This document shows, piece by piece, positions 1-64,000 of a stretch of DNA of 64,000 nt (the stretch's first letter is position 1; each line of letters opens with the position of its first letter). Both the position numbers and the translations under genes were made by a program. The DNA lies in assembly GCF_001427785.1 (NCBI RefSeq), contig NZ_LMHM01000017.1:208662-272661 (forward strand), read 5' to 3'. Source of the stretch: Lysobacter sp. Root690 (GTDB lineage Bacteria > Pseudomonadota > Gammaproteobacteria > Xanthomonadales > Xanthomonadaceae). The notes beneath the pieces are model-generated. The model saw only the letters and a program-made list of their open reading frames with translations, was not told where the DNA came from and made no database searches.

Positions 1-71
1 ACGAACAAGGGCGGGCGAAGAACCGGCGAGTGGAAATTGCGCCGATTCCGAAACCACCCAAGGCGAAGTGA
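1..71 (+). CDS. OmpA-family protein, C-terminal end (partial)
   Basis: The window opens inside a gene whose last 22 codons end at TGA 69-71. The readable tail contains EQGRAKNRRVEI, matching the end of the OmpA peptidoglycan-binding domain, where an NRRVEI-type motif is near universal, followed by a Pro/Lys-rich tail. OmpA-like domains bind peptidoglycan in the periplasm and anchor outer-membrane or motor proteins. The following gene starts 6 bases after the stop, so the two are probably one operon. An OmpA-like gene next to a DUF2894 gene is an arrangement I associate with proteobacteria. The 5' part lies outside the window. Confidence 0.7.
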   Translation, partial: EQGRAKNRRVEIAPIPKPPKAK

Positions 72-77
72 AGCAGC

Positions 78-737
78 GTGCGCGATAGTCAGGCCAACGC
101 CCGGACAGTACTCGATGCGTGGCGCGAGCAAGGCGCCGATCGCATGAGCCGCGTGCGGTTCCAGCGCATCGATGCGCTGGAGCGCCGCGCCGCGAGCCAC
201 GACGGCGAGGTGCGGCGTCTTCTCGATGCGCGCCTGGCCGAACTGATCGCGGCCTATGCCGCCGATCTGGAAACCGCCGCTTTCCCGATCGCGACGCGCG
301 ACGAGGATGCAGCGACGAACACGCCTGCGAGCGATGCGATCGGCGCCCTGGTCGGCTACATCGCCGAGCAGGCAGCGCTGCGCGATGAGATTGCAGCAGA
401 CGACGCCACACCGCGCCCCGCATTTCCGGAACTCGCCGCGCTCGACGATTTCAGGAAGCTGTGGTCGGCCGTGCGCGTCGAAAACCAGACCCGGGTGTCG
501 CTGGAGCAGGTGCCCACCGATGCCGGCCCGCTCAATTCCGGCGCGCTCGTGCATCGCTCGCTGACTCTGATGCGCGAAGTGTCGCCGGGCTATCTGCAGC
601 ACTTCATGGCCTACGTCGACGCCCTGACCTGGCTGGAACGGATGAGCGACGACGGCGTGCTGGCCTCGGACGATACCTCCCAAGCCGCGGCCAACGGCAA
701 GCGTACCCGCGACAAGCCGCGCAAACGGCGCGAATGA
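78..737 (+). CDS. DUF2894-family protein
   Basis: A 219-residue protein starting at GTG 78, with a purine-rich ribosome-site candidate AGGCGAAG at 61-68 inside the end of the preceding OmpA gene. It is rich in Ala, Arg, Asp and Glu, with no signal peptide or membrane segment, and the N-terminal third looks helical with the pattern ALERRAASHDGEVRRLL. I recognise the DUF2894 pattern (N-terminal helical region, central FPELAALDDFRKLWSAVR, then EQVPTDAGPLNSGALVHRSL). The Arg/Lys-rich tail is probably disordered. Function is unknown. Co-occurrence with an OmpA-type protein suggests a role with a cell-envelope complex. Confidence 0.7.
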   Translation: MRDSQANARTVLDAWREQGADRMSRVRFQRIDALERRAASHDGEVRRLLDARLAELIAAYAADLETAAFPIATRDEDAATNTPASDAIGALVGYIAEQAALRDEIAADDATPRPAFPELAALDDFRKLWSAVRVENQTRVSLEQVPTDAGPLNSGALVHRSLTLMREVSPGYLQHFMAYVDALTWLERMSDDGVLASDDTSQAAANGKRTRDKPRKRRE

Positions 738-881
738 GGCGGTAGCGTTACTGGCGCCGGTCCGGTTCGCCGGCGAGATCTGCGGCTTCGACTCGAACCT
801 GTCCCGTCTGGCGACGATTGTGCTCGCAACGCGGGTCAGCTGGTCCACACTTCGAACCTCAATCCACGAGAGAAGAAGTGC

Positions 882-2144
882 ATGAAGTCTTTGCTGATGC
901 TGCTGGGCGCGACCCTGGCGATCGTGCTGGGCAGCTACGACGTCCGAGCCCAGACGACCGAGGCGACCGAGAAAACCTTCGTCGATGCGGTCAAGGCGCG
1001 CGCCATGCCGCTGCGGATCGCGTCGGCTGGCCTGTCGGGTTCGGGCGCCGAATTTCTGCTCACGCAGGCGGCGGCCTCGCAGTTCGTCCTGATCGGCGAA
1101 GACCATGGCTTCGCCGACACGCCGCAGTTTGCCCAAGGCTTGCAGGCCTCGCTGGGCGACAAGCGTTTCGATCACTTGGTCCTGGAAATCGGCTACTACG
1201 CGGCCCGCCGGGTCGAAGCGGCGCAGTGCGAGCGCAAGGACGGGCTGGCACGACTCAATCAGGCGTTTCCGTTCTTCTCGCCGTTCGTGAATTTCAGCGA
1301 AGACGGCGCGCTGGCGGCCTCGTTCGCCGCCTGCGATCCCACGGCGCCGTCGCTGTGGGGCATCGACCAGGAGTTCCTGCTGTCGTCGCAACTGCATCTG
1401 GACCGTTTGCAGCAACTGACCACGAGCGAACCGCAGCGCAAGCAGTTGTCGGTGTTCCGCCGCGAGGCCGATGCGGCCTGGAACGAGATGGTGACCAAGC
1501 ACGATCCGGGCTCGATCGTGCTGGTCAACTGGAGCGCCGAGGATTTTGCGCGCCTGCGTGGCATCTTCGATCCAAGCCGCGATCAGGAAGCGGTGGCCCT
1601 GATCGACGCGATGGCCGCGAGCGCGGAGATCTATCGTTCGCAGAACACCGGTGCCTACGCGTCCAACCGCGCTCGCTCGGTGATGATGAAGTCGTTGTTC
1701 ATGCGCAACTACCAGGCGGCGCAGGCGAAACAGCCGCGACCGCGGGCCTTGTTCAAGCTCGGCGCGTACCACGCCGCGCGCGGCCTGACCCCGACCCAGC
1801 AATTCGATATCGGCAATCTGGCCTCGGAGCTGGCCGAGTCGAACGGCGGGCGCAGCTTTCATGTGCTGGTGCTGATGAACGGCGGCGAGGTGAATCGCCA
1901 TTTCCCGTTTTCGAAGGACAGCACGGACGAACGCACCGCCTACGACGCCAAGGAGGAGTTGAAGACCCTGGGCATCGAAGCGCTGCTGGCGGTTGCGCCG
2001 GTGGACGACGCGGTGGTGATCGATCTGGCCTCGCTGCGGGCCGATGGGCCGCGCATGCCGGCTGGAAATCCGATCAATCGCCTGATCTACAACTACGATG
2101 CGGTGGTGCTGGTGTCCAAGGGCCATGCCGCGTCGAGTTACTAA
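882..2144 (+). CDS. Secreted protein, erythromycin-esterase/ChaN-like fold suspected
   Basis: 420 residues. The N-terminus (about 1-24) is a signal peptide, with LLMLLGATLAIVLGSYDVRA before a likely cleavage site, so the product is periplasmic or secreted. The motif FVLIGEDHGFADTPQF near residue 70 and FKLGAYHAARG near residue 290 resemble the Gly-Glu-x-His motifs of the erythromycin-esterase/ChaN superfamily, in which His and Glu residues near the N-terminus are catalytic. The exact family is not certain and no antibiotic-resistance role should be inferred. It stands alone and its 3' end converges with the response-regulator gene 8 bases away. Confidence 0.55.
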   Translation: MKSLLMLLGATLAIVLGSYDVRAQTTEATEKTFVDAVKARAMPLRIASAGLSGSGAEFLLTQAAASQFVLIGEDHGFADTPQFAQGLQASLGDKRFDHLVLEIGYYAARRVEAAQCERKDGLARLNQAFPFFSPFVNFSEDGALAASFAACDPTAPSLWGIDQEFLLSSQLHLDRLQQLTTSEPQRKQLSVFRREADAAWNEMVTKHDPGSIVLVNWSAEDFARLRGIFDPSRDQEAVALIDAMAASAEIYRSQNTGAYASNRARSVMMKSLFMRNYQAAQAKQPRPRALFKLGAYHAARGLTPTQQFDIGNLASELAESNGGRSFHVLVLMNGGEVNRHFPFSKDSTDERTAYDAKEELKTLGIEALLAVAPVDDAVVIDLASLRADGPRMPAGNPINRLIYNYDAVVLVSKGHAASSY

Positions 2145-2152
2145 CCAGCGGC

Positions 2153-2911
2153 TCAGGCCCCGAGCCAATCGCGCAACGCGCCGGCGCGTTCCTGGCTCAC
2201 CACGATGTCCTGTTGGCAGCCGGCGATCAATTCCAGTTCCAGTTTGCCCTTGAAGCCGCGATGCACGCGCGCGATCGCGTCGATCTGGACGATGGTCTGG
2301 CGGTTCGCGCGAAAGAATCGCGCGGGGTCGAGCATCGGCATCAGTTCGTCGAGGCTTTGCGACATGACATGGCCTCGCGCCTCGCGGGTCACCAGCCGGA
2401 CCACCAGATCCTTGTGGAAGTAGGCGATGTCGTTCACGGGGACGGAGGTCAGTACCTGCCCGGTGGCGACCAGGAAACGTTCGCGATAGCGCTGGCCCGG
2501 GCCGAAATACGCCTGGGCCAGATCGACAGGACGAGGGGCCGGGCTTGTACCGGCCAGGGTCAGCTGCCGCCACTTCGACAGCGCGAGCGCCAGGCGCTCG
2601 GGCCGCAAGGGTTTCAACAGGTAGTCGATGCCGAACGCATCGAAGGCCTTCAGCGCGAACTGATCGTAGGCGGTGGTGAAGATGATCGGAATGCTGGCCG
2701 GGATCGCATCGAGAATGTCGAAGCACAGGCCGTCGGACAGGTGCACGTCCATGAACATCAGGTCGGGCAGCGGTTGCCGCGACAATCGCTCGATGCAGGC
2801 CGCGACCGAGCCCAGCGGCGCCTCCAGTTCCAGCTCGGGCGCGCTCTGCCTGAGCAGATCCAGCAGCGTCCGGGCCGCGATGGCCTCGTCCTCGACGATC
2901 AGGGCGCGCAT
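2153..2911 (-). CDS. LytTR-family response regulator
   Basis: 252 residues. Residues 1-115 form a receiver domain: acidic pocket EDE at 7-9, phospho-acceptor Asp55 in FMDVHLSDG, and the conserved Lys in LLKPL near residue 106. The C-terminal 100 residues (from about 150) form a LytTR DNA-binding domain, with FLVATGQVLTSVPVNDIAYFHKD and FFRANRQTIVQIDAI. It overlaps the upstream kinase gene by 13 bases, so translation is probably coupled. The pair is of the LytS/LytR (AlgZ/AlgR) type that usually controls envelope, exopolysaccharide or peptide-metabolism genes. The target here is unknown. Confidence 0.9.
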   Translation of the reverse strand: MRALIVEDEAIAARTLLDLLRQSAPELELEAPLGSVAACIERLSRQPLPDLMFMDVHLSDGLCFDILDAIPASIPIIFTTAYDQFALKAFDAFGIDYLLKPLRPERLALALSKWRQLTLAGTSPAPRPVDLAQAYFGPGQRYRERFLVATGQVLTSVPVNDIAYFHKDLVVRLVTREARGHVMSQSLDELMPMLDPARFFRANRQTIVQIDAIARVHRGFKGKLELELIAGCQQDIVVSQERAGALRDWLGA

Positions 2912-3954
2912 GGCAGCAACGGCACGGTGACGCGGAACACGTCCGCGCTGCGTTCGATCCGGATCTCGCGCTCGGACAGCAGGCGATAACGCGCCTGGAT
3001 ATGGCTCAGGCCGTTGCCGGTGCCGCGTGTATCGCCGCGGCGCGCGCGGATCGGATTGCTGACGGTCAGCGCGTCGTTCTCGCAGTGGATGTCCACTTGC
3101 ATGCCTTGTCCGGATTCGATGTCGTTATGGCAGACCACGTTTTCCAGCAGCAGTTGCAGGGTCATCGGCGGGATCGCGCGGCCGGCGACTTCGTCGCAAC
3201 CGCTTATCCGCACCTGCAGGCCGTCGCCGTGCCTGGCCCGCAGTATCTTCAGATAGGCCTCGAGAAATGCAAGCTCCTGCGGCAGCGGTACCAGATCGAG
3301 ATGGTTGTGCAGCAATACGTAGCGGAAGATGTCCGACAGATCGAGCAGTACCGAGCGCGCCCGCGCGGGATCGTGTTCGATCAGTCCGTACACCGTGTTG
3401 AAGCTGTTGAACAGGAAGTGCGGATTGACCTGCGCCTTGAGCGCGTCGAGTTCGGCCCGGGTGACGGCCAGACGCTGCTGTTCGGCCTCGGCCTGCGCGG
3501 CCCGCCACTGCCGGAAGAAATCGAACACCAGTTGAAACGCGGCCAGCGCCGTGCCGAAGATCAGCGCCAGCAGCAGAGTGAAGGCGATATGCGGCCATCC
3601 GAGCACGTCGTGGGCGCCCTGTGCGATTTCGTAGAGCTTGAGCGGGATATAGATCAGCAACAGGTAGACGCAGGCTAACGCCACCGACAAGCCGAGCTGC
3701 GCCACCACCCGCAACGCGCCGGCTGTCCGCCACGACACACGCCGGTCGAGGCAGCGCGAAATCGCGCGAATGCCTTCCGCGATCACGTAGATATTGAACA
3801 GGTACAGCCCCAGCGCGGACCACGACCGACCCGGCGGCTCGTCGAACATCGCCGCCAGCTCGATGCTGGCCAGGGCGAGGCCGGCGACCAGGGCCGGCAC
3901 CCACAGCCGTGCCCATGTCTCGATGCGATCGGCGCGGTGGTCCAGCGGTTTCAT
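2899..3954 (-). CDS. LytS/YehU-type sensor histidine kinase
   Basis: 351 residues with about four membrane segments in the first 150 residues (for example VPALVAGLALASIELAAMF and IAFTLLLALIFGTALAAFQL), then a short coiled coil and a His_kinase (PF06580-type) domain. The phospho-acceptor motif VNPHFLFNSFNTVYGLIEHD is complete. The ATP-binding region is recognisable in MTLQLLLENVVCHND and TGNGLSHIQARY. There is no large extracellular sensor domain, so the signal is probably sensed in or near the membrane. It is transcribed with the overlapping LytTR regulator. Confidence 0.88.
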   Translation of the reverse strand: MKPLDHRADRIETWARLWVPALVAGLALASIELAAMFDEPPGRSWSALGLYLFNIYVIAEGIRAISRCLDRRVSWRTAGALRVVAQLGLSVALACVYLLLIYIPLKLYEIAQGAHDVLGWPHIAFTLLLALIFGTALAAFQLVFDFFRQWRAAQAEAEQQRLAVTRAELDALKAQVNPHFLFNSFNTVYGLIEHDPARARSVLLDLSDIFRYVLLHNHLDLVPLPQELAFLEAYLKILRARHGDGLQVRISGCDEVAGRAIPPMTLQLLLENVVCHNDIESGQGMQVDIHCENDALTVSNPIRARRGDTRGTGNGLSHIQARYRLLSEREIRIERSADVFRVTVPLLPCAP

Positions 3955-4086
3955 CGCGCCAGGGTGCCTGCTGGCCGCTACCGTGCCAAGGATTGTGTTG
4001 CGAAGCCCGAATAATTCGACGCGAGCCCTGACGATGCCGTTGCGTGCGGCGTCATCCCGCCGTCGCAGGCCGGTGGCGCATCCGCC

Positions 4087-5328
4087 TCACTGGATCGCGC
4101 CGCCCAGCCATGCCCAGACCGACGCGGAGCCCACGCACCAGGCCACGGCCCACAGCGCCGGCAACCGGAAAATCGCCAGCATGCACAGCCCGATCGCCAC
4201 GATGACCATATCGCTCGGGCTGTTCACGCCCTCGCGCCACACCGGGTCGTAGAACGCGGCGGCGAGCAGACCGACCACGGCGGCGTTGACGCCGGCCAAT
4301 GCCCGAGCGGCGAGGCGACCCCGCGCTATCGCGGCCCATACCGGCAGCGTCGCGAACAGCAGCAGGAAGCCCGGGAGAAAGACGCAAAGCAGCGCGAGCG
4401 TCGCGCTTGCCAGTGGCGCCGCGCCCGCATCGACGCTGGCGCCCAGGTAAGCGGCCAACGAAAACATCGGTCCGGGCATCGCCTGCGCGGCGCCGTAGCC
4501 GGTCAGGAACGTATCGGCGCTCATCCATCCGGTGTCGACCAATTCGCTTTCGAGCAAGGGCAACACGACGTGTCCGCCGCCGAACACCAGCGCGCCGGAT
4601 CGATAGAACGCGCTCGCCAGCCCGCCCAACGAGGGCGACCCGGCCGGTAGCAGCAACGAGCCGGCCAGTCCGGCCAAAAACAGCAATGCGCAGATCGCCG
4701 CGGTCCGGCGTCCGTATGCAACCGGAAAGGATGCGATCGCGCCGGTGGCGACGGCCGGACACAACCACGCGCCGAGCGCGCCGCCGGCCGCGATCGCCAG
4801 CAACTGCCAGCCGGCGCCGCCGAGCAGCAGCACCAGCGCGCACGCAGCGGCCGCGATCGCCACGCGCCGTAGATCGGGCGTCAGGGTACGCGCCATGCCG
4901 ACCAGGCCATGCGCCACCACGACCACGGCCACGAGCTTGAGGCCATGCACCACCACCGCGCCGGCGGCATGACCGAGCAGGCGTGGCGCATACGCGGCGA
5001 GGCAGAACATCAACAACATCGACGGCGCGGTGAAGGCGACGAACGCCGCCGCCGCGCCCCACCATCCGGCGCGAAACAGGCCGATGGCCATGCCCATCTG
5101 ACTGCTGGCCGGCCCGGGAAGAAACTGACATAGCGACAGCAACTGCGCGAACGAGGCATCGCTGAACCAGCCGCGACGCGAGACGAACTCCTCGCGGAAG
5201 TAGCCCAAGTGCGCGATCGGCCCGCCGAAGGAGGTCAGGCCCAGGCGAAGAAAGATCCGGAATACTTCGCTTGCATCGCCGCGCATCGCGAACGAAGGAT
5301 GCGACTGGGTGTCGGGCTGCGGATTCAT
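4087..5328 (-). CDS. chrA: Chromate transporter (ChrA/CHR family)
   Basis: 413 residues from the ATG at 5328. The frame stays open further upstream, but that extension is basic and unlike any transporter. Two CHR half-domains are visible: RLGLTSFGGPIAHLGYFREE near the start and SGALVFGGGHVVLPLLESE in the second half, each followed by a Pro-Gly-Pro motif (FLPGPASSQMG and AQAMPGPMFSLAAYLG). About ten to twelve hydrophobic segments are present. The length is normal for two-domain ChrA. CHR proteins export chromate with proton coupling; some act on other substrates. No chrB regulator gene is adjacent. Confidence 0.88.
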   Translation of the reverse strand: MNPQPDTQSHPSFAMRGDASEVFRIFLRLGLTSFGGPIAHLGYFREEFVSRRGWFSDASFAQLLSLCQFLPGPASSQMGMAIGLFRAGWWGAAAAFVAFTAPSMLLMFCLAAYAPRLLGHAAGAVVVHGLKLVAVVVVAHGLVGMARTLTPDLRRVAIAAAACALVLLLGGAGWQLLAIAAGGALGAWLCPAVATGAIASFPVAYGRRTAAICALLFLAGLAGSLLLPAGSPSLGGLASAFYRSGALVFGGGHVVLPLLESELVDTGWMSADTFLTGYGAAQAMPGPMFSLAAYLGASVDAGAAPLASATLALLCVFLPGFLLLFATLPVWAAIARGRLAARALAGVNAAVVGLLAAAFYDPVWREGVNSPSDMVIVAIGLCMLAIFRLPALWAVAWCVGSASVWAWLGGAIQ

Positions 5329-6036
5329 GCCTGAATTGTAGCGGGGCGATTTCGATCGATGACGGCGACAACCGGCGAGTCGATCGATCGGTCGAACGCG
5401 GCGGACCGAACGGAGTGGAACTGCGCATGCCGGTCGGCGAGGTGAGCGAAGCGGCGTATCGGACACCGGGCAACCGCCGGATTGCGCAGCGCGCATCGGA
5501 AGAAATGGTCGGGCCGATCTTCCCGTCGATACTTCCCTCGGCATGCGCCACGCCAACGCTATCGACATCGACACGCGCGGTGGCGCCGCATGAGGCGATG
5601 AGCCAACTCTCGCGAGTCGCACTTTGCGCTTGAGCGTCGCATCGATCCGACGTCGCACGATCGAGTTCTGCAGCCGCTTGTGCATCGCAACAGAGCAGGC
5701 GACGCCGTAGCGACGCGCCCACGGTGTTTGATTCGCAATGTCTTCCGAGGAAAAGCGTCGATGCGGTCACCTTTAGTTGACCGGTCGCAAGCTGTCGCAG
5801 CGTCCGAATCCAGGCCTGTATGCGTTTCCCATCCGAGGATCCTTTTCGACCCGCGCAAAAACTCATCTCACCGCGATCTCACACGCCGATACCGCAATCG
5901 ATCCCGATTGACACCGCCCAAGCGTGCCTCTAGCGTGTGCGCTCGCGTTCCGTGCCTGGAGTCGCTGCAACAACGCATGGACGCGAGACGTCTTTCCTGC
6001 ACTTCAACCGCAGTCGACGCAACCAAGGAGTAGGTG
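5329..6036. other. 708-base intergenic region upstream of the first lanthipeptide cassette
   Basis: It separates the divergent chrA and lanA1 genes. Open frames here have atypical composition for this genome, show no recognisable domain, and are rejected as genes. The right part should contain the lanA1 promoter; the best -35-like hexamer is TTGACA at 5908-5913, about 120 bases before the precursor start. The length of this spacer is unusual for the window. Confidence 0.5.
5908..5936 (+). promoter_or_regulatory. Possible sigma70-type promoter of lanA1
   Basis: An exact TTGACA at 5908-5913 is followed after 17 bases by TAGCGT, a poor -10. This is the strongest -35 match upstream of the precursor gene. 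The weak -10 would suit an activator-dependent promoter. It is a weak call. Confidence 0.25.
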
Positions 6037-6225
6037 ATGAGCGATGTTTCCGAAGGCGCGGCCCTGGTCGCCCAGTGGCGCACCGATGCTGAAAGCAACA
6101 ACCCGGCGGGTCCTCTGTTCATCGGAGGCGAGTACGTAGAGTCGGACATCATCGGTGAAGTGGCTCCGGCCATCACCGGGTGTTCGCTTTGTACCGGTTC
6201 GATGCGCATTAACTGCTGCGCCTGA
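6037..6225 (+). CDS. Class II lanthipeptide precursor peptide (LanA1)
   Basis: A 62-residue peptide starting at ATG 6037 with AAGGAG at 6025-6030 as ribosome site. The leader contains NNPAGPLFIGGEYVES (residues 21-36), which matches the leader of the second precursor at 23159-23368. The C-terminal part is Cys-, Ser- and Thr-rich: C49, C52, C60 and C61, with T47, S50, T53 and S55 as dehydration candidates. It ends in a double Cys plus Ala. A LanM gene follows 260 bases downstream. There is no standard double-Gly cleavage site; Pro44-Ala45 is the closest candidate, which would give a 17-residue core. I infer up to four thioether rings. Confidence 0.75.
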   Translation: MSDVSEGAALVAQWRTDAESNNPAGPLFIGGEYVESDIIGEVAPAITGCSLCTGSMRINCCA

Positions 6226-6247
6226 TCCACGCGACACCCGATGGGTT

Positions 6248-6293
6248 CCAGGCCGTCCGCCGAATCTCGCAAGCGGCGCCGGCGGCCTGGTTT
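6248..6293 (+). terminator. Hairpin between lanA1 and lanM1 (possible attenuator)
   Basis: CCAGGCCG at 6248-6255 pairs with CGGCCTGG at 6283-6290, with further inner pairing, followed by TTTAT. It lies between precursor and synthetase, as does a similar hairpin in the second cassette. Partial termination here would give more precursor than enzyme. Confidence 0.45.
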
Positions 6294-6484
6294 ATCGGCC
6301 GCGCCTGCGTGCCGGTCGCGCATCCCCGGGTTCGGCAACGACCCGACTTCTTACCGATTCGCTACGGCCGCAAGGGCGATGCCATGGATGCAATGCAGCA
6401 TGCGCGCGGCGGGCATCGCCGTCGCGGTGACGTGAGCCCGGTTGCGCGGTTGCGTTTCCCGCCAGCCATCGCGGCCGATCGCGC

Positions 6485-9367
6485 GTGACCGTCGCCGCGA
6501 TCCAGGAAAATTTCGAAGCCTCGCTGCATTGCCTGGTCGAACCGGCGCTCGATGCGCTGCGTGCCGACCTTGCCGCCGTCGCCGGATTGGCCGCGGGCGA
6601 ATCCGAAGCGGTGCTCGCCGCGACCGGCGAATCGCTGCTCGCCTTCCTGCACGGCAAGGTCGCCCGCGTGCTGGTGCTCGAACTCAACGCCGCGCGCGTC
6701 ACCGGCCGCCTCGATGGCAGCGATGCCGCGCAGCGCTGGGCGCAGTTTCGCGAGCTGTCCTCGCAGCGCTCGTTCTGGGACGAACTTGCGCCGCATTACC
6801 CTTCCTTGCCGCTGCGCATCGGACGGATCGTCGCGAATCGCTGCGCGGCGTCGCTGAATTTCGCCCGCCATTGGGTCGCCGACAAAGAAATGCTGGCGCC
6901 GTTGTGCGGCAATGCACCGGGCGAGCTGCGGCAACTGAGTTTCGGCGCCGGCGACAGCCATCGCGGCGGGCTGTCGGTCGCGCTGTTGCGGTGCGATGGC
7001 GGCCGGCTGGTGTACAAGCCGCGTTCGGTCGCGATCGACGATGCCTTGCATGCGTTCGTTGCCGAGCTCAGCGCCGACGCCGCTATCGAATCGAGCATCC
7101 GCGTACCGCGTGTCATCGACGGCGGCGAGCACGGCTGGGCCGAGTTCGTCGCCCACCGTTACGCCGCCGACGAGGTCGAACTTGGCGCGTTCTATCGCGG
7201 CATCGGCCATTGGCTGGCGATCATGCGCGTGCTCGGCGGCAGCGATTTGCACGCCGAGAATCTGATCGCCGCCGGGCCGAGCCCGGTAGTGGTGGACTGC
7301 GAAACCTTGTTCACCCCGCGCATCGCGCCGCATCCGTCCGGTTTCGGCGAGGCCTACGATCAGGCCGCGGGCCTGCTCGGCCGCAGCGTGCTGACCATCG
7401 GCCTGCTGCCCGGACGCGGCCAGGGGCTGGGTTGGCGCGGGGTCGACAACTCCGGCATCGGCATGTTGCCGGGGCAGCAGCCGATGATGCCGCTGCCGCA
7501 TATTCTCCAGGCCGGCACCGATCAGGCGCATATCGGCATGGCGATGTTCGAGGCCGGCGTGGCCCAGAACCATCCCTGCGCGCAACCGGCGCTGGCGCGG
7601 TTCTGGCCCGATGTGCTCGATGCCTTCGACGGCATGACCGCGCATCTGCAGCGGCTCGACGACAGCGGCGCGTTGCGGCAACGGTTACAGCGCTTCGCCG
7701 ATTGCGAAGTGCGCGTGGTCACGCGCGCGACCGAGGTCTACGCCGAGATCGGTCGCATGCTGTGGCATCCGGTTTCGCTGCACGACGATGCCGCCGCGCG
7801 ACGGCGCGCGCACGACGTGCTGTCGAAGATGGCGGGCAATAACTCGATCGCGCCGGCCGATCCCGCGGTGATCGAGGCCGAGATCGACGATCTGTTCGAC
7901 GGCGACGTTCCGTTCTTCAGCACGCTCGCGCGCGACGGCCGCCTGGTCGGTCCACGCGGTACGTTCTGGCTTGCGCCTTGCGATCTGGTCGACCACGCCC
8001 TGCAGCAATGGCGCACGTCCGACCTGCCGTTGGAGCGCGGCATCATCCAGGCCGCGCTGGTCAGCGCCTATCTCAACGATGGCTGGGTGCCGAGCGAGCA
8101 ATCGCTGCGGCCGCAACAGGTGCGCGACGGCGATATCGAATCGCGTCGGCGCGCACAAGCGGCCGCGATCATGCGCCGCTTGCTGGATGCGGCGATTCGC
8201 GGCCGCGACGGCAGCGTCGTCTGGATCGCGCCGAGCGTAAGTCCGACCGGATCGTCGATCCAACCGATCGAACAGGATCTGTACGGCGGCATCTGCGGCA
8301 TCGCGCTGCTCGCGGCGGCCTATGCGCGCGAAACCCTGGCCGGTCGCGCCGACCCGGTCGACGGCGTCGACGAGTTGTTGGCCGCGGCGCTGCATACGCT
8401 CGATCTGGCCGAAGACAAGCGCCGCGTCGCCGAAAGCCGCGCGCTCAAGCTGCGGCCGCGATCGATCGGCGCTTACATCGGCCTGGGTTCGCAGATCTGG
8501 ACCCATCTCGTGCTGGCGCATTGGGGTCGCGACGGCGGTCAGGGCGTGCAACGCGCGCGCGCGCTGGCCGATCGCATTCCGGCCGCCGCGACCGCCGAGC
8601 GCAGCAACGATCTGATCGACGGCGTGGCCGGCGCGATCGCGCCCTTGCTCGCGCTGGCGAACGCGAGCGGCGAGTCGGGCTATCTGACGATGGCCTGCGA
8701 ACTCGGCGATCTGTTGGCCGAACGCGCCCAGCACCGCGACGGCACCGCGTACTGGGCCGAAACGCGCTGGCCCGACGGCATGGGCGGCTTCGCCCACGGC
8801 GCCACCGGTATCGGCTGGGCCTTGAGCCGGCTCGCTCGCGCTTCCGGCCAGTCGAGTTATCAGACGCTGGCGCAAGCGGCGTTCGCGTTCGAGGATGCGT
8901 TGTTCGATCAGGACGAAGGCAACTGGCTGGATCTGCGCGACTTCGAAGAAGCGCGTTCGACCGCGGCGTGGTGCCACGGCTCGGTCGGCATCGGCCTGGC
9001 TCACGTCGATCTCGATCCACGGTTGAGCGATTCCGCCACGCGCCTGCTGGTGCGGCGCGCGGCGGCGGCGACCTGGCGCATGGGGCTCGGCGCGAATCAC
9101 GGCCTGTGCCATGGCGATCTGGGCGCGTGGGAATTGCTGGACCACGCGATCGCGCTCGGCGAAGCGCCGCAGGGGCTCGGTCGTGAGCATGTGCTGGCAT
9201 CGATCCTGACCAGCCTGGAGGATCACGGCCCGACCTGTGGCGTGTTGCGCGATACCTTCGTGCCCGGCCTGATGTCGGGACTGGGCGGCATCGCCTATCA
9301 ACTGCTCAGGGCGCATCCCGACAGCGACCTGCCGTCGGTGTTGACGCTCGCCGATCCGGGTCGCTGA
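6485..9367 (+). CDS. lanM: Class II lanthipeptide synthetase LanM1
   Basis: 960 residues, the normal length for LanM, from GTG 6485; an in-frame stop at 6428-6430 leaves no clear alternative start. The N-terminal two thirds is the kinase-like dehydratase (DUF4135). K178 in VYKPRS, D254/H256/N259 in GSDLHAENL and D271/E273 in VDCETLF occupy the expected phosphorylation and elimination sites. The C-terminal third (from about 590) is a LanC-like cyclase with GATGIGW, the zinc ligand Cys830 in AWCHGS, and Cys875-His876 in LCHGD. It should dehydrate Ser/Thr of LanA1 and then form thioethers in the cytosol. All catalytic positions I can identify are intact. Confidence 0.93.
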   Translation: MTVAAIQENFEASLHCLVEPALDALRADLAAVAGLAAGESEAVLAATGESLLAFLHGKVARVLVLELNAARVTGRLDGSDAAQRWAQFRELSSQRSFWDELAPHYPSLPLRIGRIVANRCAASLNFARHWVADKEMLAPLCGNAPGELRQLSFGAGDSHRGGLSVALLRCDGGRLVYKPRSVAIDDALHAFVAELSADAAIESSIRVPRVIDGGEHGWAEFVAHRYAADEVELGAFYRGIGHWLAIMRVLGGSDLHAENLIAAGPSPVVVDCETLFTPRIAPHPSGFGEAYDQAAGLLGRSVLTIGLLPGRGQGLGWRGVDNSGIGMLPGQQPMMPLPHILQAGTDQAHIGMAMFEAGVAQNHPCAQPALARFWPDVLDAFDGMTAHLQRLDDSGALRQRLQRFADCEVRVVTRATEVYAEIGRMLWHPVSLHDDAAARRRAHDVLSKMAGNNSIAPADPAVIEAEIDDLFDGDVPFFSTLARDGRLVGPRGTFWLAPCDLVDHALQQWRTSDLPLERGIIQAALVSAYLNDGWVPSEQSLRPQQVRDGDIESRRRAQAAAIMRRLLDAAIRGRDGSVVWIAPSVSPTGSSIQPIEQDLYGGICGIALLAAAYARETLAGRADPVDGVDELLAAALHTLDLAEDKRRVAESRALKLRPRSIGAYIGLGSQIWTHLVLAHWGRDGGQGVQRARALADRIPAAATAERSNDLIDGVAGAIAPLLALANASGESGYLTMACELGDLLAERAQHRDGTAYWAETRWPDGMGGFAHGATGIGWALSRLARASGQSSYQTLAQAAFAFEDALFDQDEGNWLDLRDFEEARSTAAWCHGSVGIGLAHVDLDPRLSDSATRLLVRRAAAATWRMGLGANHGLCHGDLGAWELLDHAIALGEAPQGLGREHVLASILTSLEDHGPTCGVLRDTFVPGLMSGLGGIAYQLLRAHPDSDLPSVLTLADPGR

Positions 9368-9435
9368 GCACGTCGATATCCGACGCGGCGCGCGGCGACC
9401 GCACCGGATTCGATCGAATCGTTGCGACGCGGCGG

Positions 9436-10380
9436 TCAGGGCTTGGGATGGGCGAGAAAGAAATCCCAGGTCAGGTTGCTGGCGTCGGGGCCGGAGGTGT
9501 CGCCGTACAGGCTGCAGGCGCAGCCGCCGGGATAGGCATGGCCCGCGCCGTCGATCATGTATTGCTCGATCAATGATTGGCCCGCGGCGTCGCGATAGGT
9601 CGTGCGCGTATACGAGCGACCGCCGGGAACCTGAGCGTATTCGACCTCGTCGGCGACCGCATCGATGCCATCGATCGTCGCCCATTGTACGGCGATGCGA
9701 TCGGCCGTTGCCGGTGGAACGACGATATCGGCGGTGCCCTGGAAGATAATCGCGGGCACCGCGCGACGGCGGCTGCCCATTTCGGCGATCGCCTTGTTCC
9801 CGGCGGCCGCCCCCGATTGCTGTTGCAGGATGTCGCAGTCGTACTCGCAGCCGGCCAGGATGCTGGTGGCCGCATACACATCGGGATAGGCGATGGCCAT
9901 GATGTTGGCCATGACGCCGCCCGCGGACACGCCGGTGACGTAGATGCGCTTCGCATCCACGCTGTACTGCGAGCGCACCTTGTTGGTGATGCCGGCGATC
10001 AGCGCCGGTTCGCCCATGCCGCGATGACGGTTGCTGCTCAGGAACCAATTCCAGCAGCCGGCCGGGTTGGCGAAATTGTTCTGGTCGGGAAACACCACGA
10101 TGAAGCCGCGTTGCTCGGCCACGCGCGCCCAACCCGACAGCAGTTCGAAGCCGACGTCGTTCTCGGTGCAGCCGTGCAGCGCGACCAGCAGCGGCATCGC
10201 CACGCCTGGCCGATAACTCGTCGGTACATAGCCATGGTAGTCGCGTGCGCCAAACACGCTGATGTAGGCGCCGTTGAAGTAACCGGCGGCGTAGGAGGGA
10301 CTGGGGATCGCGACGGCCAGCATCAGCGCGGCCAGCGCGAGGATGAGGCGTCGGCGTAGCGACTTGCGCAACTCGTACAT
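9436..10380 (-). CDS. Secreted short-chain PHA depolymerase-like esterase
   Basis: 314 residues from the ATG at 10380, with an AGGAG ribosome site just upstream. A signal peptide (LILALAALMLAVAIPSPSYA) precedes an alpha/beta-hydrolase domain of the extracellular PHB-depolymerase (type 1, LpqC-like) family. Visible motifs are the oxyanion region LLVALHGCTEND, the nucleophile elbow VTGVSAGGVMAN and the C-terminal catalytic His in GAGHAYPGG. It should cleave short-chain polyhydroxyalkanoates or similar esters outside the cytoplasm; feruloyl-esterase activity is the main alternative. It is divergent from the MaoC gene and convergent with lanM1, whose end is about 70 bases away. Confidence 0.85.
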   Translation of the reverse strand: MYELRKSLRRRLILALAALMLAVAIPSPSYAAGYFNGAYISVFGARDYHGYVPTSYRPGVAMPLLVALHGCTENDVGFELLSGWARVAEQRGFIVVFPDQNNFANPAGCWNWFLSSNRHRGMGEPALIAGITNKVRSQYSVDAKRIYVTGVSAGGVMANIMAIAYPDVYAATSILAGCEYDCDILQQQSGAAAGNKAIAEMGSRRRAVPAIIFQGTADIVVPPATADRIAVQWATIDGIDAVADEVEYAQVPGGRSYTRTTYRDAAGQSLIEQYMIDGAGHAYPGGCACSLYGDTSGPDASNLTWDFFLAHPKP

Positions 10381-10744
10381 GCCACGGTCTCCTGGTGGGT
10401 ACGGCGGGTGGAGCGTGCGGACGGTCCGGGCCAAGCGGCGGCGATGTTCGCGATCGCCACTGCCGGCGATGCGCGGAATCCGCGAGAGGGCGGATCGCCG
10501 GGTAGCGGTGTTGTAGCCGCTTGCGGGCCACCGCGTTTTACCGTCGGCGAACTCGTTGTTGACCTGGGCCGACCCCGAATTGCGAGCGGCATCGCGCGAC
10601 GCCCGCAACCGCCTTGTAGTCGCGCGGCAGGTCCGCAATGATGCGGCGACGCCGGCGCGGGTTCGACTCCACGCCACGGATCGCTTGAAACGAGGTCGTT
10701 TCGGCGGCTCGCCGCGCAACCCCATCGCAACCCGTGGAGAGGGC
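10381..10744. other. 364-base divergent promoter region
   Basis: Lies between the secreted esterase (minus) and the MaoC gene (plus) and must hold both promoters. The MaoC ribosome site GGAGAGGG is at 10736-10743. No clear palindrome or coding signal was seen. Confidence 0.4.
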
Positions 10745-11206
10745 ATGACCGCTCGCTATAGCCTGGATACCGTCGCCGATTTCGTGTCGCAGGAAATCGG
10801 CGTGACCGACTGGCAGGCGGTCGAGCAGGCGACGATCGATCAGTTCGCCTCGGCCACTGGCGACCGGCAATGGATCCATGTCGATGTCGAGCGCTGCCGC
10901 CAGGAAAGCCCGTTCGGCGGCCCGATCGCGCACGGGTTCTTGTTGCTGTCGCTGCTCGCGCCGATGCAGATGCGGCTCGGGCTGATGCCTTCGGGCGTTT
11001 CGCGGGCGATCAACGCCGGCCTGGGCGAGGTGAAGTTCCAGTCGCCGGTGCTCGCCGGCGAATCGGTGCGGCTGCGGGTGACCCTGGCCTCGGTCGAACC
11101 CAAGGGCGCCGACCGCGTGTTGATGGTCACCCGCAACGTGCTGGAAGTGCAGGGCAAGGACAAGCCGGCGCTGACCGCGAGCATGGCGGCGATGCTGTAT
11201 CGCTAG
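10745..11206 (+). CDS. MaoC-family (R)-enoyl-CoA hydratase/dehydratase
   Basis: 153 residues from ATG 10745. The hot-dog fold hydratase motif is clear: FASATGDRQWIHVDVERC followed by SPFGGPIAHGFLLLSL, which carries the catalytic Asp and His of MaoC/PhaJ hydratases. The length matches single-domain PhaJ-like enzymes. It would hydrate trans-2-enoyl-CoA to (R)-3-hydroxyacyl-CoA or the reverse, in beta-oxidation or PHA-related metabolism. The nearby secreted esterase, TonB receptor, hydrolase and acyl-CoA ligase suggest one catabolic module. I infer the physiological substrate comes from that pathway. Confidence 0.85.
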   Translation: MTARYSLDTVADFVSQEIGVTDWQAVEQATIDQFASATGDRQWIHVDVERCRQESPFGGPIAHGFLLLSLLAPMQMRLGLMPSGVSRAINAGLGEVKFQSPVLAGESVRLRVTLASVEPKGADRVLMVTRNVLEVQGKDKPALTASMAAMLYR

Positions 11207-11231
11207 GCGTCGCCGCCGGTCGCGCTCGCGC

Positions 11232-12194
11232 TCAGTGGCGGCGCAACTGGGTCGGCGACACGCCGTAGATCTGGCGGAACACCCGGCAGAAATTCGATTG
11301 CGAGCGAAAGCCGTTGCGGTAGGCGATTTCCGAGATCGGCAGGTTCGCCAGCGCGGCGCTGGTCAACATCTCGCGCGCCTTGCTCAGGCGCAGCGCGCGC
11401 AAGCGTTCCATCACCGACTGGCTGCTGTCGCGGAACAGCCGATGCAGATAGCCCTCGGAGATGCCGCAGCGCCGGGCGATGGTCTCGGCCGACAGATCTT
11501 CGTCGGCGTAATGCGATTCGATGCAGTCCAGCGCCTTCTGCTTGTGCGCGGCGGCCAGCGAACGATCGTCGCAGAAGGTGCGGGTATCGCCGCGCAGCAT
11601 CAACGCGACCAGATCGCATAGCTGGGTGGTCAGCACCTGCGCTTCGCTGTCGCCGATCTGGCCGGCGAGGCGATCGATCTGGCGCGCGTACACGCCGAGC
11701 AATTCGGCGCGCGGGTCGCTGCCGTCGAGCGGCGCGGAAAACACCGTCGGCAGGTTGGATACGCGCTGGCGCAGCAGGTGCACCGGGATCAGGGTGTTGA
11801 AGCTTTCGTAGTGGCCTTCGGGCTGCACGTCGCCGACCACCGCCGCGGAGATGAGATAAATGCGTCGCGGCTCCAGCAGCACCTCGTGACCGCCGACGAC
11901 ATTGCGCGAGCGCCCCGCCGCCGGCAGCGCCAGCACGTAGTTCTGCGCCAGCCCGGACAGATGCACCGAGGTGCGGCGCATGTGCAGGCCGCTGAGCGCG
12001 ATGTGATTGAGCTGCAGCGCGCCGACCGACTGGCTCGCCAGCCAGCCCATGCGGCCCTCGGGCCGGGTCAGCTGGATGTCGGCGCTGCCAAACCCGGGCG
12101 AGGACACGGTCGACCAGCCGCCCGTCGCGACCGCGGGACTCGGCGCATTCCTCGCGGAAAACACTACGCGCGTGGAAGGAACGGTTGCGGACAT
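11232..12194 (-). CDS. AraC-family transcriptional regulator
   Basis: 320 residues. The N-terminal part resembles the AraC-like ligand-binding domain of the AraC_binding_2 type. The C-terminal 100 residues form the double helix-turn-helix of AraC/XylS proteins, with DLSAETIARRCGISEGYLHR and AYRNGFRSQSNFCRVFRQ as the two recognition units and ending near GVSPTQLRRH. It is divergent from the TonB receptor gene and convergent with the MaoC gene. It probably activates the receptor/hydrolase/ligase operon in response to the imported ligand or a derivative. Confidence 0.88.
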   Translation of the reverse strand: MSATVPSTRVVFSARNAPSPAVATGGWSTVSSPGFGSADIQLTRPEGRMGWLASQSVGALQLNHIALSGLHMRRTSVHLSGLAQNYVLALPAAGRSRNVVGGHEVLLEPRRIYLISAAVVGDVQPEGHYESFNTLIPVHLLRQRVSNLPTVFSAPLDGSDPRAELLGVYARQIDRLAGQIGDSEAQVLTTQLCDLVALMLRGDTRTFCDDRSLAAAHKQKALDCIESHYADEDLSAETIARRCGISEGYLHRLFRDSSQSVMERLRALRLSKAREMLTSAALANLPISEIAYRNGFRSQSNFCRVFRQIYGVSPTQLRRH

Positions 12195-12376
12195 CGGCCA
12201 CCTCGGGCGGATCGGATCAGCGGCATCTTAGGAGCGATCCGGCCCGCGCCGCATGTTGCGACGCAGCACATCGAGTGCAGTCATCGTCAATGCGCGGTGC
12301 TGCAAACGTAGAACCGACCCGGCGCATGGCCGCTATGTTGCTTGCGACACACCGGCGCCGATGGGGCGCGGTTCGG

Positions 12377-12393
12377 GTCGGACGCGGTCCGAC
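12377..12393. promoter_or_regulatory. Inverted repeat in the AraC/TonB divergent region
   Basis: GTCGGAC at 12377-12383 and GTCCGAC at 12387-12393 are a perfect 7+7 repeat around GCG. It lies about 80 bases before the TonB receptor start and could be a regulator site. In high-GC DNA this could be chance. Confidence 0.3.
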
Positions 12394-12470
12394 GCCGGAC
12401 CGCACGCGGCGCGGCATGCATCCGATGACGGCCGCGCCTTGCGCGGCCATGGGCGAGGGGATCGAACGAA

Positions 12471-14699
12471 ATGAAGCAAGGGATTTTGAGCGCGGCGATC
12501 GGTCTGGCGATGCTGATGCATCTGCAGCAGGCGCAAGCGCAGGACGCGGCCGAGCCTGAGCAAGCGCAAACCACCGAAGCAGTGGCGAAGAAACCGACCC
12601 AGCTCGAATCGGTCACCGTGACCGCGCGCAAACGCGAGGAGACCTTGCAGGACGTGCCGATCGCGGTCAGCGCGTTCACCGCCTCGGCGCTGTTCGAGCA
12701 GAACGTGCAGAACCTCGGCGACCTGCAGGGCAAGGTGCCGTCGTTGCAGGTGTATGCCGCGCGCGGCTCCAACACCACCTTGACCGCGTACATCCGCGGC
12801 ATCGGCCAGGCCGATCCGACCTGGGGCTTCGATCCCGCGGTCGGCTTGTATCTCGACGATGTCTACCTGGCCCGGCCGCAGGGCGCGCTGCTCGACGTGT
12901 TCGATGTCAGCCGGATCGAAGTGCTGCGCGGCCCGCAGGGAAGTTTGTACGGCAAGAACACCATCGGCGGCGCGATCAAGTACGTGTCCAACCCGTTGCC
13001 GAAAGCCACCCAGGGGTCGGTCGAGGCCAGCATCGGCACGCACGGCGAGCAGGGCATCAAGGCGAGCCTCGGCGGCGCCAGCGACAACGGCGTGTGGCGC
13101 GCGCGCGTCGCGGCGGCGAGCATGCACAACGACGGTTATGGCGAAAACCTGACCTACGACAGCCGCAACGGCAACAAGAACACCAATGCCGCGCGCGCGA
13201 CGTTGGGTTTCTTTCCGTCCGACGAGTTCAGCATCGAGCTGGCGGTCGACGGCATGCACGATAATTCGAACCCGCGCGGCGCCAAGATGCTCAAGGCCAA
13301 CCGCTTCTACCCGTCGTACCGGCCGCTGGACAGCGATTACGACACCCGCAGCGGCATGCCGCAGGTCAATCACAGCGAACTCGAGGGCGCCGCGCTGACC
13401 GCCAAGTGGATCGCCAACGCCGATTGGAGTTTCAAGTCGGTCACCGCCTACCGCAGTTCGGAAACCCGCTCGAACATCGATTTCGACACCTTGCCGCAGA
13501 AGATCGGCGATGCCGGCGGCAGCTACAGCGATCACCAGTTCAGCCAGGAGCTGCAGGCGAATTTCGATTCCGGCGGCAGCGTGCACGGCGTGTTCGGGCT
13601 GTTCTATTTAAACGGCGCCGCCGGCGGCATCAACCGCAGCACCTTCCTGGGATCGCCGCCGTACAGCTTGCTGGGCTTGTCGCAGTTCGCGGTCAGCAGC
13701 GGCAAGGTCGACACCCGCAGCGTCGCGGCCTACGCCGATTTCAGCTGGGACATCGATCCGGACTGGAGCCTGGACGTCGGCCTGCGCTTCACCGACGAAA
13801 CCAAGCGCGCGCTGATCCTCAACTACGCCTACGCCGATCCGGCGTTCCAGCGGCCGATCACGGAGCTGGCCAACTTCACCGGCTCGAATTCCTCGCGCAA
13901 CGTCTCGCCGAAGGTATCGCTGTCGTGGCGCGCGAACGATCGCATCAACCTGTACGCCAGCTACAACACCGGTTTTCACTCCGGCGGCTACAACATCCGC
14001 GCCAACTGCGCGGTGATCCCGAGTTCATGCCGGCCGATCGACGACGAGAAGGTCCAGTCCTATGAACTGGGCAGCAAGATGACCTTCTTCGACGATCGCC
14101 TGATGATCAACACCTCGGTGTTCCACAACGACTATTCCAATATCCAGTTGTCGGTGTTCACCTCCTACACCTTGCCCGGCGGCAGCACCGGTTTCTTCGG
14201 CGACTACACCAATGCCGGCAAGGGCTACATCCAGGGGCTGGAGCAGGAGTTCGCCTGGAAGCCGTCGGAGCACTGGACGCTCAGCGGCAACCTCGCCTAT
14301 CTGCGCACCAAGTACAGCGAGTACCTCAGCGGCGGGGTCGATATCGCCGACAGCCAGCGCTTCACCAACGCGCCGCGCTGGTCGGGTGGGCTCAGTCTGG
14401 ACGGGCATTATCCGCTGGCCCGCGGCGGCAGCCTGGGCGGGCGGATCAACTACAGCTATCAGACCAAGATCTATCCGGAGACCACGTTGTCGCCGCTGAT
14501 CGCGCAGCGCGCCTACGGGCTGTGGAACGCGGGCGTGATCTGGCAGATCAACGAACCGTGGACGCTGAGCCTGCAAGGCAGCAACCTGGCCGACAAGTCG
14601 TATCGCACCACCGGTTACAACGTCGCCGCGTTGGACATCGTGACCGGTTTCTATGGCGCGCCGCGCACGGTGACTTTGTCGGCGCGTTATGAATTCTGA
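12471..14699 (+). CDS. TonB-dependent outer-membrane receptor
   Basis: 742 residues with a signal peptide (to about residue 23, AQA), a TonB box LESVTVTARKREET near residue 43, a plug domain (VLRGPQGSLYGKNTIGGAIK around 145-165) and a beta-barrel ending in the typical aromatic C-terminus ARYEF. There is no N-terminal STN extension, so it is not a FecA-type signalling receptor. The sequence style is that of sphingomonad and xanthomonad receptors for small hydrophobic or aromatic substrates. The following hydrolase gene overlaps its end by 11 bases, which suggests co-transcription. The substrate is unknown; catabolic neighbours suggest an ester or fatty or aromatic acid. Confidence 0.93.
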   Translation: MKQGILSAAIGLAMLMHLQQAQAQDAAEPEQAQTTEAVAKKPTQLESVTVTARKREETLQDVPIAVSAFTASALFEQNVQNLGDLQGKVPSLQVYAARGSNTTLTAYIRGIGQADPTWGFDPAVGLYLDDVYLARPQGALLDVFDVSRIEVLRGPQGSLYGKNTIGGAIKYVSNPLPKATQGSVEASIGTHGEQGIKASLGGASDNGVWRARVAAASMHNDGYGENLTYDSRNGNKNTNAARATLGFFPSDEFSIELAVDGMHDNSNPRGAKMLKANRFYPSYRPLDSDYDTRSGMPQVNHSELEGAALTAKWIANADWSFKSVTAYRSSETRSNIDFDTLPQKIGDAGGSYSDHQFSQELQANFDSGGSVHGVFGLFYLNGAAGGINRSTFLGSPPYSLLGLSQFAVSSGKVDTRSVAAYADFSWDIDPDWSLDVGLRFTDETKRALILNYAYADPAFQRPITELANFTGSNSSRNVSPKVSLSWRANDRINLYASYNTGFHSGGYNIRANCAVIPSSCRPIDDEKVQSYELGSKMTFFDDRLMINTSVFHNDYSNIQLSVFTSYTLPGGSTGFFGDYTNAGKGYIQGLEQEFAWKPSEHWTLSGNLAYLRTKYSEYLSGGVDIADSQRFTNAPRWSGGLSLDGHYPLARGGSLGGRINYSYQTKIYPETTLSPLIAQRAYGLWNAGVIWQINEPWTLSLQGSNLADKSYRTTGYNVAALDIVTGFYGAPRTVTLSARYEF

Positions 14700-15636
14700 G
14701 CACTCGCCAGTCGCGAACCCATCGCACGCAGGGGATTTGACACCCACCATGTCGGCCGAACGATTCAATACGCTGCGCTGGCGCAGCCAGGACGGATTGC
14801 AGCTGTACGCACGCGATTATCCGGGCGCGCCCGGCGTCGAGGCATCGGCGCGTTGCCCGGTGATCTGTATTCCCGGCCTGACCCGTAATTCGGCCGATTT
14901 CAATGAGATCGCGGCGACGGTGGCGGCGAGCGGACGGCGGGTGCTGGCCGTGGATCTGCGCGGACGCGGACAGTCGCATTACGCCACCGATCCGGCGACG
15001 TACAGCGTCGATACCTATGCGCTCGACATCCTCGAACTGATGCGCTCGCAATCGATCTCGCGCGCGGTGTTCATGGGCACCTCGCTCGGCGTGTGGGTAA
15101 CGCTGACCATCGCCTCCAAGCGCGCCGACGCAGTGGTTGCGGCGGTGCTCAACGATGCCGGACCGGAAGCGCCGAAGGCCGCGCTGGACCGGATCGCGCG
15201 TTACGCCGGCATTCCGGTGCCGCCGATGACGCGCGAGGACGCCGCGGCCTATATCGAGCGGATCGGCGCCGCGGCCTATCCGCGTTATACCCGCGCCGAT
15301 TGGGTCGGCATGGTCGACCGGATGTTCCGCGTGCGCGACGACGGGCTGCTGGTGCTCGACTACGACCCGCGCATCATTCGCACCCTGGGCCCGATCAAGC
15401 TGTGGTTGCTGCGGCCGCTGCTGTGGCGCCTGTACCGCAAGCTCGCCACGCAACGGCCGACCTTGATCCTGCGCGGTGAGTTGTCGGACGTGCTCGAAGC
15501 GCGCACCGCGCGGCGCATGGCGGCGGTGTCGCCCACCGCCCGTCTGATCGAAGTGGAGCAGGTCGGGCATGCGCCGTCGCTGTCGGAGCCCGATGCGGTC
15601 GCCGCGATCATGGCGTTGTTGCGCGAGGTGGATTGA
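14689..15636 (+). CDS. Alpha/beta-fold hydrolase
   Basis: 315 residues if translation starts at ATG 14689, which overlaps the receptor stop by 11 bases; ATG 14749 (MSAERFN) is an alternative that gives 295 residues. The core fold is an alpha/beta hydrolase with the nucleophile elbow MGTSLGVWV, a preceding VLAVDLRGRGQS strand, and a C-terminal catalytic His in VGHAPSL. No signal peptide was seen, so it is probably cytosolic. It likely hydrolyses an ester or lactone imported through the upstream receptor, giving the acid for the ligase gene downstream. Confidence 0.85.
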   Translation: MNSEHSPVANPSHAGDLTPTMSAERFNTLRWRSQDGLQLYARDYPGAPGVEASARCPVICIPGLTRNSADFNEIAATVAASGRRVLAVDLRGRGQSHYATDPATYSVDTYALDILELMRSQSISRAVFMGTSLGVWVTLTIASKRADAVVAAVLNDAGPEAPKAALDRIARYAGIPVPPMTREDAAAYIERIGAAAYPRYTRADWVGMVDRMFRVRDDGLLVLDYDPRIIRTLGPIKLWLLRPLLWRLYRKLATQRPTLILRGELSDVLEARTARRMAAVSPTARLIEVEQVGHAPSLSEPDAVAAIMALLREVD

Positions 15637-15739
15637 ATCGATCGCCCGGGCTTGTCGCAACCCGAGCCTAAAGCATCGGGACTCAGGTCCCGCCCATGAA
15701 AATCACGTGGCTAGCTCGCAGCCTGGAGACTCCCGCGTC

Positions 15740-17323
15740 ATGCTCAACATCCCCACGCCGTTGTTGCCCGAGATCTTCGCGACCCATGGCCGCTGGCTCG
15801 GCACCAAGCCGGCGATCGTCGCGCCGGACCGGAGCCTGGACTGGCGCAGCCTCGACGCGCATACCAACCGGATCGCCAACGCGCTGATCGCGAGCGGCGC
15901 GCGCCATGGCGATCGCATCGCGATGCTGATGTCGAACTGCATCGAGATGGCCGAGCTCATCGTCGGGATCATGAAGGCTGGCTGCGTCGCGGTTCCGCTC
16001 AATACCGCGGTCAGCGACGCCAGCGCGGCGGCGATGATTGTCGACGCGGGCGCGATGATGGTGTTCGCCACCGCCGATCATGCCGCGCGTGTGCAGCCGA
16101 TGGCGGGGGTTGCGCGGATCGAAGTCGAAGCGGTCGCGAGTTCGAGCGATGACCGTTCGAGAGATGGCGGATGGCAGGCGTACGCGGATTGGCTCGGCAC
16201 CGCCGATGTCGAGCCGCCGAATGTTCCGATCGCAGGCGCCGACCTGTGCAACATCATCTATTCCTCCGGCACCACCGGCGAGCCGAAGGGCATCGTGCAC
16301 AGTCATCAGGCGCGACTGCTGTGGGCCTACGACATTGGCCTGGCCCTGCGCCAGCATTCGGGCGCGCGCAGCCTGATCGTGACCGGGCTTTATTCGAACA
16401 TCAGCTGGGCGGCGTTGCTGGGAACCTGGCTCAGCGGCGGCACCGTGGTGCTGCGCCATGGTTTCGATGTGGCCGACACCCTGGCGACGATCGCGCGCGA
16501 GCGGATCACGCATACGGCGATGGTGCCGGTGCAGTACCAGCGGCTGCTCGATCATCCCGCGTTCGCGGCGACGGATCGTTCCTCGCTGCAAATGGTGATG
16601 AGCGTGGGCTCCTCCCTACCGTTGACGACCAAGGCGCGCTTGATCGAGACCTGCCGCTGCGATGTGGTCGAGGTGTACGGCACCACCGAAGGCATCCTCA
16701 CCGCATTGGCGCCGGAAGACGCGCAAGACCGGCTCGCCTCGGTCGGCAAGCCGCTGCCGGGCGTGCAGTTGTCGATTCTCGACGCGGACGATCGCCCGGT
16801 CGCGGCCGGGCAGGCGGGCGAGATCGTCGGCCGCAGCCGGTTCGCGATGGACGCGTACTGGCGCCGACCCGCGGCGACCGCCGAGGCGATATGGATCGAT
16901 GCCGATGGACGGCCGTGGCTGCGCACCGGCGATATCGGACGCCTCGACGACGAGGGCTATCTGTACATTCTCGATCGCAAGAAGGACCTGATCATCTCCG
17001 GCGGACAGAACCTGTATCCGGCCGATATCGAAGCGGTGCTGATGGAGCACGAGGACGTCGGCGAATGCGCGGTGATTGGCATCCCCAGCCCGACCTGGGG
17101 CGAATCGCCGCTGGCGTTGGTCGTGCTCAAGGATGGGGGCTCCAAGCAGCGCGGCGCCGCCGATGCCGAGCAGATCAAGGCCTGGCTCAATCAGCGCGTG
17201 GGCAAGCAGCAGCGCGTGGTCGCGGTCGAGCTGCGCGAGCATTTGCCGCGCAATCCCACCGGCAAGCTGCTCAAGCGCGAACTGCGTGCGCCGTATTGGC
17301 TGGATGCTCGGCCCGGGGCCTGA
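15740..17323 (+). CDS. Acyl-CoA synthetase (AMP-forming ligase)
   Basis: 527 residues from ATG 15740, with GGAG 9-10 bases upstream. Motifs of the acyl-adenylate family are complete: P-loop-like IYSSGTTGEPKG near residue 175, VEVYGTTEG near residue 310, LRTGDIGRLDD and the C-terminal LPRNPTGKLLKREL with its catalytic Lys. It adenylates a carboxylic acid and transfers it to CoA. The context (receptor and hydrolase upstream, MaoC hydratase nearby) fits activation of a fatty or aryl acid. The substrate cannot be told from sequence. Confidence 0.88.
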   Translation: MLNIPTPLLPEIFATHGRWLGTKPAIVAPDRSLDWRSLDAHTNRIANALIASGARHGDRIAMLMSNCIEMAELIVGIMKAGCVAVPLNTAVSDASAAAMIVDAGAMMVFATADHAARVQPMAGVARIEVEAVASSSDDRSRDGGWQAYADWLGTADVEPPNVPIAGADLCNIIYSSGTTGEPKGIVHSHQARLLWAYDIGLALRQHSGARSLIVTGLYSNISWAALLGTWLSGGTVVLRHGFDVADTLATIARERITHTAMVPVQYQRLLDHPAFAATDRSSLQMVMSVGSSLPLTTKARLIETCRCDVVEVYGTTEGILTALAPEDAQDRLASVGKPLPGVQLSILDADDRPVAAGQAGEIVGRSRFAMDAYWRRPAATAEAIWIDADGRPWLRTGDIGRLDDEGYLYILDRKKDLIISGGQNLYPADIEAVLMEHEDVGECAVIGIPSPTWGESPLALVVLKDGGSKQRGAADAEQIKAWLNQRVGKQQRVVAVELREHLPRNPTGKLLKRELRAPYWLDARPGA

Positions 17324-17656
17324 TCGGCGGCTGCATCCGCCCGAGGTGGTGCGGCAGTAGCTGGGCTGGCGCCGCGAACGGATCGGGCGGCGGTCCCGTG
17401 CGACGCTGTCCGCTTGAAGCAAGAGGTTTGCGATCTGCTTGCCATCGGTCGCGAATGCAACCGGCCCGCGCCGCGATGTCGCGCGCGTTCCGGACCGCGC
17501 GCCGGGGCCAGGCCCCGGCGGCGGCTTGCGCATGGCGAATCGCCGGACGCTTTCAGTCCGCGCCGTCGATTCGCTTGGCGCGTCGACGATCGAACAAGCC
17601 GGGCGTTACCGTCCGCATGCGGGGCGATCCCGCGCGCGACTCACGCCCGTGCAGGC
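17324..17656. other. 333-base intergenic region with a GC hairpin
   Basis: Lies between the ligase and the acidic-tail gene (convergent). It contains a perfect GC-rich hairpin, GCCGGGGCC at 17501-17509 and GGCCCCGGC at 17511-17519, with no T-run. No coding or other signal was seen. Confidence 0.4.
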
Positions 17657-17899
17657 TTATTCGTCCTCGCCTTCCTCTTCCTCTTCTTCGTCCTCGTCTT
17701 CTTCGTCCTCATCCTCGTACTGCTGGCCCAGCGAGTAGCGAATCCACGGCTCGCCCTCGGTGTGCTTGCCGGTGGCGATGGCAATGAGCACCCAGCCTTC
17801 GTCCAGCAACCGATTGACGTCCTGCACGCTGTCGGTCTCCTGGACCGTTCCGATCGTTTCCAAATCCACTGTGGGTGTTTCCTTGAGGGCGGCCGACAA
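17657..17899 (-). CDS. Small protein with poly-acidic tail, unknown function
   Basis: 80 residues from a TTG at 17899. The first 60 residues look folded (SVQDVNRLLDEGWVLIAIATG and WIRYSLGQQYE) and resemble small DUF1737-like domains; this is only a loose resemblance. The last 18 residues are DEDEEDEDEEEEEEGEDE, encoded by a low-complexity GAG/GAC/GAA tract. Such acidic tails bind basic proteins, cations or nucleic-acid-binding partners in other systems, but nothing specific can be said. It is on the same strand as the M13 peptidase upstream and could be its downstream neighbour in transcription. Confidence 0.6.
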   Translation of the reverse strand: MSAALKETPTVDLETIGTVQETDSVQDVNRLLDEGWVLIAIATGKHTEGEPWIRYSLGQQYEDEDEEDEDEEEEEEGEDE

Positions 17900-18014
17900 G
17901 GATAAATCAGCCGCGTGTCATGGGTAAGAACGCGGTGTCGTCGGCGCAGACCCGGCGAGCGGTCTCGGGAGGTCCGGGTCGGTCCGGACCACGGCGATCA
18001 TCGAGTCGAGGCGG

Positions 18015-20090
18015 TTACCAGATCGAGGCGCGTCGCTCGGGCGCTGCGAACAGTTTCGCCCCGGCGTCCACGTCGAACGCGTCGTACCAGGCCTGCAGAT
18101 TGCGCACTACGCCGTTGACCCGATACCGCGACGGCGAGTGATAACCGCGCTCGATGTCGGCGCGCAGCGAATCGTCGCTGTCGAGCGAGCGCCACAACTG
18201 CGCCCAGCCCAGGAAGAAGCGCTGTTCGCCGCTGAATCCGTCGCGCAGCGCGTGGGTGTCGATGCCGTGCGCCGCCGCATACAGGCGATACGCGTCCAGG
18301 GCCACGGTGACGCCGACCAGGTCGGCGAGGTTCTCGCCGAGGCTGCGGCGGCCATCCAGATGCGCGCCGGGCAGCGGCGCATACGCGGAGTACTGGGTTA
18401 CCAATACCTCGGTCTTCGCCTCGAACGCGGCGCGCGCGGGCGGCGACCACCAGTCGCGCAGATTACCGGCATCGTCGAAGCGCGAGCCCTGATCGTCGAA
18501 ACCGTGCGCCATCTCGTGGCCGAGCACCGCGCCGATCGCGCCGAAGTTGACCGCGCTGTCGGCGCCGGCGCTGAAGGCCGGCGCCTGCAGCAGCCCGGCC
18601 GGAAACGTCACCGCGTTGAGTTGCGGGCTGAAACTGCCGTCGACCGACTGCGGCGGCAGATGCCAGCGGTACGGTCGTTCCGGATCGTTGAGATACAGCG
18701 CATCGAGCTTGATTTGCGCGGCCTTGAGGCGATGGATATTGCCGATCGGATCGTTCGGCAGGATCTCGACTTCGGCGTAGTCGCGCAGGTCGTCGGGATA
18801 GCCCAGACGCAGCCCCATCCGCTCGATCTTCGCCAGCGCGGTCGCGCGCGTCGCCGGGTCCAGCCAGTCGGCCTTGGCGATGCGCGCGCGGAACGCCTGC
18901 TTCATGAAGGGCGCCATCGCCTCGACCGCGTCGCGATCGGCCGATTTGAAGAACTGCGCGACGTAGCGGGCGCCGACCAGTTCCGGCAGGTTCTGGCTGA
19001 CGAACTGGATGCCGCGCTCCGCGCGCGAGCGTCGGGTTTTCTGACCGGCCAGGGTGGTGCCGTAGAACTGGAAGCTCGCATCCTGGAACGCGGTCGGAAG
19101 CAGGTGCGCGTGGTTGTGGACCCAGTGGAAGGCCAGGTACGAACGCCAGGTATCCACCGGGGTCGCGGCGAAGATGGCCGCGCTGTCGCGGATGGCGGTG
19201 TCGGTGTTGAGCACCACGGTATCGACCGGGGGATACCCGCTGGCGGCGAGGAACGCCCGCCAGTCGAAGCCGGGCGCGTAGTCCGACAGTTCGGCGAACG
19301 GCATCGGGTGGTAGTTCAATGTGCGGTCGCGCAGCTGCTGCGCGTTCCATTGGACTTTGGCGAGCTTCGCCTCCAGCGCCAGGATCGCGGCGGCGCGGGC
19401 CGCGCCGTCGGCGATGCCGACGCGGGCGAAGGTCTGCGCGATGTAGTCGAGGTAGGCCGCGCGCAGGTTGGCGTATTGGTCGCTGCCGGTGTCGTAGTAG
19501 CCCGGGTTCGGCAGGCCGACGATGCGGCCGTTCGCGGTCTGCTGGTCCAGATGCAGCAGGCTCCGGCGCGTATCGCCGGCATCCAGGAACACGTAGCAGC
19601 CGACGATGGTGTGCGAGAGCGGGTGGGCCATGCGCTGCGCGACCTGGGCATGGTCGGCGATGGCCGCGATCGCATCGAGGTCGGCGCGGATCGGCGCGAT
19701 GCCGGAGCGGTCGATCGCCGCCACGTCCGCGTAGCTGGTGTACAGGTCGGCGAGCTTGTCGCCGCCCGCGGGTCGCGCGGCGGCGACTTCGATGATGGTC
19801 TTGATGCGCGCCTGCGTGCGCAGGAACATCGCGTTCAATTCGCCGTACTGCGCATAGCCCGCGGGCCGCGTGGCGGTGTCGATCCAGCCCTGATTGACGT
19901 ACTGGAAGAAGTCGTCGCCGGGTCGCAGCGTGTCGCTGATATGGCTCAGGTCGATGCCCCAGTCGGCGGCGGGCGTCGCCGCCGCGGCGAAGGCGTGACG
20001 GGTCGCCGCGGCCAAGGGCAGCAGCGCCAGCCCCATGCAGATCCGTCTGCGCTCGAGGGACAGGCTCGACGGTGGTTGGCGATCGCTCAT
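18015..20090 (-). CDS. M13-family (neprilysin-type) zinc metallopeptidase
   Basis: 691 residues from the ATG at 20090. A GTG at 20123 is in frame but lies inside a palindromic operator, so I reject it. The N-terminus SLERRRICMGLALLPLAAA is a twin-arginine-like export signal ending near AFAAAA, so the enzyme acts outside the cytoplasm. The zinc site is complete: His525-Glu-Met-Ala-His529 in GHEMAHGFDD and Glu586 in GENLADLVG. M13 enzymes cleave oligopeptides. The gene follows lanM2 on the same strand, with an operator between them. Confidence 0.9.
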   Translation of the reverse strand: MSDRQPPSSLSLERRRICMGLALLPLAAATRHAFAAAATPAADWGIDLSHISDTLRPGDDFFQYVNQGWIDTATRPAGYAQYGELNAMFLRTQARIKTIIEVAAARPAGGDKLADLYTSYADVAAIDRSGIAPIRADLDAIAAIADHAQVAQRMAHPLSHTIVGCYVFLDAGDTRRSLLHLDQQTANGRIVGLPNPGYYDTGSDQYANLRAAYLDYIAQTFARVGIADGAARAAAILALEAKLAKVQWNAQQLRDRTLNYHPMPFAELSDYAPGFDWRAFLAASGYPPVDTVVLNTDTAIRDSAAIFAATPVDTWRSYLAFHWVHNHAHLLPTAFQDASFQFYGTTLAGQKTRRSRAERGIQFVSQNLPELVGARYVAQFFKSADRDAVEAMAPFMKQAFRARIAKADWLDPATRATALAKIERMGLRLGYPDDLRDYAEVEILPNDPIGNIHRLKAAQIKLDALYLNDPERPYRWHLPPQSVDGSFSPQLNAVTFPAGLLQAPAFSAGADSAVNFGAIGAVLGHEMAHGFDDQGSRFDDAGNLRDWWSPPARAAFEAKTEVLVTQYSAYAPLPGAHLDGRRSLGENLADLVGVTVALDAYRLYAAAHGIDTHALRDGFSGEQRFFLGWAQLWRSLDSDDSLRADIERGYHSPSRYRVNGVVRNLQAWYDAFDVDAGAKLFAAPERRASIW

Positions 20091-20102
20091 GCGCGCGGCT
20101 CT

Positions 20103-20124
20103 TGTGACTACAGATGTAGTCACA
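20103..20124. promoter_or_regulatory. BlaI/MecI-type operator
   Basis: A 22-base perfect palindrome: arms TGTGACTACA at 20103-20112 and TGTAGTCACA at 20115-20124 around GA. The centre ACTACA-N2-TGTAGT matches the BlaI/MecI repressor consensus (TACA-N2-TGTA core). It lies 13-34 bases before the preferred start of the M13 peptidase. No BlaI-type gene is present in the window. Confidence 0.65.
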
Positions 20125-20178
20125 CTAGCACGATGCGAGGCCGCGGCAACGGACCGAAGCCGTCGCGTCGGCCGCGCT

Positions 20179-23019
20179 TCAGGCCATCGCCACCCGTCGT
20201 TCCAGCAGCAACGGCGAGGCCAGTCCCGATTGCGGATGCATGCGGTTGAGGCCGTGGATCGCGCCTGACAGGCCGGTCATCAGACCCGGGGTGAACGCGG
20301 CGCGGGTCAGGCCGCCGACCATGCCGCGATGTTCTTCGATCGAGGAAACGATCTGCGCGGTGGCCTCGTCGGGATCGGTCGCGCACTGCTCCGGATCCAG
20401 CGCGGCCGCGGTGATCAACAATTCGCGCAACGACATATCGCCGTGGCACAGGGTGTGGCTGGTGCCCCATTGATCGCGCACGGTGGCGACCGCGCGGCGC
20501 ATGGTGCGCAAATGGCGCGGGCCGCGCGTGCGCGCGTACAGATCGCAGGCGCTCAGGCCGATGCCGACGCTGCCGTGGCACCAGGTCGGGAAGTTGAAGC
20601 TGCCGTCGACCTCGCGCGAATCGACCCAATTGCCGAGGGTTTCGTCGTAGCACGATTCCTGGAAGGCGAAGGCCGCGTCGGACAACGCACTCCAGCGCGC
20701 GCGCTGCGTTGCGTCGCCGGCTCCGGCCAGGACCAGCCGCGCCAGCGCCCAGGCGATGCCGGTGGCGCCGTGGGAAAAGCCGTTCGATGGCCGCGGCGAT
20801 CCGCTGGTCGGCCAGCGCGCGCCGCGTTCGTCGACGATCGCGCCCGCTTCCAGCCGCTGCGCCGCGCGCGTGGCCAGCGCGGTCCAGCGCGCGTCGCCGG
20901 TCGCTTCGGCCAATCCGAGCAGCGGCACGATCGCGCCGGCGGCGCCGTCGATGATGTCGAAGTGCTCGTCGTCGTCGAAACCGCGTTGTTCCAGCGCCTG
21001 CGCGCTGGCGATCGCGTGCGGCAGCAGTTCCGGCCGTCGCAGCAGATCATGCAGGGTCAGCCAGGTCCACACCTGCGAGGCGTAACCGGTGAAGCCGCCG
21101 ACCTTGTCGGGCACGTCGATCGCTTCCATCGCGATCTGGCTTTGCAGCGCGCCTTGCAGCGCCTGTTCGACGCCGTCGACCGGATCGGCGCGGCCGTGCT
21201 GGACTTCATGCTGATAGCCGGCCAGCACCACGGCGACGCCGCCGAGCCCGAAATACAGATCGGCGCGCACCGGCTGCACCAGCCAGCCGCCCTGGGTGAT
21301 CTCGGGCGTGATCCAGGTGGTCGAGCCGTCGTCGCCGCGCACCGATAGCCGCAGCAGTCGCGCGATCGCCTCGGCCGCGAGCTTGCGCCGGCGCGTTTCG
21401 AGCCGGTCGCGATGCGGATGGCGGGCGACGTAGCGATGGCCGCTGCGCTCTTCTTCGCGATCGCGCATGCGTTGATTGAGGTCGGTGGCGACCAGCGCGC
21501 TGCGGATCGTCAGTTCTTCCAGATCGCTGCGCATGCCGCGCCAGTCGGTCAGCACGCCGTCGATCCGATCGGCGCTCAGCGGTTCTACGAAGATCGGCAC
21601 GTCGCCGTATCTGAGCGCATCGATCTCCGCCAGGATGTCGATGTCGCTGGAACGTTCGTTGGGCGCCATGATCGCGTTGCGTTCGAACAGGTCGCGCGCG
21701 CGTTCGATCGCCTCGGCTTCCTTGTGCAGCGAGGCCGGGTGCCACAGCATGCGTCCGACTTCCACGTAGGCGCGAGTGGTGCGGCGGATATCGCGCACCT
21801 TGCAGCCTTCGAAACCCGCGAGCAGCGGCGCGAGTTCGCCGGCATTGTCGAGTTGGCGCAGGCGCGCGGTGCTGGCGAGGAAGCCCTCGCTGATTTCGTC
21901 CCAATAACGCGACACGTCCGGCCGCGGGCTGGGGTGGTTCTGGGCGACGTCGACATCGACTTCCACGACTTTCAATCGCGCCTGGGTCGTGCCTTCGTCG
22001 ACGATGGTCGGCGCGCGCACCTTGGGCTGCTGATCCGGCAATGCGCCGGCGGCGGACATGTCGACGCCTTCGAAGCCGAGCGCGCGGGTGCGGAACGGCA
22101 CGATCCCGGTACGCAGCACCGAATTGCGGATCAGCGACTGGGCGAAATCGAAGGCCTGGCCGTAGGGCGTGGGCGCCGCGGCGGGCACGATCTCGAACAG
22201 GCTTTCGACGTCGATCACCACCGGCACCGGGCCGACCGCGATCAGGTTTTCCAGATGGATGTCGGTGCCGCCGAGCAGACGCAGCACCGCGAGCCAATGG
22301 CCCAGGCCGCGATAGAAGGTGCGTAATTCGTCGTCGTTGTCGCAGTAACGATGCCTGGCGAACGCGGCCCAGCCATAGCGGTCGCGGTCGATCACCGCGG
22401 GCACGTAGACGCGATGGGGTTCGTCGCCGAACACCTGCGAAAGGAAATTTTCGAGTGCGGCGTCCACGCGCAGCGAGCGCGGCTTGTACATGATCGCGCC
22501 GCCGTGCAGCGACAGCTTGGCGACGGTCTGGCCGCCATCGTGCAGATCGCCCTGGCCGAGTGAAAACCCGGTCAGTTGTCCGGCCGGGCCGTCGAGCAGC
22601 GGCGTCAGCAGATCGCGGTCGGCGATGAAGCGTTCGACCAGCAGTTCGATCGCGTGGCGTTGCTGATCGAGCGCGCGCTGCAATCGCGCGCGCAGCGGTG
22701 GATAGCGGCGGTCGAGGTGTTCGGTGAACGGAGGCAGCACGCAGTTGCCGACGAACTGGGCGAAGCGGCCGGCATCGTCTGGCGCGGTGAGTTCGCCGGC
22801 GCGTTGGGCCGCATGCAATTCCAGCAGCAGGACGCGATTGAGTTTGAACCTGACGTTGTTGTACAGCGCCTCGTCGGCCGCGGCCTGGATCAGCGCGATT
22901 TCGGCGGGCGACAGCTGCGCCGAAAACATCGTGAGGCGGGCAGTGAAGGTGGCGCGCGCGGGCGCGGCGAAATGATCGATGATGCGGGCGAACGCATCGG
23001 TTGAAACCGTTTCGCTCAT
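20179..23019 (-). CDS. lanM: Class II lanthipeptide synthetase LanM2
   Basis: 946 residues. Dehydratase residues correspond one-to-one with LanM1: K179 in YKPRS, D253/H255/N258 in GTDIHLENL, and D270/E272 in VIDVESLF. The LanC-like cyclase follows, with HGATGIAW, the zinc ligand Cys814 in TWCHGS and Cys858-His859 in LCHGD. All appear intact. It is a clear homologue of LanM1 at 6485-9367 but substantially diverged, so it is an old or separately acquired copy. The precursor lanA2 lies 139 bases upstream on the same strand. Confidence 0.93.
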   Translation of the reverse strand: MSETVSTDAFARIIDHFAAPARATFTARLTMFSAQLSPAEIALIQAAADEALYNNVRFKLNRVLLLELHAAQRAGELTAPDDAGRFAQFVGNCVLPPFTEHLDRRYPPLRARLQRALDQQRHAIELLVERFIADRDLLTPLLDGPAGQLTGFSLGQGDLHDGGQTVAKLSLHGGAIMYKPRSLRVDAALENFLSQVFGDEPHRVYVPAVIDRDRYGWAAFARHRYCDNDDELRTFYRGLGHWLAVLRLLGGTDIHLENLIAVGPVPVVIDVESLFEIVPAAAPTPYGQAFDFAQSLIRNSVLRTGIVPFRTRALGFEGVDMSAAGALPDQQPKVRAPTIVDEGTTQARLKVVEVDVDVAQNHPSPRPDVSRYWDEISEGFLASTARLRQLDNAGELAPLLAGFEGCKVRDIRRTTRAYVEVGRMLWHPASLHKEAEAIERARDLFERNAIMAPNERSSDIDILAEIDALRYGDVPIFVEPLSADRIDGVLTDWRGMRSDLEELTIRSALVATDLNQRMRDREEERSGHRYVARHPHRDRLETRRRKLAAEAIARLLRLSVRGDDGSTTWITPEITQGGWLVQPVRADLYFGLGGVAVVLAGYQHEVQHGRADPVDGVEQALQGALQSQIAMEAIDVPDKVGGFTGYASQVWTWLTLHDLLRRPELLPHAIASAQALEQRGFDDDEHFDIIDGAAGAIVPLLGLAEATGDARWTALATRAAQRLEAGAIVDERGARWPTSGSPRPSNGFSHGATGIAWALARLVLAGAGDATQRARWSALSDAAFAFQESCYDETLGNWVDSREVDGSFNFPTWCHGSVGIGLSACDLYARTRGPRHLRTMRRAVATVRDQWGTSHTLCHGDMSLRELLITAAALDPEQCATDPDEATAQIVSSIEEHRGMVGGLTRAAFTPGLMTGLSGAIHGLNRMHPQSGLASPLLLERRVAMA

Positions 23020-23113
23020 CGGATCTGCGAATCCTTGCGGTGGGACGGAACCGGTCGCGTTGCGCGATCGATCATTGGCGAGACGTCATTGATGAGAGCG
23101 TAACTGCTAAGAA

Positions 23114-23144
23114 CGCGCAGCCGCGCACGAGGCCCGGCTGCGCG
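23114..23144 (-). terminator. Hairpin between lanA2 and lanM2 (possible attenuator)
   Basis: CGCGCAGCCG at 23114-23123 pairs with CGGCTGCGCG at 23135-23144 over an 11-base loop. On the minus strand it is followed by TTCTT. It has the same position as the hairpin in cassette 1. Confidence 0.5.
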
Positions 23145-23158
23145 CGGTTATGTACAAC

Positions 23159-23368
23159 TCAGCAGCAAGCGCAACCGCCACCGTAGCTGCAGGTGGTCTT
23201 GCCGAGCGTGCCGCACGCGCCGAGCGTGGCGCGCATGTCGGTGTTGCCGAGCGCCGCTTCGGCTACGGCCTGACCTTCAATGTAGAGCGAACCGGCCGGA
23301 TTGGCCTGGCCGTCGATGCTGTCGGAACCGTTGAGCCAGCCGGACACGACGTCGTCATTGTTCTGCAT
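23159..23368 (-). CDS. Class II lanthipeptide precursor peptide (LanA2)
   Basis: 69 residues from ATG 23368, with AGGAGA just upstream on the minus strand. The leader has NPAGSLYIEGQAVAE (residues 23-37), like NPAGPLFIGGEYVES in LanA1. The C-terminal part carries C52, C60, C66, C68 and C69, with T54, T58, T59 and S61 as dehydration candidates and a Gly-rich stretch GGG before the last Cys cluster. A Gly-Ala cleavage motif of the double-Gly type is present at G50-A51, giving an 18-residue core that would begin with Cys; T43 and T48 lie just before it. It matches the start of the LanM2 operon. Confidence 0.8.
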   Translation of the reverse strand: MQNNDDVVSGWLNGSDSIDGQANPAGSLYIEGQAVAEAALGNTDMRATLGACGTLGKTTCSYGGGCACC

Positions 23369-23810
23369 TGCCCTATCTCCTTTTGGGGTTCATTTAGAAG
23401 CGCGAATTCGGACAAGCCCTTCCCCGGCTTGCGAGTCGAACCGTTCCGAATGTGGCGTATCAACGCATGCGGCGCCTGCATCCGGCCAAAGCTTTGCGAG
23501 TGTTGGCAGGACGCGCTTTTTGCGCCGCACGCGTACGCTGCGCGCGAAGCGCAATGTGCGTCAACTGTTATTTTGGTGGTGCGTTGCAGCACTTGCTGCG
23601 CGACTGAAACAAACTGTGATTGGCGTCGTAAGTGAACGCGTTACAGATTTGCTGAACAGGCGAATGCGGTTGCGCGAGGTTGTTCGAAGCGTCGATCGCG
23701 AGGCGGCGTATGCACCGCGTGGCGAGGTCGCCCCGTGTTTCGGTTGCCGGTTGAGAGACAGCCGGCAGAGCGAGTGCGCTGCCGGCGTGGACCGGATCAT
23801 CGGGCGTCGT
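23369..23810. other. 442-base intergenic region upstream of lanA2
   Basis: It must contain the lanA2 promoter (minus strand). I saw no good -35/-10 pair. The frames present do not look like genes. This AT content is a little higher than in the surrounding genes (for example ACTGTTATTTTGG near 23565). Confidence 0.4.
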
Positions 23811-24053
23811 TTACTGCACCGGACCGTAGTAAGCGTCGATCAAGGTCAGATACCCGTACACGTTGTGATCCACGGTGGGAGCGCAGCGCGATCGCGACAG
23901 GAATTCGTATACGCCGCCGCCGCTGTCGGACTGATAGATGCAGTGCCAGTACGATGCGGGAAATGCGGCGGCTCGTTCATTCGTTCCTTCGGCGACGGCT
24001 GCGCCCGAGAAACACAGCGCCATCAGTGCCGCTGCGATCGATAACTTGTTCAT
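23811..24053 (-). CDS. Small secreted Cys-containing protein, unknown
   Basis: 80 residues. The signal peptide is clear: MNKLSIAAALMALCFSGAAVA, ending at an Ala-x-Ala site. The mature part of about 59 residues has two Cys and several aromatic residues (WHCIYQSDSGG, YGYLTLIDAYYG), with a central acidic/Gly loop. No family is recognised. Two Cys in a secreted protein suggest one disulfide. It lies on the same strand as the lanA2 cassette, 442 bases before it. It could be independent. Confidence 0.6.
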   Translation of the reverse strand: MNKLSIAAALMALCFSGAAVAEGTNERAAAFPASYWHCIYQSDSGGGVYEFLSRSRCAPTVDHNVYGYLTLIDAYYGPVQ

Positions 24054-24270
24054 TGGCGAATTCCTTTTTCATGTGGGGATGCCGGACGGTCTGTCCGATT
24101 TCCCATCCTGGACAGACCTCGGCGTGCGCGCCATCGGAATTTTTCGCTTGGTAGACGCGGTGCCTGCTGGGCGATGACATCCCGTCGCAAATCGACCGCC
24201 GATCGCATCGATGAATCCGGGCGTTTGCCGGAGTCGAGCGATCGGGTGCACCAAGTTCTCGACGCGATGC

Positions 24271-25230
24271 TTAGAACTCGCAGGCTTCCCAGCCCGGTGG
24301 CGTGGCATGGGTCGAAGGCCCGCGAAAATCGCGCAGCTTCGTCTGCGCCCAGTCGTCGGCCTCGGCGCGTTGCGCCGGACTCAGATTCGCCGCGGTCGCG
24401 GCCAGTTGCTGATCGAGCTGGGCGATGCGGTGTTGTTCCGCGCCCAGGCGATACAGCTTGAGGTAGCGGTAATGCTGCGCCGGATCGGTGCCGACCACGC
24501 CGGCGAGCAAGCCTTGCGAACCCGGTTCGTAGGCCTTCTGCAGCAGGTCGACGACCCGCCAGTCGCCCTTGGCCAGGCCGGCGTCGATCATCGAGGTCGC
24601 GGCGGCGCGATAGTTGCGGATCGAATCGGGATGCTTGAGCAGGCTGCGCGCGTCGTACAGCGGGCCGCGTTCGAGATAGCACGCGCGCGCGCGCTCGTCG
24701 CCCAGGCGCGCGGCCTGGGCGATGTTCGGCACCAGGCTGTCGAGCATCGCGTCGCTGACGCCGTCGCACAGTTGCTGGCTGTCGCGCTGCGCCTGCTGGC
24801 GCAGTTCCACCGCGTCGAGCAGCATCTGGTAAGTGCGTAACTGCGCCGCGCTCATTCCTTCGGTGGATTTGCGGGTGAGGGTGTCGGTCGCGTTCGCGTT
24901 CTTCCATTGGGTGGCGCGCAGATGCGTGCATTGGTTGAGATCGCGCAGCAGGCGCCCGGCCGCGTCGACGTCGCCGACATTCGCGCGCGCCTGCAGCTTG
25001 GCGAAAGTGTCTTTCAATGGCGTTCCGGCGGTCGGTAATACGCCGCCTTTGATGACGGTCGGCGGCGTATTGAAATCGGGCGTCGCGTCGGTCGCACCCA
25101 CATCGGCGCTCTGCGGGCTGACGGACGCGGCGGCGCGCGGCCGGCTTACATCCGCGCGGCCGACGAAATACGCGCCGGTTACCGCGGCGATCACGGCTAC
25201 GCCCAACAGGATCGATCGCTTCATCTGCAT
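24271..25230 (-). CDS. Membrane-anchored protein of unknown function, tandem paralogue 2
   Basis: 319 residues. One N-terminal hydrophobic segment (ILLGVAVIAAVTGAYFVG) is followed by a flexible Pro/Ala-rich stretch to about residue 70, then a helical, repeat-like domain. FAKLQARANVGDVDAAGRLL and LVPNIAQAARLGDERARACY look like Sel1/TPR-type helices. It shares order and motifs with the gene 46 bases upstream (25277-26272): QARANxGDxxAA, LCDGxSxxMLDSLVPN, ARACYLxRGPxYD and HYRYLKLxRLG occur in both. I infer tandem duplication. The domain is probably periplasmic. The function is unknown. Confidence 0.7.
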   Translation of the reverse strand: MQMKRSILLGVAVIAAVTGAYFVGRADVSRPRAAASVSPQSADVGATDATPDFNTPPTVIKGGVLPTAGTPLKDTFAKLQARANVGDVDAAGRLLRDLNQCTHLRATQWKNANATDTLTRKSTEGMSAAQLRTYQMLLDAVELRQQAQRDSQQLCDGVSDAMLDSLVPNIAQAARLGDERARACYLERGPLYDARSLLKHPDSIRNYRAAATSMIDAGLAKGDWRVVDLLQKAYEPGSQGLLAGVVGTDPAQHYRYLKLYRLGAEQHRIAQLDQQLAATAANLSPAQRAEADDWAQTKLRDFRGPSTHATPPGWEACEF

Positions 25231-25276
25231 AAGGTCCGGCCGGCCTGGGTCGGCCCACGGTCGAGCGTGGGCATGA

Positions 25277-26272
25277 TCATTCGTAGGGAAACACGCAAGG
25301 GTCCCACAGAGGTCCGTCCGCGCCGATCGGCTTGCCCTGGAAATTGCGGGTAAAGGTCTGTTCGGCCCAGGCGTCGGCCTGGGTGATCTGCGCCGTGGTC
25401 AGTTTCATCGACGTCGCGCGCAGGTCCTGGTCGAGCTGCGCCGGATCGGCGATCGAGCGATCGGATCCGGCGCCGAGCCGGAACAGTTTGAGATAGCGAT
25501 AGCGCTGGTACGCCTGCTTGCCCACCACCGCCGACAACAGGTTCGACGCGCCGGGCTCGTAGGCGCCGCGCAGCAGGTTGACCACTTGCCAGTCGCCGCT
25601 TTCGATACCGGCATCGATCATTTGTTGGGTCTCGCGCCGGTAGTCGCCCAGTCGCTGCGGATGATCGAGCAGGCTGGCCGGGTCGTAGTTCGGGCCGCGG
25701 TCGAGGTAGCAGGCGCGCGCATACGCATCGCCCAGTTGCGCGGCGCGCTGCAGGTTCGGCACCAGACTGTCGAGCATGTCGGCGCTGGCGCCGTCGCACA
25801 GCGCGCGCAGGCCGCCGAGGGTCTGGCCACGCGATTCCACCGCATCGAGTTGGGCGCGGTAGTTCTGTAGTTGCTGCGGACTCATGCGGTCGACGGCCTG
25901 GCCGAGCAGTTCGTCGGAGAGTTTTGCGTTGTCGCGATCCAGGCGCTCGTAGCGCCGGCACAGGTTGAGGTCGCGGTACAGACGGGTCGCCGCGACGGCG
26001 TCGCCGGCGTTGGCGCGCGCCTGCAGATCGGCGAATACGTATTTCAACGGGGTGCGTGGGGCGGGCAGTTTCTGCGCGGCGCCGGGGTTGGCGGCGATCG
26101 TCGGCGTGACCTTGCCCGCAGCGTTTCCGGTTTCAGAGGGCGCGGCGGCGACTTCGGTATCGCCCGCCGCATGGTCCGCCGCGGGCGCGCCTTGAACGCG
26201 GCCGCCGAAATAACCGGCGGCCGCGGCGACCGCGGCCAGCACGATCGCGGCGGCTACGCTGCGACCGCGCAT
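25277..26272 (-). CDS. Membrane-anchored protein of unknown function, tandem paralogue 1
   Basis: 331 residues from ATG 26272; an earlier in-frame ATG (26314) adds 14 poorly placed residues. An N-terminal anchor (AAIVLAAVAAAAGYFGG) is followed by a low-complexity linker and the same helical domain as the gene downstream: FADLQARANAGDAVAATRLY, CDGASADMLDSLVPN and ARACYLDRGPNYDPASL. The two genes are probably co-transcribed. The shared domain suggests a complex or substrate-specific variants. I do not recognise the family. Confidence 0.7.
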   Translation of the reverse strand: MRGRSVAAAIVLAAVAAAAGYFGGRVQGAPAADHAAGDTEVAAAPSETGNAAGKVTPTIAANPGAAQKLPAPRTPLKYVFADLQARANAGDAVAATRLYRDLNLCRRYERLDRDNAKLSDELLGQAVDRMSPQQLQNYRAQLDAVESRGQTLGGLRALCDGASADMLDSLVPNLQRAAQLGDAYARACYLDRGPNYDPASLLDHPQRLGDYRRETQQMIDAGIESGDWQVVNLLRGAYEPGASNLLSAVVGKQAYQRYRYLKLFRLGAGSDRSIADPAQLDQDLRATSMKLTTAQITQADAWAEQTFTRNFQGKPIGADGPLWDPCVFPYE

Positions 26273-26354
26273 CGCGCTACGACTGCGCAGCGGTTCTGGC
26301 GAACCGCCGCGCATCCGGAATGAAACCGACTCGATGCATCGACACCCATTCCAC

Positions 26355-27269
26355 TCAGTTTTCGCTGTCCAGTACGTAAGCCGACGAAGCGATCGAAGCG
26401 TTGCCGGTCATGATCGCGGTGTTCTTGCCCGCGGCCGACGGCAGACCGACCTTGAGGTTGACCGCGCCGGAGACCAGGGCGTCGAGGATCGGAGTGATGA
26501 TCGGCAGGCCCAGCGCAATATTGCCGCAACCGCTGGCCGCCGGCACGGCGAAGGAATTGTCGACCAAGCTGGTGTCGTCGATCTGCAGGTAGCCGATGAA
26601 GTTCGGCTCGTCCGTCCACACCGTGGTGACCGTGCCCGGGCTGCCGGAGATCGGCAGGTTCGGCAGCGGCGGCGCGGTGGTGCCGGTCTGCAGCTTGATC
26701 ACCACCGGGTTCTGCGCCGAACCGATGTAGCAGCTGTTGCCGAGGAAGGGGTTTTCCAGATGCACGCGCACGGCCAGGCGCGCCACGGTCGGATCGCTGC
26801 CGTCGGTCGGCGGAAACAGCGCATTGCCGAAGTTGGTCTGCAGGCCCTGTACCGGTTCGAGCGTCGCGGTGACGTCGTTGAAGGTGGCGACGAAGCCCCA
26901 GAACGCGGTCCACAGCGGGCCGGGCCAGTTTGGCGCGGGGTTGACGATGCCGAGCAGGCCGCCAGGCACCTTGGCCGGCGGGGCGGACAGGGTCGGGCCG
27001 CCGACCGCGGCGTACAGCGGCGAGGCGCCGATGCTCTCGATGCCGCCCTGCAGCACGATCGGCTTGTCGATCGGCATGGTGGTGGCGCCGATCTTGAGCA
27101 CGCCGGAGTTGGTGGTGTTGATCACGCAACTGCCGACCGAGGGATTGGTGTACGGGCAATACTTGAACATGGCATACGCGCCCGTGGGCGTGCCGGCGAT
27201 TGCCGTGGGTGCTTGTGCGACGACCAGCACTGCCGCGGCCAAGGCGTAATGAAGCGACGTCTTGCGCAT
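26355..27269 (-). CDS. Secreted protein of an actinobacterial-type family
   Basis: 304 residues from ATG 27269 with a GGAGAAT ribosome site. A signal peptide (SLHYALAAAVLVVAQAPTAIA) is followed by a Gly/Pro-rich mature part. The sequence pattern (GVLKIGATTMPIDKPIVLQG, then ENPFLGNSCYIGS and TGTTAPPLPNLPISG) is one I recall from secreted proteins of Streptomyces and relatives. This memory is not a database result. Conserved Cys residues suggest disulfides and extracellular location. It follows the PraB-like gene on the same strand, so it may be exported to a surface matrix. Confidence 0.6.
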   Translation of the reverse strand: MRKTSLHYALAAAVLVVAQAPTAIAGTPTGAYAMFKYCPYTNPSVGSCVINTTNSGVLKIGATTMPIDKPIVLQGGIESIGASPLYAAVGGPTLSAPPAKVPGGLLGIVNPAPNWPGPLWTAFWGFVATFNDVTATLEPVQGLQTNFGNALFPPTDGSDPTVARLAVRVHLENPFLGNSCYIGSAQNPVVIKLQTGTTAPPLPNLPISGSPGTVTTVWTDEPNFIGYLQIDDTSLVDNSFAVPAASGCGNIALGLPIITPILDALVSGAVNLKVGLPSAAGKNTAIMTGNASIASSAYVLDSEN

Positions 27270-27597
27270 GGTGGATTCTCCAGAATTAGGGTGGGCCGCT
27301 GGGTCTGACGACACAGGGCGAAGGCTGCCGGATCGACGGCAGACTTGGTCGTGCTACGACGCGCGGGGAGGCAGGCTGAGGTCGAACCGGGCGGATCGCG
27401 AACAGCTGGGGAGGAGGAGGTTCCTCCCCAGCGGCAAGTCCCTTTGTGCGAGAGATCCTTTCGCGCGAACTCCAGGCAACGCGCCGTCTGGCGGGGTTCG
27501 GCGGTGCTCACCTTTCACGCATGCAAGCCGGTGACACCGTCGGCCAGTGGCCGCTGCATCGATCCGCTGTTACCGCGGATGAGTTGACCGGGGCAGG
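27270..27597 (-). other. 328-base intergenic region with hairpin
   Basis: Lies between the PraB-like gene and the next secreted-protein gene. A 10+10 hairpin occurs: GCTGGGGAGG at 27405-27414 and CCTCCCCAGC at 27423-27432. It is terminator-like without a T-run. Nothing else was seen. Confidence 0.4.
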
Positions 27598-28170
27598 TCA
27601 GGGAACCACGCGCACCGCGGGGTTGGCCACCAGCGCGTTGGGCGCGGCGTTGGTGCGGGTCTGCACCGCGCACGGACCCAGGGTCGACTTGAACACGAAG
27701 CGGTTGGCCGAATCCAGAACGCCGGTGACGGTGCTGGTGCCGGTCGCGCTCGGGCAGTTGACGTTCAGCGGCGGCGGCAGGTAGATGCGCACGCCGCTGA
27801 TCGAGACGTTGTACAGCGACGGGGTCAGCGTCGGCGCGCCGGCGAACGGCGGATTGGCGCCGGTGTACGGCGTCGGCGCCGACATCGCCCACGGGGTGGA
27901 GGCGGTGATGCCGGTGCAGGTCGACGAGCCGGTGAAGGTCGCGCTGGTCACGGTGGCGACGCCGCCGCTGATCGACACGGCGAAGTTGGCGTCGCACGGC
28001 GCCGGATTGCCGAGGTACGAAGCGGTGGTCGGGCCGGTGAAGTTGGTGGTGCCGGTGCTGACCCAGGCCGAACCGTTCCACACTTCGAACGAAGCCGCGC
28101 TGGCCGCGGTGGCGCCGAAGATGGCCGCCGCCGAAGCGAGGGCGAGCAGAGAGGTCTTGAATTTCGACAT
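27598..28170 (-). CDS. PraB-like secreted protein (alkane-oxidation activator/biofilm matrix type)
   Basis: 190 residues from ATG 28170 with an AGGAGA ribosome site. The signal peptide SLLALASAAAIFGATAASA is followed by a Thr/Ser/Ala-rich beta-type protein. The layout (AxFxxWNGSAWVST, then CDANFAVSISGGVATVTSATF, GSSTCTGI, later NVSISGVRIYLPP and VNCPSATG) fits my memory of PraB/activator-of-alkane-oxidation proteins of pseudomonads, which are secreted and amyloid- or matrix-related. Paired Cys residues occur in the same places. It lies downstream of the STN receptor. The functional assignment is an inference. Confidence 0.5.
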   Translation of the reverse strand: MSKFKTSLLALASAAAIFGATAASAASFEVWNGSAWVSTGTTNFTGPTTASYLGNPAPCDANFAVSISGGVATVTSATFTGSSTCTGITASTPWAMSAPTPYTGANPPFAGAPTLTPSLYNVSISGVRIYLPPPLNVNCPSATGTSTVTGVLDSANRFVFKSTLGPCAVQTRTNAAPNALVANPAVRVVP

Positions 28171-28261
28171 TGCGTTGTTCTCCTGTGAGGCGTCGATGTT
28201 TAGGGACACGGGCGTGTCCACACGTGCTGTCACGGAATGAAGCGGGCGCCGTGGCTGCGCT

Positions 28262-28299
28262 GCCCGACGGCTACGGTGAGCGGTCCGTAGCCGTCGGGC
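28262..28299 (-). terminator. Hairpin downstream of the STN TonB receptor
   Basis: A 15-base perfect stem: GCCCGACGGCTACGG at 28262-28276 and its complement at 28285-28299, with an 8-base loop. It is one of two strong stems in the 177 bases between the receptor and the PraB-like gene. Confidence 0.5.
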
Positions 28300-28306
28300 G
28301 ACCTAG

Positions 28307-28340
28307 TCGTCGTCGCGCCGCGCGAGCGCCGCGACGACGA
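28307..28340 (-). terminator. Second hairpin, adjacent to the receptor stop codon
   Basis: An 11-base perfect stem: TCGTCGTCGCG at 28307-28317 and CGCGACGACGA at 28330-28340. It lies 7 bases after the receptor stop. The two stems in a row may terminate or attenuate transcription. Confidence 0.45.
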
Positions 28341-28347
28341 TGCGAAC

Positions 28348-31761
<3,414 letters not shown>

Positions 31762-32071
31762 TCGCTCTCCCCTCCGGTTTCGGGTCGTCTTTGGTTGCGA
31801 CCTCAGTTAGTACAGACGCGAGCGCATGCAAAACCCGAACCTGCGGATGTGTCGATGTGTATTCGCGTGCGTTGTTGAACCCATGAGTTCACTTTTGCAC
31901 TGCAGCACCGATGATGCGGGCGCGTGATTGCAGGCGTGTCATTTCGAGCAGCGCGTCGCGAGCACGCGCGGGCGCCTGCGCGCGTTGGCATGCGCAACTA
32001 AAGGTCTGCATGGAATGGCGCGGCCGCGCGATGCGAATGACGCATCCGATTCACGACGCGACACGCGCGGC
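31762..32071. other. 310-base intergenic region upstream of the STN receptor
   Basis: Holds the receptor promoter (minus strand), likely recognised by the ECF sigma factor. A short inverted repeat TGAAC at 31876-31880 and GTTCA at 31887-31891 is present. I cannot identify the ECF promoter. Confidence 0.4.
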
Positions 32072-33151
32072 TCAGCCGCGGCTGACGGGGCGCGGCTTGA
32101 GGACGATGGTGTCGTCTTGCGCGGTGCTGCGTTCGATCGGGAAATACGCGGTCAGCGCTTCGACGAAGGTACCGGTATCGCCGGTGTTGAACGCGCCGCT
32201 GATCTTCAGCGACGCCAAGTGTGTGTCGCTGAGCACGACCTGCCGGCTCGAATAGCGATTCATCTCGGCGATCGCGTCTTCGAGCCGTTCGTTCTCGAAC
32301 ACGATCTGACCATGGCGCCAGCTGACCACGCGCTTGACGTCGGCGGCGCGCACCTGCGGCTGGGTCTTGGCGATGGCGACGAACTGCTGGCCCGGACGCA
32401 ATTCGGCCAGCGGCGAAGCGGTGTTCGGCTTGGCCGATGCGGCGGCGCGATCGCGGGTGACCGTCACCCGTCCTTCCAGCAAGGTCACTTCGAACGCGCG
32501 TTTAGACAGATACACATCGAACTCGGTGCCGAGCGCGGTCACCTGGCGTCCCGCCGCGGTCACCACGAACGGGCGGGTGTGGTCCTTGGCGACCTTGAAC
32601 AACGCCTGCCCACGTTCGAGCGTGACCGCGCGCAGACCGGCGCGGTAATGCGCCGAAATGCGGCTGTCGGTATTGAGGGTGATCACCGAGCCGTCGTCCA
32701 GGGTCACCACCGCACGCTGACCGACGCCGGTCTGGTAGACGTTGCCGGCCGACGCTTCGCGGCTGTCGCCGGCGCGGTTCCAGTTCATCTGCGAACTCAG
32801 CGCCATCGCACCGAGCACGGCGGCGACGAACAGCGAGGCGGCGATCGACCAGCCGCGGGTGCGGCGCGAGCGGCGCACGTTGCTGTCGACCATGCGCGCC
32901 ATCGTCTCGTGGCGCAGCGACTGCATTTCCGGGGTGAACGCGAGCAGCGAGGCCAGCGCGTGCGCGGCCTGGGCGCGATCGAACGCGGCGGCGTGTTCGC
33001 GCGACTGCGCGCGCCAGGCCTCGAACGCCTCGCGGGTCATCGCGCTGTCGTCGTCGCGCAATATCTCGCTCCAGCGCGCCGCGACCTCGTACACGCCTTC
33101 GGGCGCGAGGTCCGTCGCTTCGTCACCCAATTGCGAGATTTTGCATTTCAT
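32072..33151 (-). CDS. FecR-family anti-sigma/sensor protein
   Basis: 359 residues. The cytoplasmic N-terminal part (EAFEAWRAQSREHAAAFDRA, the DUF4880/FecR_N motif) is followed by one transmembrane segment near residues 95-115 (SIAASLFVAAVLGAMALSS). A periplasmic FecR domain follows (residues 130-260; GNVYQTGVGQRAVVTLDDGS, FEVTLLEGRVTVTRDRA), and then a DUF4974-like C-terminus. It should hold the sigma factor inactive until the ligand-loaded receptor contacts it through its STN domain. It sits between the sigma and receptor genes, as in fecIRA systems. Confidence 0.92.
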   Translation of the reverse strand: MKCKISQLGDEATDLAPEGVYEVAARWSEILRDDDSAMTREAFEAWRAQSREHAAAFDRAQAAHALASLLAFTPEMQSLRHETMARMVDSNVRRSRRTRGWSIAASLFVAAVLGAMALSSQMNWNRAGDSREASAGNVYQTGVGQRAVVTLDDGSVITLNTDSRISAHYRAGLRAVTLERGQALFKVAKDHTRPFVVTAAGRQVTALGTEFDVYLSKRAFEVTLLEGRVTVTRDRAAASAKPNTASPLAELRPGQQFVAIAKTQPQVRAADVKRVVSWRHGQIVFENERLEDAIAEMNRYSSRQVVLSDTHLASLKISGAFNTGDTGTFVEALTAYFPIERSTAQDDTIVLKPRPVSRG

Positions 33152-33290
33152 CTGCCGTTACCTCTTCGCGGGATCCGCTTGCGTTTTCCAGCGCCGCTCC
33201 GACCCGCATGCCGATCCGTGACGGATCGCTCAACCGAACCCAGTGCCGATGCACGGATTCACCTGCCGTCTGCGACGGTTCGCGCCCCGA

Positions 33291-33863
33291 TCAGTCCCGA
33301 TCCTGTGCCTTGCCCATGATGCCGCCCAATTGCGCCAGCGCCTTGGCCATGTGCTTTTCGGCCGCCCGCACCGATATCGCCATCATGACCGCAATTTCCG
33401 CATATTTCTTCTTCTCCAGCACCCGCAGCACGAACACGTCGCGGGTCCGCTCGGGCAGCGCGCGCAGCACGGCGCTGACCAGCTTTATTTCTTCCTTACC
33501 CAGTAAGACGCGCTCGGGCGAAATATCCGTAGCGGGTTGGTGGATTTCGGCGTCGAACGACTCGTGGGCCTCCTGGCTGCGGGCCTTCCGGCGCCGGCCC
33601 CAGTCGCGCAGGGTGTTGGCGGCGACCTGGAACACGTACTGCTCGACATGCTCGATCGGCCCGCCGCGGGCGCGCCGGATCAGGTGCAGGAACACTTCCT
33701 GGGTCAGGTCCTCGACCTCGGCGCTGTCCTTCACCCGCTTGGAGAAAAAGCCCCGCAACGGCACCCGATAACGCAGCGACACGTTGTTCCATTGCTTGAC
33801 GCAGTCCTCTCCGTAATCGGCTAGCGATGCGGACTCGTGCGGCCATGACGCCGGATCGGTCAT
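33291..33863 (-). CDS. ECF-family RNA polymerase sigma factor (FecI-type)
   Basis: 190 residues from ATG 33863, chosen because GGGGAAGAGACA directly before it is a ribosome site; the ATG at 33884 lacks one. Sigma region 2 is seen in SAEVEDLTQEVFLHLIRRARG and the -10 binding helix YVFQVAANTLRDWGRR. Region 4 is in ALPERTRDVFVLRVLEKKKY and AEIAVMMAISVRAAEKHMAK. The length and order are normal for FecI-like factors. It initiates the fecIR-TonB locus on the minus strand. Confidence 0.93.
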   Translation of the reverse strand: MTDPASWPHESASLADYGEDCVKQWNNVSLRYRVPLRGFFSKRVKDSAEVEDLTQEVFLHLIRRARGGPIEHVEQYVFQVAANTLRDWGRRRKARSQEAHESFDAEIHQPATDISPERVLLGKEEIKLVSAVLRALPERTRDVFVLRVLEKKKYAEIAVMMAISVRAAEKHMAKALAQLGGIMGKAQDRD

Positions 33864-34061
33864 TGTCTCTTCCCCGTACCGCATGGAATGGCGCCGGCGC
33901 TCAGGTCGGCGAGTGGACGCTAGCGTCCGCCGATGTCGTCGGCTGCGACGGCGCGGGCCGTGGCTGCCGTCGCTCGCGCAAGGGTTTCGCCCGCGACCGG
34001 CGGTGGCCGGTCGCGACGCGCGGTCCGGCGTTCCCCAACGCCGCGCCGTATTGGTTCGCCT

Positions 34062-34868
34062 TCATGTCCCCACCACTTTTTCCGCCCACAACGGCAGGAT
34101 CCCGCGCGGCTTGCGCGAACCCGACGACGCGCCGTCGGCCTGGACCTTGGACTCGGCTGCCTGCGCGGCGGCCGCGGCCATCTCCATGATCTGTTCCACG
34201 CCGCGGATGTGTTCGCGATTGTCGAACGGCACGGTCAGTATCGGCGACACGAACGCGATCAGCCGCGCCAGCATCAGCGAATCGCTGACCGGCTCGCCCA
34301 TGCACAAGGCCGAAATCAGTTCGTCCATGTCCTCGCTGGCGAGCACGCCGGACAGCGCCTTGAGGGCGAAATGCAGACGCATGCCCAGTTCGTTGCGCGA
34401 CAGATGCGGCAGCGCGCGGGCGAAGGCTTCGAAGAAGCGTTCGTAGATCGGCTGATAATGTTCGTGCAGGTAATCACGGATGAACTGCGACGGGTCGCTG
34501 TAGACGCGTCCGAGCAAGCGCATGAAACCCATGCCGCCGGTGCGGTCGCGGCTGATCCGGACCGCCGGCACGAACAGCACTCCGAACACCGCTGCGGCGT
34601 CCATCGCGTTTTCGCCGTAACGCGCCTCGCACAGCGACAACAGCGCCAGGCGTTCCTGATTCAAGCGGTCCAGCCGCGCTGACAGCAGTTCCTGGACCAG
34701 CGCTTCCTTGCTGCCGAAGTGGTAGTTCACCGCCGCCAGATTGACCTTGGCGTGGCTGGTGATCTGGCGCAGCGACATGCCTTCGTAGCCGTGCTTGACG
34801 AACAGCAGCTCCGCCGCTTCGAGCAGACGCCCCCGGGTGTTGCCTGGGATAGGGCTGTGACTGTTCAC
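34062..34868 (-). CDS. TetR/AcrR-family transcriptional regulator
   Basis: 268 residues. The N-terminal TetR helix-turn-helix (about 10-60) has RLLEAAELLFVKHGYEGMSL, RQITSHAKVNLAAVNYHFGS and KEALVQELL. The C-terminal ligand domain is long and helical. A Pro/Ala-rich tail follows residue 240. The overall style is that of PsrA/TetR_C-type fatty-acid-responsive repressors, but the ligand is unknown. A 9+9 inverted repeat lies about 45 bases upstream of the start (34912-34948) and is a candidate autoregulatory site. Confidence 0.9.
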   Translation of the reverse strand: MNSHSPIPGNTRGRLLEAAELLFVKHGYEGMSLRQITSHAKVNLAAVNYHFGSKEALVQELLSARLDRLNQERLALLSLCEARYGENAMDAAAVFGVLFVPAVRISRDRTGGMGFMRLLGRVYSDPSQFIRDYLHEHYQPIYERFFEAFARALPHLSRNELGMRLHFALKALSGVLASEDMDELISALCMGEPVSDSLMLARLIAFVSPILTVPFDNREHIRGVEQIMEMAAAAAQAAESKVQADGASSGSRKPRGILPLWAEKVVGT

Positions 34869-35183
34869 GGCGGGTGTCCGCGGAGGGTTTCAGCTCGGGC
34901 GGCCGACAGGGCGTTTCAATTCCCGGTCTGAGTGGCTGGATTGAAACGGGCGTTAGACTAATCAGATCAAATCAGCCCATGCACGCTGCAGCGCAATATT
35001 TGTGCCTGTGTGTCGGAATCAGCGCGCCTGAAGTCGCGAATCTGGAACCTGCATCGCGCTATCGGGGCGCTCATCACTCGCGCACCGATCGCGGGCCGCT
35101 ATCTCCTGCAAGTTGATGCATCCAACGAGGCCTGGCATGTGAGTCAAGCCGCTCCGGCAAGCGGCGTCGGCCTGGGTGAATGG
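34869..35183. other. 315-base region upstream of the TetR gene
   Basis: Lies between the TetR gene and the end of the cold-shock/DUF1294 gene, both minus. It contains the inverted repeat listed separately; the rest shows nothing recognisable. Confidence 0.4.
34912..34948. promoter_or_regulatory. Inverted repeat upstream of the TetR gene
   Basis: Arms CGTTTCAAT at 34912-34920 and ATTGAAACG at 34940-34948, spaced 19 bases apart. The right half is followed by GGGCGTTAG, giving GAAAC-N4-GTTAG, which partly fits the PsrA-type half-site pattern (GAAAC-N2-4-GTTTC). It is a likely operator. Confidence 0.5.
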
Positions 35184-35804
35184 CTAGCCGCCGATCCGCC
35201 CGGTCAACGCCGCGAACAGGCCCGACCTGAGAAGCCAGGCAGCCGCAATCAAGTTGACGACGACCGTGGCCCAGAAAACCATCTGGAACGATCGTTTCGC
35301 CGTCTTGTGGCGGAACTGTTGCTGGGCGATCAGCGCACCCGGCCATCCGCCAAGCAGGTCCGAAAGATGCAGGCTGGCTTCCGGCGTGCGCGATGCTTCG
35401 CTCTGCGCGGCGATCTTGTCGGATCTGTACATCAGATACGACAGCGCACTCATGGCGATGTAGATCCCCGCCAAGACCGCCGGCAGAAGCCCGAAAGCGG
35501 CGGCCGCAGCACTCGCCAACAGGGTCGCCAGGCCCAGCTTCGCTCTGGGAACCCGGGAAGGCGCGCGCGGGGCTTCTGTTTTTTGCCCGGCATGACGAAT
35601 CCGCCGAGCATTGGTCCGTCCTCGCGCGTCGACGCCGGGATGATAGGAAATCAGGTCGCCGACGAGCGGTCGGCGCGAGCCGCGCTGAAACTCATTGATA
35701 TGGACGAAGGCGCGGGCACCGCCGCCGACGGGCATGACGAAGCCAAAGCCTTTGTCGTCGTTCCAGTCGGTGATCCGACCTGCCAGTCGCATGGCGGTTC
35801 CCAT
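35184..35804 (-). CDS. Cold-shock domain fused to DUF1294 membrane domain
   Basis: 206 residues. The cold-shock (OB-fold) domain spans about 5-75: AGRITDWNDDKGFGFVMP carries RNP1-like aromatic residues and AFVHINEF the second motif. A basic linker follows, then two or three membrane segments (LLPAVLAGIYIAMSALSYLM, VFWATVVVNLIAAAWLL) with the DUF1294 pattern SDLLGGWPGALIAQQQFRHKT between them. CSD-DUF1294 fusions are widespread in proteobacteria; the role is probably nucleic-acid binding at the membrane, unproven. ATG 35792 is an alternative start. Confidence 0.88.
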   Translation of the reverse strand: MGTAMRLAGRITDWNDDKGFGFVMPVGGGARAFVHINEFQRGSRRPLVGDLISYHPGVDARGRTNARRIRHAGQKTEAPRAPSRVPRAKLGLATLLASAAAAAFGLLPAVLAGIYIAMSALSYLMYRSDKIAAQSEASRTPEASLHLSDLLGGWPGALIAQQQFRHKTAKRSFQMVFWATVVVNLIAAAWLLRSGLFAALTGRIGG

Positions 35805-36087
35805 CAGCGGCTAACGCTTGAATTGAGCCGCGCCGCAAAACCGGTTCGGCTTGAATGAAGTGTCGAGCATGGATCCATGCGGGCTCGAAATTGATGGGCG
35901 GTCATTGTCGGCTGCGAACCATGGCTATCCGCGAAGCGTTTGGAAAATTTTCCGTGCCTGTGATTCAAAAGCACGTTGCGCAGCTCCAGAAGAAAAGGCG
36001 CGTGTTGATCGCGCGTCTGCGAACAAACCACGGCGATTGAACAATCGCCCGCGGTTTGTCGACACGCGCGCAGTCGCCGCGCCGGCT

Positions 36088-36309
36088 TCAGTCGGATGCC
36101 ATCGCTTGCCACTGGAACACCTCGGTCAGCGGCACGCCGAACACCTGCGCGATCCGGAATGCCGCTTCCAGCGACGGCGAGTACTTGCCGGCTTCGATCG
36201 CGGCGACCGTCTGCCGGGTCAGGCCGATGCGCTGACCCAGCTGCGCCTGCGACATTTCGCCGTGATGGAAACGCAAGGCGCGGATGTTGTTGGAAATCGA
36301 TCCTTGCAT
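36088..36309 (-). CDS. XRE-family helix-turn-helix regulator
   Basis: 73 residues from ATG 36309. It is almost only a helix-turn-helix: NNIRALRFHHGEMSQAQLGQ, RIGLTRQTVAAIEAGKYSPS and AAFRIAQVFGVPLTEVFQW. It belongs to the YozG-like group of small XRE regulators that pair with a membrane protein. The stop codon of the upstream membrane-protein gene overlaps its start (TGATG), so translation is coupled. It probably represses the promoter at 36760-36788. Confidence 0.9.
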   Translation of the reverse strand: MQGSISNNIRALRFHHGEMSQAQLGQRIGLTRQTVAAIEAGKYSPSLEAAFRIAQVFGVPLTEVFQWQAMASD

Positions 36310-36731
36310 CAGGCCTGCCTGCGATAGTTCAACACGGCGATGCCGTAGTGAACGACCTGCGAGGCGGTGATCATCGCCAGTGCGGTATTGACCAGCGTCC
36401 ATCCGCCGGTCGTGAACGGCATGATGCAGCCGACCACGATCATGCCGGCGATGAGCACGTAGTAGGCCCAGGTGGTCGCGCGCTGGCTGATGGCGCGATC
36501 GCGTTCGTCCGCGGGCATGCGCGCTTCCTCGGGCGAGGCGCGGCGCAGGTACAGATGTCCGGCGCCCAGGATCAGCAATTGCACGATCGCCACCGTGGCG
36601 TACAGGCCGAGCTGGCGCAGATTGGGCAGCGATCCGCCGGGCGGATTGATCGCGACCATGGCGAAGTAGGGGCCGAAGGTGACGGCCAGTGCGATCAGCG
36701 ACAACCAGGCGGTTTTCTCTCGGTGCGACAC
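36309..36731 (-). CDS. Four-TM membrane protein paired with XRE regulator
   Basis: 140 residues from GTG 36731. About four hydrophobic segments are present (LSLIALAVTFGPYFAMVAI, LGLYATVAIVQLLILGAGHL, WAYYVLIAGMIVVGCIMPF, VNTALAMITASQVVHYGIAVL), with the cytosolic motif EEARMPADERDRAISQRA, as in DUF2178-like proteins. It is the first gene of a two-gene operon with the regulator. The DERD..I..RA motif is conserved in that group. The function is unknown. Confidence 0.75.
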   Translation of the reverse strand: MSHREKTAWLSLIALAVTFGPYFAMVAINPPGGSLPNLRQLGLYATVAIVQLLILGAGHLYLRRASPEEARMPADERDRAISQRATTWAYYVLIAGMIVVGCIMPFTTGGWTLVNTALAMITASQVVHYGIAVLNYRRQA

Positions 36732-37038
36732 GTGGGCGTCCTCGGTTCAAGGTGGGATGAATGTAAAAAATACTTTACATGATGTCAAGTAATTTTTGCA
36801 TCAATGGGGTGGCACCTGATGTCTGGCCTGGGCAGGGTGGTTCGAGCGCCGCCGCGTGGGCGAGGGCGTGCTCGCCGGTTCGGATTGCCCGCCTACTTAT
36901 ATGTATGTCGGGATTGCGCGACGGACGCCATGGGTTCGAAGCGCGTCCTGCCCGGCGACGTCGCAGGCTTCGGGCAGAGCAACGGCGATCGCATGCGCGC
37001 GAACCGGTCCGATCGCGCGTTGGGTCTACAATCGTCGG
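36732..37038. other. 307-base divergent region with strong promoter
   Basis: Lies between the membrane/XRE operon (minus) and the small plus-strand gene at 37039. The minus promoter and operator are listed separately. The rest is GC-rich without other clear signals. Confidence 0.4.
36760..36788 (-). promoter_or_regulatory. Sigma70-type promoter with overlapping inverted repeat operator
   Basis: On the minus strand TTGACA (36788-36783), a 17-base spacer and TACATT (36765-36760) form a near-consensus promoter. An inverted repeat ATGTAAA at 36761-36767 and TTTACAT at 36774-36780 covers the spacer and -10. This would let the XRE protein block RNA polymerase. It is one of the few AT-rich stretches in the window. 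Confidence 0.8.
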
Positions 37039-37350
37039 ATGGATCAACAGCTCATCATCAAGTTCTGGCGCAAGTCGCTGGCCGACGAAACATTTCTGGC
37101 GACGATCGAGGACGAACTGAAAGCTGTCCTGGGCAAGACGGTCGAACTGGAGGGCTACGACGTCAGCGCGAAGGAGATCAATCTGTTCATGCTGACCGCC
37201 GACCCGCGCCACTCGTTCCGCCGCGCCAAGGACGTCCTGGAAGCGAAGGGCATCCACAACGGCATGTCGGCCGCGTTCCGGCTGGTGGGCGGCGCGAAGT
37301 TCACCTCGATCTGGCCGCTGCGCTCGACGCGCAAGTTCACGCTGCCCTGA
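37039..37350 (+). CDS. Small conserved-looking protein of unknown function
   Basis: 103 residues from ATG 37039. It is soluble and mixed alpha/beta, with a well-formed pattern: FWRKSLADETFLATIEDELK, VELEGYDVSAKEINLFMLTA and a C-terminal FRLVGGAKFTSIWPLRSTRK. No motif is recognised. Codon use is like that of neighbouring genes, so it is probably real. It could be a small immunity or regulatory protein, but there is no evidence for either. Confidence 0.65.
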   Translation: MDQQLIIKFWRKSLADETFLATIEDELKAVLGKTVELEGYDVSAKEINLFMLTADPRHSFRRAKDVLEAKGIHNGMSAAFRLVGGAKFTSIWPLRSTRKFTLP

Positions 37351-37547
37351 TCGATCGCCTGTGCGTCGTGCACGCGATGCACGCGATCGCATGTCGCGGT
37401 CGCGGCCCAAGATGAGGCGACGTGCAAGACGCTGAACGCATGCCGTCGCTGGCGCCCATCGCGAACCAGCGGCGCAAGTCGCGATGCATCATTCGATAAC
37501 CAGGCCGACCGGCAACGCAAGCAGTCGACGCATCCGCATCGACCGCT

Positions 37548-37802
37548 TCACACGAGCCATGCACGCGTCGATTGGACGATCGACCAGCGCCCCTGCTCGT
37601 CGTGGACCTGAGTGGCGATCGGTCCACCGTCGTCGCCGAAGTAATGTTTGACCGACCTCGTCGATGCCGGTCGCTCAGGCGAGTCCGGTCGCATCGGCCA
37701 GCCTTCGCTTTCCGCGATCTCAACCGCCAAGGCATAACCACGCGCCGCCGATTGCGCCGGGCGGTCGATGCGATTGAAGTGCGTGCGAATGCGAGAGTGC
37801 AT
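37548..37802 (-). CDS. Possible small protein of 84 residues
   Basis: From ATG 37802, GGAACAGC just upstream. The frame reads well (YALAVEIAESEGWPMRPDSP, HYFGDDGGPIATQVHDEQGR) and uses GC-rich third positions like real genes here. The upstream extension of this frame does not look coding. It is acidic in the C-terminal half. No family is known. It may be a decayed or orphan gene. Confidence 0.4.
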   Translation of the reverse strand: MHSRIRTHFNRIDRPAQSAARGYALAVEIAESEGWPMRPDSPERPASTRSVKHYFGDDGGPIATQVHDEQGRWSIVQSTRAWLV

Positions 37803-38121
37803 GCTGTTCCGGCTGCGCTTGTGGCGACGCGTGAGAACGACGAACCGTGGTCGCGTGAGTACTTGCAGCGATACCACCATAGCAGTCGCCGCGGCCGAGC
37901 ATGTGACGACCGCGGGCACGAGCGCGCGCGGATCACGGTTAGCTAACACTCGGCGGCGCAGTGTAGGCCGGCGACACGACGCAACGTCGTGGCAGTGACT
38001 CAGGCGCGGCGATTGACATTGCCCAACCGCACGAGCCTAGAACTCCCCGCGTTTGTGGGAGATGCGGCTTAGGCCGTTGATTGGTCCGTTTCTGACGGAT
38101 CGTAGCGAAGGCGAAATCTTG
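37803..38121. other. 319-base intergenic region
   Basis: Upstream of the fasciclin gene. A possible ribosome site precedes the fasciclin start; otherwise nothing recognisable. Confidence 0.35.
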
Positions 38122-38604
38122 ATGAATACCCCAATGGCCCCGGCCGGCGCGATGGCCGATCCTGCTGCCCGTGCCTTGCCCGAGACGGCGCCGAAAAACC
38201 TGCTCGAAGTCGCCGCCGCGCAAGGCTCGTTCTCGATCTTCTGCGATGCGGTGGAACGCGCCGGCCTGACCGAGCTGCTCAACGGCAACGGCCCGTTCAC
38301 CGCGTTCATTCCGATCGATGCCGCATTCGGCAAATTGCCCGAGGGCATGCTCGAGACTTTGTTCCGTCCGGAAAATAAATCACAACTCGCCGACGTGCTG
38401 TATGGCCATCTGGTGCCCAAGCGCAAGACGGTGGTCGAGTTCGAACGCTGGGACGCGTTGAAGACCGTCAACGGTCGCAACGTCGCGATCCAGTCGGTCA
38501 ACAAGCAGGTCAGCTTCGGTACCGGCAAGGTCATGTTGCCGAATATCTATTCGAGCAACGCGGTGATCCACGGTATCGACCGGGTCAACCTGCCGACCAA
38601 TTAG
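38122..38604 (+). CDS. Fasciclin (FAS1) domain protein
   Basis: 160 residues from ATG 38122, chosen over an earlier in-frame start because the conserved part begins later. It has one FAS1 domain, with the H1 motif GPFTAFIPIDAAFGKLP near 65-80, the central YGHLVP and the end motif NAVIHGIDRVNLP. There is no signal peptide and no membrane anchor. FAS1 domains mediate adhesion or interact with matrix; in bacteria such short forms occur in cytoplasmic or envelope contexts. It is a stand-alone gene. Confidence 0.85.
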   Translation: MNTPMAPAGAMADPAARALPETAPKNLLEVAAAQGSFSIFCDAVERAGLTELLNGNGPFTAFIPIDAAFGKLPEGMLETLFRPENKSQLADVLYGHLVPKRKTVVEFERWDALKTVNGRNVAIQSVNKQVSFGTGKVMLPNIYSSNAVIHGIDRVNLPTN

Positions 38605-38770
38605 TTCTTCCGTCGCGCCGCGCGATCAGTCGATGGCTGGTCGAGCGACGCGTGGTTTAGATGTTTTATCTACGGTACTTCCTTGGGTCTGCACGCCAAC
38701 GTTTTCGGCCCCGACAATCCAATCGTCTGAGTCTGGCTGAACCTGGCGACCGCTAAAGTTTGGATATCGT

Positions 38771-41700
38771 ATGTCCTATGTGTGGCGAATTCTCAGTCAT
38801 TGGTTGCGCCTGCACCGGCGTTTGTGGCGCTGGGGGCGGATAGCGAAGGGCAGGCCCTGGCTGGCCGAGGAACCGTTGCGATCGCGCCTGCTCAGCGCCG
38901 AGCAGATGGAGCAGCACGGCAAGGCGCTCGCGCAAAGTCATCGGGTGCAGGCGGCGGAAGGTTCGGACCTGCTGCTGGCGCGGCTCAAGGACAACGAAGG
39001 CGTGCTCGGCGACGCCAGCGCGCTGCTGACCCAGATGGTGCAGGACGAAGTCCGCATCACCCCGGCCGGCGAGTGGTTGCTCGACAACTATTACCTGATC
39101 GAAGAACAGATCCGCACCGCGCGTCGGCATCTGCCCAAAGGCTACAGCCGCGAACTGCCGGCGCTTAGCGAAGGCCCGGGTACCGGCATGCCGCGCGTCT
39201 ACGATCTGGCGATGGAGGCCATCGCCCACGGCGACGGCCGTATCGACGCCGAGACGATGACCCGCTTCGTCGCCGCCTATCAATCGGTCACCCCGCTCAA
39301 GCTCGGCGAGCTGTGGGCGATCCCGATCATGCTGCGGCTCGCGCTGATCGAAAACCTGCGGCGCATGGCGGCGCGGGTGATGCGCGATGGCCTGGACCAT
39401 CGCCGCGCCGCCGAATGGTCGGAGCGGCTCAACGAGACCGCCGACAACAATCCCAAGGACGTGGTCTTGATCGTGGCCGACATGGCGCGTTCGGATCCGC
39501 CGATGACCGGCGCCTTCGTCGCCGAACTCGCGCGCGGGCTGCACGGCCGCAGCGCGGCGCTGGCGATGCCGATCAGCTGGATCGACCAATGGCTGACCGA
39601 TGGCGGCCACAGCGTCGAGGAACTGGTGCGCTCGGAAAGCCAGCAACAGGCATCCGATCAGGTTTCGATCAGCAACAGCATCGGCAGCCTGCGTTTCCTG
39701 GTCAACATGGACTGGCGCGAGTTCGTCGAGACCATGAGCCTGGTCGAACACACCCTGCGCCAGGATCCGCACGGCGTGTACGCGCTGATGGATTTCAACA
39801 CCCGCGACATGTATCGGCACGTGGTGGAAAAACTCGCGCGCCGCAGTGGCACCAGCGAGACCGACGTGGCCGATATCGTGCTGGAACTGGCGCGCGCCGC
39901 CAGTGATGCGCAAGGCAGCAAGGCCCATGTCGGCTATTACCTGATCGATGACGGCACCGCGCAGATCAAGGAAGCGCTGGCCGCATCCGGGCGCGCGCGC
40001 AAGCCGGTGAGCCTGAGCCGGCGGCGGGTGCCGCTGGGCGCGTACCTGCTGCCGATCGGACTGGTCGCGGCGATATGCACCTACGGCCTGCTGTGGCAGA
40101 CACGCGATGTATCGATGAACCTGGCGCCGCTGCTGGTGTTGGCGGCACTGGCCTTCATCGCCTTCAGCGATCTGGGCATTCATCTGGTCAATTGGCTGGC
40201 GACGGTGTTGATCGCGCCCAAGCCGTTGCCGCGTCTGGATTACTCCAAGGGCTTGCCGGCGCAGGCGCGCAGTCTGGTGGTGGTGCCGGCGATGCTGACC
40301 AGCGCGCAGGCGATCGATCGTCTGGTCGAAGGCCTGGAAGTGCGCTTCCTCGCCAATCGCGACACCTACCTGCATTTCGCTCTGCTGACCGATTTCCTCG
40401 ACGCCGACGAGCAGACCCTGCCCGGCGACGAAGCGTTGGTCGCGCACGCGGCGCAGCACATCGAACGCCTCAACGGCCGCTACGCCGGCGAGCGCGGCGA
40501 CCTGTTCTTCCTGCTCCATCGGCCGCGCCTGTGGAACGCGCAGGAACGCAAATGGATGGGCCTGGAGCGCAAGCGCGGCAAACTCGCCGCGCTCAACCGA
40601 CTGCTGCGCGGCGATTCGCGCGAATCGTTCTCGCAAGTCACCGGCAACACCGAGGTGCTGGAGAACGTGCGCTACGTCATCACCCTGGACACCGACACGC
40701 GCCTGCCGCGCGATGCCGCGCGTGAATTCATCGCGACCTTGTCGCATCCGCTCAATCAGGCGCGCTTCGACGAGCGCCGCCAGCGCGTCACCCGCGGCTA
40801 CGGCATCCTGCAGCCGAGCGTCGGCAGCGGCATGAGCGAACGCCGCGGCTCGCGCTATGCGCGCATGTTCGGCAGCGAGGCGGGCATCGATCCGTACACC
40901 CGGATCGTCTCGGACGTTTATCAGGACCTGTTCGCTGAAGGCTCGTTCGTCGGCAAGGGCATCTACGACGTCGACGCGTTCGAGTACGCGCTGGCCGATC
41001 GCCTGCCCGACAACCGCGTGCTCAGCCACGATCTGCTCGAAGGCTGTTACGCGCGCGCTGGTCTGATCAGCGACGTGCGCCTGTTCGAGGATTATCCCTC
41101 GCGCTACGCGGCCGATGTGAAGCGCCGTTACCGCTGGATCCGCGGCGACTGGCAGCTGCTGCCGTGGCTGTTGCCGTGGGTGCCGCGCATGCACGGCGGC
41201 TTCGAACGCAACCCGCTGTCGTGGCTGTCGCGCGGCAAGCTGCTCGACAATTTGCGCCGCAGTCTGGTCCCGGCCGCGGCGCTCGCGCTGCTGGTCTGGG
41301 GTTGGGCCACCTTGCCGCAGCCATTGGCATGGACCTTGTGGCTGCTCGCGTTGTGGCTGGCGCCGATGCTGGTGCTGGCCGGCTGGGAACTGCTGCGGCG
41401 TCCGTCCGACATGGCGCTGGAAACCCATCTGGTCCAGGTCGGCGGTTCGCTTGCGCGGCAATTGCAACGCGCCTTCGTGACCCTGGCCTGCCTGCCGTTC
41501 GAAGCGTTCTTCGCGCTCGGCGCGATTGCCCGCACCTTGTGGCGGATGACGATCAGCCATCGCCGCCTGCTGCAATGGAATCCGTCCAGCGAGGTCGAGC
41601 GCAGTCTCGGCGATCGCTTCGGCGCGGAACTGCGCGAGATGTGGTCCGCGCCGGTGTTCGCGATCGCGGTCGCGGCGCTGCTGGCGCGGGTGCAGCCGAC

Positions 41701-44700
41701 CTCGCTGTGGATCGCCGCGCCGTGGCTCGCCGCGTGGTTGATCTCGCCGCTGTTGATGGCGTGGCTGGGACGTCCGCCCAAGCAGCGGCGCGCCGGTCTG
41801 TCGCATACGCAGGTGCGTTTCCTCGGCCGCCTGGCCCGCCGCACCTGGGCATTCTTCGAGGTGCATATCCGCGCCGAGGATCATTGGCTGCCGCCGGACA
41901 ATTTCCAGGAACATCCCACGCCGGTGGTGGCGCGGCGCACCTCGCCGACCAATATCGGCCTGTCGCTGCTGGCCAACCTGAGCGCCTACGACCTGGGCTA
42001 TGTGCAGGCCGGCGCGGTGGTCGAACGCACGCGCCTGGCACTGGCCACGCTGGAAACCTTGCCGCGCCATCGCGGGCATTTCTACAACTGGTACGACACC
42101 GAAACCCTGCAGCCGCTGCCGCCGCGCTACATCTCCACGGTCGACAGCGGCAATCTTGCCGCGCATTTGCTGACCTTGCGTCAGGGCCTGCTCGGGTTGA
42201 TCGACGAACCGGTGCTCAGCGCGGTGGTGTTCCAGGGGCTGGCCGACACCTGCGGCGTGCTCGAGGAAAACCTGCGAAATGCGCAGGGCGCGGCCAAGTC
42301 GCCGGCGCAAAGCCAGGCCGCGGCCGCGTTCCGCGAGCGGATCGACGCGATCCTGGCCGAACCGCCGCGGGCGCCGGACGAGATCGAACGCGTTCTATCG
42401 GAGTTGTTGTCGCTGGCTCAAGCGATCGAATCGAGCCGCGGCGAACCCGACAGCGCAAGCGACGACGACACCACCTCGCGCTGGCCGCGCGCGTTGATCG
42501 ACGCGTGTCGCGACGCCTTGCAGGAACTGTCCGACTTCCTGCCCGCGCACGCCGTGCCGGCGCAACCGTCCGCCGACGAGCCCGAATCCACGCTCGGCGC
42601 GGCCGCCATTCCCAGCCTGCGCGACCTGCTGCGGCAGTCGGACAACAGCGAGGTGCGCGAACGCGCGCGCCGCCGCATCCGCGAACTCGAGCGCCTGGCG
42701 CATATCGCCGGCCAGTTCTCGTTGATGGAATACGAGTTCCTGTACGACCGCGGCCGCCATCTGCTGGCGATCGGCTACAACGTCGACGAACGTCGACTCG
42801 ATGCGGGCTATTACGACCTGCTGGCGTCGGAAGCGCGCTTGACCAGCTTCGTCGCCATCGCCCAGAGCCAATTGCCGCAGGAGACTTGGTTCTCGCTGGG
42901 CCGTCTGCTGACCGAGATCGACAGCGGCGCGACCTTGCTGTCGTGGAGCGGCTCGATGTTCGAGTACCTGATGCCGCAGCTGGTGATGCCGAGTTATCCG
43001 GACACCTTGCTCGATCAGACCGCGCAGCACGCGGTGCTGGCGCAGATCCATTACGGCCGCCAGCGCGACGTGCCGTGGGGGATTTCCGAATCGGGCTACA
43101 ACACCGTCGACACGCGCATGAACTATCAGTACCGCGCGTTCGGCGTACCGGGACTCGGGCTCAAGCGCGGTCTCGGCCAGGACCTGGTGATCGCGCCCTA
43201 CGCGAGCATCATGGCGCTGATGGTGATGCCCGAGGCGGCTTGCCAGAACCTGCAGCGTCTGACCGATCTCGGCTTCGGCGGCGAATTCGGCCTGTACGAG
43301 GCCATCGACTACACCCCGGCGCGAGTGCCGCGTGGCCAGACCCATGCGGTGGTGCGTTCGTTCATGGCCCATCACCAGGGCATGGGCCTGCTCGCGCTCG
43401 ACTATCTGCTGCGCGACCAACCGATGCAGAAGCGCTTCGTCGCCGACGCCGAATTCCAGGCGACCTTGCTGCTGCTGCAGGAACGCATCCCGCGCACCGG
43501 CGTGTTCCATCCGCACGAAGCCGAGGCGAGTGGCGCGCGCGCCGCGCCGCCGGTGACCGAGACCCAGCTACGGGTGTTCCGCAATCCCGCGACCGCGCGG
43601 CCGGCCGTGCAGTTGTTGTCGAACGGTCGCTATCACGGTCTGTTGAGCAGCGCCGGCGGCGGTTACAGCCGCCTGGGCGACATGGCGGTCACGCGCTGGC
43701 GCGAGGATTCCACCCGCGATCATTGGGGCGCGTTCTGCTATCTGCGCGATGTCGACACCGGCGAATACTGGTCGGCGACCCATCAGCCGACCTGCGTGCC
43801 GGTCGAGCATTACGAGGCGATCTTCTCCGACGCCAAGGCCGAGTTCCGCGGGCGCAAGAACCGCTACGAAACCCATCTGGAGATCGCCATCTCCGCCGAG
43901 GACGATATCGAGCTGCGCCGGCTGCGGGTGAGCAATCATTCGCGTCGCACCCGCACCATCGAGATCACCACCTACGCCGAAGTGGTGCTGGCGCCGGCGC
44001 TGTCCGACGAACTGCATCCGGCCTTCAGCAATCTGTTCGTGCAGTCGCAGATCGACCGCGACAAGCAGGCCTTGCTGTGCACACGCCGGCCGCGCGCGCA
44101 CGACGAAGTGCCGCCGTGGATGTTCCACCTGATCGCGGTCCACGACGCCGACATCGGCCAGATTTCCTACGAGACCGATCGCGCCCGTTTCATCGGCCGC
44201 GGCAACACCCCGCGCACGCCGCAGGCGATGAGCGGCGATGCCGCGTTGTCGGATTCGGTCGGCTCGGTGCTCGATCCGATCGTCGCGATCCGCACCCGCA
44301 TCGAACTCGCGCCGGACCAGACCGCGATCATCGACATGGTCACCGGCGTCGGCGCCGATCGCGCCGCCTGCACCGCGCTGATCGATCGTTATCGCGACCG
44401 GCGCCTGGCCGATCGCGTGTTCGATCTGGCCTGGACGCACAGCCAGGTCGTGCGCCGCCAGATCAACGCCTCGCAGGCCGATGCGCAGTTGTACGAGCGC
44501 CTGGCCGGTTCGATGGTGTATGCGCATCCCTACCTGCGCGCCGAACAATCGGTGCTGCTGCAGAACCGCCGCGGTCAGTCGGGTCTGTGGGGGCATTCGA
44601 TTTCCGGCGATTTCCCGATCGTGCTGTTGCAGATCAGCGAGGCCGACAACATCGAGCTGGTCCGGCAGATGGTGCAGGCGCATGCGTATTGGCGCCTGAA

Positions 44701-47551
44701 GGGGCTCAATGTCGATCTGGTGATCTGGAACGAAGAACAAAGCGGCTATCGCCAACAGTTGCAGGAACAGATCCTGGGTCTGGTCTCGGCCGGTCCGGAA
44801 GGCAGCGTGCTTGACCGGCCCGGCGGTATCTTCGTGCGGCCGATCCAGCAGATGTCGCAGGAAGACCGGATCCTGTTGCAGGCGGTGGCGCGGGTCATCA
44901 TCAGCGACAAGCGCGGCACCCTTGCCGCGCAGGTTAGCCGGCACGTGCCGCCCGATCGCGGCGCGACCTTGCTGTGGCCCGACGGTGCGCCGGTCGCGAC
45001 GGATCTGGCAGCGCTGCCCGCTCCGGCTGCAATCGACGAGTCGGGCGTGTTGCTGGGCCTGCCGCCGCCGCACGTCGACAGCGACGACGACAGCCGCTTC
45101 GACAGCTGGCCATTCGAACCGGTCAGCGCATCGTTGAATTTCGACAACGGCACCGGCGCGTTCGCGGCCGATGCGCGCGAGTACGTGATCGAGCTGCGCG
45201 AAGGCGAGCCCACGCCGGCGCCGTGGTCGAACGTGATGGCCAATGCGCAACTGGGCACGGTGGTCAGCGAAAGCGCGCCGGGTTACACCTGGTTCGAGAA
45301 CGCGCACGAATTCAGGCTGACGCCGTGGCATAACGACCCGGTCGCCGACACCGGCGGCGAAGCCTTCTATCTGCGCGACGAAGACACCGGCCGGGTGTGG
45401 TCGCCGATGCCGCTGCCGTGTCGCGGCCGCGGCGCGTACCGCACCCGCCACGGCTTCGGTTACAGCGTGTACGAGCATGTCGAGGACGGCATCGCCAGCG
45501 AGCTGTGGGTGTATGTCGGGCTGGAAGACGCGGTCAAATACTCGGTGCTCAAGCTGCGCAATCGCTCCGATCGCACGCGCCGGGTCACCGCGACCGGTTA
45601 TGTCGAATGGGTGCTCGGCGACATCCGCGCGCGTTCGCAGATGCACGTGGTCAGCGAAATCGACCCGGCCAGCGGCGCGTTGACCGCGCGCAATCCGTAC
45701 AACACCGAGTTCGAAGGGCGCATGGCGTTCTTCGACACCGACAGCGACGGCTGCACCTACACCGCCGACCGCACCGAGTTCATCGGCCGCAACGGCGACC
45801 TGGGCCGTCCGGCGGCGATGCTCAACGAACGTCTGTCCGGGCGCCTCGGCGTCGGCCTGGATCCGTGCGCGGCGATCCAGGTGCCGGCGTCGCTAGTCCC
45901 GGACGAAACCTGCGAGATCGTGTTCCGCCTCGGCGCGGCCGGCGATGCCGCGAGCGCAGCGCAGTTGATTGATCGCTGCAAGGGCGAGTCCGCGGCTTAC
46001 GACGCGCTCGATGCGGTGCGCATGCATTGGACCCGCACCCTGGGCGCGATCCGGGTCGAAACGCCTGATCCGAGCGTGGACGCGCTGGTTAACGGCTGGC
46101 TGCCGTATCAGGCACTGGCCTGCCGTTATGTCGCGCGCAGCGGCTATTACCAGTCCGGCGGCGCGTTCGGTTTCCGCGATCAGCTGCAGGACACCATGGC
46201 GACCGTGCATGCGCGGCCGGCGCTGAGTCGCGAGCATCTGCTGCTGAGCGCGGAACATCAGTTCCCGCAGGGCGACGTCATGCACTGGTGGCACCCGCCG
46301 CAGAATCGCGGCGTGCGCACGCGCTGCTCCGACGATTTCCTGTGGTTGCCGCTGGCGGCTTGCCGCTATCTGCAGGTCACCGGCGACATGAGCCTGCTCA
46401 ACGAACAGGTCGGCTTTGTAGAGGGCCGCGCGCTCAACGCCGACGAGGAGTCGTACTACGACCGGCCGTGGACCACCGATCGCCGGCAGCCGTTCTACGA
46501 CCATTGCGTGCTCGCCTTGCAGCGCGGCATGGAGTTGCTCGGCGAGCGCGGTCTGCCGCTGATCGGCAGTGGCGATTGGAACGACGGCATGAATCTGGTC
46601 GGCCTGGCCGGCCGCGGCGAAAGCGTGTGGCTGGGCTTCTTCCTGTTCGATACCTTGAACCGCTTCGAGCCGATCGCGCGCGCGCGCGGCGATGCCGCGT
46701 TCGCCGATGCCTGTGTCGAGGCGGCCAAACGCCTGCGCGACAATCTGCAAAAGCATGCTTGGGACGGCGAGTGGTACCGGCGCGCGTGGTTCGACGACGG
46801 CACCCCGCTGGGCACGCACGAGGGCGACGAATGCCGGATCGATTCGATCTCGCAAAGCTGGTCGGTGCTGTCGGGCGCGGCCGATCCGCAGCGCGCGCGC
46901 CAGGCGATGGATTCGCTCGATCGCCATCTGGTGCGGCGCGACGCCGGCCTGATCCAGTTGCTCGATCCGCCGTTCGACAAGACCGTCAAGGACCCGGGCT
47001 ACATCCGCGGCTACGTGCCCGGCGTGCGCGAGAACGGCGGCCAGTACACCCATGCCGCGGTGTGGGCGGCGATGGCCTTCGCCGAGTTGGGCGACGGCGC
47101 GCGCGCGTGGGAACTCGCGCGCATGATCAACCCGATCCATCACACCGCCGACGCCGCCGCGACCGCGCGCTACAAGGTCGAACCCTACGTGCTCGCCGCC
47201 GATGTCTATGGCGTGGCGCCGCACACGGGCCGCGGCGGCTGGACCTGGTACACCGGGTCGGCCGGCTGGATGTATCGCTTGCTGACCGAATCGCTGCTCG
47301 GTCTGAATCGACGTGGCGACCGCTTGGAACTGGCGCCGTGCATTCCGCCCGATTGGACGCAGTACAAGATGCATTACCGCTATCGCGAGACGCCGTATCT
47401 GATCCAGGTGCGGCAGGTCGAAGCCGGTAGTGATGAGGACGTTGCCGGTGTGAAACTCGATGGCGTCAGTCAAGACGGAATGAGCTTCCCGCTGGTCGAT
47501 GACGGCGCATTGCATCAGGTCGAAGTGACCTGGCCGCGGGCGGCCTCATGA
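38771..47551 (+). CDS. ndvB: Cyclic beta-1,2-glucan synthase (NdvB-type)
   Basis: 2926 residues, normal for NdvB. Order: N-terminal cytosolic region; membrane segments near 418-480; a GT84-type glycosyltransferase domain with TLDTDTRLP (D640), VLSHDLLEGCY and RRYRWIRGDWQ (around 788); more membrane segments; a glucoamylase-like middle region with NWYDTETLQPLPPRY, GISESGYNTVDTRMNYQY and FMAHHQGMGLLALDYLL; and a C-terminal GH94 phosphorylase-like part with GFRDQLQDTMA, QFPQGDVMHWWHPP, and GSGDWNDGMN (about 2600-2608). It makes and cyclises periplasmic beta-1,2-glucan in the inner membrane; in Xanthomonas these glucans matter for osmoadaptation and virulence. Confidence 0.93.
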   Translation: MSYVWRILSHWLRLHRRLWRWGRIAKGRPWLAEEPLRSRLLSAEQMEQHGKALAQSHRVQAAEGSDLLLARLKDNEGVLGDASALLTQMVQDEVRITPAGEWLLDNYYLIEEQIRTARRHLPKGYSRELPALSEGPGTGMPRVYDLAMEAIAHGDGRIDAETMTRFVAAYQSVTPLKLGELWAIPIMLRLALIENLRRMAARVMRDGLDHRRAAEWSERLNETADNNPKDVVLIVADMARSDPPMTGAFVAELARGLHGRSAALAMPISWIDQWLTDGGHSVEELVRSESQQQASDQVSISNSIGSLRFLVNMDWREFVETMSLVEHTLRQDPHGVYALMDFNTRDMYRHVVEKLARRSGTSETDVADIVLELARAASDAQGSKAHVGYYLIDDGTAQIKEALAASGRARKPVSLSRRRVPLGAYLLPIGLVAAICTYGLLWQTRDVSMNLAPLLVLAALAFIAFSDLGIHLVNWLATVLIAPKPLPRLDYSKGLPAQARSLVVVPAMLTSAQAIDRLVEGLEVRFLANRDTYLHFALLTDFLDADEQTLPGDEALVAHAAQHIERLNGRYAGERGDLFFLLHRPRLWNAQERKWMGLERKRGKLAALNRLLRGDSRESFSQVTGNTEVLENVRYVITLDTDTRLPRDAAREFIATLSHPLNQARFDERRQRVTRGYGILQPSVGSGMSERRGSRYARMFGSEAGIDPYTRIVSDVYQDLFAEGSFVGKGIYDVDAFEYALADRLPDNRVLSHDLLEGCYARAGLISDVRLFEDYPSRYAADVKRRYRWIRGDWQLLPWLLPWVPRMHGGFERNPLSWLSRGKLLDNLRRSLVPAAALALLVWGWATLPQPLAWTLWLLALWLAPMLVLAGWELLRRPSDMALETHLVQVGGSLARQLQRAFVTLACLPFEAFFALGAIARTLWRMTISHRRLLQWNPSSEVERSLGDRFGAELREMWSAPVFAIAVAALLARVQPTSLWIAAPWLAAWLISPLLMAWLGRPPKQRRAGLSHTQVRFLGRLARRTWAFFEVHIRAEDHWLPPDNFQEHPTPVVARRTSPTNIGLSLLANLSAYDLGYVQAGAVVERTRLALATLETLPRHRGHFYNWYDTETLQPLPPRYISTVDSGNLAAHLLTLRQGLLGLIDEPVLSAVVFQGLADTCGVLEENLRNAQGAAKSPAQSQAAAAFRERIDAILAEPPRAPDEIERVLSELLSLAQAIESSRGEPDSASDDDTTSRWPRALIDACRDALQELSDFLPAHAVPAQPSADEPESTLGAAAIPSLRDLLRQSDNSEVRERARRRIRELERLAHIAGQFSLMEYEFLYDRGRHLLAIGYNVDERRLDAGYYDLLASEARLTSFVAIAQSQLPQETWFSLGRLLTEIDSGATLLSWSGSMFEYLMPQLVMPSYPDTLLDQTAQHAVLAQIHYGRQRDVPWGISESGYNTVDTRMNYQYRAFGVPGLGLKRGLGQDLVIAPYASIMALMVMPEAACQNLQRLTDLGFGGEFGLYEAIDYTPARVPRGQTHAVVRSFMAHHQGMGLLALDYLLRDQPMQKRFVADAEFQATLLLLQERIPRTGVFHPHEAEASGARAAPPVTETQLRVFRNPATARPAVQLLSNGRYHGLLSSAGGGYSRLGDMAVTRWREDSTRDHWGAFCYLRDVDTGEYWSATHQPTCVPVEHYEAIFSDAKAEFRGRKNRYETHLEIAISAEDDIELRRLRVSNHSRRTRTIEITTYAEVVLAPALSDELHPAFSNLFVQSQIDRDKQALLCTRRPRAHDEVPPWMFHLIAVHDADIGQISYETDRARFIGRGNTPRTPQAMSGDAALSDSVGSVLDPIVAIRTRIELAPDQTAIIDMVTGVGADRAACTALIDRYRDRRLADRVFDLAWTHSQVVRRQINASQADAQLYERLAGSMVYAHPYLRAEQSVLLQNRRGQSGLWGHSISGDFPIVLLQISEADNIELVRQMVQAHAYWRLKGLNVDLVIWNEEQSGYRQQLQEQILGLVSAGPEGSVLDRPGGIFVRPIQQMSQEDRILLQAVARVIISDKRGTLAAQVSRHVPPDRGATLLWPDGAPVATDLAALPAPAAIDESGVLLGLPPPHVDSDDDSRFDSWPFEPVSASLNFDNGTGAFAADAREYVIELREGEPTPAPWSNVMANAQLGTVVSESAPGYTWFENAHEFRLTPWHNDPVADTGGEAFYLRDEDTGRVWSPMPLPCRGRGAYRTRHGFGYSVYEHVEDGIASELWVYVGLEDAVKYSVLKLRNRSDRTRRVTATGYVEWVLGDIRARSQMHVVSEIDPASGALTARNPYNTEFEGRMAFFDTDSDGCTYTADRTEFIGRNGDLGRPAAMLNERLSGRLGVGLDPCAAIQVPASLVPDETCEIVFRLGAAGDAASAAQLIDRCKGESAAYDALDAVRMHWTRTLGAIRVETPDPSVDALVNGWLPYQALACRYVARSGYYQSGGAFGFRDQLQDTMATVHARPALSREHLLLSAEHQFPQGDVMHWWHPPQNRGVRTRCSDDFLWLPLAACRYLQVTGDMSLLNEQVGFVEGRALNADEESYYDRPWTTDRRQPFYDHCVLALQRGMELLGERGLPLIGSGDWNDGMNLVGLAGRGESVWLGFFLFDTLNRFEPIARARGDAAFADACVEAAKRLRDNLQKHAWDGEWYRRAWFDDGTPLGTHEGDECRIDSISQSWSVLSGAADPQRARQAMDSLDRHLVRRDAGLIQLLDPPFDKTVKDPGYIRGYVPGVRENGGQYTHAAVWAAMAFAELGDGARAWELARMINPIHHTADAAATARYKVEPYVLAADVYGVAPHTGRGGWTWYTGSAGWMYRLLTESLLGLNRRGDRLELAPCIPPDWTQYKMHYRYRETPYLIQVRQVEAGSDEDVAGVKLDGVSQDGMSFPLVDDGALHQVEVTWPRAAS

Positions 47552-47781
47552 GCACGCGCTTGCAACTGGATATCGAACTCGACCGGCTGGAGCAGATGCT
47601 GCCGCACTGGCGCGAGACGATGCGGCACGAAGCGCAGTTCTGGCCGCAGTTTCGCGCGCTGCTGGAGCCGATCGTCGAGGGCCTGGGGCGCGACGATCGG
47701 CAGTACGCCGAAGCGCGGGTCGCGCGCATGTTGACCTTGAACGGCTGCGATCCGGGTAAGCGGCACGGCGAAGGCTGGTAG
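47548..47781 (+). CDS. Small protein coupled to ndvB, unknown
   Basis: 77 residues starting at ATG 47548, overlapping the ndvB stop (ATGA), which indicates translational coupling. It is highly charged, rich in Arg and Glu, and helical (LDIELDRLEQMLPHWRETMR, FWPQFRALLEPIVEGLGRDD). No domain is recognised. Its expression would track the glucan synthase and it could bind to or regulate it. Confidence 0.6.
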   Translation: MSTRLQLDIELDRLEQMLPHWRETMRHEAQFWPQFRALLEPIVEGLGRDDRQYAEARVARMLTLNGCDPGKRHGEGW

Positions 47782-47801
47782 CGCCGGCCCGCGTCGGCTC
47801 G

Positions 47802-48108
47802 GTGCGAAGGGCATCAAATGCGCTGACCAACGACGCCGGCAATGTGTTGAGCCAGACCCAGCCTGGGTCGCTGGTCGCGGCCACTCGGCGATCAAGCCGC
47901 GCAGGCGATGCCTTTGAGCAACCTCGGGCGTTTCATCGCGGCGGTCGAGCGGGTCACGCCGCAGGCCGTGCAGCAGGCGGCGCGGCGATCGTTCGACCCG
48001 GATGGCGCGAGCATCGTCGTGGTCGGAGATTCCAAACGTTTCGCCGATGAACTGCGCATGGCGCATCCGCGGGTCGAATCGATCCCGGTGAGCGACGCGC
48101 TGCGCTGA
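47802..48108 (+). pseudogene. Remnant of an M16-type metallopeptidase C-terminus
   Basis: A frame from about 47851 to 48108 reads DQAAQAMPLSNLGRFIAAVE, VTPQAVQQAARRSFDPDGAS and IVVVGDSKRFADELRMAHP, which matches the end of M16 (insulinase-type) domains: an LP-N-L-RF-AAVE-VT start and an IVVVGD ending. An in-frame stop lies at 47848-47850 and no start codon or zinc motif is present. Upstream, a shifted frame (NALTNDAGNVLSQTQ) may be more of the same gene. The gene is therefore truncated and broken. Confidence 0.6.
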
Positions 48109-48445
48109 TATGGACGCACGAGGCTGACGCGTGGTGCATCGGGCGCGCGCGCACCGCGGCGCGATCCGGCGTGGTGCGAATTCGGAGGCTCATGGGACTC
48201 AGCCGCGTTCGTGCGGCGGCGTCGCGATGCCAAGCCTTTCGCGGCTCCGCGGCGGACGCTGCAATCCGATCGGTACGACACCCGCGTCGATCGATTGTTC
48301 GCCGGATGGGACTGTCTGTAGAGATTTCGACACCCGCGACGCGGCCGGGTCTGCGATATGGTGCGCCCATAACCGCACCGCTTGGCAGGGCGCGTCGACG
48401 AGCGACGTGCGGCAACGGCCATGCGCTTCATCATCAGGATATCCA
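48109..48445. other. 337-base intergenic region
   Basis: Between the M16 remnant and the OsmC gene. The frames here are not convincing. The OsmC promoter must lie here. I see no repeat or RNA. Confidence 0.4.
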
Positions 48446-48913
48446 ATGACCGACCCTCACCTCGTTGTTCCCAGCGTGCAGGCCGCCAGCGCGGCCGCGC
48501 CGTACCGGGTCGAGCTGCGCGACGACCTCGGCCATGCGTGGCAAGCCGACGAACCGGCCGATCTGGGTGGCGGCGATACCGCGCCGTCGCCGGAGCGCTT
48601 GCTGCTGTCGAGCCTGGGCGCCTGCACCGCGATCACCGTGCGCATGTACGCGGCGCGCAAGCAGTGGCCGTTGAACGACGTGCAGGTCGAGCTGCAATTC
48701 AATCCGAACGGCAAGCCCGAGGCTGGCACCGAGTTGACTCGGGTGATTTCCTTGCACGGCGATCTGTCCGACGAGCAGCGCGAACGCTTGTTGCAGATCG
48801 CCAACGCCTGCCCGATCCACAAGGTGCTGACCGGCGAGGTGCGCATCGCGACCTCGTTGCAGGCGGCTGCGGTGTCGAACGAAGCCGCGCCGACCACGGG
48901 CGCTTCGCCATGA
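48446..48913 (+). CDS. OsmC/Ohr-family protein 1
   Basis: 155 residues from ATG 48446. Both catalytic Cys of OsmC peroxidases are present: Cys60 in SLGACTAITVRMYA and Cys122 in NACPIHKV. The fold pattern SPERLLLSSLGACTA is typical. It reduces organic hydroperoxides or related compounds in the cytosol. It is the first of three coupled genes: the next one starts before this gene stops. Confidence 0.85.
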   Translation: MTDPHLVVPSVQAASAAAPYRVELRDDLGHAWQADEPADLGGGDTAPSPERLLLSSLGACTAITVRMYAARKQWPLNDVQVELQFNPNGKPEAGTELTRVISLHGDLSDEQRERLLQIANACPIHKVLTGEVRIATSLQAAAVSNEAAPTTGASP

Positions 48914-49866
48914 GCCGTCCCGAAGCGTCCGCCGAACCGGTACGCAGCAGCGACGGCGCGCAATGCGCCGGCCGGCCCGTCCTGGAACGCATCGCCACCC
49001 GTAGCCGTGAGATCGCGCCGGGCTTCGAAGTGCATCGCGCGGTGCCGTCGCGGACCCGACGCAAGGTCGGCGCCTGGTGTTTTCTCGATCACGCCGGCCC
49101 GATCCGGCACGGCCCCGGCGCCGGGCCCTCGGTCGGCCCGCATCCGCATATCGGTCTGCAGACCTTCACCTGGATGCTCGAAGGCGAAGTGCTGCATCGC
49201 GACAGTCTGGGTTCGCAGCAGCTCATCCGTCCGGGCCAGGTCAATCTGATGACCGCCGGCCGCGGCATCGTGCACGCCGAAGAGCCGCCCGACGGCAACG
49301 CCGGCCGCGTGCATCTGGCGCAGTTGTGGATCGCGTTGCCGCAAGCGGAGCGTCACCGTGAGCCGTCGTTCCATCACTACCCCGACTTGCCGATCCTCGA
49401 ACGCGGCGGCTTCCGCATCACCGTACTGGCCGGCGAAGCCCTGGGCGAGCACGCGCCGGCGCAGGTGTTCACGCCGCTGGTCGGCATCGACCTTGCCGCC
49501 GACGCCGCGGCCGCCACCGAGCTGCCGCTCACGCCCGGATTCGAACACGCCGTGCTGTGTCTGCAAGGCGAGATCGAAGTCGAAGGCGAACGCATCGAAG
49601 CCGACACGCTGCTGTATCTGGGCCTGGGCCGCGACACTCTGCGGCTGCGCTGCGACAACGCGGCGCGGTTGTTGCTGATCGGCGGCGAACCCTTGGAAGA
49701 AGACTTGCTGATGTGGTGGAACTTCGTCGCGCGCACGCCCGAGGAAGTGCTGCAGGCCAGCGAAGACTGGAATGCCGGGCGTTACTTCGGCGACGTGCCC
49801 GGCACCACGCTGGCGCGCATTCCCGCGCCGGTGCCGGCCAACCTCAATCTCAAGGCGCAACGCTGA
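48910..49866 (+). CDS. Pirin-family protein
   Basis: 318 residues from ATG 48910, overlapping the OsmC1 stop by 4 bases. It has the pirin double cupin. The metal-binding motif lies in VGPHPHIGLQTFTWMLEGEV (His-x-His-x5-Thr-type) with HAEEPPDG nearby. The C-terminal second cupin is seen in FEHAVLCLQGEIEVEGERIE. Pirins are iron-dependent, some with quercetinase activity, others transcription co-regulators. The arrangement with two OsmC genes suggests an oxidant or xenobiotic response. Confidence 0.9.
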   Translation: MSRPEASAEPVRSSDGAQCAGRPVLERIATRSREIAPGFEVHRAVPSRTRRKVGAWCFLDHAGPIRHGPGAGPSVGPHPHIGLQTFTWMLEGEVLHRDSLGSQQLIRPGQVNLMTAGRGIVHAEEPPDGNAGRVHLAQLWIALPQAERHREPSFHHYPDLPILERGGFRITVLAGEALGEHAPAQVFTPLVGIDLAADAAAATELPLTPGFEHAVLCLQGEIEVEGERIEADTLLYLGLGRDTLRLRCDNAARLLLIGGEPLEEDLLMWWNFVARTPEEVLQASEDWNAGRYFGDVPGTTLARIPAPVPANLNLKAQR

Positions 49867-50282
49867 TGAAAGCCATCTCGACCGCGCGGGTTTGGTCCGA
49901 CGGCCCGCATTATCGTCATCGCATCCGCACCGGCGAGCACGACCTCATCGCCGACGAGCCGGTCGCCGCGGGCGGCCAGGACGCCGGCCCGGCGCCCTAC
50001 GATTATCTGCTCGCCGGGCTGGGTGCGTGCACCGCGATCACCTTGCGCATGTACGCCGAAAAGAAAGGCTGGGAACTGGGTGAACTGCGGGTCGAGCTGA
50101 CCCTGCTGAAGAATCGCGAAGGCGACACCCGGATCGAACGCGTGCTGCATAGCGACGCCGGCTTGAGCGACGAGCAATGGCAGCGTCTGCTCGAAGTGGC
50201 GGGCAAGACGCCGGTGACGCGGACCTTGCAGGAGGGCGCGACGATCGAAACGCGCCGTGGCGATGATGCATCGGCGGCTTAG
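49866..50282 (+). CDS. OsmC/Ohr-family protein 2, lacking the second Cys
   Basis: 138 residues from ATG 49866; its start overlaps the pirin stop by one base (TGATG). The first Cys is conserved (Cys55 in GLGACTAITLRMYA). The position of the second Cys is AGKTPVTRTL, with no Cys, as in the YhfA-like subgroup. This predicts a different or partner-dependent chemistry from gene 1. It is likely a cytosolic protein. Confidence 0.85.
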   Translation: MKAISTARVWSDGPHYRHRIRTGEHDLIADEPVAAGGQDAGPAPYDYLLAGLGACTAITLRMYAEKKGWELGELRVELTLLKNREGDTRIERVLHSDAGLSDEQWQRLLEVAGKTPVTRTLQEGATIETRRGDDASAA

Positions 50283-50326
50283 TCGCGAGATCGCGATGGG
50301 CTCGTTGCGTCCAACGGCTTGCGCTC

Positions 50327-50349
50327 AAGCCACGAATAGCTCGTGGCTT
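50327..50349. terminator. Terminator-like hairpin after the OsmC-pirin-OsmC operon
   Basis: AAGCCACGA at 50327-50335 and TCGTGGCTT at 50341-50349 form a 9-base stem with a 5-base loop, followed by T. It sits between convergent genes and may serve both. Confidence 0.5.
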
Positions 50350-50420
50350 TCGATGTCGGTGCGCGGCTGATCGGCGCGGTAATTCCGGATCGCGCGCCGC
50401 GCCGTTTATTTTCTGCGCGC

Positions 50421-50858
50421 TTAATTGATGATGCTGAAACCCGCCGGCGCCCGCGCCGGCCGCGGCGCATCGCAGTGGTACATGTCCAGGTAGACGCGGG
50501 TCGTGGTCTCGCCGCAGACCACGTCGTAGCCGTCGACGATGTGATAGTCGGTCTCGCCGGCGCGCAGGGCCTTGTAGCCCATCATGTCCTCGACCAGCCG
50601 GTTGCTGGCGTCTTCGCTCAGATCGTCCGGCAGCGGCGTGCGTTCGCCGAAACTGCCGCGGCGGTCGAACGCCGGATGCTCGCTGTTCGGACAGACCAGC
50701 CGGGCGAGGTACTCGTGTTCGCCGCGCGGCTTGCAGACCTCCACGGCCTGTTCCTTGGCCAGTCCGTAGCTGTCGGCGACGGCGACGTTGGCCGGTGCTT
50801 CGGCGCGGGCCGCGCTGGTCACTAACAGCAGCGTCAATGCAGCGGTACGAAGATTCAT
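50421..50858 (-). CDS. Secreted protein of unknown function
   Basis: 145 residues with a signal peptide MNLRTAALTLLLVTSAARA and an AAGGAA ribosome site. The mature part has four Cys (VCKPRGEHEYLARLVCPNSE, YDVVCGETTTRVYLDMYHCD) in two pairs, so two disulfides are likely. No family is recognised. It is on the same strand as the TPR gene, 64 bases downstream of it. Confidence 0.65.
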   Translation of the reverse strand: MNLRTAALTLLLVTSAARAEAPANVAVADSYGLAKEQAVEVCKPRGEHEYLARLVCPNSEHPAFDRRGSFGERTPLPDDLSEDASNRLVEDMMGYKALRAGETDYHIVDGYDVVCGETTTRVYLDMYHCDAPRPARAPAGFSIIN

Positions 50859-50922
50859 CGCGGCGATTCCTTGGTGGTGGGCGCGGGGTGGGTGCTCAGG
50901 TCGCGGGGTCGGCCGGTTAAGG

Positions 50923-51798
50923 CTAAAAGTGACTGCCGCAGATCGCGCACGAGCCGTCCTCGCCGTCCTTGCGCGGTTTGGCCAGGATCGCGCGGATATG
51001 CGCCTGCCGGCGTTTCATCAGCTTGTCGTGCGGCGCGCCGTAGGTCACGGCGAGTTCGTACAGCATGTTCGCGTTCTCGATCGAGCCGCCGACCAGATGC
51101 AGGGTCGCCCAGTCGCGCAGCACGTTGGCGACGATCGGATCGGTCGGCTTGACGAACTGGGTGCGTTCGAACAGCTGATAGCTCATCGAGCTTTGCAGTA
51201 CGGCCTGAGTCACCGGCTTGCCGTCGTTGCCGGCCGGCATGGCCGGCATCGGCGGGACCAGCGCGTCGCCGAAATTCACTCCGGCGATCGAGTGCTTGGC
51301 GAGGTAGTTCGGGTCCTGCGCCAATGCGATCTTGCTTTCGAGAATCCGCGCATGCAGCCATTCCGACCCCAGGTGGGCGTCGTTGTTGCGGCGCATGCCG
51401 ATGCGGATCCAACGCAGCGCGACCTGGTCGTGTCCGGCCAGCTCCAGCGCGGTGCCGAGGTTGGCCGCGGTCTGGTAGCGTCCCGGCGAGGAGCGCTCGA
51501 TCGCCAGGAACTGGCGGATCGCGATCGGGTACTGCCCTTGATAGATAAGCAGCACGCCCAGGTTGTTGAGGTGCTCGAAGCTGGGCGTGGCGCGCGCCTC
51601 GGCGATCACCTCCCTGGCCCGCTCCATCTGCCAGCGCCGTCTCACCTGTTCGGTCAGGTGCTCGCTGAGTTCCTCGCCGACGATCCAGTCCGGGGAGAAC
51701 GCGTGTCCCTGGTGATCGGTGCCGATGTAGTTGATGCACGCCTGCGCGGCGGCGGCCGGCAGCAGCAATGCGGCCAGCAGCAGTGTCCTTGCGATCAT
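50923..51798 (-). CDS. Secreted TPR-like protein
   Basis: 291 residues from ATG 51798 (ribosome site AGGGGGAAGG). A signal peptide ends near AAAAQA with Cys shortly after. TPR-type helices occur at NNLGVLLIYQGQYPIAIRQF, NLGTALELAGHDQVALRWIR and LGSEWLHARILESKIAL. The C-terminus ends in a Cys pair (GSCAICGSHF), which could bind metal or form a disulfide. It is probably periplasmic. The function is unknown. Confidence 0.7.
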   Translation of the reverse strand: MIARTLLLAALLLPAAAAQACINYIGTDHQGHAFSPDWIVGEELSEHLTEQVRRRWQMERAREVIAEARATPSFEHLNNLGVLLIYQGQYPIAIRQFLAIERSSPGRYQTAANLGTALELAGHDQVALRWIRIGMRRNNDAHLGSEWLHARILESKIALAQDPNYLAKHSIAGVNFGDALVPPMPAMPAGNDGKPVTQAVLQSSMSYQLFERTQFVKPTDPIVANVLRDWATLHLVGGSIENANMLYELAVTYGAPHDKLMKRRQAHIRAILAKPRKDGEDGSCAICGSHF

Positions 51799-52253
51799 CG
51801 CCTTCCCCCTGGGCCGCATCCGGCGGCCGCTTGCCGCCACGTTAGCCATTGGCGGGCTCGAAGCCAAGCGCCGCGCGGATGGGTTTTTGGTTGCCTGGGT
51901 CAGGAGGTGCGGTCGAGTGGTATCGCGAGTGCCCGCGGTGCCGCGAAATGCGACCGATCGCGGCCGAGTCGGGCGCATGCGGTGGGTATGACGACGAATG
52001 CGCCAATGCGCCGCAGCGCCTGGGCCGACAGCGGCCGCTTCGAATCGCCTGTCGCTGGCGCTACCCCTTCATAGCGCAGGTCAGTGAGACGTTATAGAGC
52101 GGTGAGCGCCGCATGAGTTCGAGATAAGAACGGCGTAGGCAACCCGTGAGCATTCATGGCGAATCCGCGCTCAACATGACTGAATACGCGAGTATTCATT
52201 TCGCGTTTGCATGTGCTGGCCACAATCGGAACCTTCTCAAGCAGGAGCACACC
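51799..52253. other. 455-base divergent intergenic region
   Basis: Between the TPR gene (minus) and the PepSY gene (plus). It contains the palindrome listed separately and the PepSY ribosome site AGGAG at 52243-52247. No gene is convincing. Confidence 0.4.
52181..52198. promoter_or_regulatory. Palindrome upstream of the PepSY gene
   Basis: TGAATAC at 52181-52187 and GTATTCA at 52192-52198 flank GCGA. It lies 56-73 bases before the PepSY start in an AT-richer stretch and could bind a response regulator. Confidence 0.5.
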
Positions 52254-52688
52254 ATGAAACCGATCATGCTGGCACTGGTCTTGGCCATCGCCGTTCCGGC
52301 CGCCGCCACGGCGCAGGAACCGCAGGCGCAGACGTCGCTGACCGAACATCAGATCCGCACCCGCCTGGCCGAGCAGGGCTATACCAAGGTCAACGATCTC
52401 GATTTCGACGACGGCGTGTGGAAGGCCGATGCGCGCAGCGCCGACGGCAATCGCGTGCAGGTGCTGCTGGATCCGCGCACCGGCAAGGTGTACGCCAACG
52501 AGCAAGTCACTCAGTTGAGCGAGCGCGACGTGCGCGCCGCGCTGTCGAGCGCCGGTTACACCGACATCCACGATGTCGATTACGACGAGGGCATCTGGAA
52601 CGCCAAGGCCGAGGACACCGGCGGCCGCGACGTGAAGCTCAAGCTCGACCCGCGCAACGGCAAGATCTTCGGCGCCGAAAAGAACTGA
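52254..52688 (+). CDS. PepSY-domain periplasmic protein
   Basis: 144 residues from ATG 52254 with AGGAG just upstream. The signal peptide is MLALVLAIAVPAAATA. Two PepSY-type repeats follow: LTEHQIRTRLAEQGYTKVND, VQVLLDPRTGKVY and LSERDVRAALSSAGYTDIHD, VKLKLDPRNGKIFG. PepSY domains are thought to inhibit or bind peptidases or act in sensing at the membrane. The length is that of double-PepSY proteins, often controlled by an adjacent two-component system, which is absent here. Confidence 0.85.
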   Translation: MKPIMLALVLAIAVPAAATAQEPQAQTSLTEHQIRTRLAEQGYTKVNDLDFDDGVWKADARSADGNRVQVLLDPRTGKVYANEQVTQLSERDVRAALSSAGYTDIHDVDYDEGIWNAKAEDTGGRDVKLKLDPRNGKIFGAEKN

Positions 52689-52706
52689 TACGGCCCGATC
52701 TCACCT

Positions 52707-52741
52707 GATGATGGCCGCTCGTAATCCGGGCGGCCATCGTC
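52707..52741. terminator. Hairpin after the PepSY gene
   Basis: GATGGCCGC at 52710-52718 and GCGGCCATC at 52730-52738, extended by weaker pairs to 52707/52741. It lies 19 bases after the stop, with no T-run. Confidence 0.35.
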
Positions 52742-52841
52742 GGCGGTCTGGCATTAGCCGTCCCGGACCAGGCGGGTCGGTGCGAACAGCGGCCTGCGCC
52801 GTTGCTACACTGACTGCAGATCCGCTGCCGCGAACCGCGCC

Positions 52842-53627
52842 ATGTTCCAGATCGGCTATATCGAGAGCCGGGGCAATGGCCCCCTGGGCGAAGAGGAGAC
52901 GCGCGTCGTCGGCGAGCTGCAGCGACGCGGCATCGCCATGAGGTTTTTCACCCGCAAGCAGATCGACCGGCGCAGCCTGCCGCTGGACGAAAGCAGTTTC
53001 GTGATGGGTGCGATGCCAGCCATGCTCGGCGCCATCAAGCAACTCGGCATCGAGGTGCCGCCACCCAATGACTATCCGCGGGCGCTGCGCGATCTACTGC
53101 ACCGCGAGGTCTGGCAATCCACCTTGGGCGAGATCGAACAACGGATCTGGGACGACTGTCAGCAGCCGGTGTTCGTCAAACCGGCCGAGCGGATCAAGAC
53201 CTTCACCGGCAGGGTCTTCGAAAGCAACGCCGATCTCTATTTCCTCGGTTCCGCGTCGCGCCGGCAGAAGGTGTGGTGCTCGCAGGTAGTGAAGTGGCGC
53301 TCGGAGTTCCGCGCCTATGTGATCGGCACCGAGGTGGTCGCGCTGGATCCCTACGATGGCGACGCGCAACTGGTGCCATGCGCCCGGACCATCGACGAAG
53401 CGGTGCGCGCCTTTCGCGACAGCGGCGAGGCGCCGGCGGCGTACGCGATCGATTTCGGCGTGCTGGTCGACGGCCGGACCGCCCTGATCGAGGTCAACGA
53501 CGGCTATGCGCTCGGGGCGTATCGGATCGCCGCCGCGCCGTATACCGATCTGTTGTTGACGCGCTGGGCCGAACTGCTGTCCAGGCGCCGGGTGCCGGCA
53601 CGTGAAACGGCGCTTCCGGCCGGTTGA
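52842..53627 (+). CDS. ATP-grasp domain protein (DUF4343/R2K type)
   Basis: 261 residues. It has the DUF4343 pattern: PNDYPRALRDLLHREVWQST, QQPVFVKPAERIKTFTGRVF, QVVKWRSEFRAYVIGTEVVA and the C-terminal IDFGVLVDGRTALIEVNDGY containing the conserved Glu-x-Asn metal site. These enzymes ligate amino or carboxyl groups with ATP, sometimes to modify peptides or in phage-linked systems, but most are uncharacterised. It is a solitary gene; start at ATG 52842. Confidence 0.8.
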   Translation: MFQIGYIESRGNGPLGEEETRVVGELQRRGIAMRFFTRKQIDRRSLPLDESSFVMGAMPAMLGAIKQLGIEVPPPNDYPRALRDLLHREVWQSTLGEIEQRIWDDCQQPVFVKPAERIKTFTGRVFESNADLYFLGSASRRQKVWCSQVVKWRSEFRAYVIGTEVVALDPYDGDAQLVPCARTIDEAVRAFRDSGEAPAAYAIDFGVLVDGRTALIEVNDGYALGAYRIAAAPYTDLLLTRWAELLSRRRVPARETALPAG

Positions 53628-53813
53628 GCTGTGGGATCGTGGGGGCGGCCCGAGGATCGCGGCGGCCGGCACCGGAACCGGTGCGAAAATTTTTTGTCGG
53701 GCTTGTCGATTCCCGCAACCGTGGCTCGTCGCTAACAGGAGCAGGCAGTAAACGCAGCGTCATCCAGGCCTGCGCCGCCCGCCAATCCATCCTCACCAAC
53801 CAGGACCCTCGCC

Positions 53814-54233
53814 ATGACCACCCACTCGCAACTGTTCGTCAATCTGTCCGTCAAGAGCCTGCCGCGCGCGGTCGAGTTCTACACCCAGCTCGGCTACAGC
53901 TTCAATGCCAAATTCACCGACGAAAACGCGACCTGCATGATCGTCGGCGAGAACATCTTCGTGATGTTGCTGGTCGAGCCGTTCTTCCAGTCCTTCACCA
54001 AGAAGACCCTGGTCGACGCGAGCAAGCAGGTGGAAGCGCTGATCGCGGTCAGCCTGCCCGGCCGCGCCGAGGTCGATGCGCTGGCCGAGAAGGCCGCCGC
54101 GGCCGGCGCGACGATGCACGAGCCGAAGGACTACGGCTTCATGTACCAGCGCTCCTACGACGATCTGGACGGCCACACCTGGGAAGTGTTCTACATGGAC
54201 CCGGATGCGGACCCGAGCGCGGCGCAGCAGTAA
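53814..54233 (+). CDS. VOC-family (glyoxalase/bleomycin-resistance-like) protein
   Basis: 139 residues. A betaalphabetabetabeta double-module fold with FVNLSVKSLPRAVEFYTQLG at the start and DGHTWEVFYMDPDADP with the metal-ligand Glu at the end. The middle FMYQRSYDDLDGHTW is the PhnB/lactoylglutathione-lyase-like style. It probably binds a small metabolite or acts as a dioxygenase or lyase; the substrate is unknown. Confidence 0.88.
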   Translation: MTTHSQLFVNLSVKSLPRAVEFYTQLGYSFNAKFTDENATCMIVGENIFVMLLVEPFFQSFTKKTLVDASKQVEALIAVSLPGRAEVDALAEKAAAAGATMHEPKDYGFMYQRSYDDLDGHTWEVFYMDPDADPSAAQQ

Positions 54234-54353
54234 GCCATCGCGCGATCGCGGCGCGCGCGGCGGCGCGAACGGTTGCGGCCGTTCGTTGCCGCCTCGATCG
54301 GGCGGCGCGGCTTGAAGCGCTCCCGCGATCCAAGCGCGGCAATGCAGGAAACG

Positions 54354-54380
54354 AAAAACCCCGCGCGATGCGGGGTTTTT
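54354..54380. terminator. Bidirectional intrinsic terminator
   Basis: AAAAACCCCGC at 54354-54364 and GCGGGGTTTTT at 54370-54380 form a perfect 11-base stem with T-run on one strand and A-run on the other. It lies between the convergent VOC and DUF3016 genes and should terminate both. Confidence 0.85.
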
Positions 54381-54418
54381 CATGCGGTCGATATCGGCCG
54401 GTTGCGAGGTCGGCGCGA

Positions 54419-54979
54419 TTACGCGCTCGGGCTCTTGAATTCCTGATACAGCCAGTCGTCGATCAGGCGCTTTTCGTAGCGCAACGGATCGCTGTCGGTG
54501 CCGGTGCGCGGCCCCATCAGGAAGCTCATGTCGCGCAGGGTGCGCTGGCCTTCCTCGACGATCTGGCCGTTGGCGTCGGTGCGCTTGAAATTCAACACGA
54601 TCCGCGGCGGGTAGATGTCGCGGATGAAACGGGTGTCGTCGAACTGCGGCCCGTGCCAGGGCTCGTAGTCGCCGGCGCGCTTGATGTCGGTGATGTCGAC
54701 CTGCAGGGTCTGGCCTTCGGGCAACCGCTTCTGCGCGCGGGTGCGCAGGTGCTGGGCGAGCTGTTCGACCCAGTTGCCGCGGCGCGCGTCGAAGCGGTTG
54801 CGGCTTTGGCGGATCTCGGCGAAGTTCGACGGATCTTCCCAGCGCACGCTGACCGGGCCCTGCTCGGGCAGGCTGCGTGGCGCGGCGGGATCGGTGACGG
54901 CGCGGGAAGCGGCGCCGACGTCCGCGGCCGCCAGCACGGCGACCGACAGGGCGATGGCGAATGCGGTCCGGAGGTTCAT
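54419..54979 (-). CDS. DUF3016-family secreted protein
   Basis: 186 residues from ATG 54979. A signal peptide (AIALSVAVLAAADVGAA) leads to a domain with the DUF3016 pattern: VSVRWEDPSNFAEIRQSR, LPEGQTLQVDITDIKRAG and FIRDIYPPRIVLNFKRTDAN. It resembles several xanthomonad and pseudomonad periplasmic proteins of unknown role. Confidence 0.85.
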   Translation of the reverse strand: MNLRTAFAIALSVAVLAAADVGAASRAVTDPAAPRSLPEQGPVSVRWEDPSNFAEIRQSRNRFDARRGNWVEQLAQHLRTRAQKRLPEGQTLQVDITDIKRAGDYEPWHGPQFDDTRFIRDIYPPRIVLNFKRTDANGQIVEEGQRTLRDMSFLMGPRTGTDSDPLRYEKRLIDDWLYQEFKSPSA

Positions 54980-55105
54980 GACGGGCTCCGATGCGGTGGG
55001 GACGCGTCGATTGTCCGCCTCGCCACCGGCACTGCATAGCGGCAATGCGTTAAACGCCGCGGCCGTTGCCGCGAATTCACGATCGTCGCGCCGCCGGGCC
55101 CCGAT

Positions 55106-55468
55106 TCATTCGCAGCCCTTGCCGTCGCCGTCGCGGTCCAGATGCGGGCCGTAGCCCGGGTCGCCGCGTCGCACCGGAGCCGCGCCGGCAGCGCGCGCCG
55201 CGCTGCAATTGCGGTAGTAGGCGGCGCCGGATTCGGCCGTCAACGCCGAGGGTGCGAGGCCTTGCGCCGAGGCTGGCCGACGCGGGCGCTGCGTTGACTC
55301 GGGCAGCAGCGACGCCGCAGCGGCGGTGGGGCCGCGATGGCAGTGATAGCCGCCGCGCTTGCGGTCGTGATGGCAGCCTTCGGCATTGAGACCGCCGCCG
55401 TGTGCACCGGCCTGCGTCGCGTAACACAGCCCGATCAGCGCGAGCCATCCGATCCGTACCGATGTCAT
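55106..55468 (-). CDS. Excalibur calcium-binding domain protein
   Basis: 120 residues with a signal peptide (WLALIGLCYATQAGA). An N-terminal HHHH-like motif (GCHHDRKRGGYHCHRG) is followed by a linker and a C-terminal excalibur motif (YYRNCSAARAA, GDPGYGPHLDRDGDGKGCE), with DRDGDGKGCE as the Ca-binding loop. It is secreted and binds calcium. The function is unknown. Confidence 0.88.
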   Translation of the reverse strand: MTSVRIGWLALIGLCYATQAGAHGGGLNAEGCHHDRKRGGYHCHRGPTAAAASLLPESTQRPRRPASAQGLAPSALTAESGAAYYRNCSAARAAGAAPVRRGDPGYGPHLDRDGDGKGCE

Positions 55469-55543
55469 CGTGTCCCCCTGTCCCGATCATCACGAGACAG
55501 GGGTTCCAACGCGACCCGGCACGGGCGGCGGCCACGCCTGCGC

Positions 55544-57469
55544 TCAGGGCGAGACTTTGACGCGCGGCGAAAAGTCGGTCCTGCGCCGCTCGCGGATGCG
55601 GTTGCCGTCGTCGCGGCCTTCGACCAGTTCGTAGCCGAGCAGGGCGAACACCCGCTCGCCGATGAAGATCGGCCGCGCATTGCCGTACCAGTCCACGCAG
55701 CTGACCTTGCAGCCGTCGTCGACGTTCGGGTCGCTCTTCGAGCTCAGTTGGCCCAGCGCGCTCAGCGTGAGTCGCTGGTTGCGCAGGAACAGCACGCTGG
55801 CCTGCTCGCGGTCGCTGTTGTCTTCGCTGAGCACGGGCAGGCCGAGAATGCCGCGCTCCTCGTCCTGGGCGCGATAGAAGAAGCCGTGAGTGCGTTCGTC
55901 GCCCTGTCTGGCGTCGCGTTGCACGTAGGTGTCGGCGACGCGCGCGCCGCGGTGGAGGCGGACGCTGCTGAAATACAGATGATCGTCGACGTCGTTGCCG
56001 CCAACCAGCACCGCGTCGTCGCCGAGCGCGTCGACGCGTTCGACCTGGTGCTTCAGCGCCAGTGTGGTGACCGGAGCGGTATCGGCATAACGCAGGGCGT
56101 AGGCGCGCAACGGCCGGGCTTGGTCGTCCCAGTTTTCGCCGGCGCCGTACACCAGCCAGTCGCCGATGAAGCGCGCATGCATGGCCGCGTCCAGCGCATT
56201 GAGTTCGGGCAGCACGCGGTAGGCCTTGCGCGCGGCGACCGCGCGGCCGTCGCCGAAGCTGTCCAGTCTGACCCGCAGCAAGGCCAGTTCGCCGGCGGTG
56301 CTGCGCGAGGACCACATGCCTTCGCCGTCGCTTTGCGAGCCGACCAGCACGTTGAGCCAGCCGTCGCGTTGCAGGAACGACATCTGATCCCAGGGCGAAC
56401 CGCTCGCGCGCAGGCCGGTCGGCGCGGCGCCGTCGAGCGGAATGCGCAGGATCGCGGCATTGGGGCCGCTGGATTTCAGGTTCCAGTTCAAGGTCCAGAC
56501 ATACACCGAATCCTCCGAGACGTAGAAGCTGCGGCTCGCCGGCCCGAGCACCGCGGTGGAGGTGCAGCGCATCGGTTGGGCATCGAGATCGCACGAGGCG
56601 ACGGTATGCAGAGTGAGAAAGTCGTAGCCGACCGGCGCGGCGCTGCGGTAGATGCGGGTCGCCGGCAGGATGCGCTTGAAGTCGGCCGGGGTGACACCGC
56701 GATGCCAGTGGCGCAGCGCCGGCATCGACTGGGCGAGATCGCTGCCCGGGTACAGTTGCAGCGGCGAATAGAAGATCAGGGTGCGGCCGATCAGGCGGCT
56801 GGCGTAGTTGCTGGCCGAGTAATAGTCGTTGCTGCGCAGCTGATAAGTGGCGCGGTACTTCAATAGGCCTTGCGCGGTCAGATCGAACACGCCGACCTCG
56901 GTGCCGCCGCGGTCGTAGCTGTAGCCGATCACCACAACGGTGTCGCGCGAGACCAGCATTTCGTCGTACCAGGTCTCGTTCGGGTCCGAATTCGGCGCGA
57001 AGGCGTCGATCGACGACACCGGTTGCAAGGCGTCGCCGCCGATGCGCACGGTGAACAGGCGGCCGCGACGCAGCACGATCAGGTAATCGCCTTGCTTCTT
57101 GACGATGTCGCCTTCGTCGACGCCCTGGGTCTGGACGTTGGTGATCGATTCCGCGGCTGGGGGGCCGATGCGCGAGCCGGTAACCTCGATTCTGTCGAGC
57201 GTGGTCGATTCGGCCTTCGCCGACGCGGGCGATGCGGCCTGCATCGGCGCCGGCATCGGCGCGACCGGGGCCGGCGGCGGCGCAGGCGCCTCGCGGACCG
57301 GCTGGCTGCGTCGCAGGGTCGCGACGAACGCGCGGAATTCGCGCTCGCTGGCGAACGGGCGCAGCGTCTGGGTCTTGCTGTTGGCGGCGGTCGCGGCAGC
57401 AGCCGGATCGGCGCCGAGCGAAGCGGCGAGGGCGAGCAACAGCCAGCAGGCCAGGTGCGGCAGTTTCAT
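55544..57469 (-). CDS. Secreted beta-propeller domain protein
   Basis: 641 residues from ATG 57469. A signal peptide (LACWLLLALAASLGADPAAA) is followed by a Pro/Ala-rich linker to about 85, then a beta-propeller domain (Beta_propel-type): GVDEGDIVKKQGDYLIVLRR, GRLFTVRIGGDALQPVSSID, RIYRSAAPVGYDFLTLHT and a C-terminal ISCVDWYGN-like region. VQTQGVDEGDIVK is the typical entry motif of this family. It is periplasmic; a partner is unknown. Confidence 0.85.
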   Translation of the reverse strand: MKLPHLACWLLLALAASLGADPAAAATAANSKTQTLRPFASEREFRAFVATLRRSQPVREAPAPPPAPVAPMPAPMQAASPASAKAESTTLDRIEVTGSRIGPPAAESITNVQTQGVDEGDIVKKQGDYLIVLRRGRLFTVRIGGDALQPVSSIDAFAPNSDPNETWYDEMLVSRDTVVVIGYSYDRGGTEVGVFDLTAQGLLKYRATYQLRSNDYYSASNYASRLIGRTLIFYSPLQLYPGSDLAQSMPALRHWHRGVTPADFKRILPATRIYRSAAPVGYDFLTLHTVASCDLDAQPMRCTSTAVLGPASRSFYVSEDSVYVWTLNWNLKSSGPNAAILRIPLDGAAPTGLRASGSPWDQMSFLQRDGWLNVLVGSQSDGEGMWSSRSTAGELALLRVRLDSFGDGRAVAARKAYRVLPELNALDAAMHARFIGDWLVYGAGENWDDQARPLRAYALRYADTAPVTTLALKHQVERVDALGDDAVLVGGNDVDDHLYFSSVRLHRGARVADTYVQRDARQGDERTHGFFYRAQDEERGILGLPVLSEDNSDREQASVLFLRNQRLTLSALGQLSSKSDPNVDDGCKVSCVDWYGNARPIFIGERVFALLGYELVEGRDDGNRIRERRRTDFSPRVKVSP

Positions 57470-57633
57470 GCGGACATCCTTGTAGCGTTCGGGCGGTGGG
57501 CGAAGCGCGTTGGCGACCTCGCGATGCAACTGCGAACGCGCCGGGTTGAGGTTCGGGGTCGATGCCTTGTCGCAGCATCGACCTTTCGGCCGGATCGGTC
57601 CGTGCAGCGGGTCCGTCCGCTTTGCTTATAACG

Positions 57634-57663
57634 CCAGCAAGCCGGCATGCGCCGGCTTGCTGG
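57634..57663. terminator. Strong hairpin between beta-propeller promoter and YciI gene
   Basis: CCAGCAAGCCGGC at 57634-57646 and its complement at 57651-57663, loop ATGC: a 13-base perfect stem. It is downstream of the YciI gene (minus). No T-run, so termination is only likely. Confidence 0.5.
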
Positions 57664-57696
57664 GATGGTGCGCGGTGGTGACGTGGTGCCGGCGAC

Positions 57697-58071
57697 TCAG
57701 GCGTCGAACGCGAGCCGCACCTGTTCGAAATCCATCACCGGGCGCACTTCTATCCGGCCGGTGCGGCTCCAGGGGAATTCCTGGGCGACGCGGACCGCTT
57801 CGTCCATGTCGGCCGCTTCGATCAGGTTGAAGCCGCCCAGATACTCCTTGGCTTCGGCGTAGGGGCCGTCCATGAAAGTGGTGCGGCCGTTGCGGGTGCG
57901 CAGCGAGGTCGCCTTGGCCGGCGCGGCGAGCATCTGCGAATCCAGCAACACGCCGGTCTCGCGCAGGTCGTCGGCGTGAGCGATGCAGCCGCGCATCATG
58001 GTTTCGTATTCGCCGGCGGGCAGGGCTTCGATCAGGCTGTCGTCGTTGTAGATCATGACCAGGTATTTCAT
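57697..58071 (-). CDS. YciI/DGPF-family protein
   Basis: 124 residues. The YCII-related fold is seen in MKYLVMIYNDDSLIEALPAG and FMDGPYAEAKEYLGGFNLIE, the DGPF-type motif with catalytic-looking His and Asp. These proteins often sit beside ECF sigma factors (none here). It is a small cytosolic protein, likely a hydrolase or lyase-like fold, function unknown. Confidence 0.9.
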   Translation of the reverse strand: MKYLVMIYNDDSLIEALPAGEYETMMRGCIAHADDLRETGVLLDSQMLAAPAKATSLRTRNGRTTFMDGPYAEAKEYLGGFNLIEAADMDEAVRVAQEFPWSRTGRIEVRPVMDFEQVRLAFDA

Positions 58072-58417
58072 GGCGTCCTCGTGGCGGGCGGGGGAGGCGG
58101 CAGCGCGGGGCCGGGGCGCATGCGCTCGGCGCCGAGGATACCGCCATCGGCATTGGGTGCAGCAGTGACAAAACGCATGCGCTGGCGGGCGTGCCGGTGG
58201 GTGAGCGGGTCGAGCGGCGCAGCCTGGGCCGCGCTGGTCTCGCAGGTTGCGATAGGGCTCGAAGTTTTTTGTGGCAGGGCTTCAGTCCCGAGGCTGGTCG
58301 CTCAGATCGCCGGGAAGTACGAAGTCGCTGAGCGAACAGCGTCGGAGCTGAAGCCCCTCCCACAAGAGCGCTCGCGGCGGCGACAATGCATGCCGCACCG
58401 CAGCGAACCCTTGCCCG
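58072..58417. other. 346-base divergent region with a mobile-type repeat
   Basis: Between YciI (minus) and TrmO (plus). The main content is the repeat at 58269-58365 listed separately; the rest is GC-rich with nothing clear. Confidence 0.45.
58269..58365. repeat. Imperfect inverted repeat element (REP-like)
   Basis: The left end TTGTGGCAGGGCTTCAGTCC and the right end GAGCTGAAGCCCCTCCCACAA-like sequence are inverted copies with a few differences. This long imperfect hairpin (about 97 bases) resembles intergenic repeats that I know from Lysobacter, Xanthomonas and Pseudomonas, often moved by a RAYT transposase. Confidence 0.6.
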
Positions 58418-58948
58418 ATGTCCGACGCATTCAACTGCCGCCCGATCGCCTACCTGCGCTCGCCGTATGCGCAGCGCATCGATGCGCCGCACCAGTCGAC
58501 GGTGGTGCAGGGCACGCAGAGCGGCGAGGCGATCGAGGCGCGGCTGGAATTCGTCGACGACCTGCCGGCGCTGGCGTATGCCGATCTGCAAGGGTTCGAG
58601 CGCATATGGCTGATTTTCGCGTTCCACCGCAGCCAGGGCTGGAAACCTCAGGTCAAGCCACCGCGCGGCGGGCCCAAGCGCGGGGTGCTGGCCACGCGGT
58701 CGCCGCACCGGCCCAATCCGCTCGGGCTGTCGGCGGTGGAACTGGTGCGGGTCGAGCCACAGGCGTTGATCGTGCGCGGCGTGGATTTGCTCGACGGCAC
58801 GCCGATCCTCGATATCAAGCCGTACGTGCCGTACGCCGATGCCTTCGCCGGATCGCGCGCAGGCTGGATCGACGAAATCGATGCGGCCCAGGGCCGGCAT
58901 TCGGCGCCCGGGCCGAAGCGGCCGCGCAAGGTCGCGCCGGCGGATTGA
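58418..58948 (+). CDS. trmO: tRNA (N6-threonylcarbamoyladenosine(37)-N6)-methyltransferase TrmO
   Basis: 176 residues. The TsaA-like fold is clear: CRPIAYLRSPYAQRIDAP at the start, GFERIWLIFAFHRSQGW, then PRGGPKRGVLATRSPHRPNP and LLDGTPILDIKPYVPYAD. TrmO methylates t6A37 of tRNA-Thr in the anticodon loop using S-adenosylmethionine. The length is near the minimal N-terminal domain; the C-terminal extension of E. coli TrmO is absent. Confidence 0.9.
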   Translation: MSDAFNCRPIAYLRSPYAQRIDAPHQSTVVQGTQSGEAIEARLEFVDDLPALAYADLQGFERIWLIFAFHRSQGWKPQVKPPRGGPKRGVLATRSPHRPNPLGLSAVELVRVEPQALIVRGVDLLDGTPILDIKPYVPYADAFAGSRAGWIDEIDAAQGRHSAPGPKRPRKVAPAD

Positions 58949-59254
58949 AGACGGCCGTCACCGGGTCGGCTGCAATCGGGATGAGTGTGGGCCTGACGAA
59001 CCTGTGTGGTGGAAGCCGACAGCCCCGCTTGGACACGACGTCCGAACGCCGCGACCCGCCGTCTCAGCCTGTGGGACGAAGACGTGGATTCTGTGTGCCG
59101 ATCGGCTTGACGCTTGCACCTTCGGGTTGTAGTTTCCTGATTGGTTAATTAGCGGGCCGATTCATACGCTGGCGGTTATGCCGGCATTCGGCCGCGGCGC
59201 GCGGACCGCGGCTTGGCCGTGGCCGGCGCGGTTATCCATGCTCAGGAGTTCGAC
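58949..59254 (+). other. 306-base intergenic region
   Basis: Between TrmO and the SRPBCC gene, both plus. The ribosome site CAGGAG lies at its right end (about 59243). A moderately AT-rich piece (TTCCTGATTGGTTAATTAGC near 59135) may be a promoter. Nothing else. Confidence 0.4.
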
Positions 59255-59761
59255 ATGACGTCCGACGGTTCCGGCACGCTCGTCGTCGCGCCCGCGCGCA
59301 CCACGCATTGCATCGACGAACGCGGCATCACCGTGCAAGGCCTCATCGACGCGCCGAGCGATGTGGTGTTTCTCGGCTGGACCGACCCGATCCATCTCGC
59401 GCGCTGGTGGGGGCCGCGCGGTTTTCGCGGCGTGGTGCGGCAGATGGACGTCGCGGTCGGCGGCCGTTTCCGGATCTGCACGGTCGGCCCGGACGGCAGC
59501 GAGTACCCGATCAAGGGCCGCTATGAAGAAGTCGTCGAACCCGAGCGGTTGGTCTACGTCGACAATTGGGACGACGAGCGGCCGTCGCAGCCGTCGCGGG
59601 TGAGCGTGCTGTTCGCCGGACACGGCCCGGAGCAGACCCTGCTGAGCGTGCGGATCGAGTTCGCCAGCCAGGCCGAACGCGAGGCGGCGCAGGCGCGCGG
59701 GATCGTCGCGGGTTGGGGCGAAAGCTTCGAACGCCTGGACGCGTATCTGGCCGAGCGTTGA
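59255..59761 (+). CDS. SRPBCC/AHSA1-type protein
   Basis: 168 residues from ATG 59255, the site with CAGGAG. The AHSA1 fold is clear in [40 protein letters not shown] and [20 protein letters not shown]. The C-terminal helix is [16 protein letters not shown]. It binds hydrophobic ligands or acts as a stress-related chaperone-like protein; function unknown. Confidence 0.9.
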
Positions 59762-59982
59762 GCGCGGTCGGGCCCATGCATGCAACGGTGCATCGCATCG
59801 GTATGAATCGCGGCGTCGTCGCATCGCTCTACCCTGCGCCAGCCGTACACTGACCGCCACGCACGCGATCGCGATGCGGTGACGTGCCGCTGTATCGATA
59901 CACGACCGCATCGCATCACGCTTCCGCTCGACCGTCCGTTTCCGGCGCAGCATCGCCACGTACCCTTCGCCACGGAGAGTCC

Positions 59983-61016
<1,034 letters not shown>

Positions 61017-61020
<4 letters not shown>

Positions 61021-61778
61021 ACCTGTATGCGATCAAGGCGATCTATTTCTTCGAAATGCATCGCACCTTCCGCACCCTGATGCAGTCGATCGCCACGCCG
61101 GTGCTGTCGACCTCGTTGTACTTCATCGTGTTCGGTTCGGCGATCGGCTCGCGCATGGTCGAGATCGGCGGGATCAGCTACGCGGCCTTCATCGTGCCCG
61201 GCCTGATCATGATGTCGCTGCTGACCGAGAGCATTTCCAATGCGTCGTTCGGCATCTACCTGCCCAAGTGGTCGGGCACGATCTACGAACTGCTGTCGGC
61301 GCCGGTGTCGTTCGTCGAGGTGATCTGCGGCTATGTCGGCGCGGCGGCGAGCAAGTCGGTGATCCTGGGCTTGCTGATGCTGATCACCGCGCGCTGCTTC
61401 GTCGATTTCGAGATCGTGCATCCGGTCTGGATGGCGGTGTTCCTGGTGTTGACCGCGGTCACCTTCAGCCTGTTCGGCTTCATCATCGGCGTGTGGGCCG
61501 ACGGCTTCGAGAAGCTGCAGATGATCCCGATGATGATCGTGATGCCGCTGACCTTCCTGGGCGGCAGCTTCTATTCGATCGACATGCTGCCGCCGTTCTG
61601 GCGCGGGGTCTCGCTGTTCAATCCGGTGGTGTATCTGGTCAACGGGTTTCGCTGGAGTTTCTACGGCAAGTCGGACGTGGACATCGTCTTGAGCGTGGGC
61701 ATGACGGCTGGGTTCATGGTGTTGTGCCTGGTGGCGGTGTGGTGGATCTTCAGGACTGGGTACAAGCTCAAGAGCTGA
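61017..61778 (+). CDS. ABC-2 type permease
   Basis: 253 residues from ATG 61017, overlapping the ATPase stop. Six hydrophobic segments are expected ([106 protein letters not shown]), as in YadH-type permeases. It completes the exporter encoded with the upstream ATPase. Confidence 0.9.
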
Positions 61779-61785
61779 AGTTGTC

Positions 61786-61896
61786 CCTTCTCCCGCGGGC
61801 GGGAGAAGGTGCCCGAAGGGCGGATGAGGGCGGCTCCGCTGCTAGCTGCACTTGCGCGCGCCCTCACCCCAACCCTCTCCCGCAAGCGGGAGAGGG
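61786..61896. repeat. Paired hairpin repeat upstream of the amino-acid permease
   Basis: Hairpin one: CCTTCTCCCGC at 61786-61796 with its complement at 61799-61809. Hairpin two: CCCTCTCCCGC at 61873-61883 with its complement at 61886-61896. The pair, with CCCTCACCCCAACCCTCTCC between, is a common xanthomonad REP-type unit. Confidence 0.75.
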
Positions 61897-62064
61897 AGTA
61901 GATGCGGCGGGAGAGGGAGCACGTGCGGGCAGGCGAGGGAGCAGGCGCAAGAGGCGGCAAATCCGCCGCTCCCGATACACCCGGAGTATGCTTCGCCGAT
62001 TCCGGACCGGCCGCGTTGAGCGCAGCGCCGCCGTCGCGCCGGAAGCCTGCGGAGAGTCCGGCGG

Positions 62065-63444
62065 ATGCAGACCAATCAACAGCAACTCCAGCGCGGCCTG
62101 AGCGAGCGCCACATCCGCCTGATGGCGCTGGGCGCGGCGATCGGCGTGGGCCTGTTCCTGGGCTCGGCCAACGCGATCAAGCTCGCCGGTCCCGGCATCC
62201 TGCTGGCCTACCTGCTCGGCGGCGCGGCGATCTTCATCATCATGCGCGCGCTCGGCGAGATGGCGGTGCACAACCCGGTCGCCGGCTCGTTCAGCCGCTA
62301 CGCGCGCGACTACCTCGGCCCGCTGTCGGGCTATCTGACCGGCTGGAACTACTGGTTCCTGTGGCTGGTGACCTGCGTGGCCGAGATCACCGCGGTCGGC
62401 ATCTACATGCAGATGTGGTTTCCGGATTCGCCGCAATGGGCGTGGGCGCTGGCCGCGCTGATCGCGATGGGTTCGGTGAACCTGATCACGGTCAAGGCCT
62501 ACGGCGAGTTCGAATTCTGGTTCGCGATGATCAAGGTCGTGACCATCGTTGTGATGATCCTGGCCGGCCTGGCGATGATCGTGTTCGGCTTCGGCAACAA
62601 CGGCGTGGCGATCGGCATCAGCAACCTGTGGGCGCATGGCGGTTTCTTCCCCAACGGCGCGCAGGGCGTGCTGATGTCGCTGCAGATGGTGATGTTCGCC
62701 TACCTGGGCGTGGAGATGATCGGCCTGACCGCGGGCGAGGCGGCGAACCCGGCCAAGTCGATTCCCGACGCGATCAACTCGGTGTTCTGGCGGATCGTGA
62801 TCTTCTACGTCGGCGCGCTGTTCGTGATCCTGTCGCTGTACCCGTGGAACGAACTGGGCACCACCGGCAGCCCGTTCGTGATGACCTTCGAGCGCCTGGG
62901 CATCCGCGAGGCGGCCGGCATCATCAACTTCGTCGTGCTGACCGCGGCGCTGTCCTCGTGCAACGGCGGCATCTTCAGCACCGGGCGCATGCTCTACAAC
63001 CTGGCCCAGCAGAAGCAGGCGCCGGCGTTCTTCGCCAACACCTCGGCCGGCGGCGTGCCGCGCGCGGCGGTGCTGGTGTCGGTGGTGGCGTTGCTGGCCG
63101 GCGTGGTGCTGAACTACGTCGCGCCCAAGGAAGTGTTCGTGTGGGTGACCTCGATCGCGACCTTCGGCGCGATCTGGACCTGGGGCGTGATCCTGGTGTC
63201 GCACATGAAGTTCCGTCAGCGCCTCAGCGCGCAGGACAAGGCGGCGCTGGCGTTCCGCATGCCGATGTACCCGGTCGCCTCGTGGATCGCGCTGGCGTTC
63301 CTGGTGCTGGTGATCGGGTTGATGGCGTATTTCCCGGATACGCGCGTGGCGCTGTACGTCGGGCCGGCGTTCCTGATCCTGCTGGTGGTGCTGTACTTCG
63401 CGACCGGGATCAACAAGCGCGACGGCGCGGCGGCTTCGGCCTGA
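62065..63444 (+). CDS. Amino-acid permease (APC/AAT family)
   Basis: 459 residues with about 12 membrane segments. Family motifs include the N-terminal IRLMALGAAIGVGLFLGSAN, the unwound-helix GPGILLAYLLGG, EMAVHNPVAGSFSRYARDYL and the GEAANPAKSIPDAIN loop. It is close in style to ProY/aromatic amino-acid permeases (proton symport); the substrate cannot be told, although AEITAVGIYMQ recalls ProY. It is bracketed by hairpin repeats on both sides. Confidence 0.85.
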   Translation: MQTNQQQLQRGLSERHIRLMALGAAIGVGLFLGSANAIKLAGPGILLAYLLGGAAIFIIMRALGEMAVHNPVAGSFSRYARDYLGPLSGYLTGWNYWFLWLVTCVAEITAVGIYMQMWFPDSPQWAWALAALIAMGSVNLITVKAYGEFEFWFAMIKVVTIVVMILAGLAMIVFGFGNNGVAIGISNLWAHGGFFPNGAQGVLMSLQMVMFAYLGVEMIGLTAGEAANPAKSIPDAINSVFWRIVIFYVGALFVILSLYPWNELGTTGSPFVMTFERLGIREAAGIINFVVLTAALSSCNGGIFSTGRMLYNLAQQKQAPAFFANTSAGGVPRAAVLVSVVALLAGVVLNYVAPKEVFVWVTSIATFGAIWTWGVILVSHMKFRQRLSAQDKAALAFRMPMYPVASWIALAFLVLVIGLMAYFPDTRVALYVGPAFLILLVVLYFATGINKRDGAAASA

Positions 63445-63462
63445 TCTTCGAGCGTTTAAAAG

Positions 63463-63583
63463 CCCCTCTCCCGTTTACGGGAGAGGGGTTGGGGTGAGGG
63501 AAGCGCGCAGCGCGAGCGCTTTTGCTTTCGAGTACGAGCCAGAGCGGCCCTCACCCTAGCCCTCTCCCGTGAACGGGAGAGGG
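63463..63583. repeat. Paired hairpin repeat downstream of the amino-acid permease
   Basis: Hairpin one: CCCCTCTCCCGT at 63463-63474 with its complement at 63477-63488. Hairpin two: CCCTCTCCCGT at 63560-63570 with its complement at 63573-63583. Same family as 61786-61896; the arms here end in ..CCCGT rather than ..CCCGC. Confidence 0.75.
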
Positions 63584-63635
63584 AATTGACCGAGGGTCTT
63601 GAACGTTCTTCGGTACGCCTGGAAAACGCGGGCCC

Positions 63636-64000
63636 TTACTCGCCCGCGACCGCCGCGCCCTTCACCGGCCCGCTCGCCTGCAAACTGCTCGCGGTCTGCG
63701 CCAGTTGCAGGAACTCGCCGCGGTAGCCATTGCGGTCGTCGCCGCGCGCGCCGCGGGCCAGGCCGATCACACCGTTCCAGCCGAAGTCCTGGCCGACATA
63801 GGTGCCGCCGCGCAGCAGATCGCCGAACGCGGCGACCGAGGCGGCGAAACGCAGGCGTTCGCTGGGTTCGCCGGCGATGTCCTTGCGCAGCAACGGGGTC
63901 TCGATCAGGCGGCTGTCGTTCTCGCCCGGACGCTTGTAGCGCAGCCGTAGCAAGGCCAGTTCGCCGCTCTTCGCATCGCCGGCCGCGGCCTTCGGCGCTT
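63636..64000 (-). CDS. VWA-domain protein (YfbK/DUF3520 type), C-terminal end (partial)
   Basis: The gene runs off the right edge; the window holds its last 120 codons with stop at 63636-63638. The visible end (GELALLRLRYKRPGENDSRL, RLRFAASVAAFGDLLRGGTY and YRGEFLQLAQTASSL) is the DUF3520 tail of YfbK-like proteins, which carry a von Willebrand type A domain upstream. Such proteins are surface or lipoprotein-like. The VWA part is not in the window. Confidence 0.7.
   Translation of the reverse strand, partial: APKAAAGDAKSGELALLRLRYKRPGENDSRLIETPLLRKDIAGEPSERLRFAASVAAFGDLLRGGTYVGQDFGWNGVIGLARGARGDDRNGYRGEFLQLAQTASSLQASGPVKGAAVAGE

Follow-up and report, generated by a model that had tools for sequence, protein, structure and literature searches.

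Two predicted class II lanthipeptide cassettes of the DUF6229 (rhodanocin) family face each other in a Lysobacter genome

Lysobacter is presented, in the parts of the literature available to us, as a genus that yields leads for biocontrol and antibiotics. The window, i.e. the whole 64,000-nucleotide stretch of Lysobacter DNA analysed here, carries two facing pairs of a lanthipeptide precursor gene and a synthetase gene (lanA1-lanM1 and lanA2-lanM2; Table 1), and this arrangement raises the question of whether the two cassettes form one system or two, and of how their peptides might be exported and freed of their leaders.

Table 1. Positions of the features discussed, numbered from the first letter of the window.
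Feature	Position	Strand	Description	Evidence or remark
lanA1 upstream stretch and lanA1 start	5974..6125	+	152 bases	identical in all three species
lanA1	6037..6225	+	DUF6229 precursor, 62 aa from ATG; 'type 1' leader (ALVAQWR..A..NPAGPLFIGGEYVESDI), core about AITGCSLCTGSMRINCCA	PF19740 E 1.2e-20
GC-rich hairpin between lanA1 and lanM1	6248..6290	+	followed by TTTAT	fold of 70 nt after stop
lanM1	6485..9367	+	predicted class II lanthipeptide synthetase, 960 aa	TIGR03897 573 bits; CylM catalytic residues and Zn ligands present
PHB esterase, MaoC-like, AraC regulator, TonB receptor, alpha/beta hydrolase, acyl-CoA ligase	9436..17323	not single	six-gene block	outside system
M13 (PepO/neprilysin-type) metallopeptidase	18015..20123	-	system membership uncertain	PF05649/PF01431
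lanM2	20179..23019	-	predicted class II lanthipeptide synthetase, 946 aa	TIGR03897 506 bits; CylM catalytic residues and Zn ligands present
hairpin between lanA2 and lanM2	23113..23145	-	CGCGCAGCCG...CGGCTGCGCG, then TTCTT	z -2.5
lanA2	23159..23368	-	DUF6229 precursor, 69 aa; 'type 2' leader (DDVVSGWLNGSDSIDG..NPAGSLYIEGQAVAEAAL), core about ATLGACGTLGKTTCSYGGGCACC	PF19740 E 5e-19
generic ABC-2 exporter pair	59983-61778			37 kb away from cassettes

Family assignment of the cassettes

In each cassette the precursor gene sits directly upstream of the synthetase gene, and all ORFs are open. The precursors matched PF19740 (DUF6229) with scores of 73.6 (LanA1) and 68.4 bits (LanA2), against a gathering cut-off of 25, and the synthetases matched TIGR03897 (lanti_2_LanM) with 573.2 (LanM1) and 506.3 bits (LanM2), against a curated cut-off of 304. 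CylM and LicM2 both come from Gram-positive systems. Both LanM1 and LanM2 are homologous to them over most of their length (5dzt, 6st5), and alignment to CylM, for which the available part of PMC4550811 supplied the reference residues, showed that every dehydratase residue is kept in LanM1 (D157, H159, K178, D254, H256, N259, D271, R410, T416) and in LanM2 (D158, H160, K179, D253, H255, N258, D270, R409, T415), as are the zinc ligands (C830, C875, H876 and C814, C858, H859, respectively). The dN/dS values for the two synthetases were 0.14-0.22. These results bear out what the initial annotation had proposed, namely two facing cassettes with complete dehydratase and cyclase residues and related leaders. 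Judged from their sequences, the cassettes are two intact class II LanA-LanM pairs, and both precursors are new members of the already known, little-studied rhodanocin (DUF6229) family.

Rhodanocin (LanII, from Dyella sp. 333MFSha) is a DUF6229 class II lanthipeptide that has been made and solved by NMR; like the present cassettes, it combines a DUF6229 precursor with a LanM, and its T-x-C-x-x-C-T-x-S register (T6/C8/C11/T12/S14) recurs as TGCSLCTGS in the LanA1 core (PMC9576775), with no match in LanA2. The LanA1 core differs in being shorter and ending in CCA; by eye, it has no Thr at position 18 and its last Cys residues fall at 19/20 of the rhodanocin register, so that Thr18 and Cys23 of the 23-mer are not matched. 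Because the register and a C-terminal Cys are present, as NMR showed for rhodanocin, interlocked MeLan/Lan/MeLan rings are likely for LanA1, whereas the different LanA2 core, with five Cys, would probably form a different ring pattern. The T.C..CT.S pattern occurs in 7 of 73 precursors; LanA1 and its two orthologues account for three of these. LanM1 belongs to a different LanM clade than the Luteibacter/Dyella loci that share the register, and since other LanM1-clade kin of LanA1 have other cores, the register may be of convergent origin. These rhodanocin-type loci also differ in carrying an ABC exporter, while the window cassettes have none alongside. According to the available part of a preprint, 21 of 27 unique Lysobacter class II precursors are DUF6229 members; these share with LanA1 and LanA2 the genus, the precursor family and a diversity of ring layouts, and that part of the text makes no mention of a facing pair, of missing C39 or of the hairpin found here (PMC11451712).

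LanM1 and LanM2 are about 40% identical and were placed in two deep clades, with different nearest relatives, in a LanM tree that gave long-branch warnings, among others for loci L120 and L136. The pair is therefore not a local duplication of one cassette, a candidate that this placement ruled out.

LanM adjoins DUF6229 in 71/71 loci of a first set, composed of 31 Lysobacter loci and 40 of the 56 matches listed outside the genus, mostly the best-scoring ones. A second set, the best 80 of 140 relatives drawn with a LanM2-type alignment as query (an earlier scan with LanM1 alone gave no matches), has a DUF6229 precursor shortly upstream of LanM in 79/80 loci; in the exception, L207, LanM starts 96 bases from a contig end. 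As 27 loci are common to both sets, they comprise 124 distinct loci (71 + 80 - 27), 36 of them from Actinomycetota, and DUF6229 and LanM are paired in 123, yet Pfam still lists DUF6229 as a domain of unknown function. L120 and L136 were considered as DUF6229 genes without LanM and rejected, since tblastn found LanM in both; gene calls in the compared loci came from a simple codon-bias script, which missed genes in lower-GC loci such as L136. The taxa with DUF6229-LanM include Lysobacter, Stenotrophomonas, Luteimonas, Rhodanobacteraceae, Streptomyces, Amycolatopsis and Catenulispora. The usual unit is lanA plus lanM, often with a hairpin between them, and no common partner gene was found in the actinobacterial loci. 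An NPAGPL-type motif occurs in 73/73 precursors and, by a looser pattern, in 83/83 of the second set, a universality that is in part built in, because the profile derives from the DUF6229 family itself; the precursor cores are hypervariable.

RNA-level features

The identical stretch covering the start of lanA1 (Table 1) is the longest run shared by all three species within the first 34 kb of the window, and the best 200-base window, 6001-6200, has a conservation of 0.99 against a mean of 0.87. At the protein level, LanA1 is 98% identical in genome G001 and 100% in G016. An AAGGAG lies 6 nt 5' of the lanA1 ATG, an alternative in-frame GTG is present at 6034, one codon before it, and scanning for sigma-70 promoters at lanA1 and lanA2 returned nothing. 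The nucleotide-level conservation of lanA1 may reflect a role of its RNA that goes beyond the explanation preferred below.

The hairpin behind lanA1 has a predicted energy of -31.5 kcal/mol and a z of only -1.7 (orthologues -2.4 and -2.0), and might be a partial terminator or attenuator. The stem behind lanA2 is largely kept in 7 sequences; of its 12 pairs, one shows a compensatory change and two are broken, each of these in two sequences. A hairpin with z below -2 followed lanA in 48/73 precursors versus 34/150 controls, the precursors coming from 70 of the 71 loci (that of L136, recognised in a separate scan, is missing) and the controls being random other same-strand gaps; among LanM1-type precursors, 15/19 missed this threshold.

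Genome context of the facing pair

A facing pair within 20 kb was found in 3 of 20 Lysobacter genomes (the source genome, G001 and G016). The initial annotation had suggested that the cassettes could encode a two-component lantibiotic, i.e. two peptides acting together, and the LanII-2D / S. roseosporus two-component product likewise involves two dissimilar-core precursors and two LanM close together (PMC9576775). The two LanA-LanM pairs lie within 17 kb, their facing arrangement is conserved in G001 and G016, and LanM1-type and close LanM2-type cassettes also face each other in G003 and G008, 97-99 kb apart, where the gene 28348 orthologue lies less than 50 kb away. Each of the eight Lysobacter genomes that have a LanM1-type cassette contains a LanM2-type one as well, but this says little because the latter is present in 16/16 DUF6229-positive Lysobacter genomes. 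Four genomes (G018, G002, G014, G333) have close kin of LanA1 but no LanA2 subtype, and two (G311, G352) have kin of LanA2 but no LanA1 type, as judged partly from at most 15 candidates scored per genome, so an alpha/beta-like pairing is not kept across genomes. By the pattern used, a lipid II-type motif occurred in 0/73 precursors, including both cores here; LanM1 and LanM2 differ in their nearest relatives; no immunity gene shared by both cassettes was recognised; and, in contrast to LanII-2D / S. roseosporus, no shared transporter was recognised and homologues of each half were found alone. Given the kin without the other cassette and the lack of the motif, a two-component lantibiotic is unsupported, and we consider it very unlikely.

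It had also been speculated that the cassettes are linked to the catabolic genes between them, and they might then belong to a lipid/PHA ester catabolism module, e.g. by providing a secreted surfactant that aids substrate uptake. The block is physically close in three genomes, and in five other Lysobacter loci (L056-L060) LanM has a PHB-depolymerase-like esterase (32-37% identical) about four genes away. However, G004 (L166) and G017 (L167) carry the same six genes with unchanged order and orientation, while their synthetase genes lie elsewhere, none of them near the block; DUF6229 cassettes elsewhere have other neighbours; and the interval in G001 holds two extra genes according to the codon-bias gene caller. 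These LanM-free syntenic copies largely refute the link, which we regard as highly improbable, and the intervening genes appear to be unrelated passengers. Our preferred explanation is that each cassette very probably constitutes a minimal class II lanthipeptide module in its own right, belonging to the DUF6229 family and with activity predicted from its genes, and that the two adjoin through genome history and not as one system.

Leader removal and export

The initial annotation had noted the lack of a PCAT-type transporter, and indeed no C39 domain was found within the window. Its suggestion to look elsewhere in the genome yielded three C39 matches, two of them in C39-ABC transporters; the nearest of the three is 128 kb from the window. 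C39 was also not found in the fetched flanks of the first set (0/71, tblastn and profile) or the second (0/80, profile; 27 loci in common), these flanks, in which M13 and ABC neighbours were likewise sought, extending no more than about 10 kb in each direction and less at contig ends. The same searches do match C39 at three non-DUF6229 LanM loci: tblastn, with two queries from this genome, found L156, L157 and L161 independently, while the profile was made from five domains, all of its positive controls among them, so that these controls are not independent. PCAT absence is general across the examined DUF6229 loci and not peculiar to the window. GG, GA or GS is not conserved in position at the leader end: in the stretch that starts 8 residues past the PAG motif and runs to the first Cys, 18 of the 73 precursors have any G[GAS]. 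LahT150 failed to cleave rhodanocin, and the authors used AspN (PMC9576775). A C39/double-glycine processing route is unlikely for DUF6229 peptides.

To the initial annotation, which had noted neither a PCAT-type transporter nor a LanP in the window, two items are to be added: the ABC-2 pair, and an M13 metallopeptidase ORF that it had overlooked, on the same strand behind lanM2 at a gap of 55 bp (GTG start) or 142 bp (ATG of the gene caller). This M13 might be a dedicated leader protease, a new LanP type that is exported and cuts the leader in the periplasm. Its HEMAH and GENLAD motifs are intact, its N-terminus resembles an export signal by eye, and M13 matches at 191-193 bits were listed in the three genomes with the pair and in none other of the 20. 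In 8/31 Lysobacter loci an M13 gene is found no more than three genes from the DUF6229 LanM; given 92 M13 matches across the 20 genomes and an assumed gene number of about 5,200 per genome, chance would account for about 0.2. However, these eight cases collapse to two orthogroups, which do not come out as sisters in a tree built from 27 of the 92 proteins, the LanM1-adjacent orthogroup also occurs in G004, G005 and G006 without DUF6229 beside it, and the proteases were examined after the fact. M13 was near DUF6229 in 0/40 non-Lysobacter loci and in 0/80 loci of the second set, whose LanM2-type query hardly samples LanM1-type neighbours. The idea that all cassettes inherited M13 as a partner was rejected on the two orthogroups and the non-Lysobacter loci; M13 genes came to be next to DUF6229 cassettes at least twice in Lysobacter. 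A dedicated leader protease is thus quite improbable, and M13 is a weak lead. The modified peptides could also be neither secreted nor cleaved and act inside the cell or at full length, e.g. as regulators or envelope peptides, as no dedicated exporter, protease or immunity gene was recognised beside the cassette in most loci, the NPAGPL-type motif is universal in the partly constructed sense given above, and lanA1 and its upstream stretch are very strongly conserved at the nucleotide level. Nevertheless, we judge this unlikely: a close ABC exporter adjoins LanM in thirteen Rhodanobacteraceae-type loci, the hypervariable cores look like diversifying secreted products, and leader conservation is expected from LanM binding.

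Under the preferred explanation of two independent modules, each LanM would, by analogy with its family, bind the conserved leader of its own LanA and phosphorylate and eliminate its Ser/Thr residues, and the zinc cyclase domain would join Cys to the dehydro-residues. Because of the hairpin behind lanA, probably only a fraction of the transcripts continue into lanM, so that substrate would exceed enzyme. The peptides would probably be exported and freed of their leaders by products of genes outside the cassettes, and the M13 behind lanM2 could, as a lead only, shorten or break down the peptide in the periplasm. The products are most likely secreted antagonistic peptides, made separately; 'antagonistic' is a guess because the tested DUF6229 product was weak (MIC 126 uM on K. 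pneumoniae), its N-terminus probably not being native (PMC9576775). More tentatively, and with somewhat less than even confidence, DUF6229-LanM may be a coherent cross-phylum two-gene family that has evolved independently of C39 with unlinked, partly lineage-specific machinery, of which the window holds two modules, one with a near-invariant lanA1 message. If so, this machinery would be an ABC exporter in Luteibacter/Dyella and possibly M13 in Lysobacter, with nothing recognised elsewhere. The lack of C39, the one-clade ABC exporter and the M13 neighbours make the question of leader removal and export directly testable.

The Luteibacter/Dyella ABC exporter has matches in 10/20 Lysobacter genomes (E up to 1e-60), but an orthologue as the Lysobacter partner was rejected, the best matches (44-45% identical; G000, G016, G007) not being near DUF6229. 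The ABC match behind the LanM2-type cassette in L061/L062 (G008, G003) was also rejected, since that in L062 is nearest to ABC-F proteins, below cut-off, and is therefore not an exporter. Both of the two ABC exporters scanned among the thirteen Rhodanobacteraceae-type loci belong to the cyclic-peptide-export family.

Two DUF6229 cassettes and the rhodanocin family

Contig C17 of the 6.3 Mb genome carries the window, and rechecking of its open reading frames bore out the two LanA-LanM cassettes that the initial annotation had described. Both precursors belong to DUF6229 (PF19740) and both synthetases are full LanM proteins. The annotation had also credited both enzymes with complete active-site residues; the residues needed for CylM function, as defined in PMC4550811, were found by alignment in LanM1 and LanM2.

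Features of the cassette region, in window positions
Feature	Positions	Strand	Content or placement
lanA1	6037-6225	+	cassette 1
lanM1	6485-9367	+	cassette 1
Middle block	9436-17323		between the cassettes; PHB esterase, MaoC-like, AraC, TonB receptor, hydrolase and CoA-ligase genes
M13 gene	18015-20123	-	same strand as lanM2; 55 bp behind it (GTG start) or 142 bp (ATG start, gene caller)
lanM2	20179-23019	-	cassette 2
lanA2	23159-23368	-	cassette 2

Full LanM genes number four in this genome, alongside single LanC-only and partial DUF4135 matches. Its three DUF6229 genes are the two in the window and another at C1:730107, and the fourth LanM, on C13, has no DUF6229 partner. Elsewhere in the window, positions 38876-47551 encode a very large protein of 2891 aa in which GH94 and glucoamylase-like domains were identified, probably a cyclic beta-glucan synthase type enzyme.

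DUF6229 lanthipeptides were described in PMC9576775 and in the preprint PMC11451712, and this kind of system is thus already known. According to PMC9576775, which coined the family name rhodanocins, a Dyella DUF6229 peptide was produced in E. coli with its cluster and its rings were determined by NMR, the rhodanocin peptide was not cut by LahT150, and the AspN product showed weak activity against K. pneumoniae. PMC11451712 counts 27 unique class II precursors in Lysobacter and assigns 21 of them to DUF6229. A full-text search for four conserved precursor motifs gave no match in paper text, such sequences usually being placed in figures or supplements. For the DUF6229 family as a whole, the missing step of export and leader removal deserves to be pursued.

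In sequence, the LanA1 core TGCSLCTGS matches the register of the ring residues that NMR established for the rhodanocin of PMC9576775. The pattern T.C..CT.S occurs in 7 of the 73 precursors of the 71 fetched DUF6229 loci (set A), three of these being LanA1 and its orthologues, and in 16 of 73 when Ser is permitted at the first position. Four Streptomyces precursors (L209, L211, L213 and L214) carry TGCSSCTGS behind a leader type other than that of LanA1, which indicates that a predicted LanA1-like core is found in more than one phylum and behind more than one type of leader. The core layout of LanA2 differs from the rhodanocin register.

History of the cassette pair and the intervening genes

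In a LanM tree built by a quick method from 77 rows, LanM1 fell in a clade of 20 and LanM2 in a clade of 51, each with 99 SH-aLRT. The proposal that the cassettes form a two-component lantibiotic was not supported. Beyond the respective species group, the nearest LanM2 relatives are from Luteimonas and Lysobacter; for LanM1 the nearest is L120, which comes from another family, a placement to be read cautiously since the branch is long. Cassettes facing each other within 20 kb were found in 3 of 20 genomes (the source genome, G001 and G016). Similar cassettes also face each other in G003 and G008 at a distance of 97-99 kb, with an orthologue of gene 28348 within 50 kb, which suggests that the pair is a shared region with later changes in distance. 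We read the proximity of the cassettes as a trace of history rather than a sign of function.

The genes of the middle block recur with unchanged order and orientation in two other genomes, G004 and G017, whose LanM genes lie elsewhere, and the block thus looks self-standing; the speculative link between the cassettes and these catabolic genes found no support. A close match to its CoA ligase was present in 5 of 20 genomes, namely G004, G017 and the three genomes with the cassette pair. In G001, our own gene caller found two additional genes separating the block from the M13 gene.

Export and leader removal at DUF6229-LanM loci

DUF6229 was present in 16 of the 20 Lysobacter-genus genomes searched; of 397 genomes sampled across the order, 43 carried it, and these represent 13 of 98 genera. 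Set A comprised all 31 Lysobacter-genus loci plus 40 of the 56 matches listed outside the genus, and LanM adjoins DUF6229 in every one (71/71). Scanning with a LanM2-type alignment gave 140 confirmed relatives, of which the best 80 were kept (set B); in these best 80 of 140, a DUF6229 precursor lies shortly upstream of LanM at 79 loci, the sole miss (L207) having its LanM 96 bases from a contig end, and 36 loci are from Actinomycetota, judged by record title. As 27 of the 80 were already in set A, both sets together hold 124 distinct loci. The motif [NSH]PAG[PS]L was found in 73/73 and a C-terminal CC in 72/73 precursors of set A; among set B precursors (best 80 of 140 loci), a loose PAG-type motif and a Cys-Cys that is terminal or at most 3 residues from the end were each found in 83/83. 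Part of this uniformity stems from the way in which precursors were found.

In many Streptomyces records (L209-L249, Streptomyces and kin, e.g. L235), DUF6229 precursors with a near-identical core (DSLYGFCSSPSGSHGSWCC) accompany a LanM, and no conserved partner gene was found in L209-L249. A Bacillus subtilis SK7B5 record (L208) contains a Stenotrophomonas-like DUF6229-LanM locus, with a similar precursor and a LanM 60% identical to LanM2; this contig may be contamination.

No C39 peptidase was detected at the 71 set A loci by tblastn (E up to 1e-10) with queries taken from the C39 domains of both PCATs in the source genome, a search that does match three non-DUF6229 LanM loci (L156, L157 and L161). 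A profile built from five C39 domains, whose every match was a member of its own training set, likewise gave 0/71 in set A and 0/80 in set B (best 80 of 140). Five more non-DUF6229 LanM loci, L018 (C13:286743-289265) and L162-L165, also had no C39 nearby, so DUF6229 loci are not the only ones that lack it. These five form a second Lysobacter LanM group in the LanM tree, with neither a DUF6229 precursor nor C39 within the fetched flanks, and L018 has a 50 aa ORF directly upstream of its LanM. At L156, L157 and L161, from Lysobacter genomes G005, G006 and G004, respectively, a C39-ABC transporter lies about 5 kb from the LanM-like gene, a layout nearer the usual lanthipeptide arrangement. The source genome has two C39-ABC transporters (C1:622236-625619 and C17:399331-402714), one adjoined by an HlyD gene and a 57 aa ORF; they could be an export system for other small peptides.

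ABC exporters without C39 adjoin LanM at 13 Luteibacter/Dyella-type loci (tblastn, set A), and the two of these that were scanned, L113 and L118, both scored over the cut-off for TIGR01194 cyclic peptide export. Neighbour clustering added exporters at L128 and L137, the one at L137 being closer to MsbA, and a further exporter follows the LanM of L136. No exporter-type ABC protein was seen at the 31 Lysobacter-genus loci, where a looser ABC profile matched only in L061 and L062; the L062 match was rejected as an exporter, its protein being nearest to ABC-F proteins. The looser profile matched in 18 of 80 set B loci (best 80 of 140), in some cases several kb from LanM.

The M13 gene product has intact zinc motifs and an N-terminus that by eye resembles an export signal. 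At 8 of 31 Lysobacter loci, an M13 gene lies no more than three genes away from the DUF6229-linked LanM, against about 0.2 predicted by chance from rough arithmetic on 92 M13 matches in 20 genomes, an excess that would favor the M13 protein behind lanM2 as the leader protease of its cassette. However, these neighbors amount to only two events: they stand beside LanM2 in three genomes and beside a LanM1-type gene in five, and a tree of 27 M13 proteins places them in two different orthogroups. The orthogroup of the LanM1-type genes also occurs in G004, G005 and G006 without adjoining DUF6229, and the window protein forms a long branch, its class by score having turned up solely in the three genomes that carry both cassettes face to face. 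No M13 neighbors were found in the fetched flanks of the non-Lysobacter loci of either set, and we consider a leader-protease role for this protein unlikely.

RNA-level features around lanA

The 70 nt 3' of lanA folded with z below -2 against shuffles in 48 of 73 precursors, compared with 34 among 150 control gaps; z averaged -2.66 and -0.96, respectively. Of the 25 precursors that missed this value, 15 are LanM1-type (19 such precursors in all), and the window lanA1 hairpin is among them (z -1.7). In the LanA2 group, most of a predicted 12-pair stem is preserved across 7 sequences, one pair with a compensatory change and two pairs broken in two sequences each; with a covariation term of only -0.24, support for the stem is modest.

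Positions 5974-6125, spanning the upstream stretch and start of lanA1, are the longest run in the first 34 kb that is identical in three genomes. lanA1 with its flanks (5930-6289) is 97.5% identical in three Lysobacter genomes, where 200-base windows average 87%, and its dS is 0.02-0.05 vs 0.16-0.29 for the other genes compared, except lanA2 (0.11-0.16). These values are consistent with a possible RNA-level constraint on lanA1, and the simplest guess is a conserved promoter and message structure.
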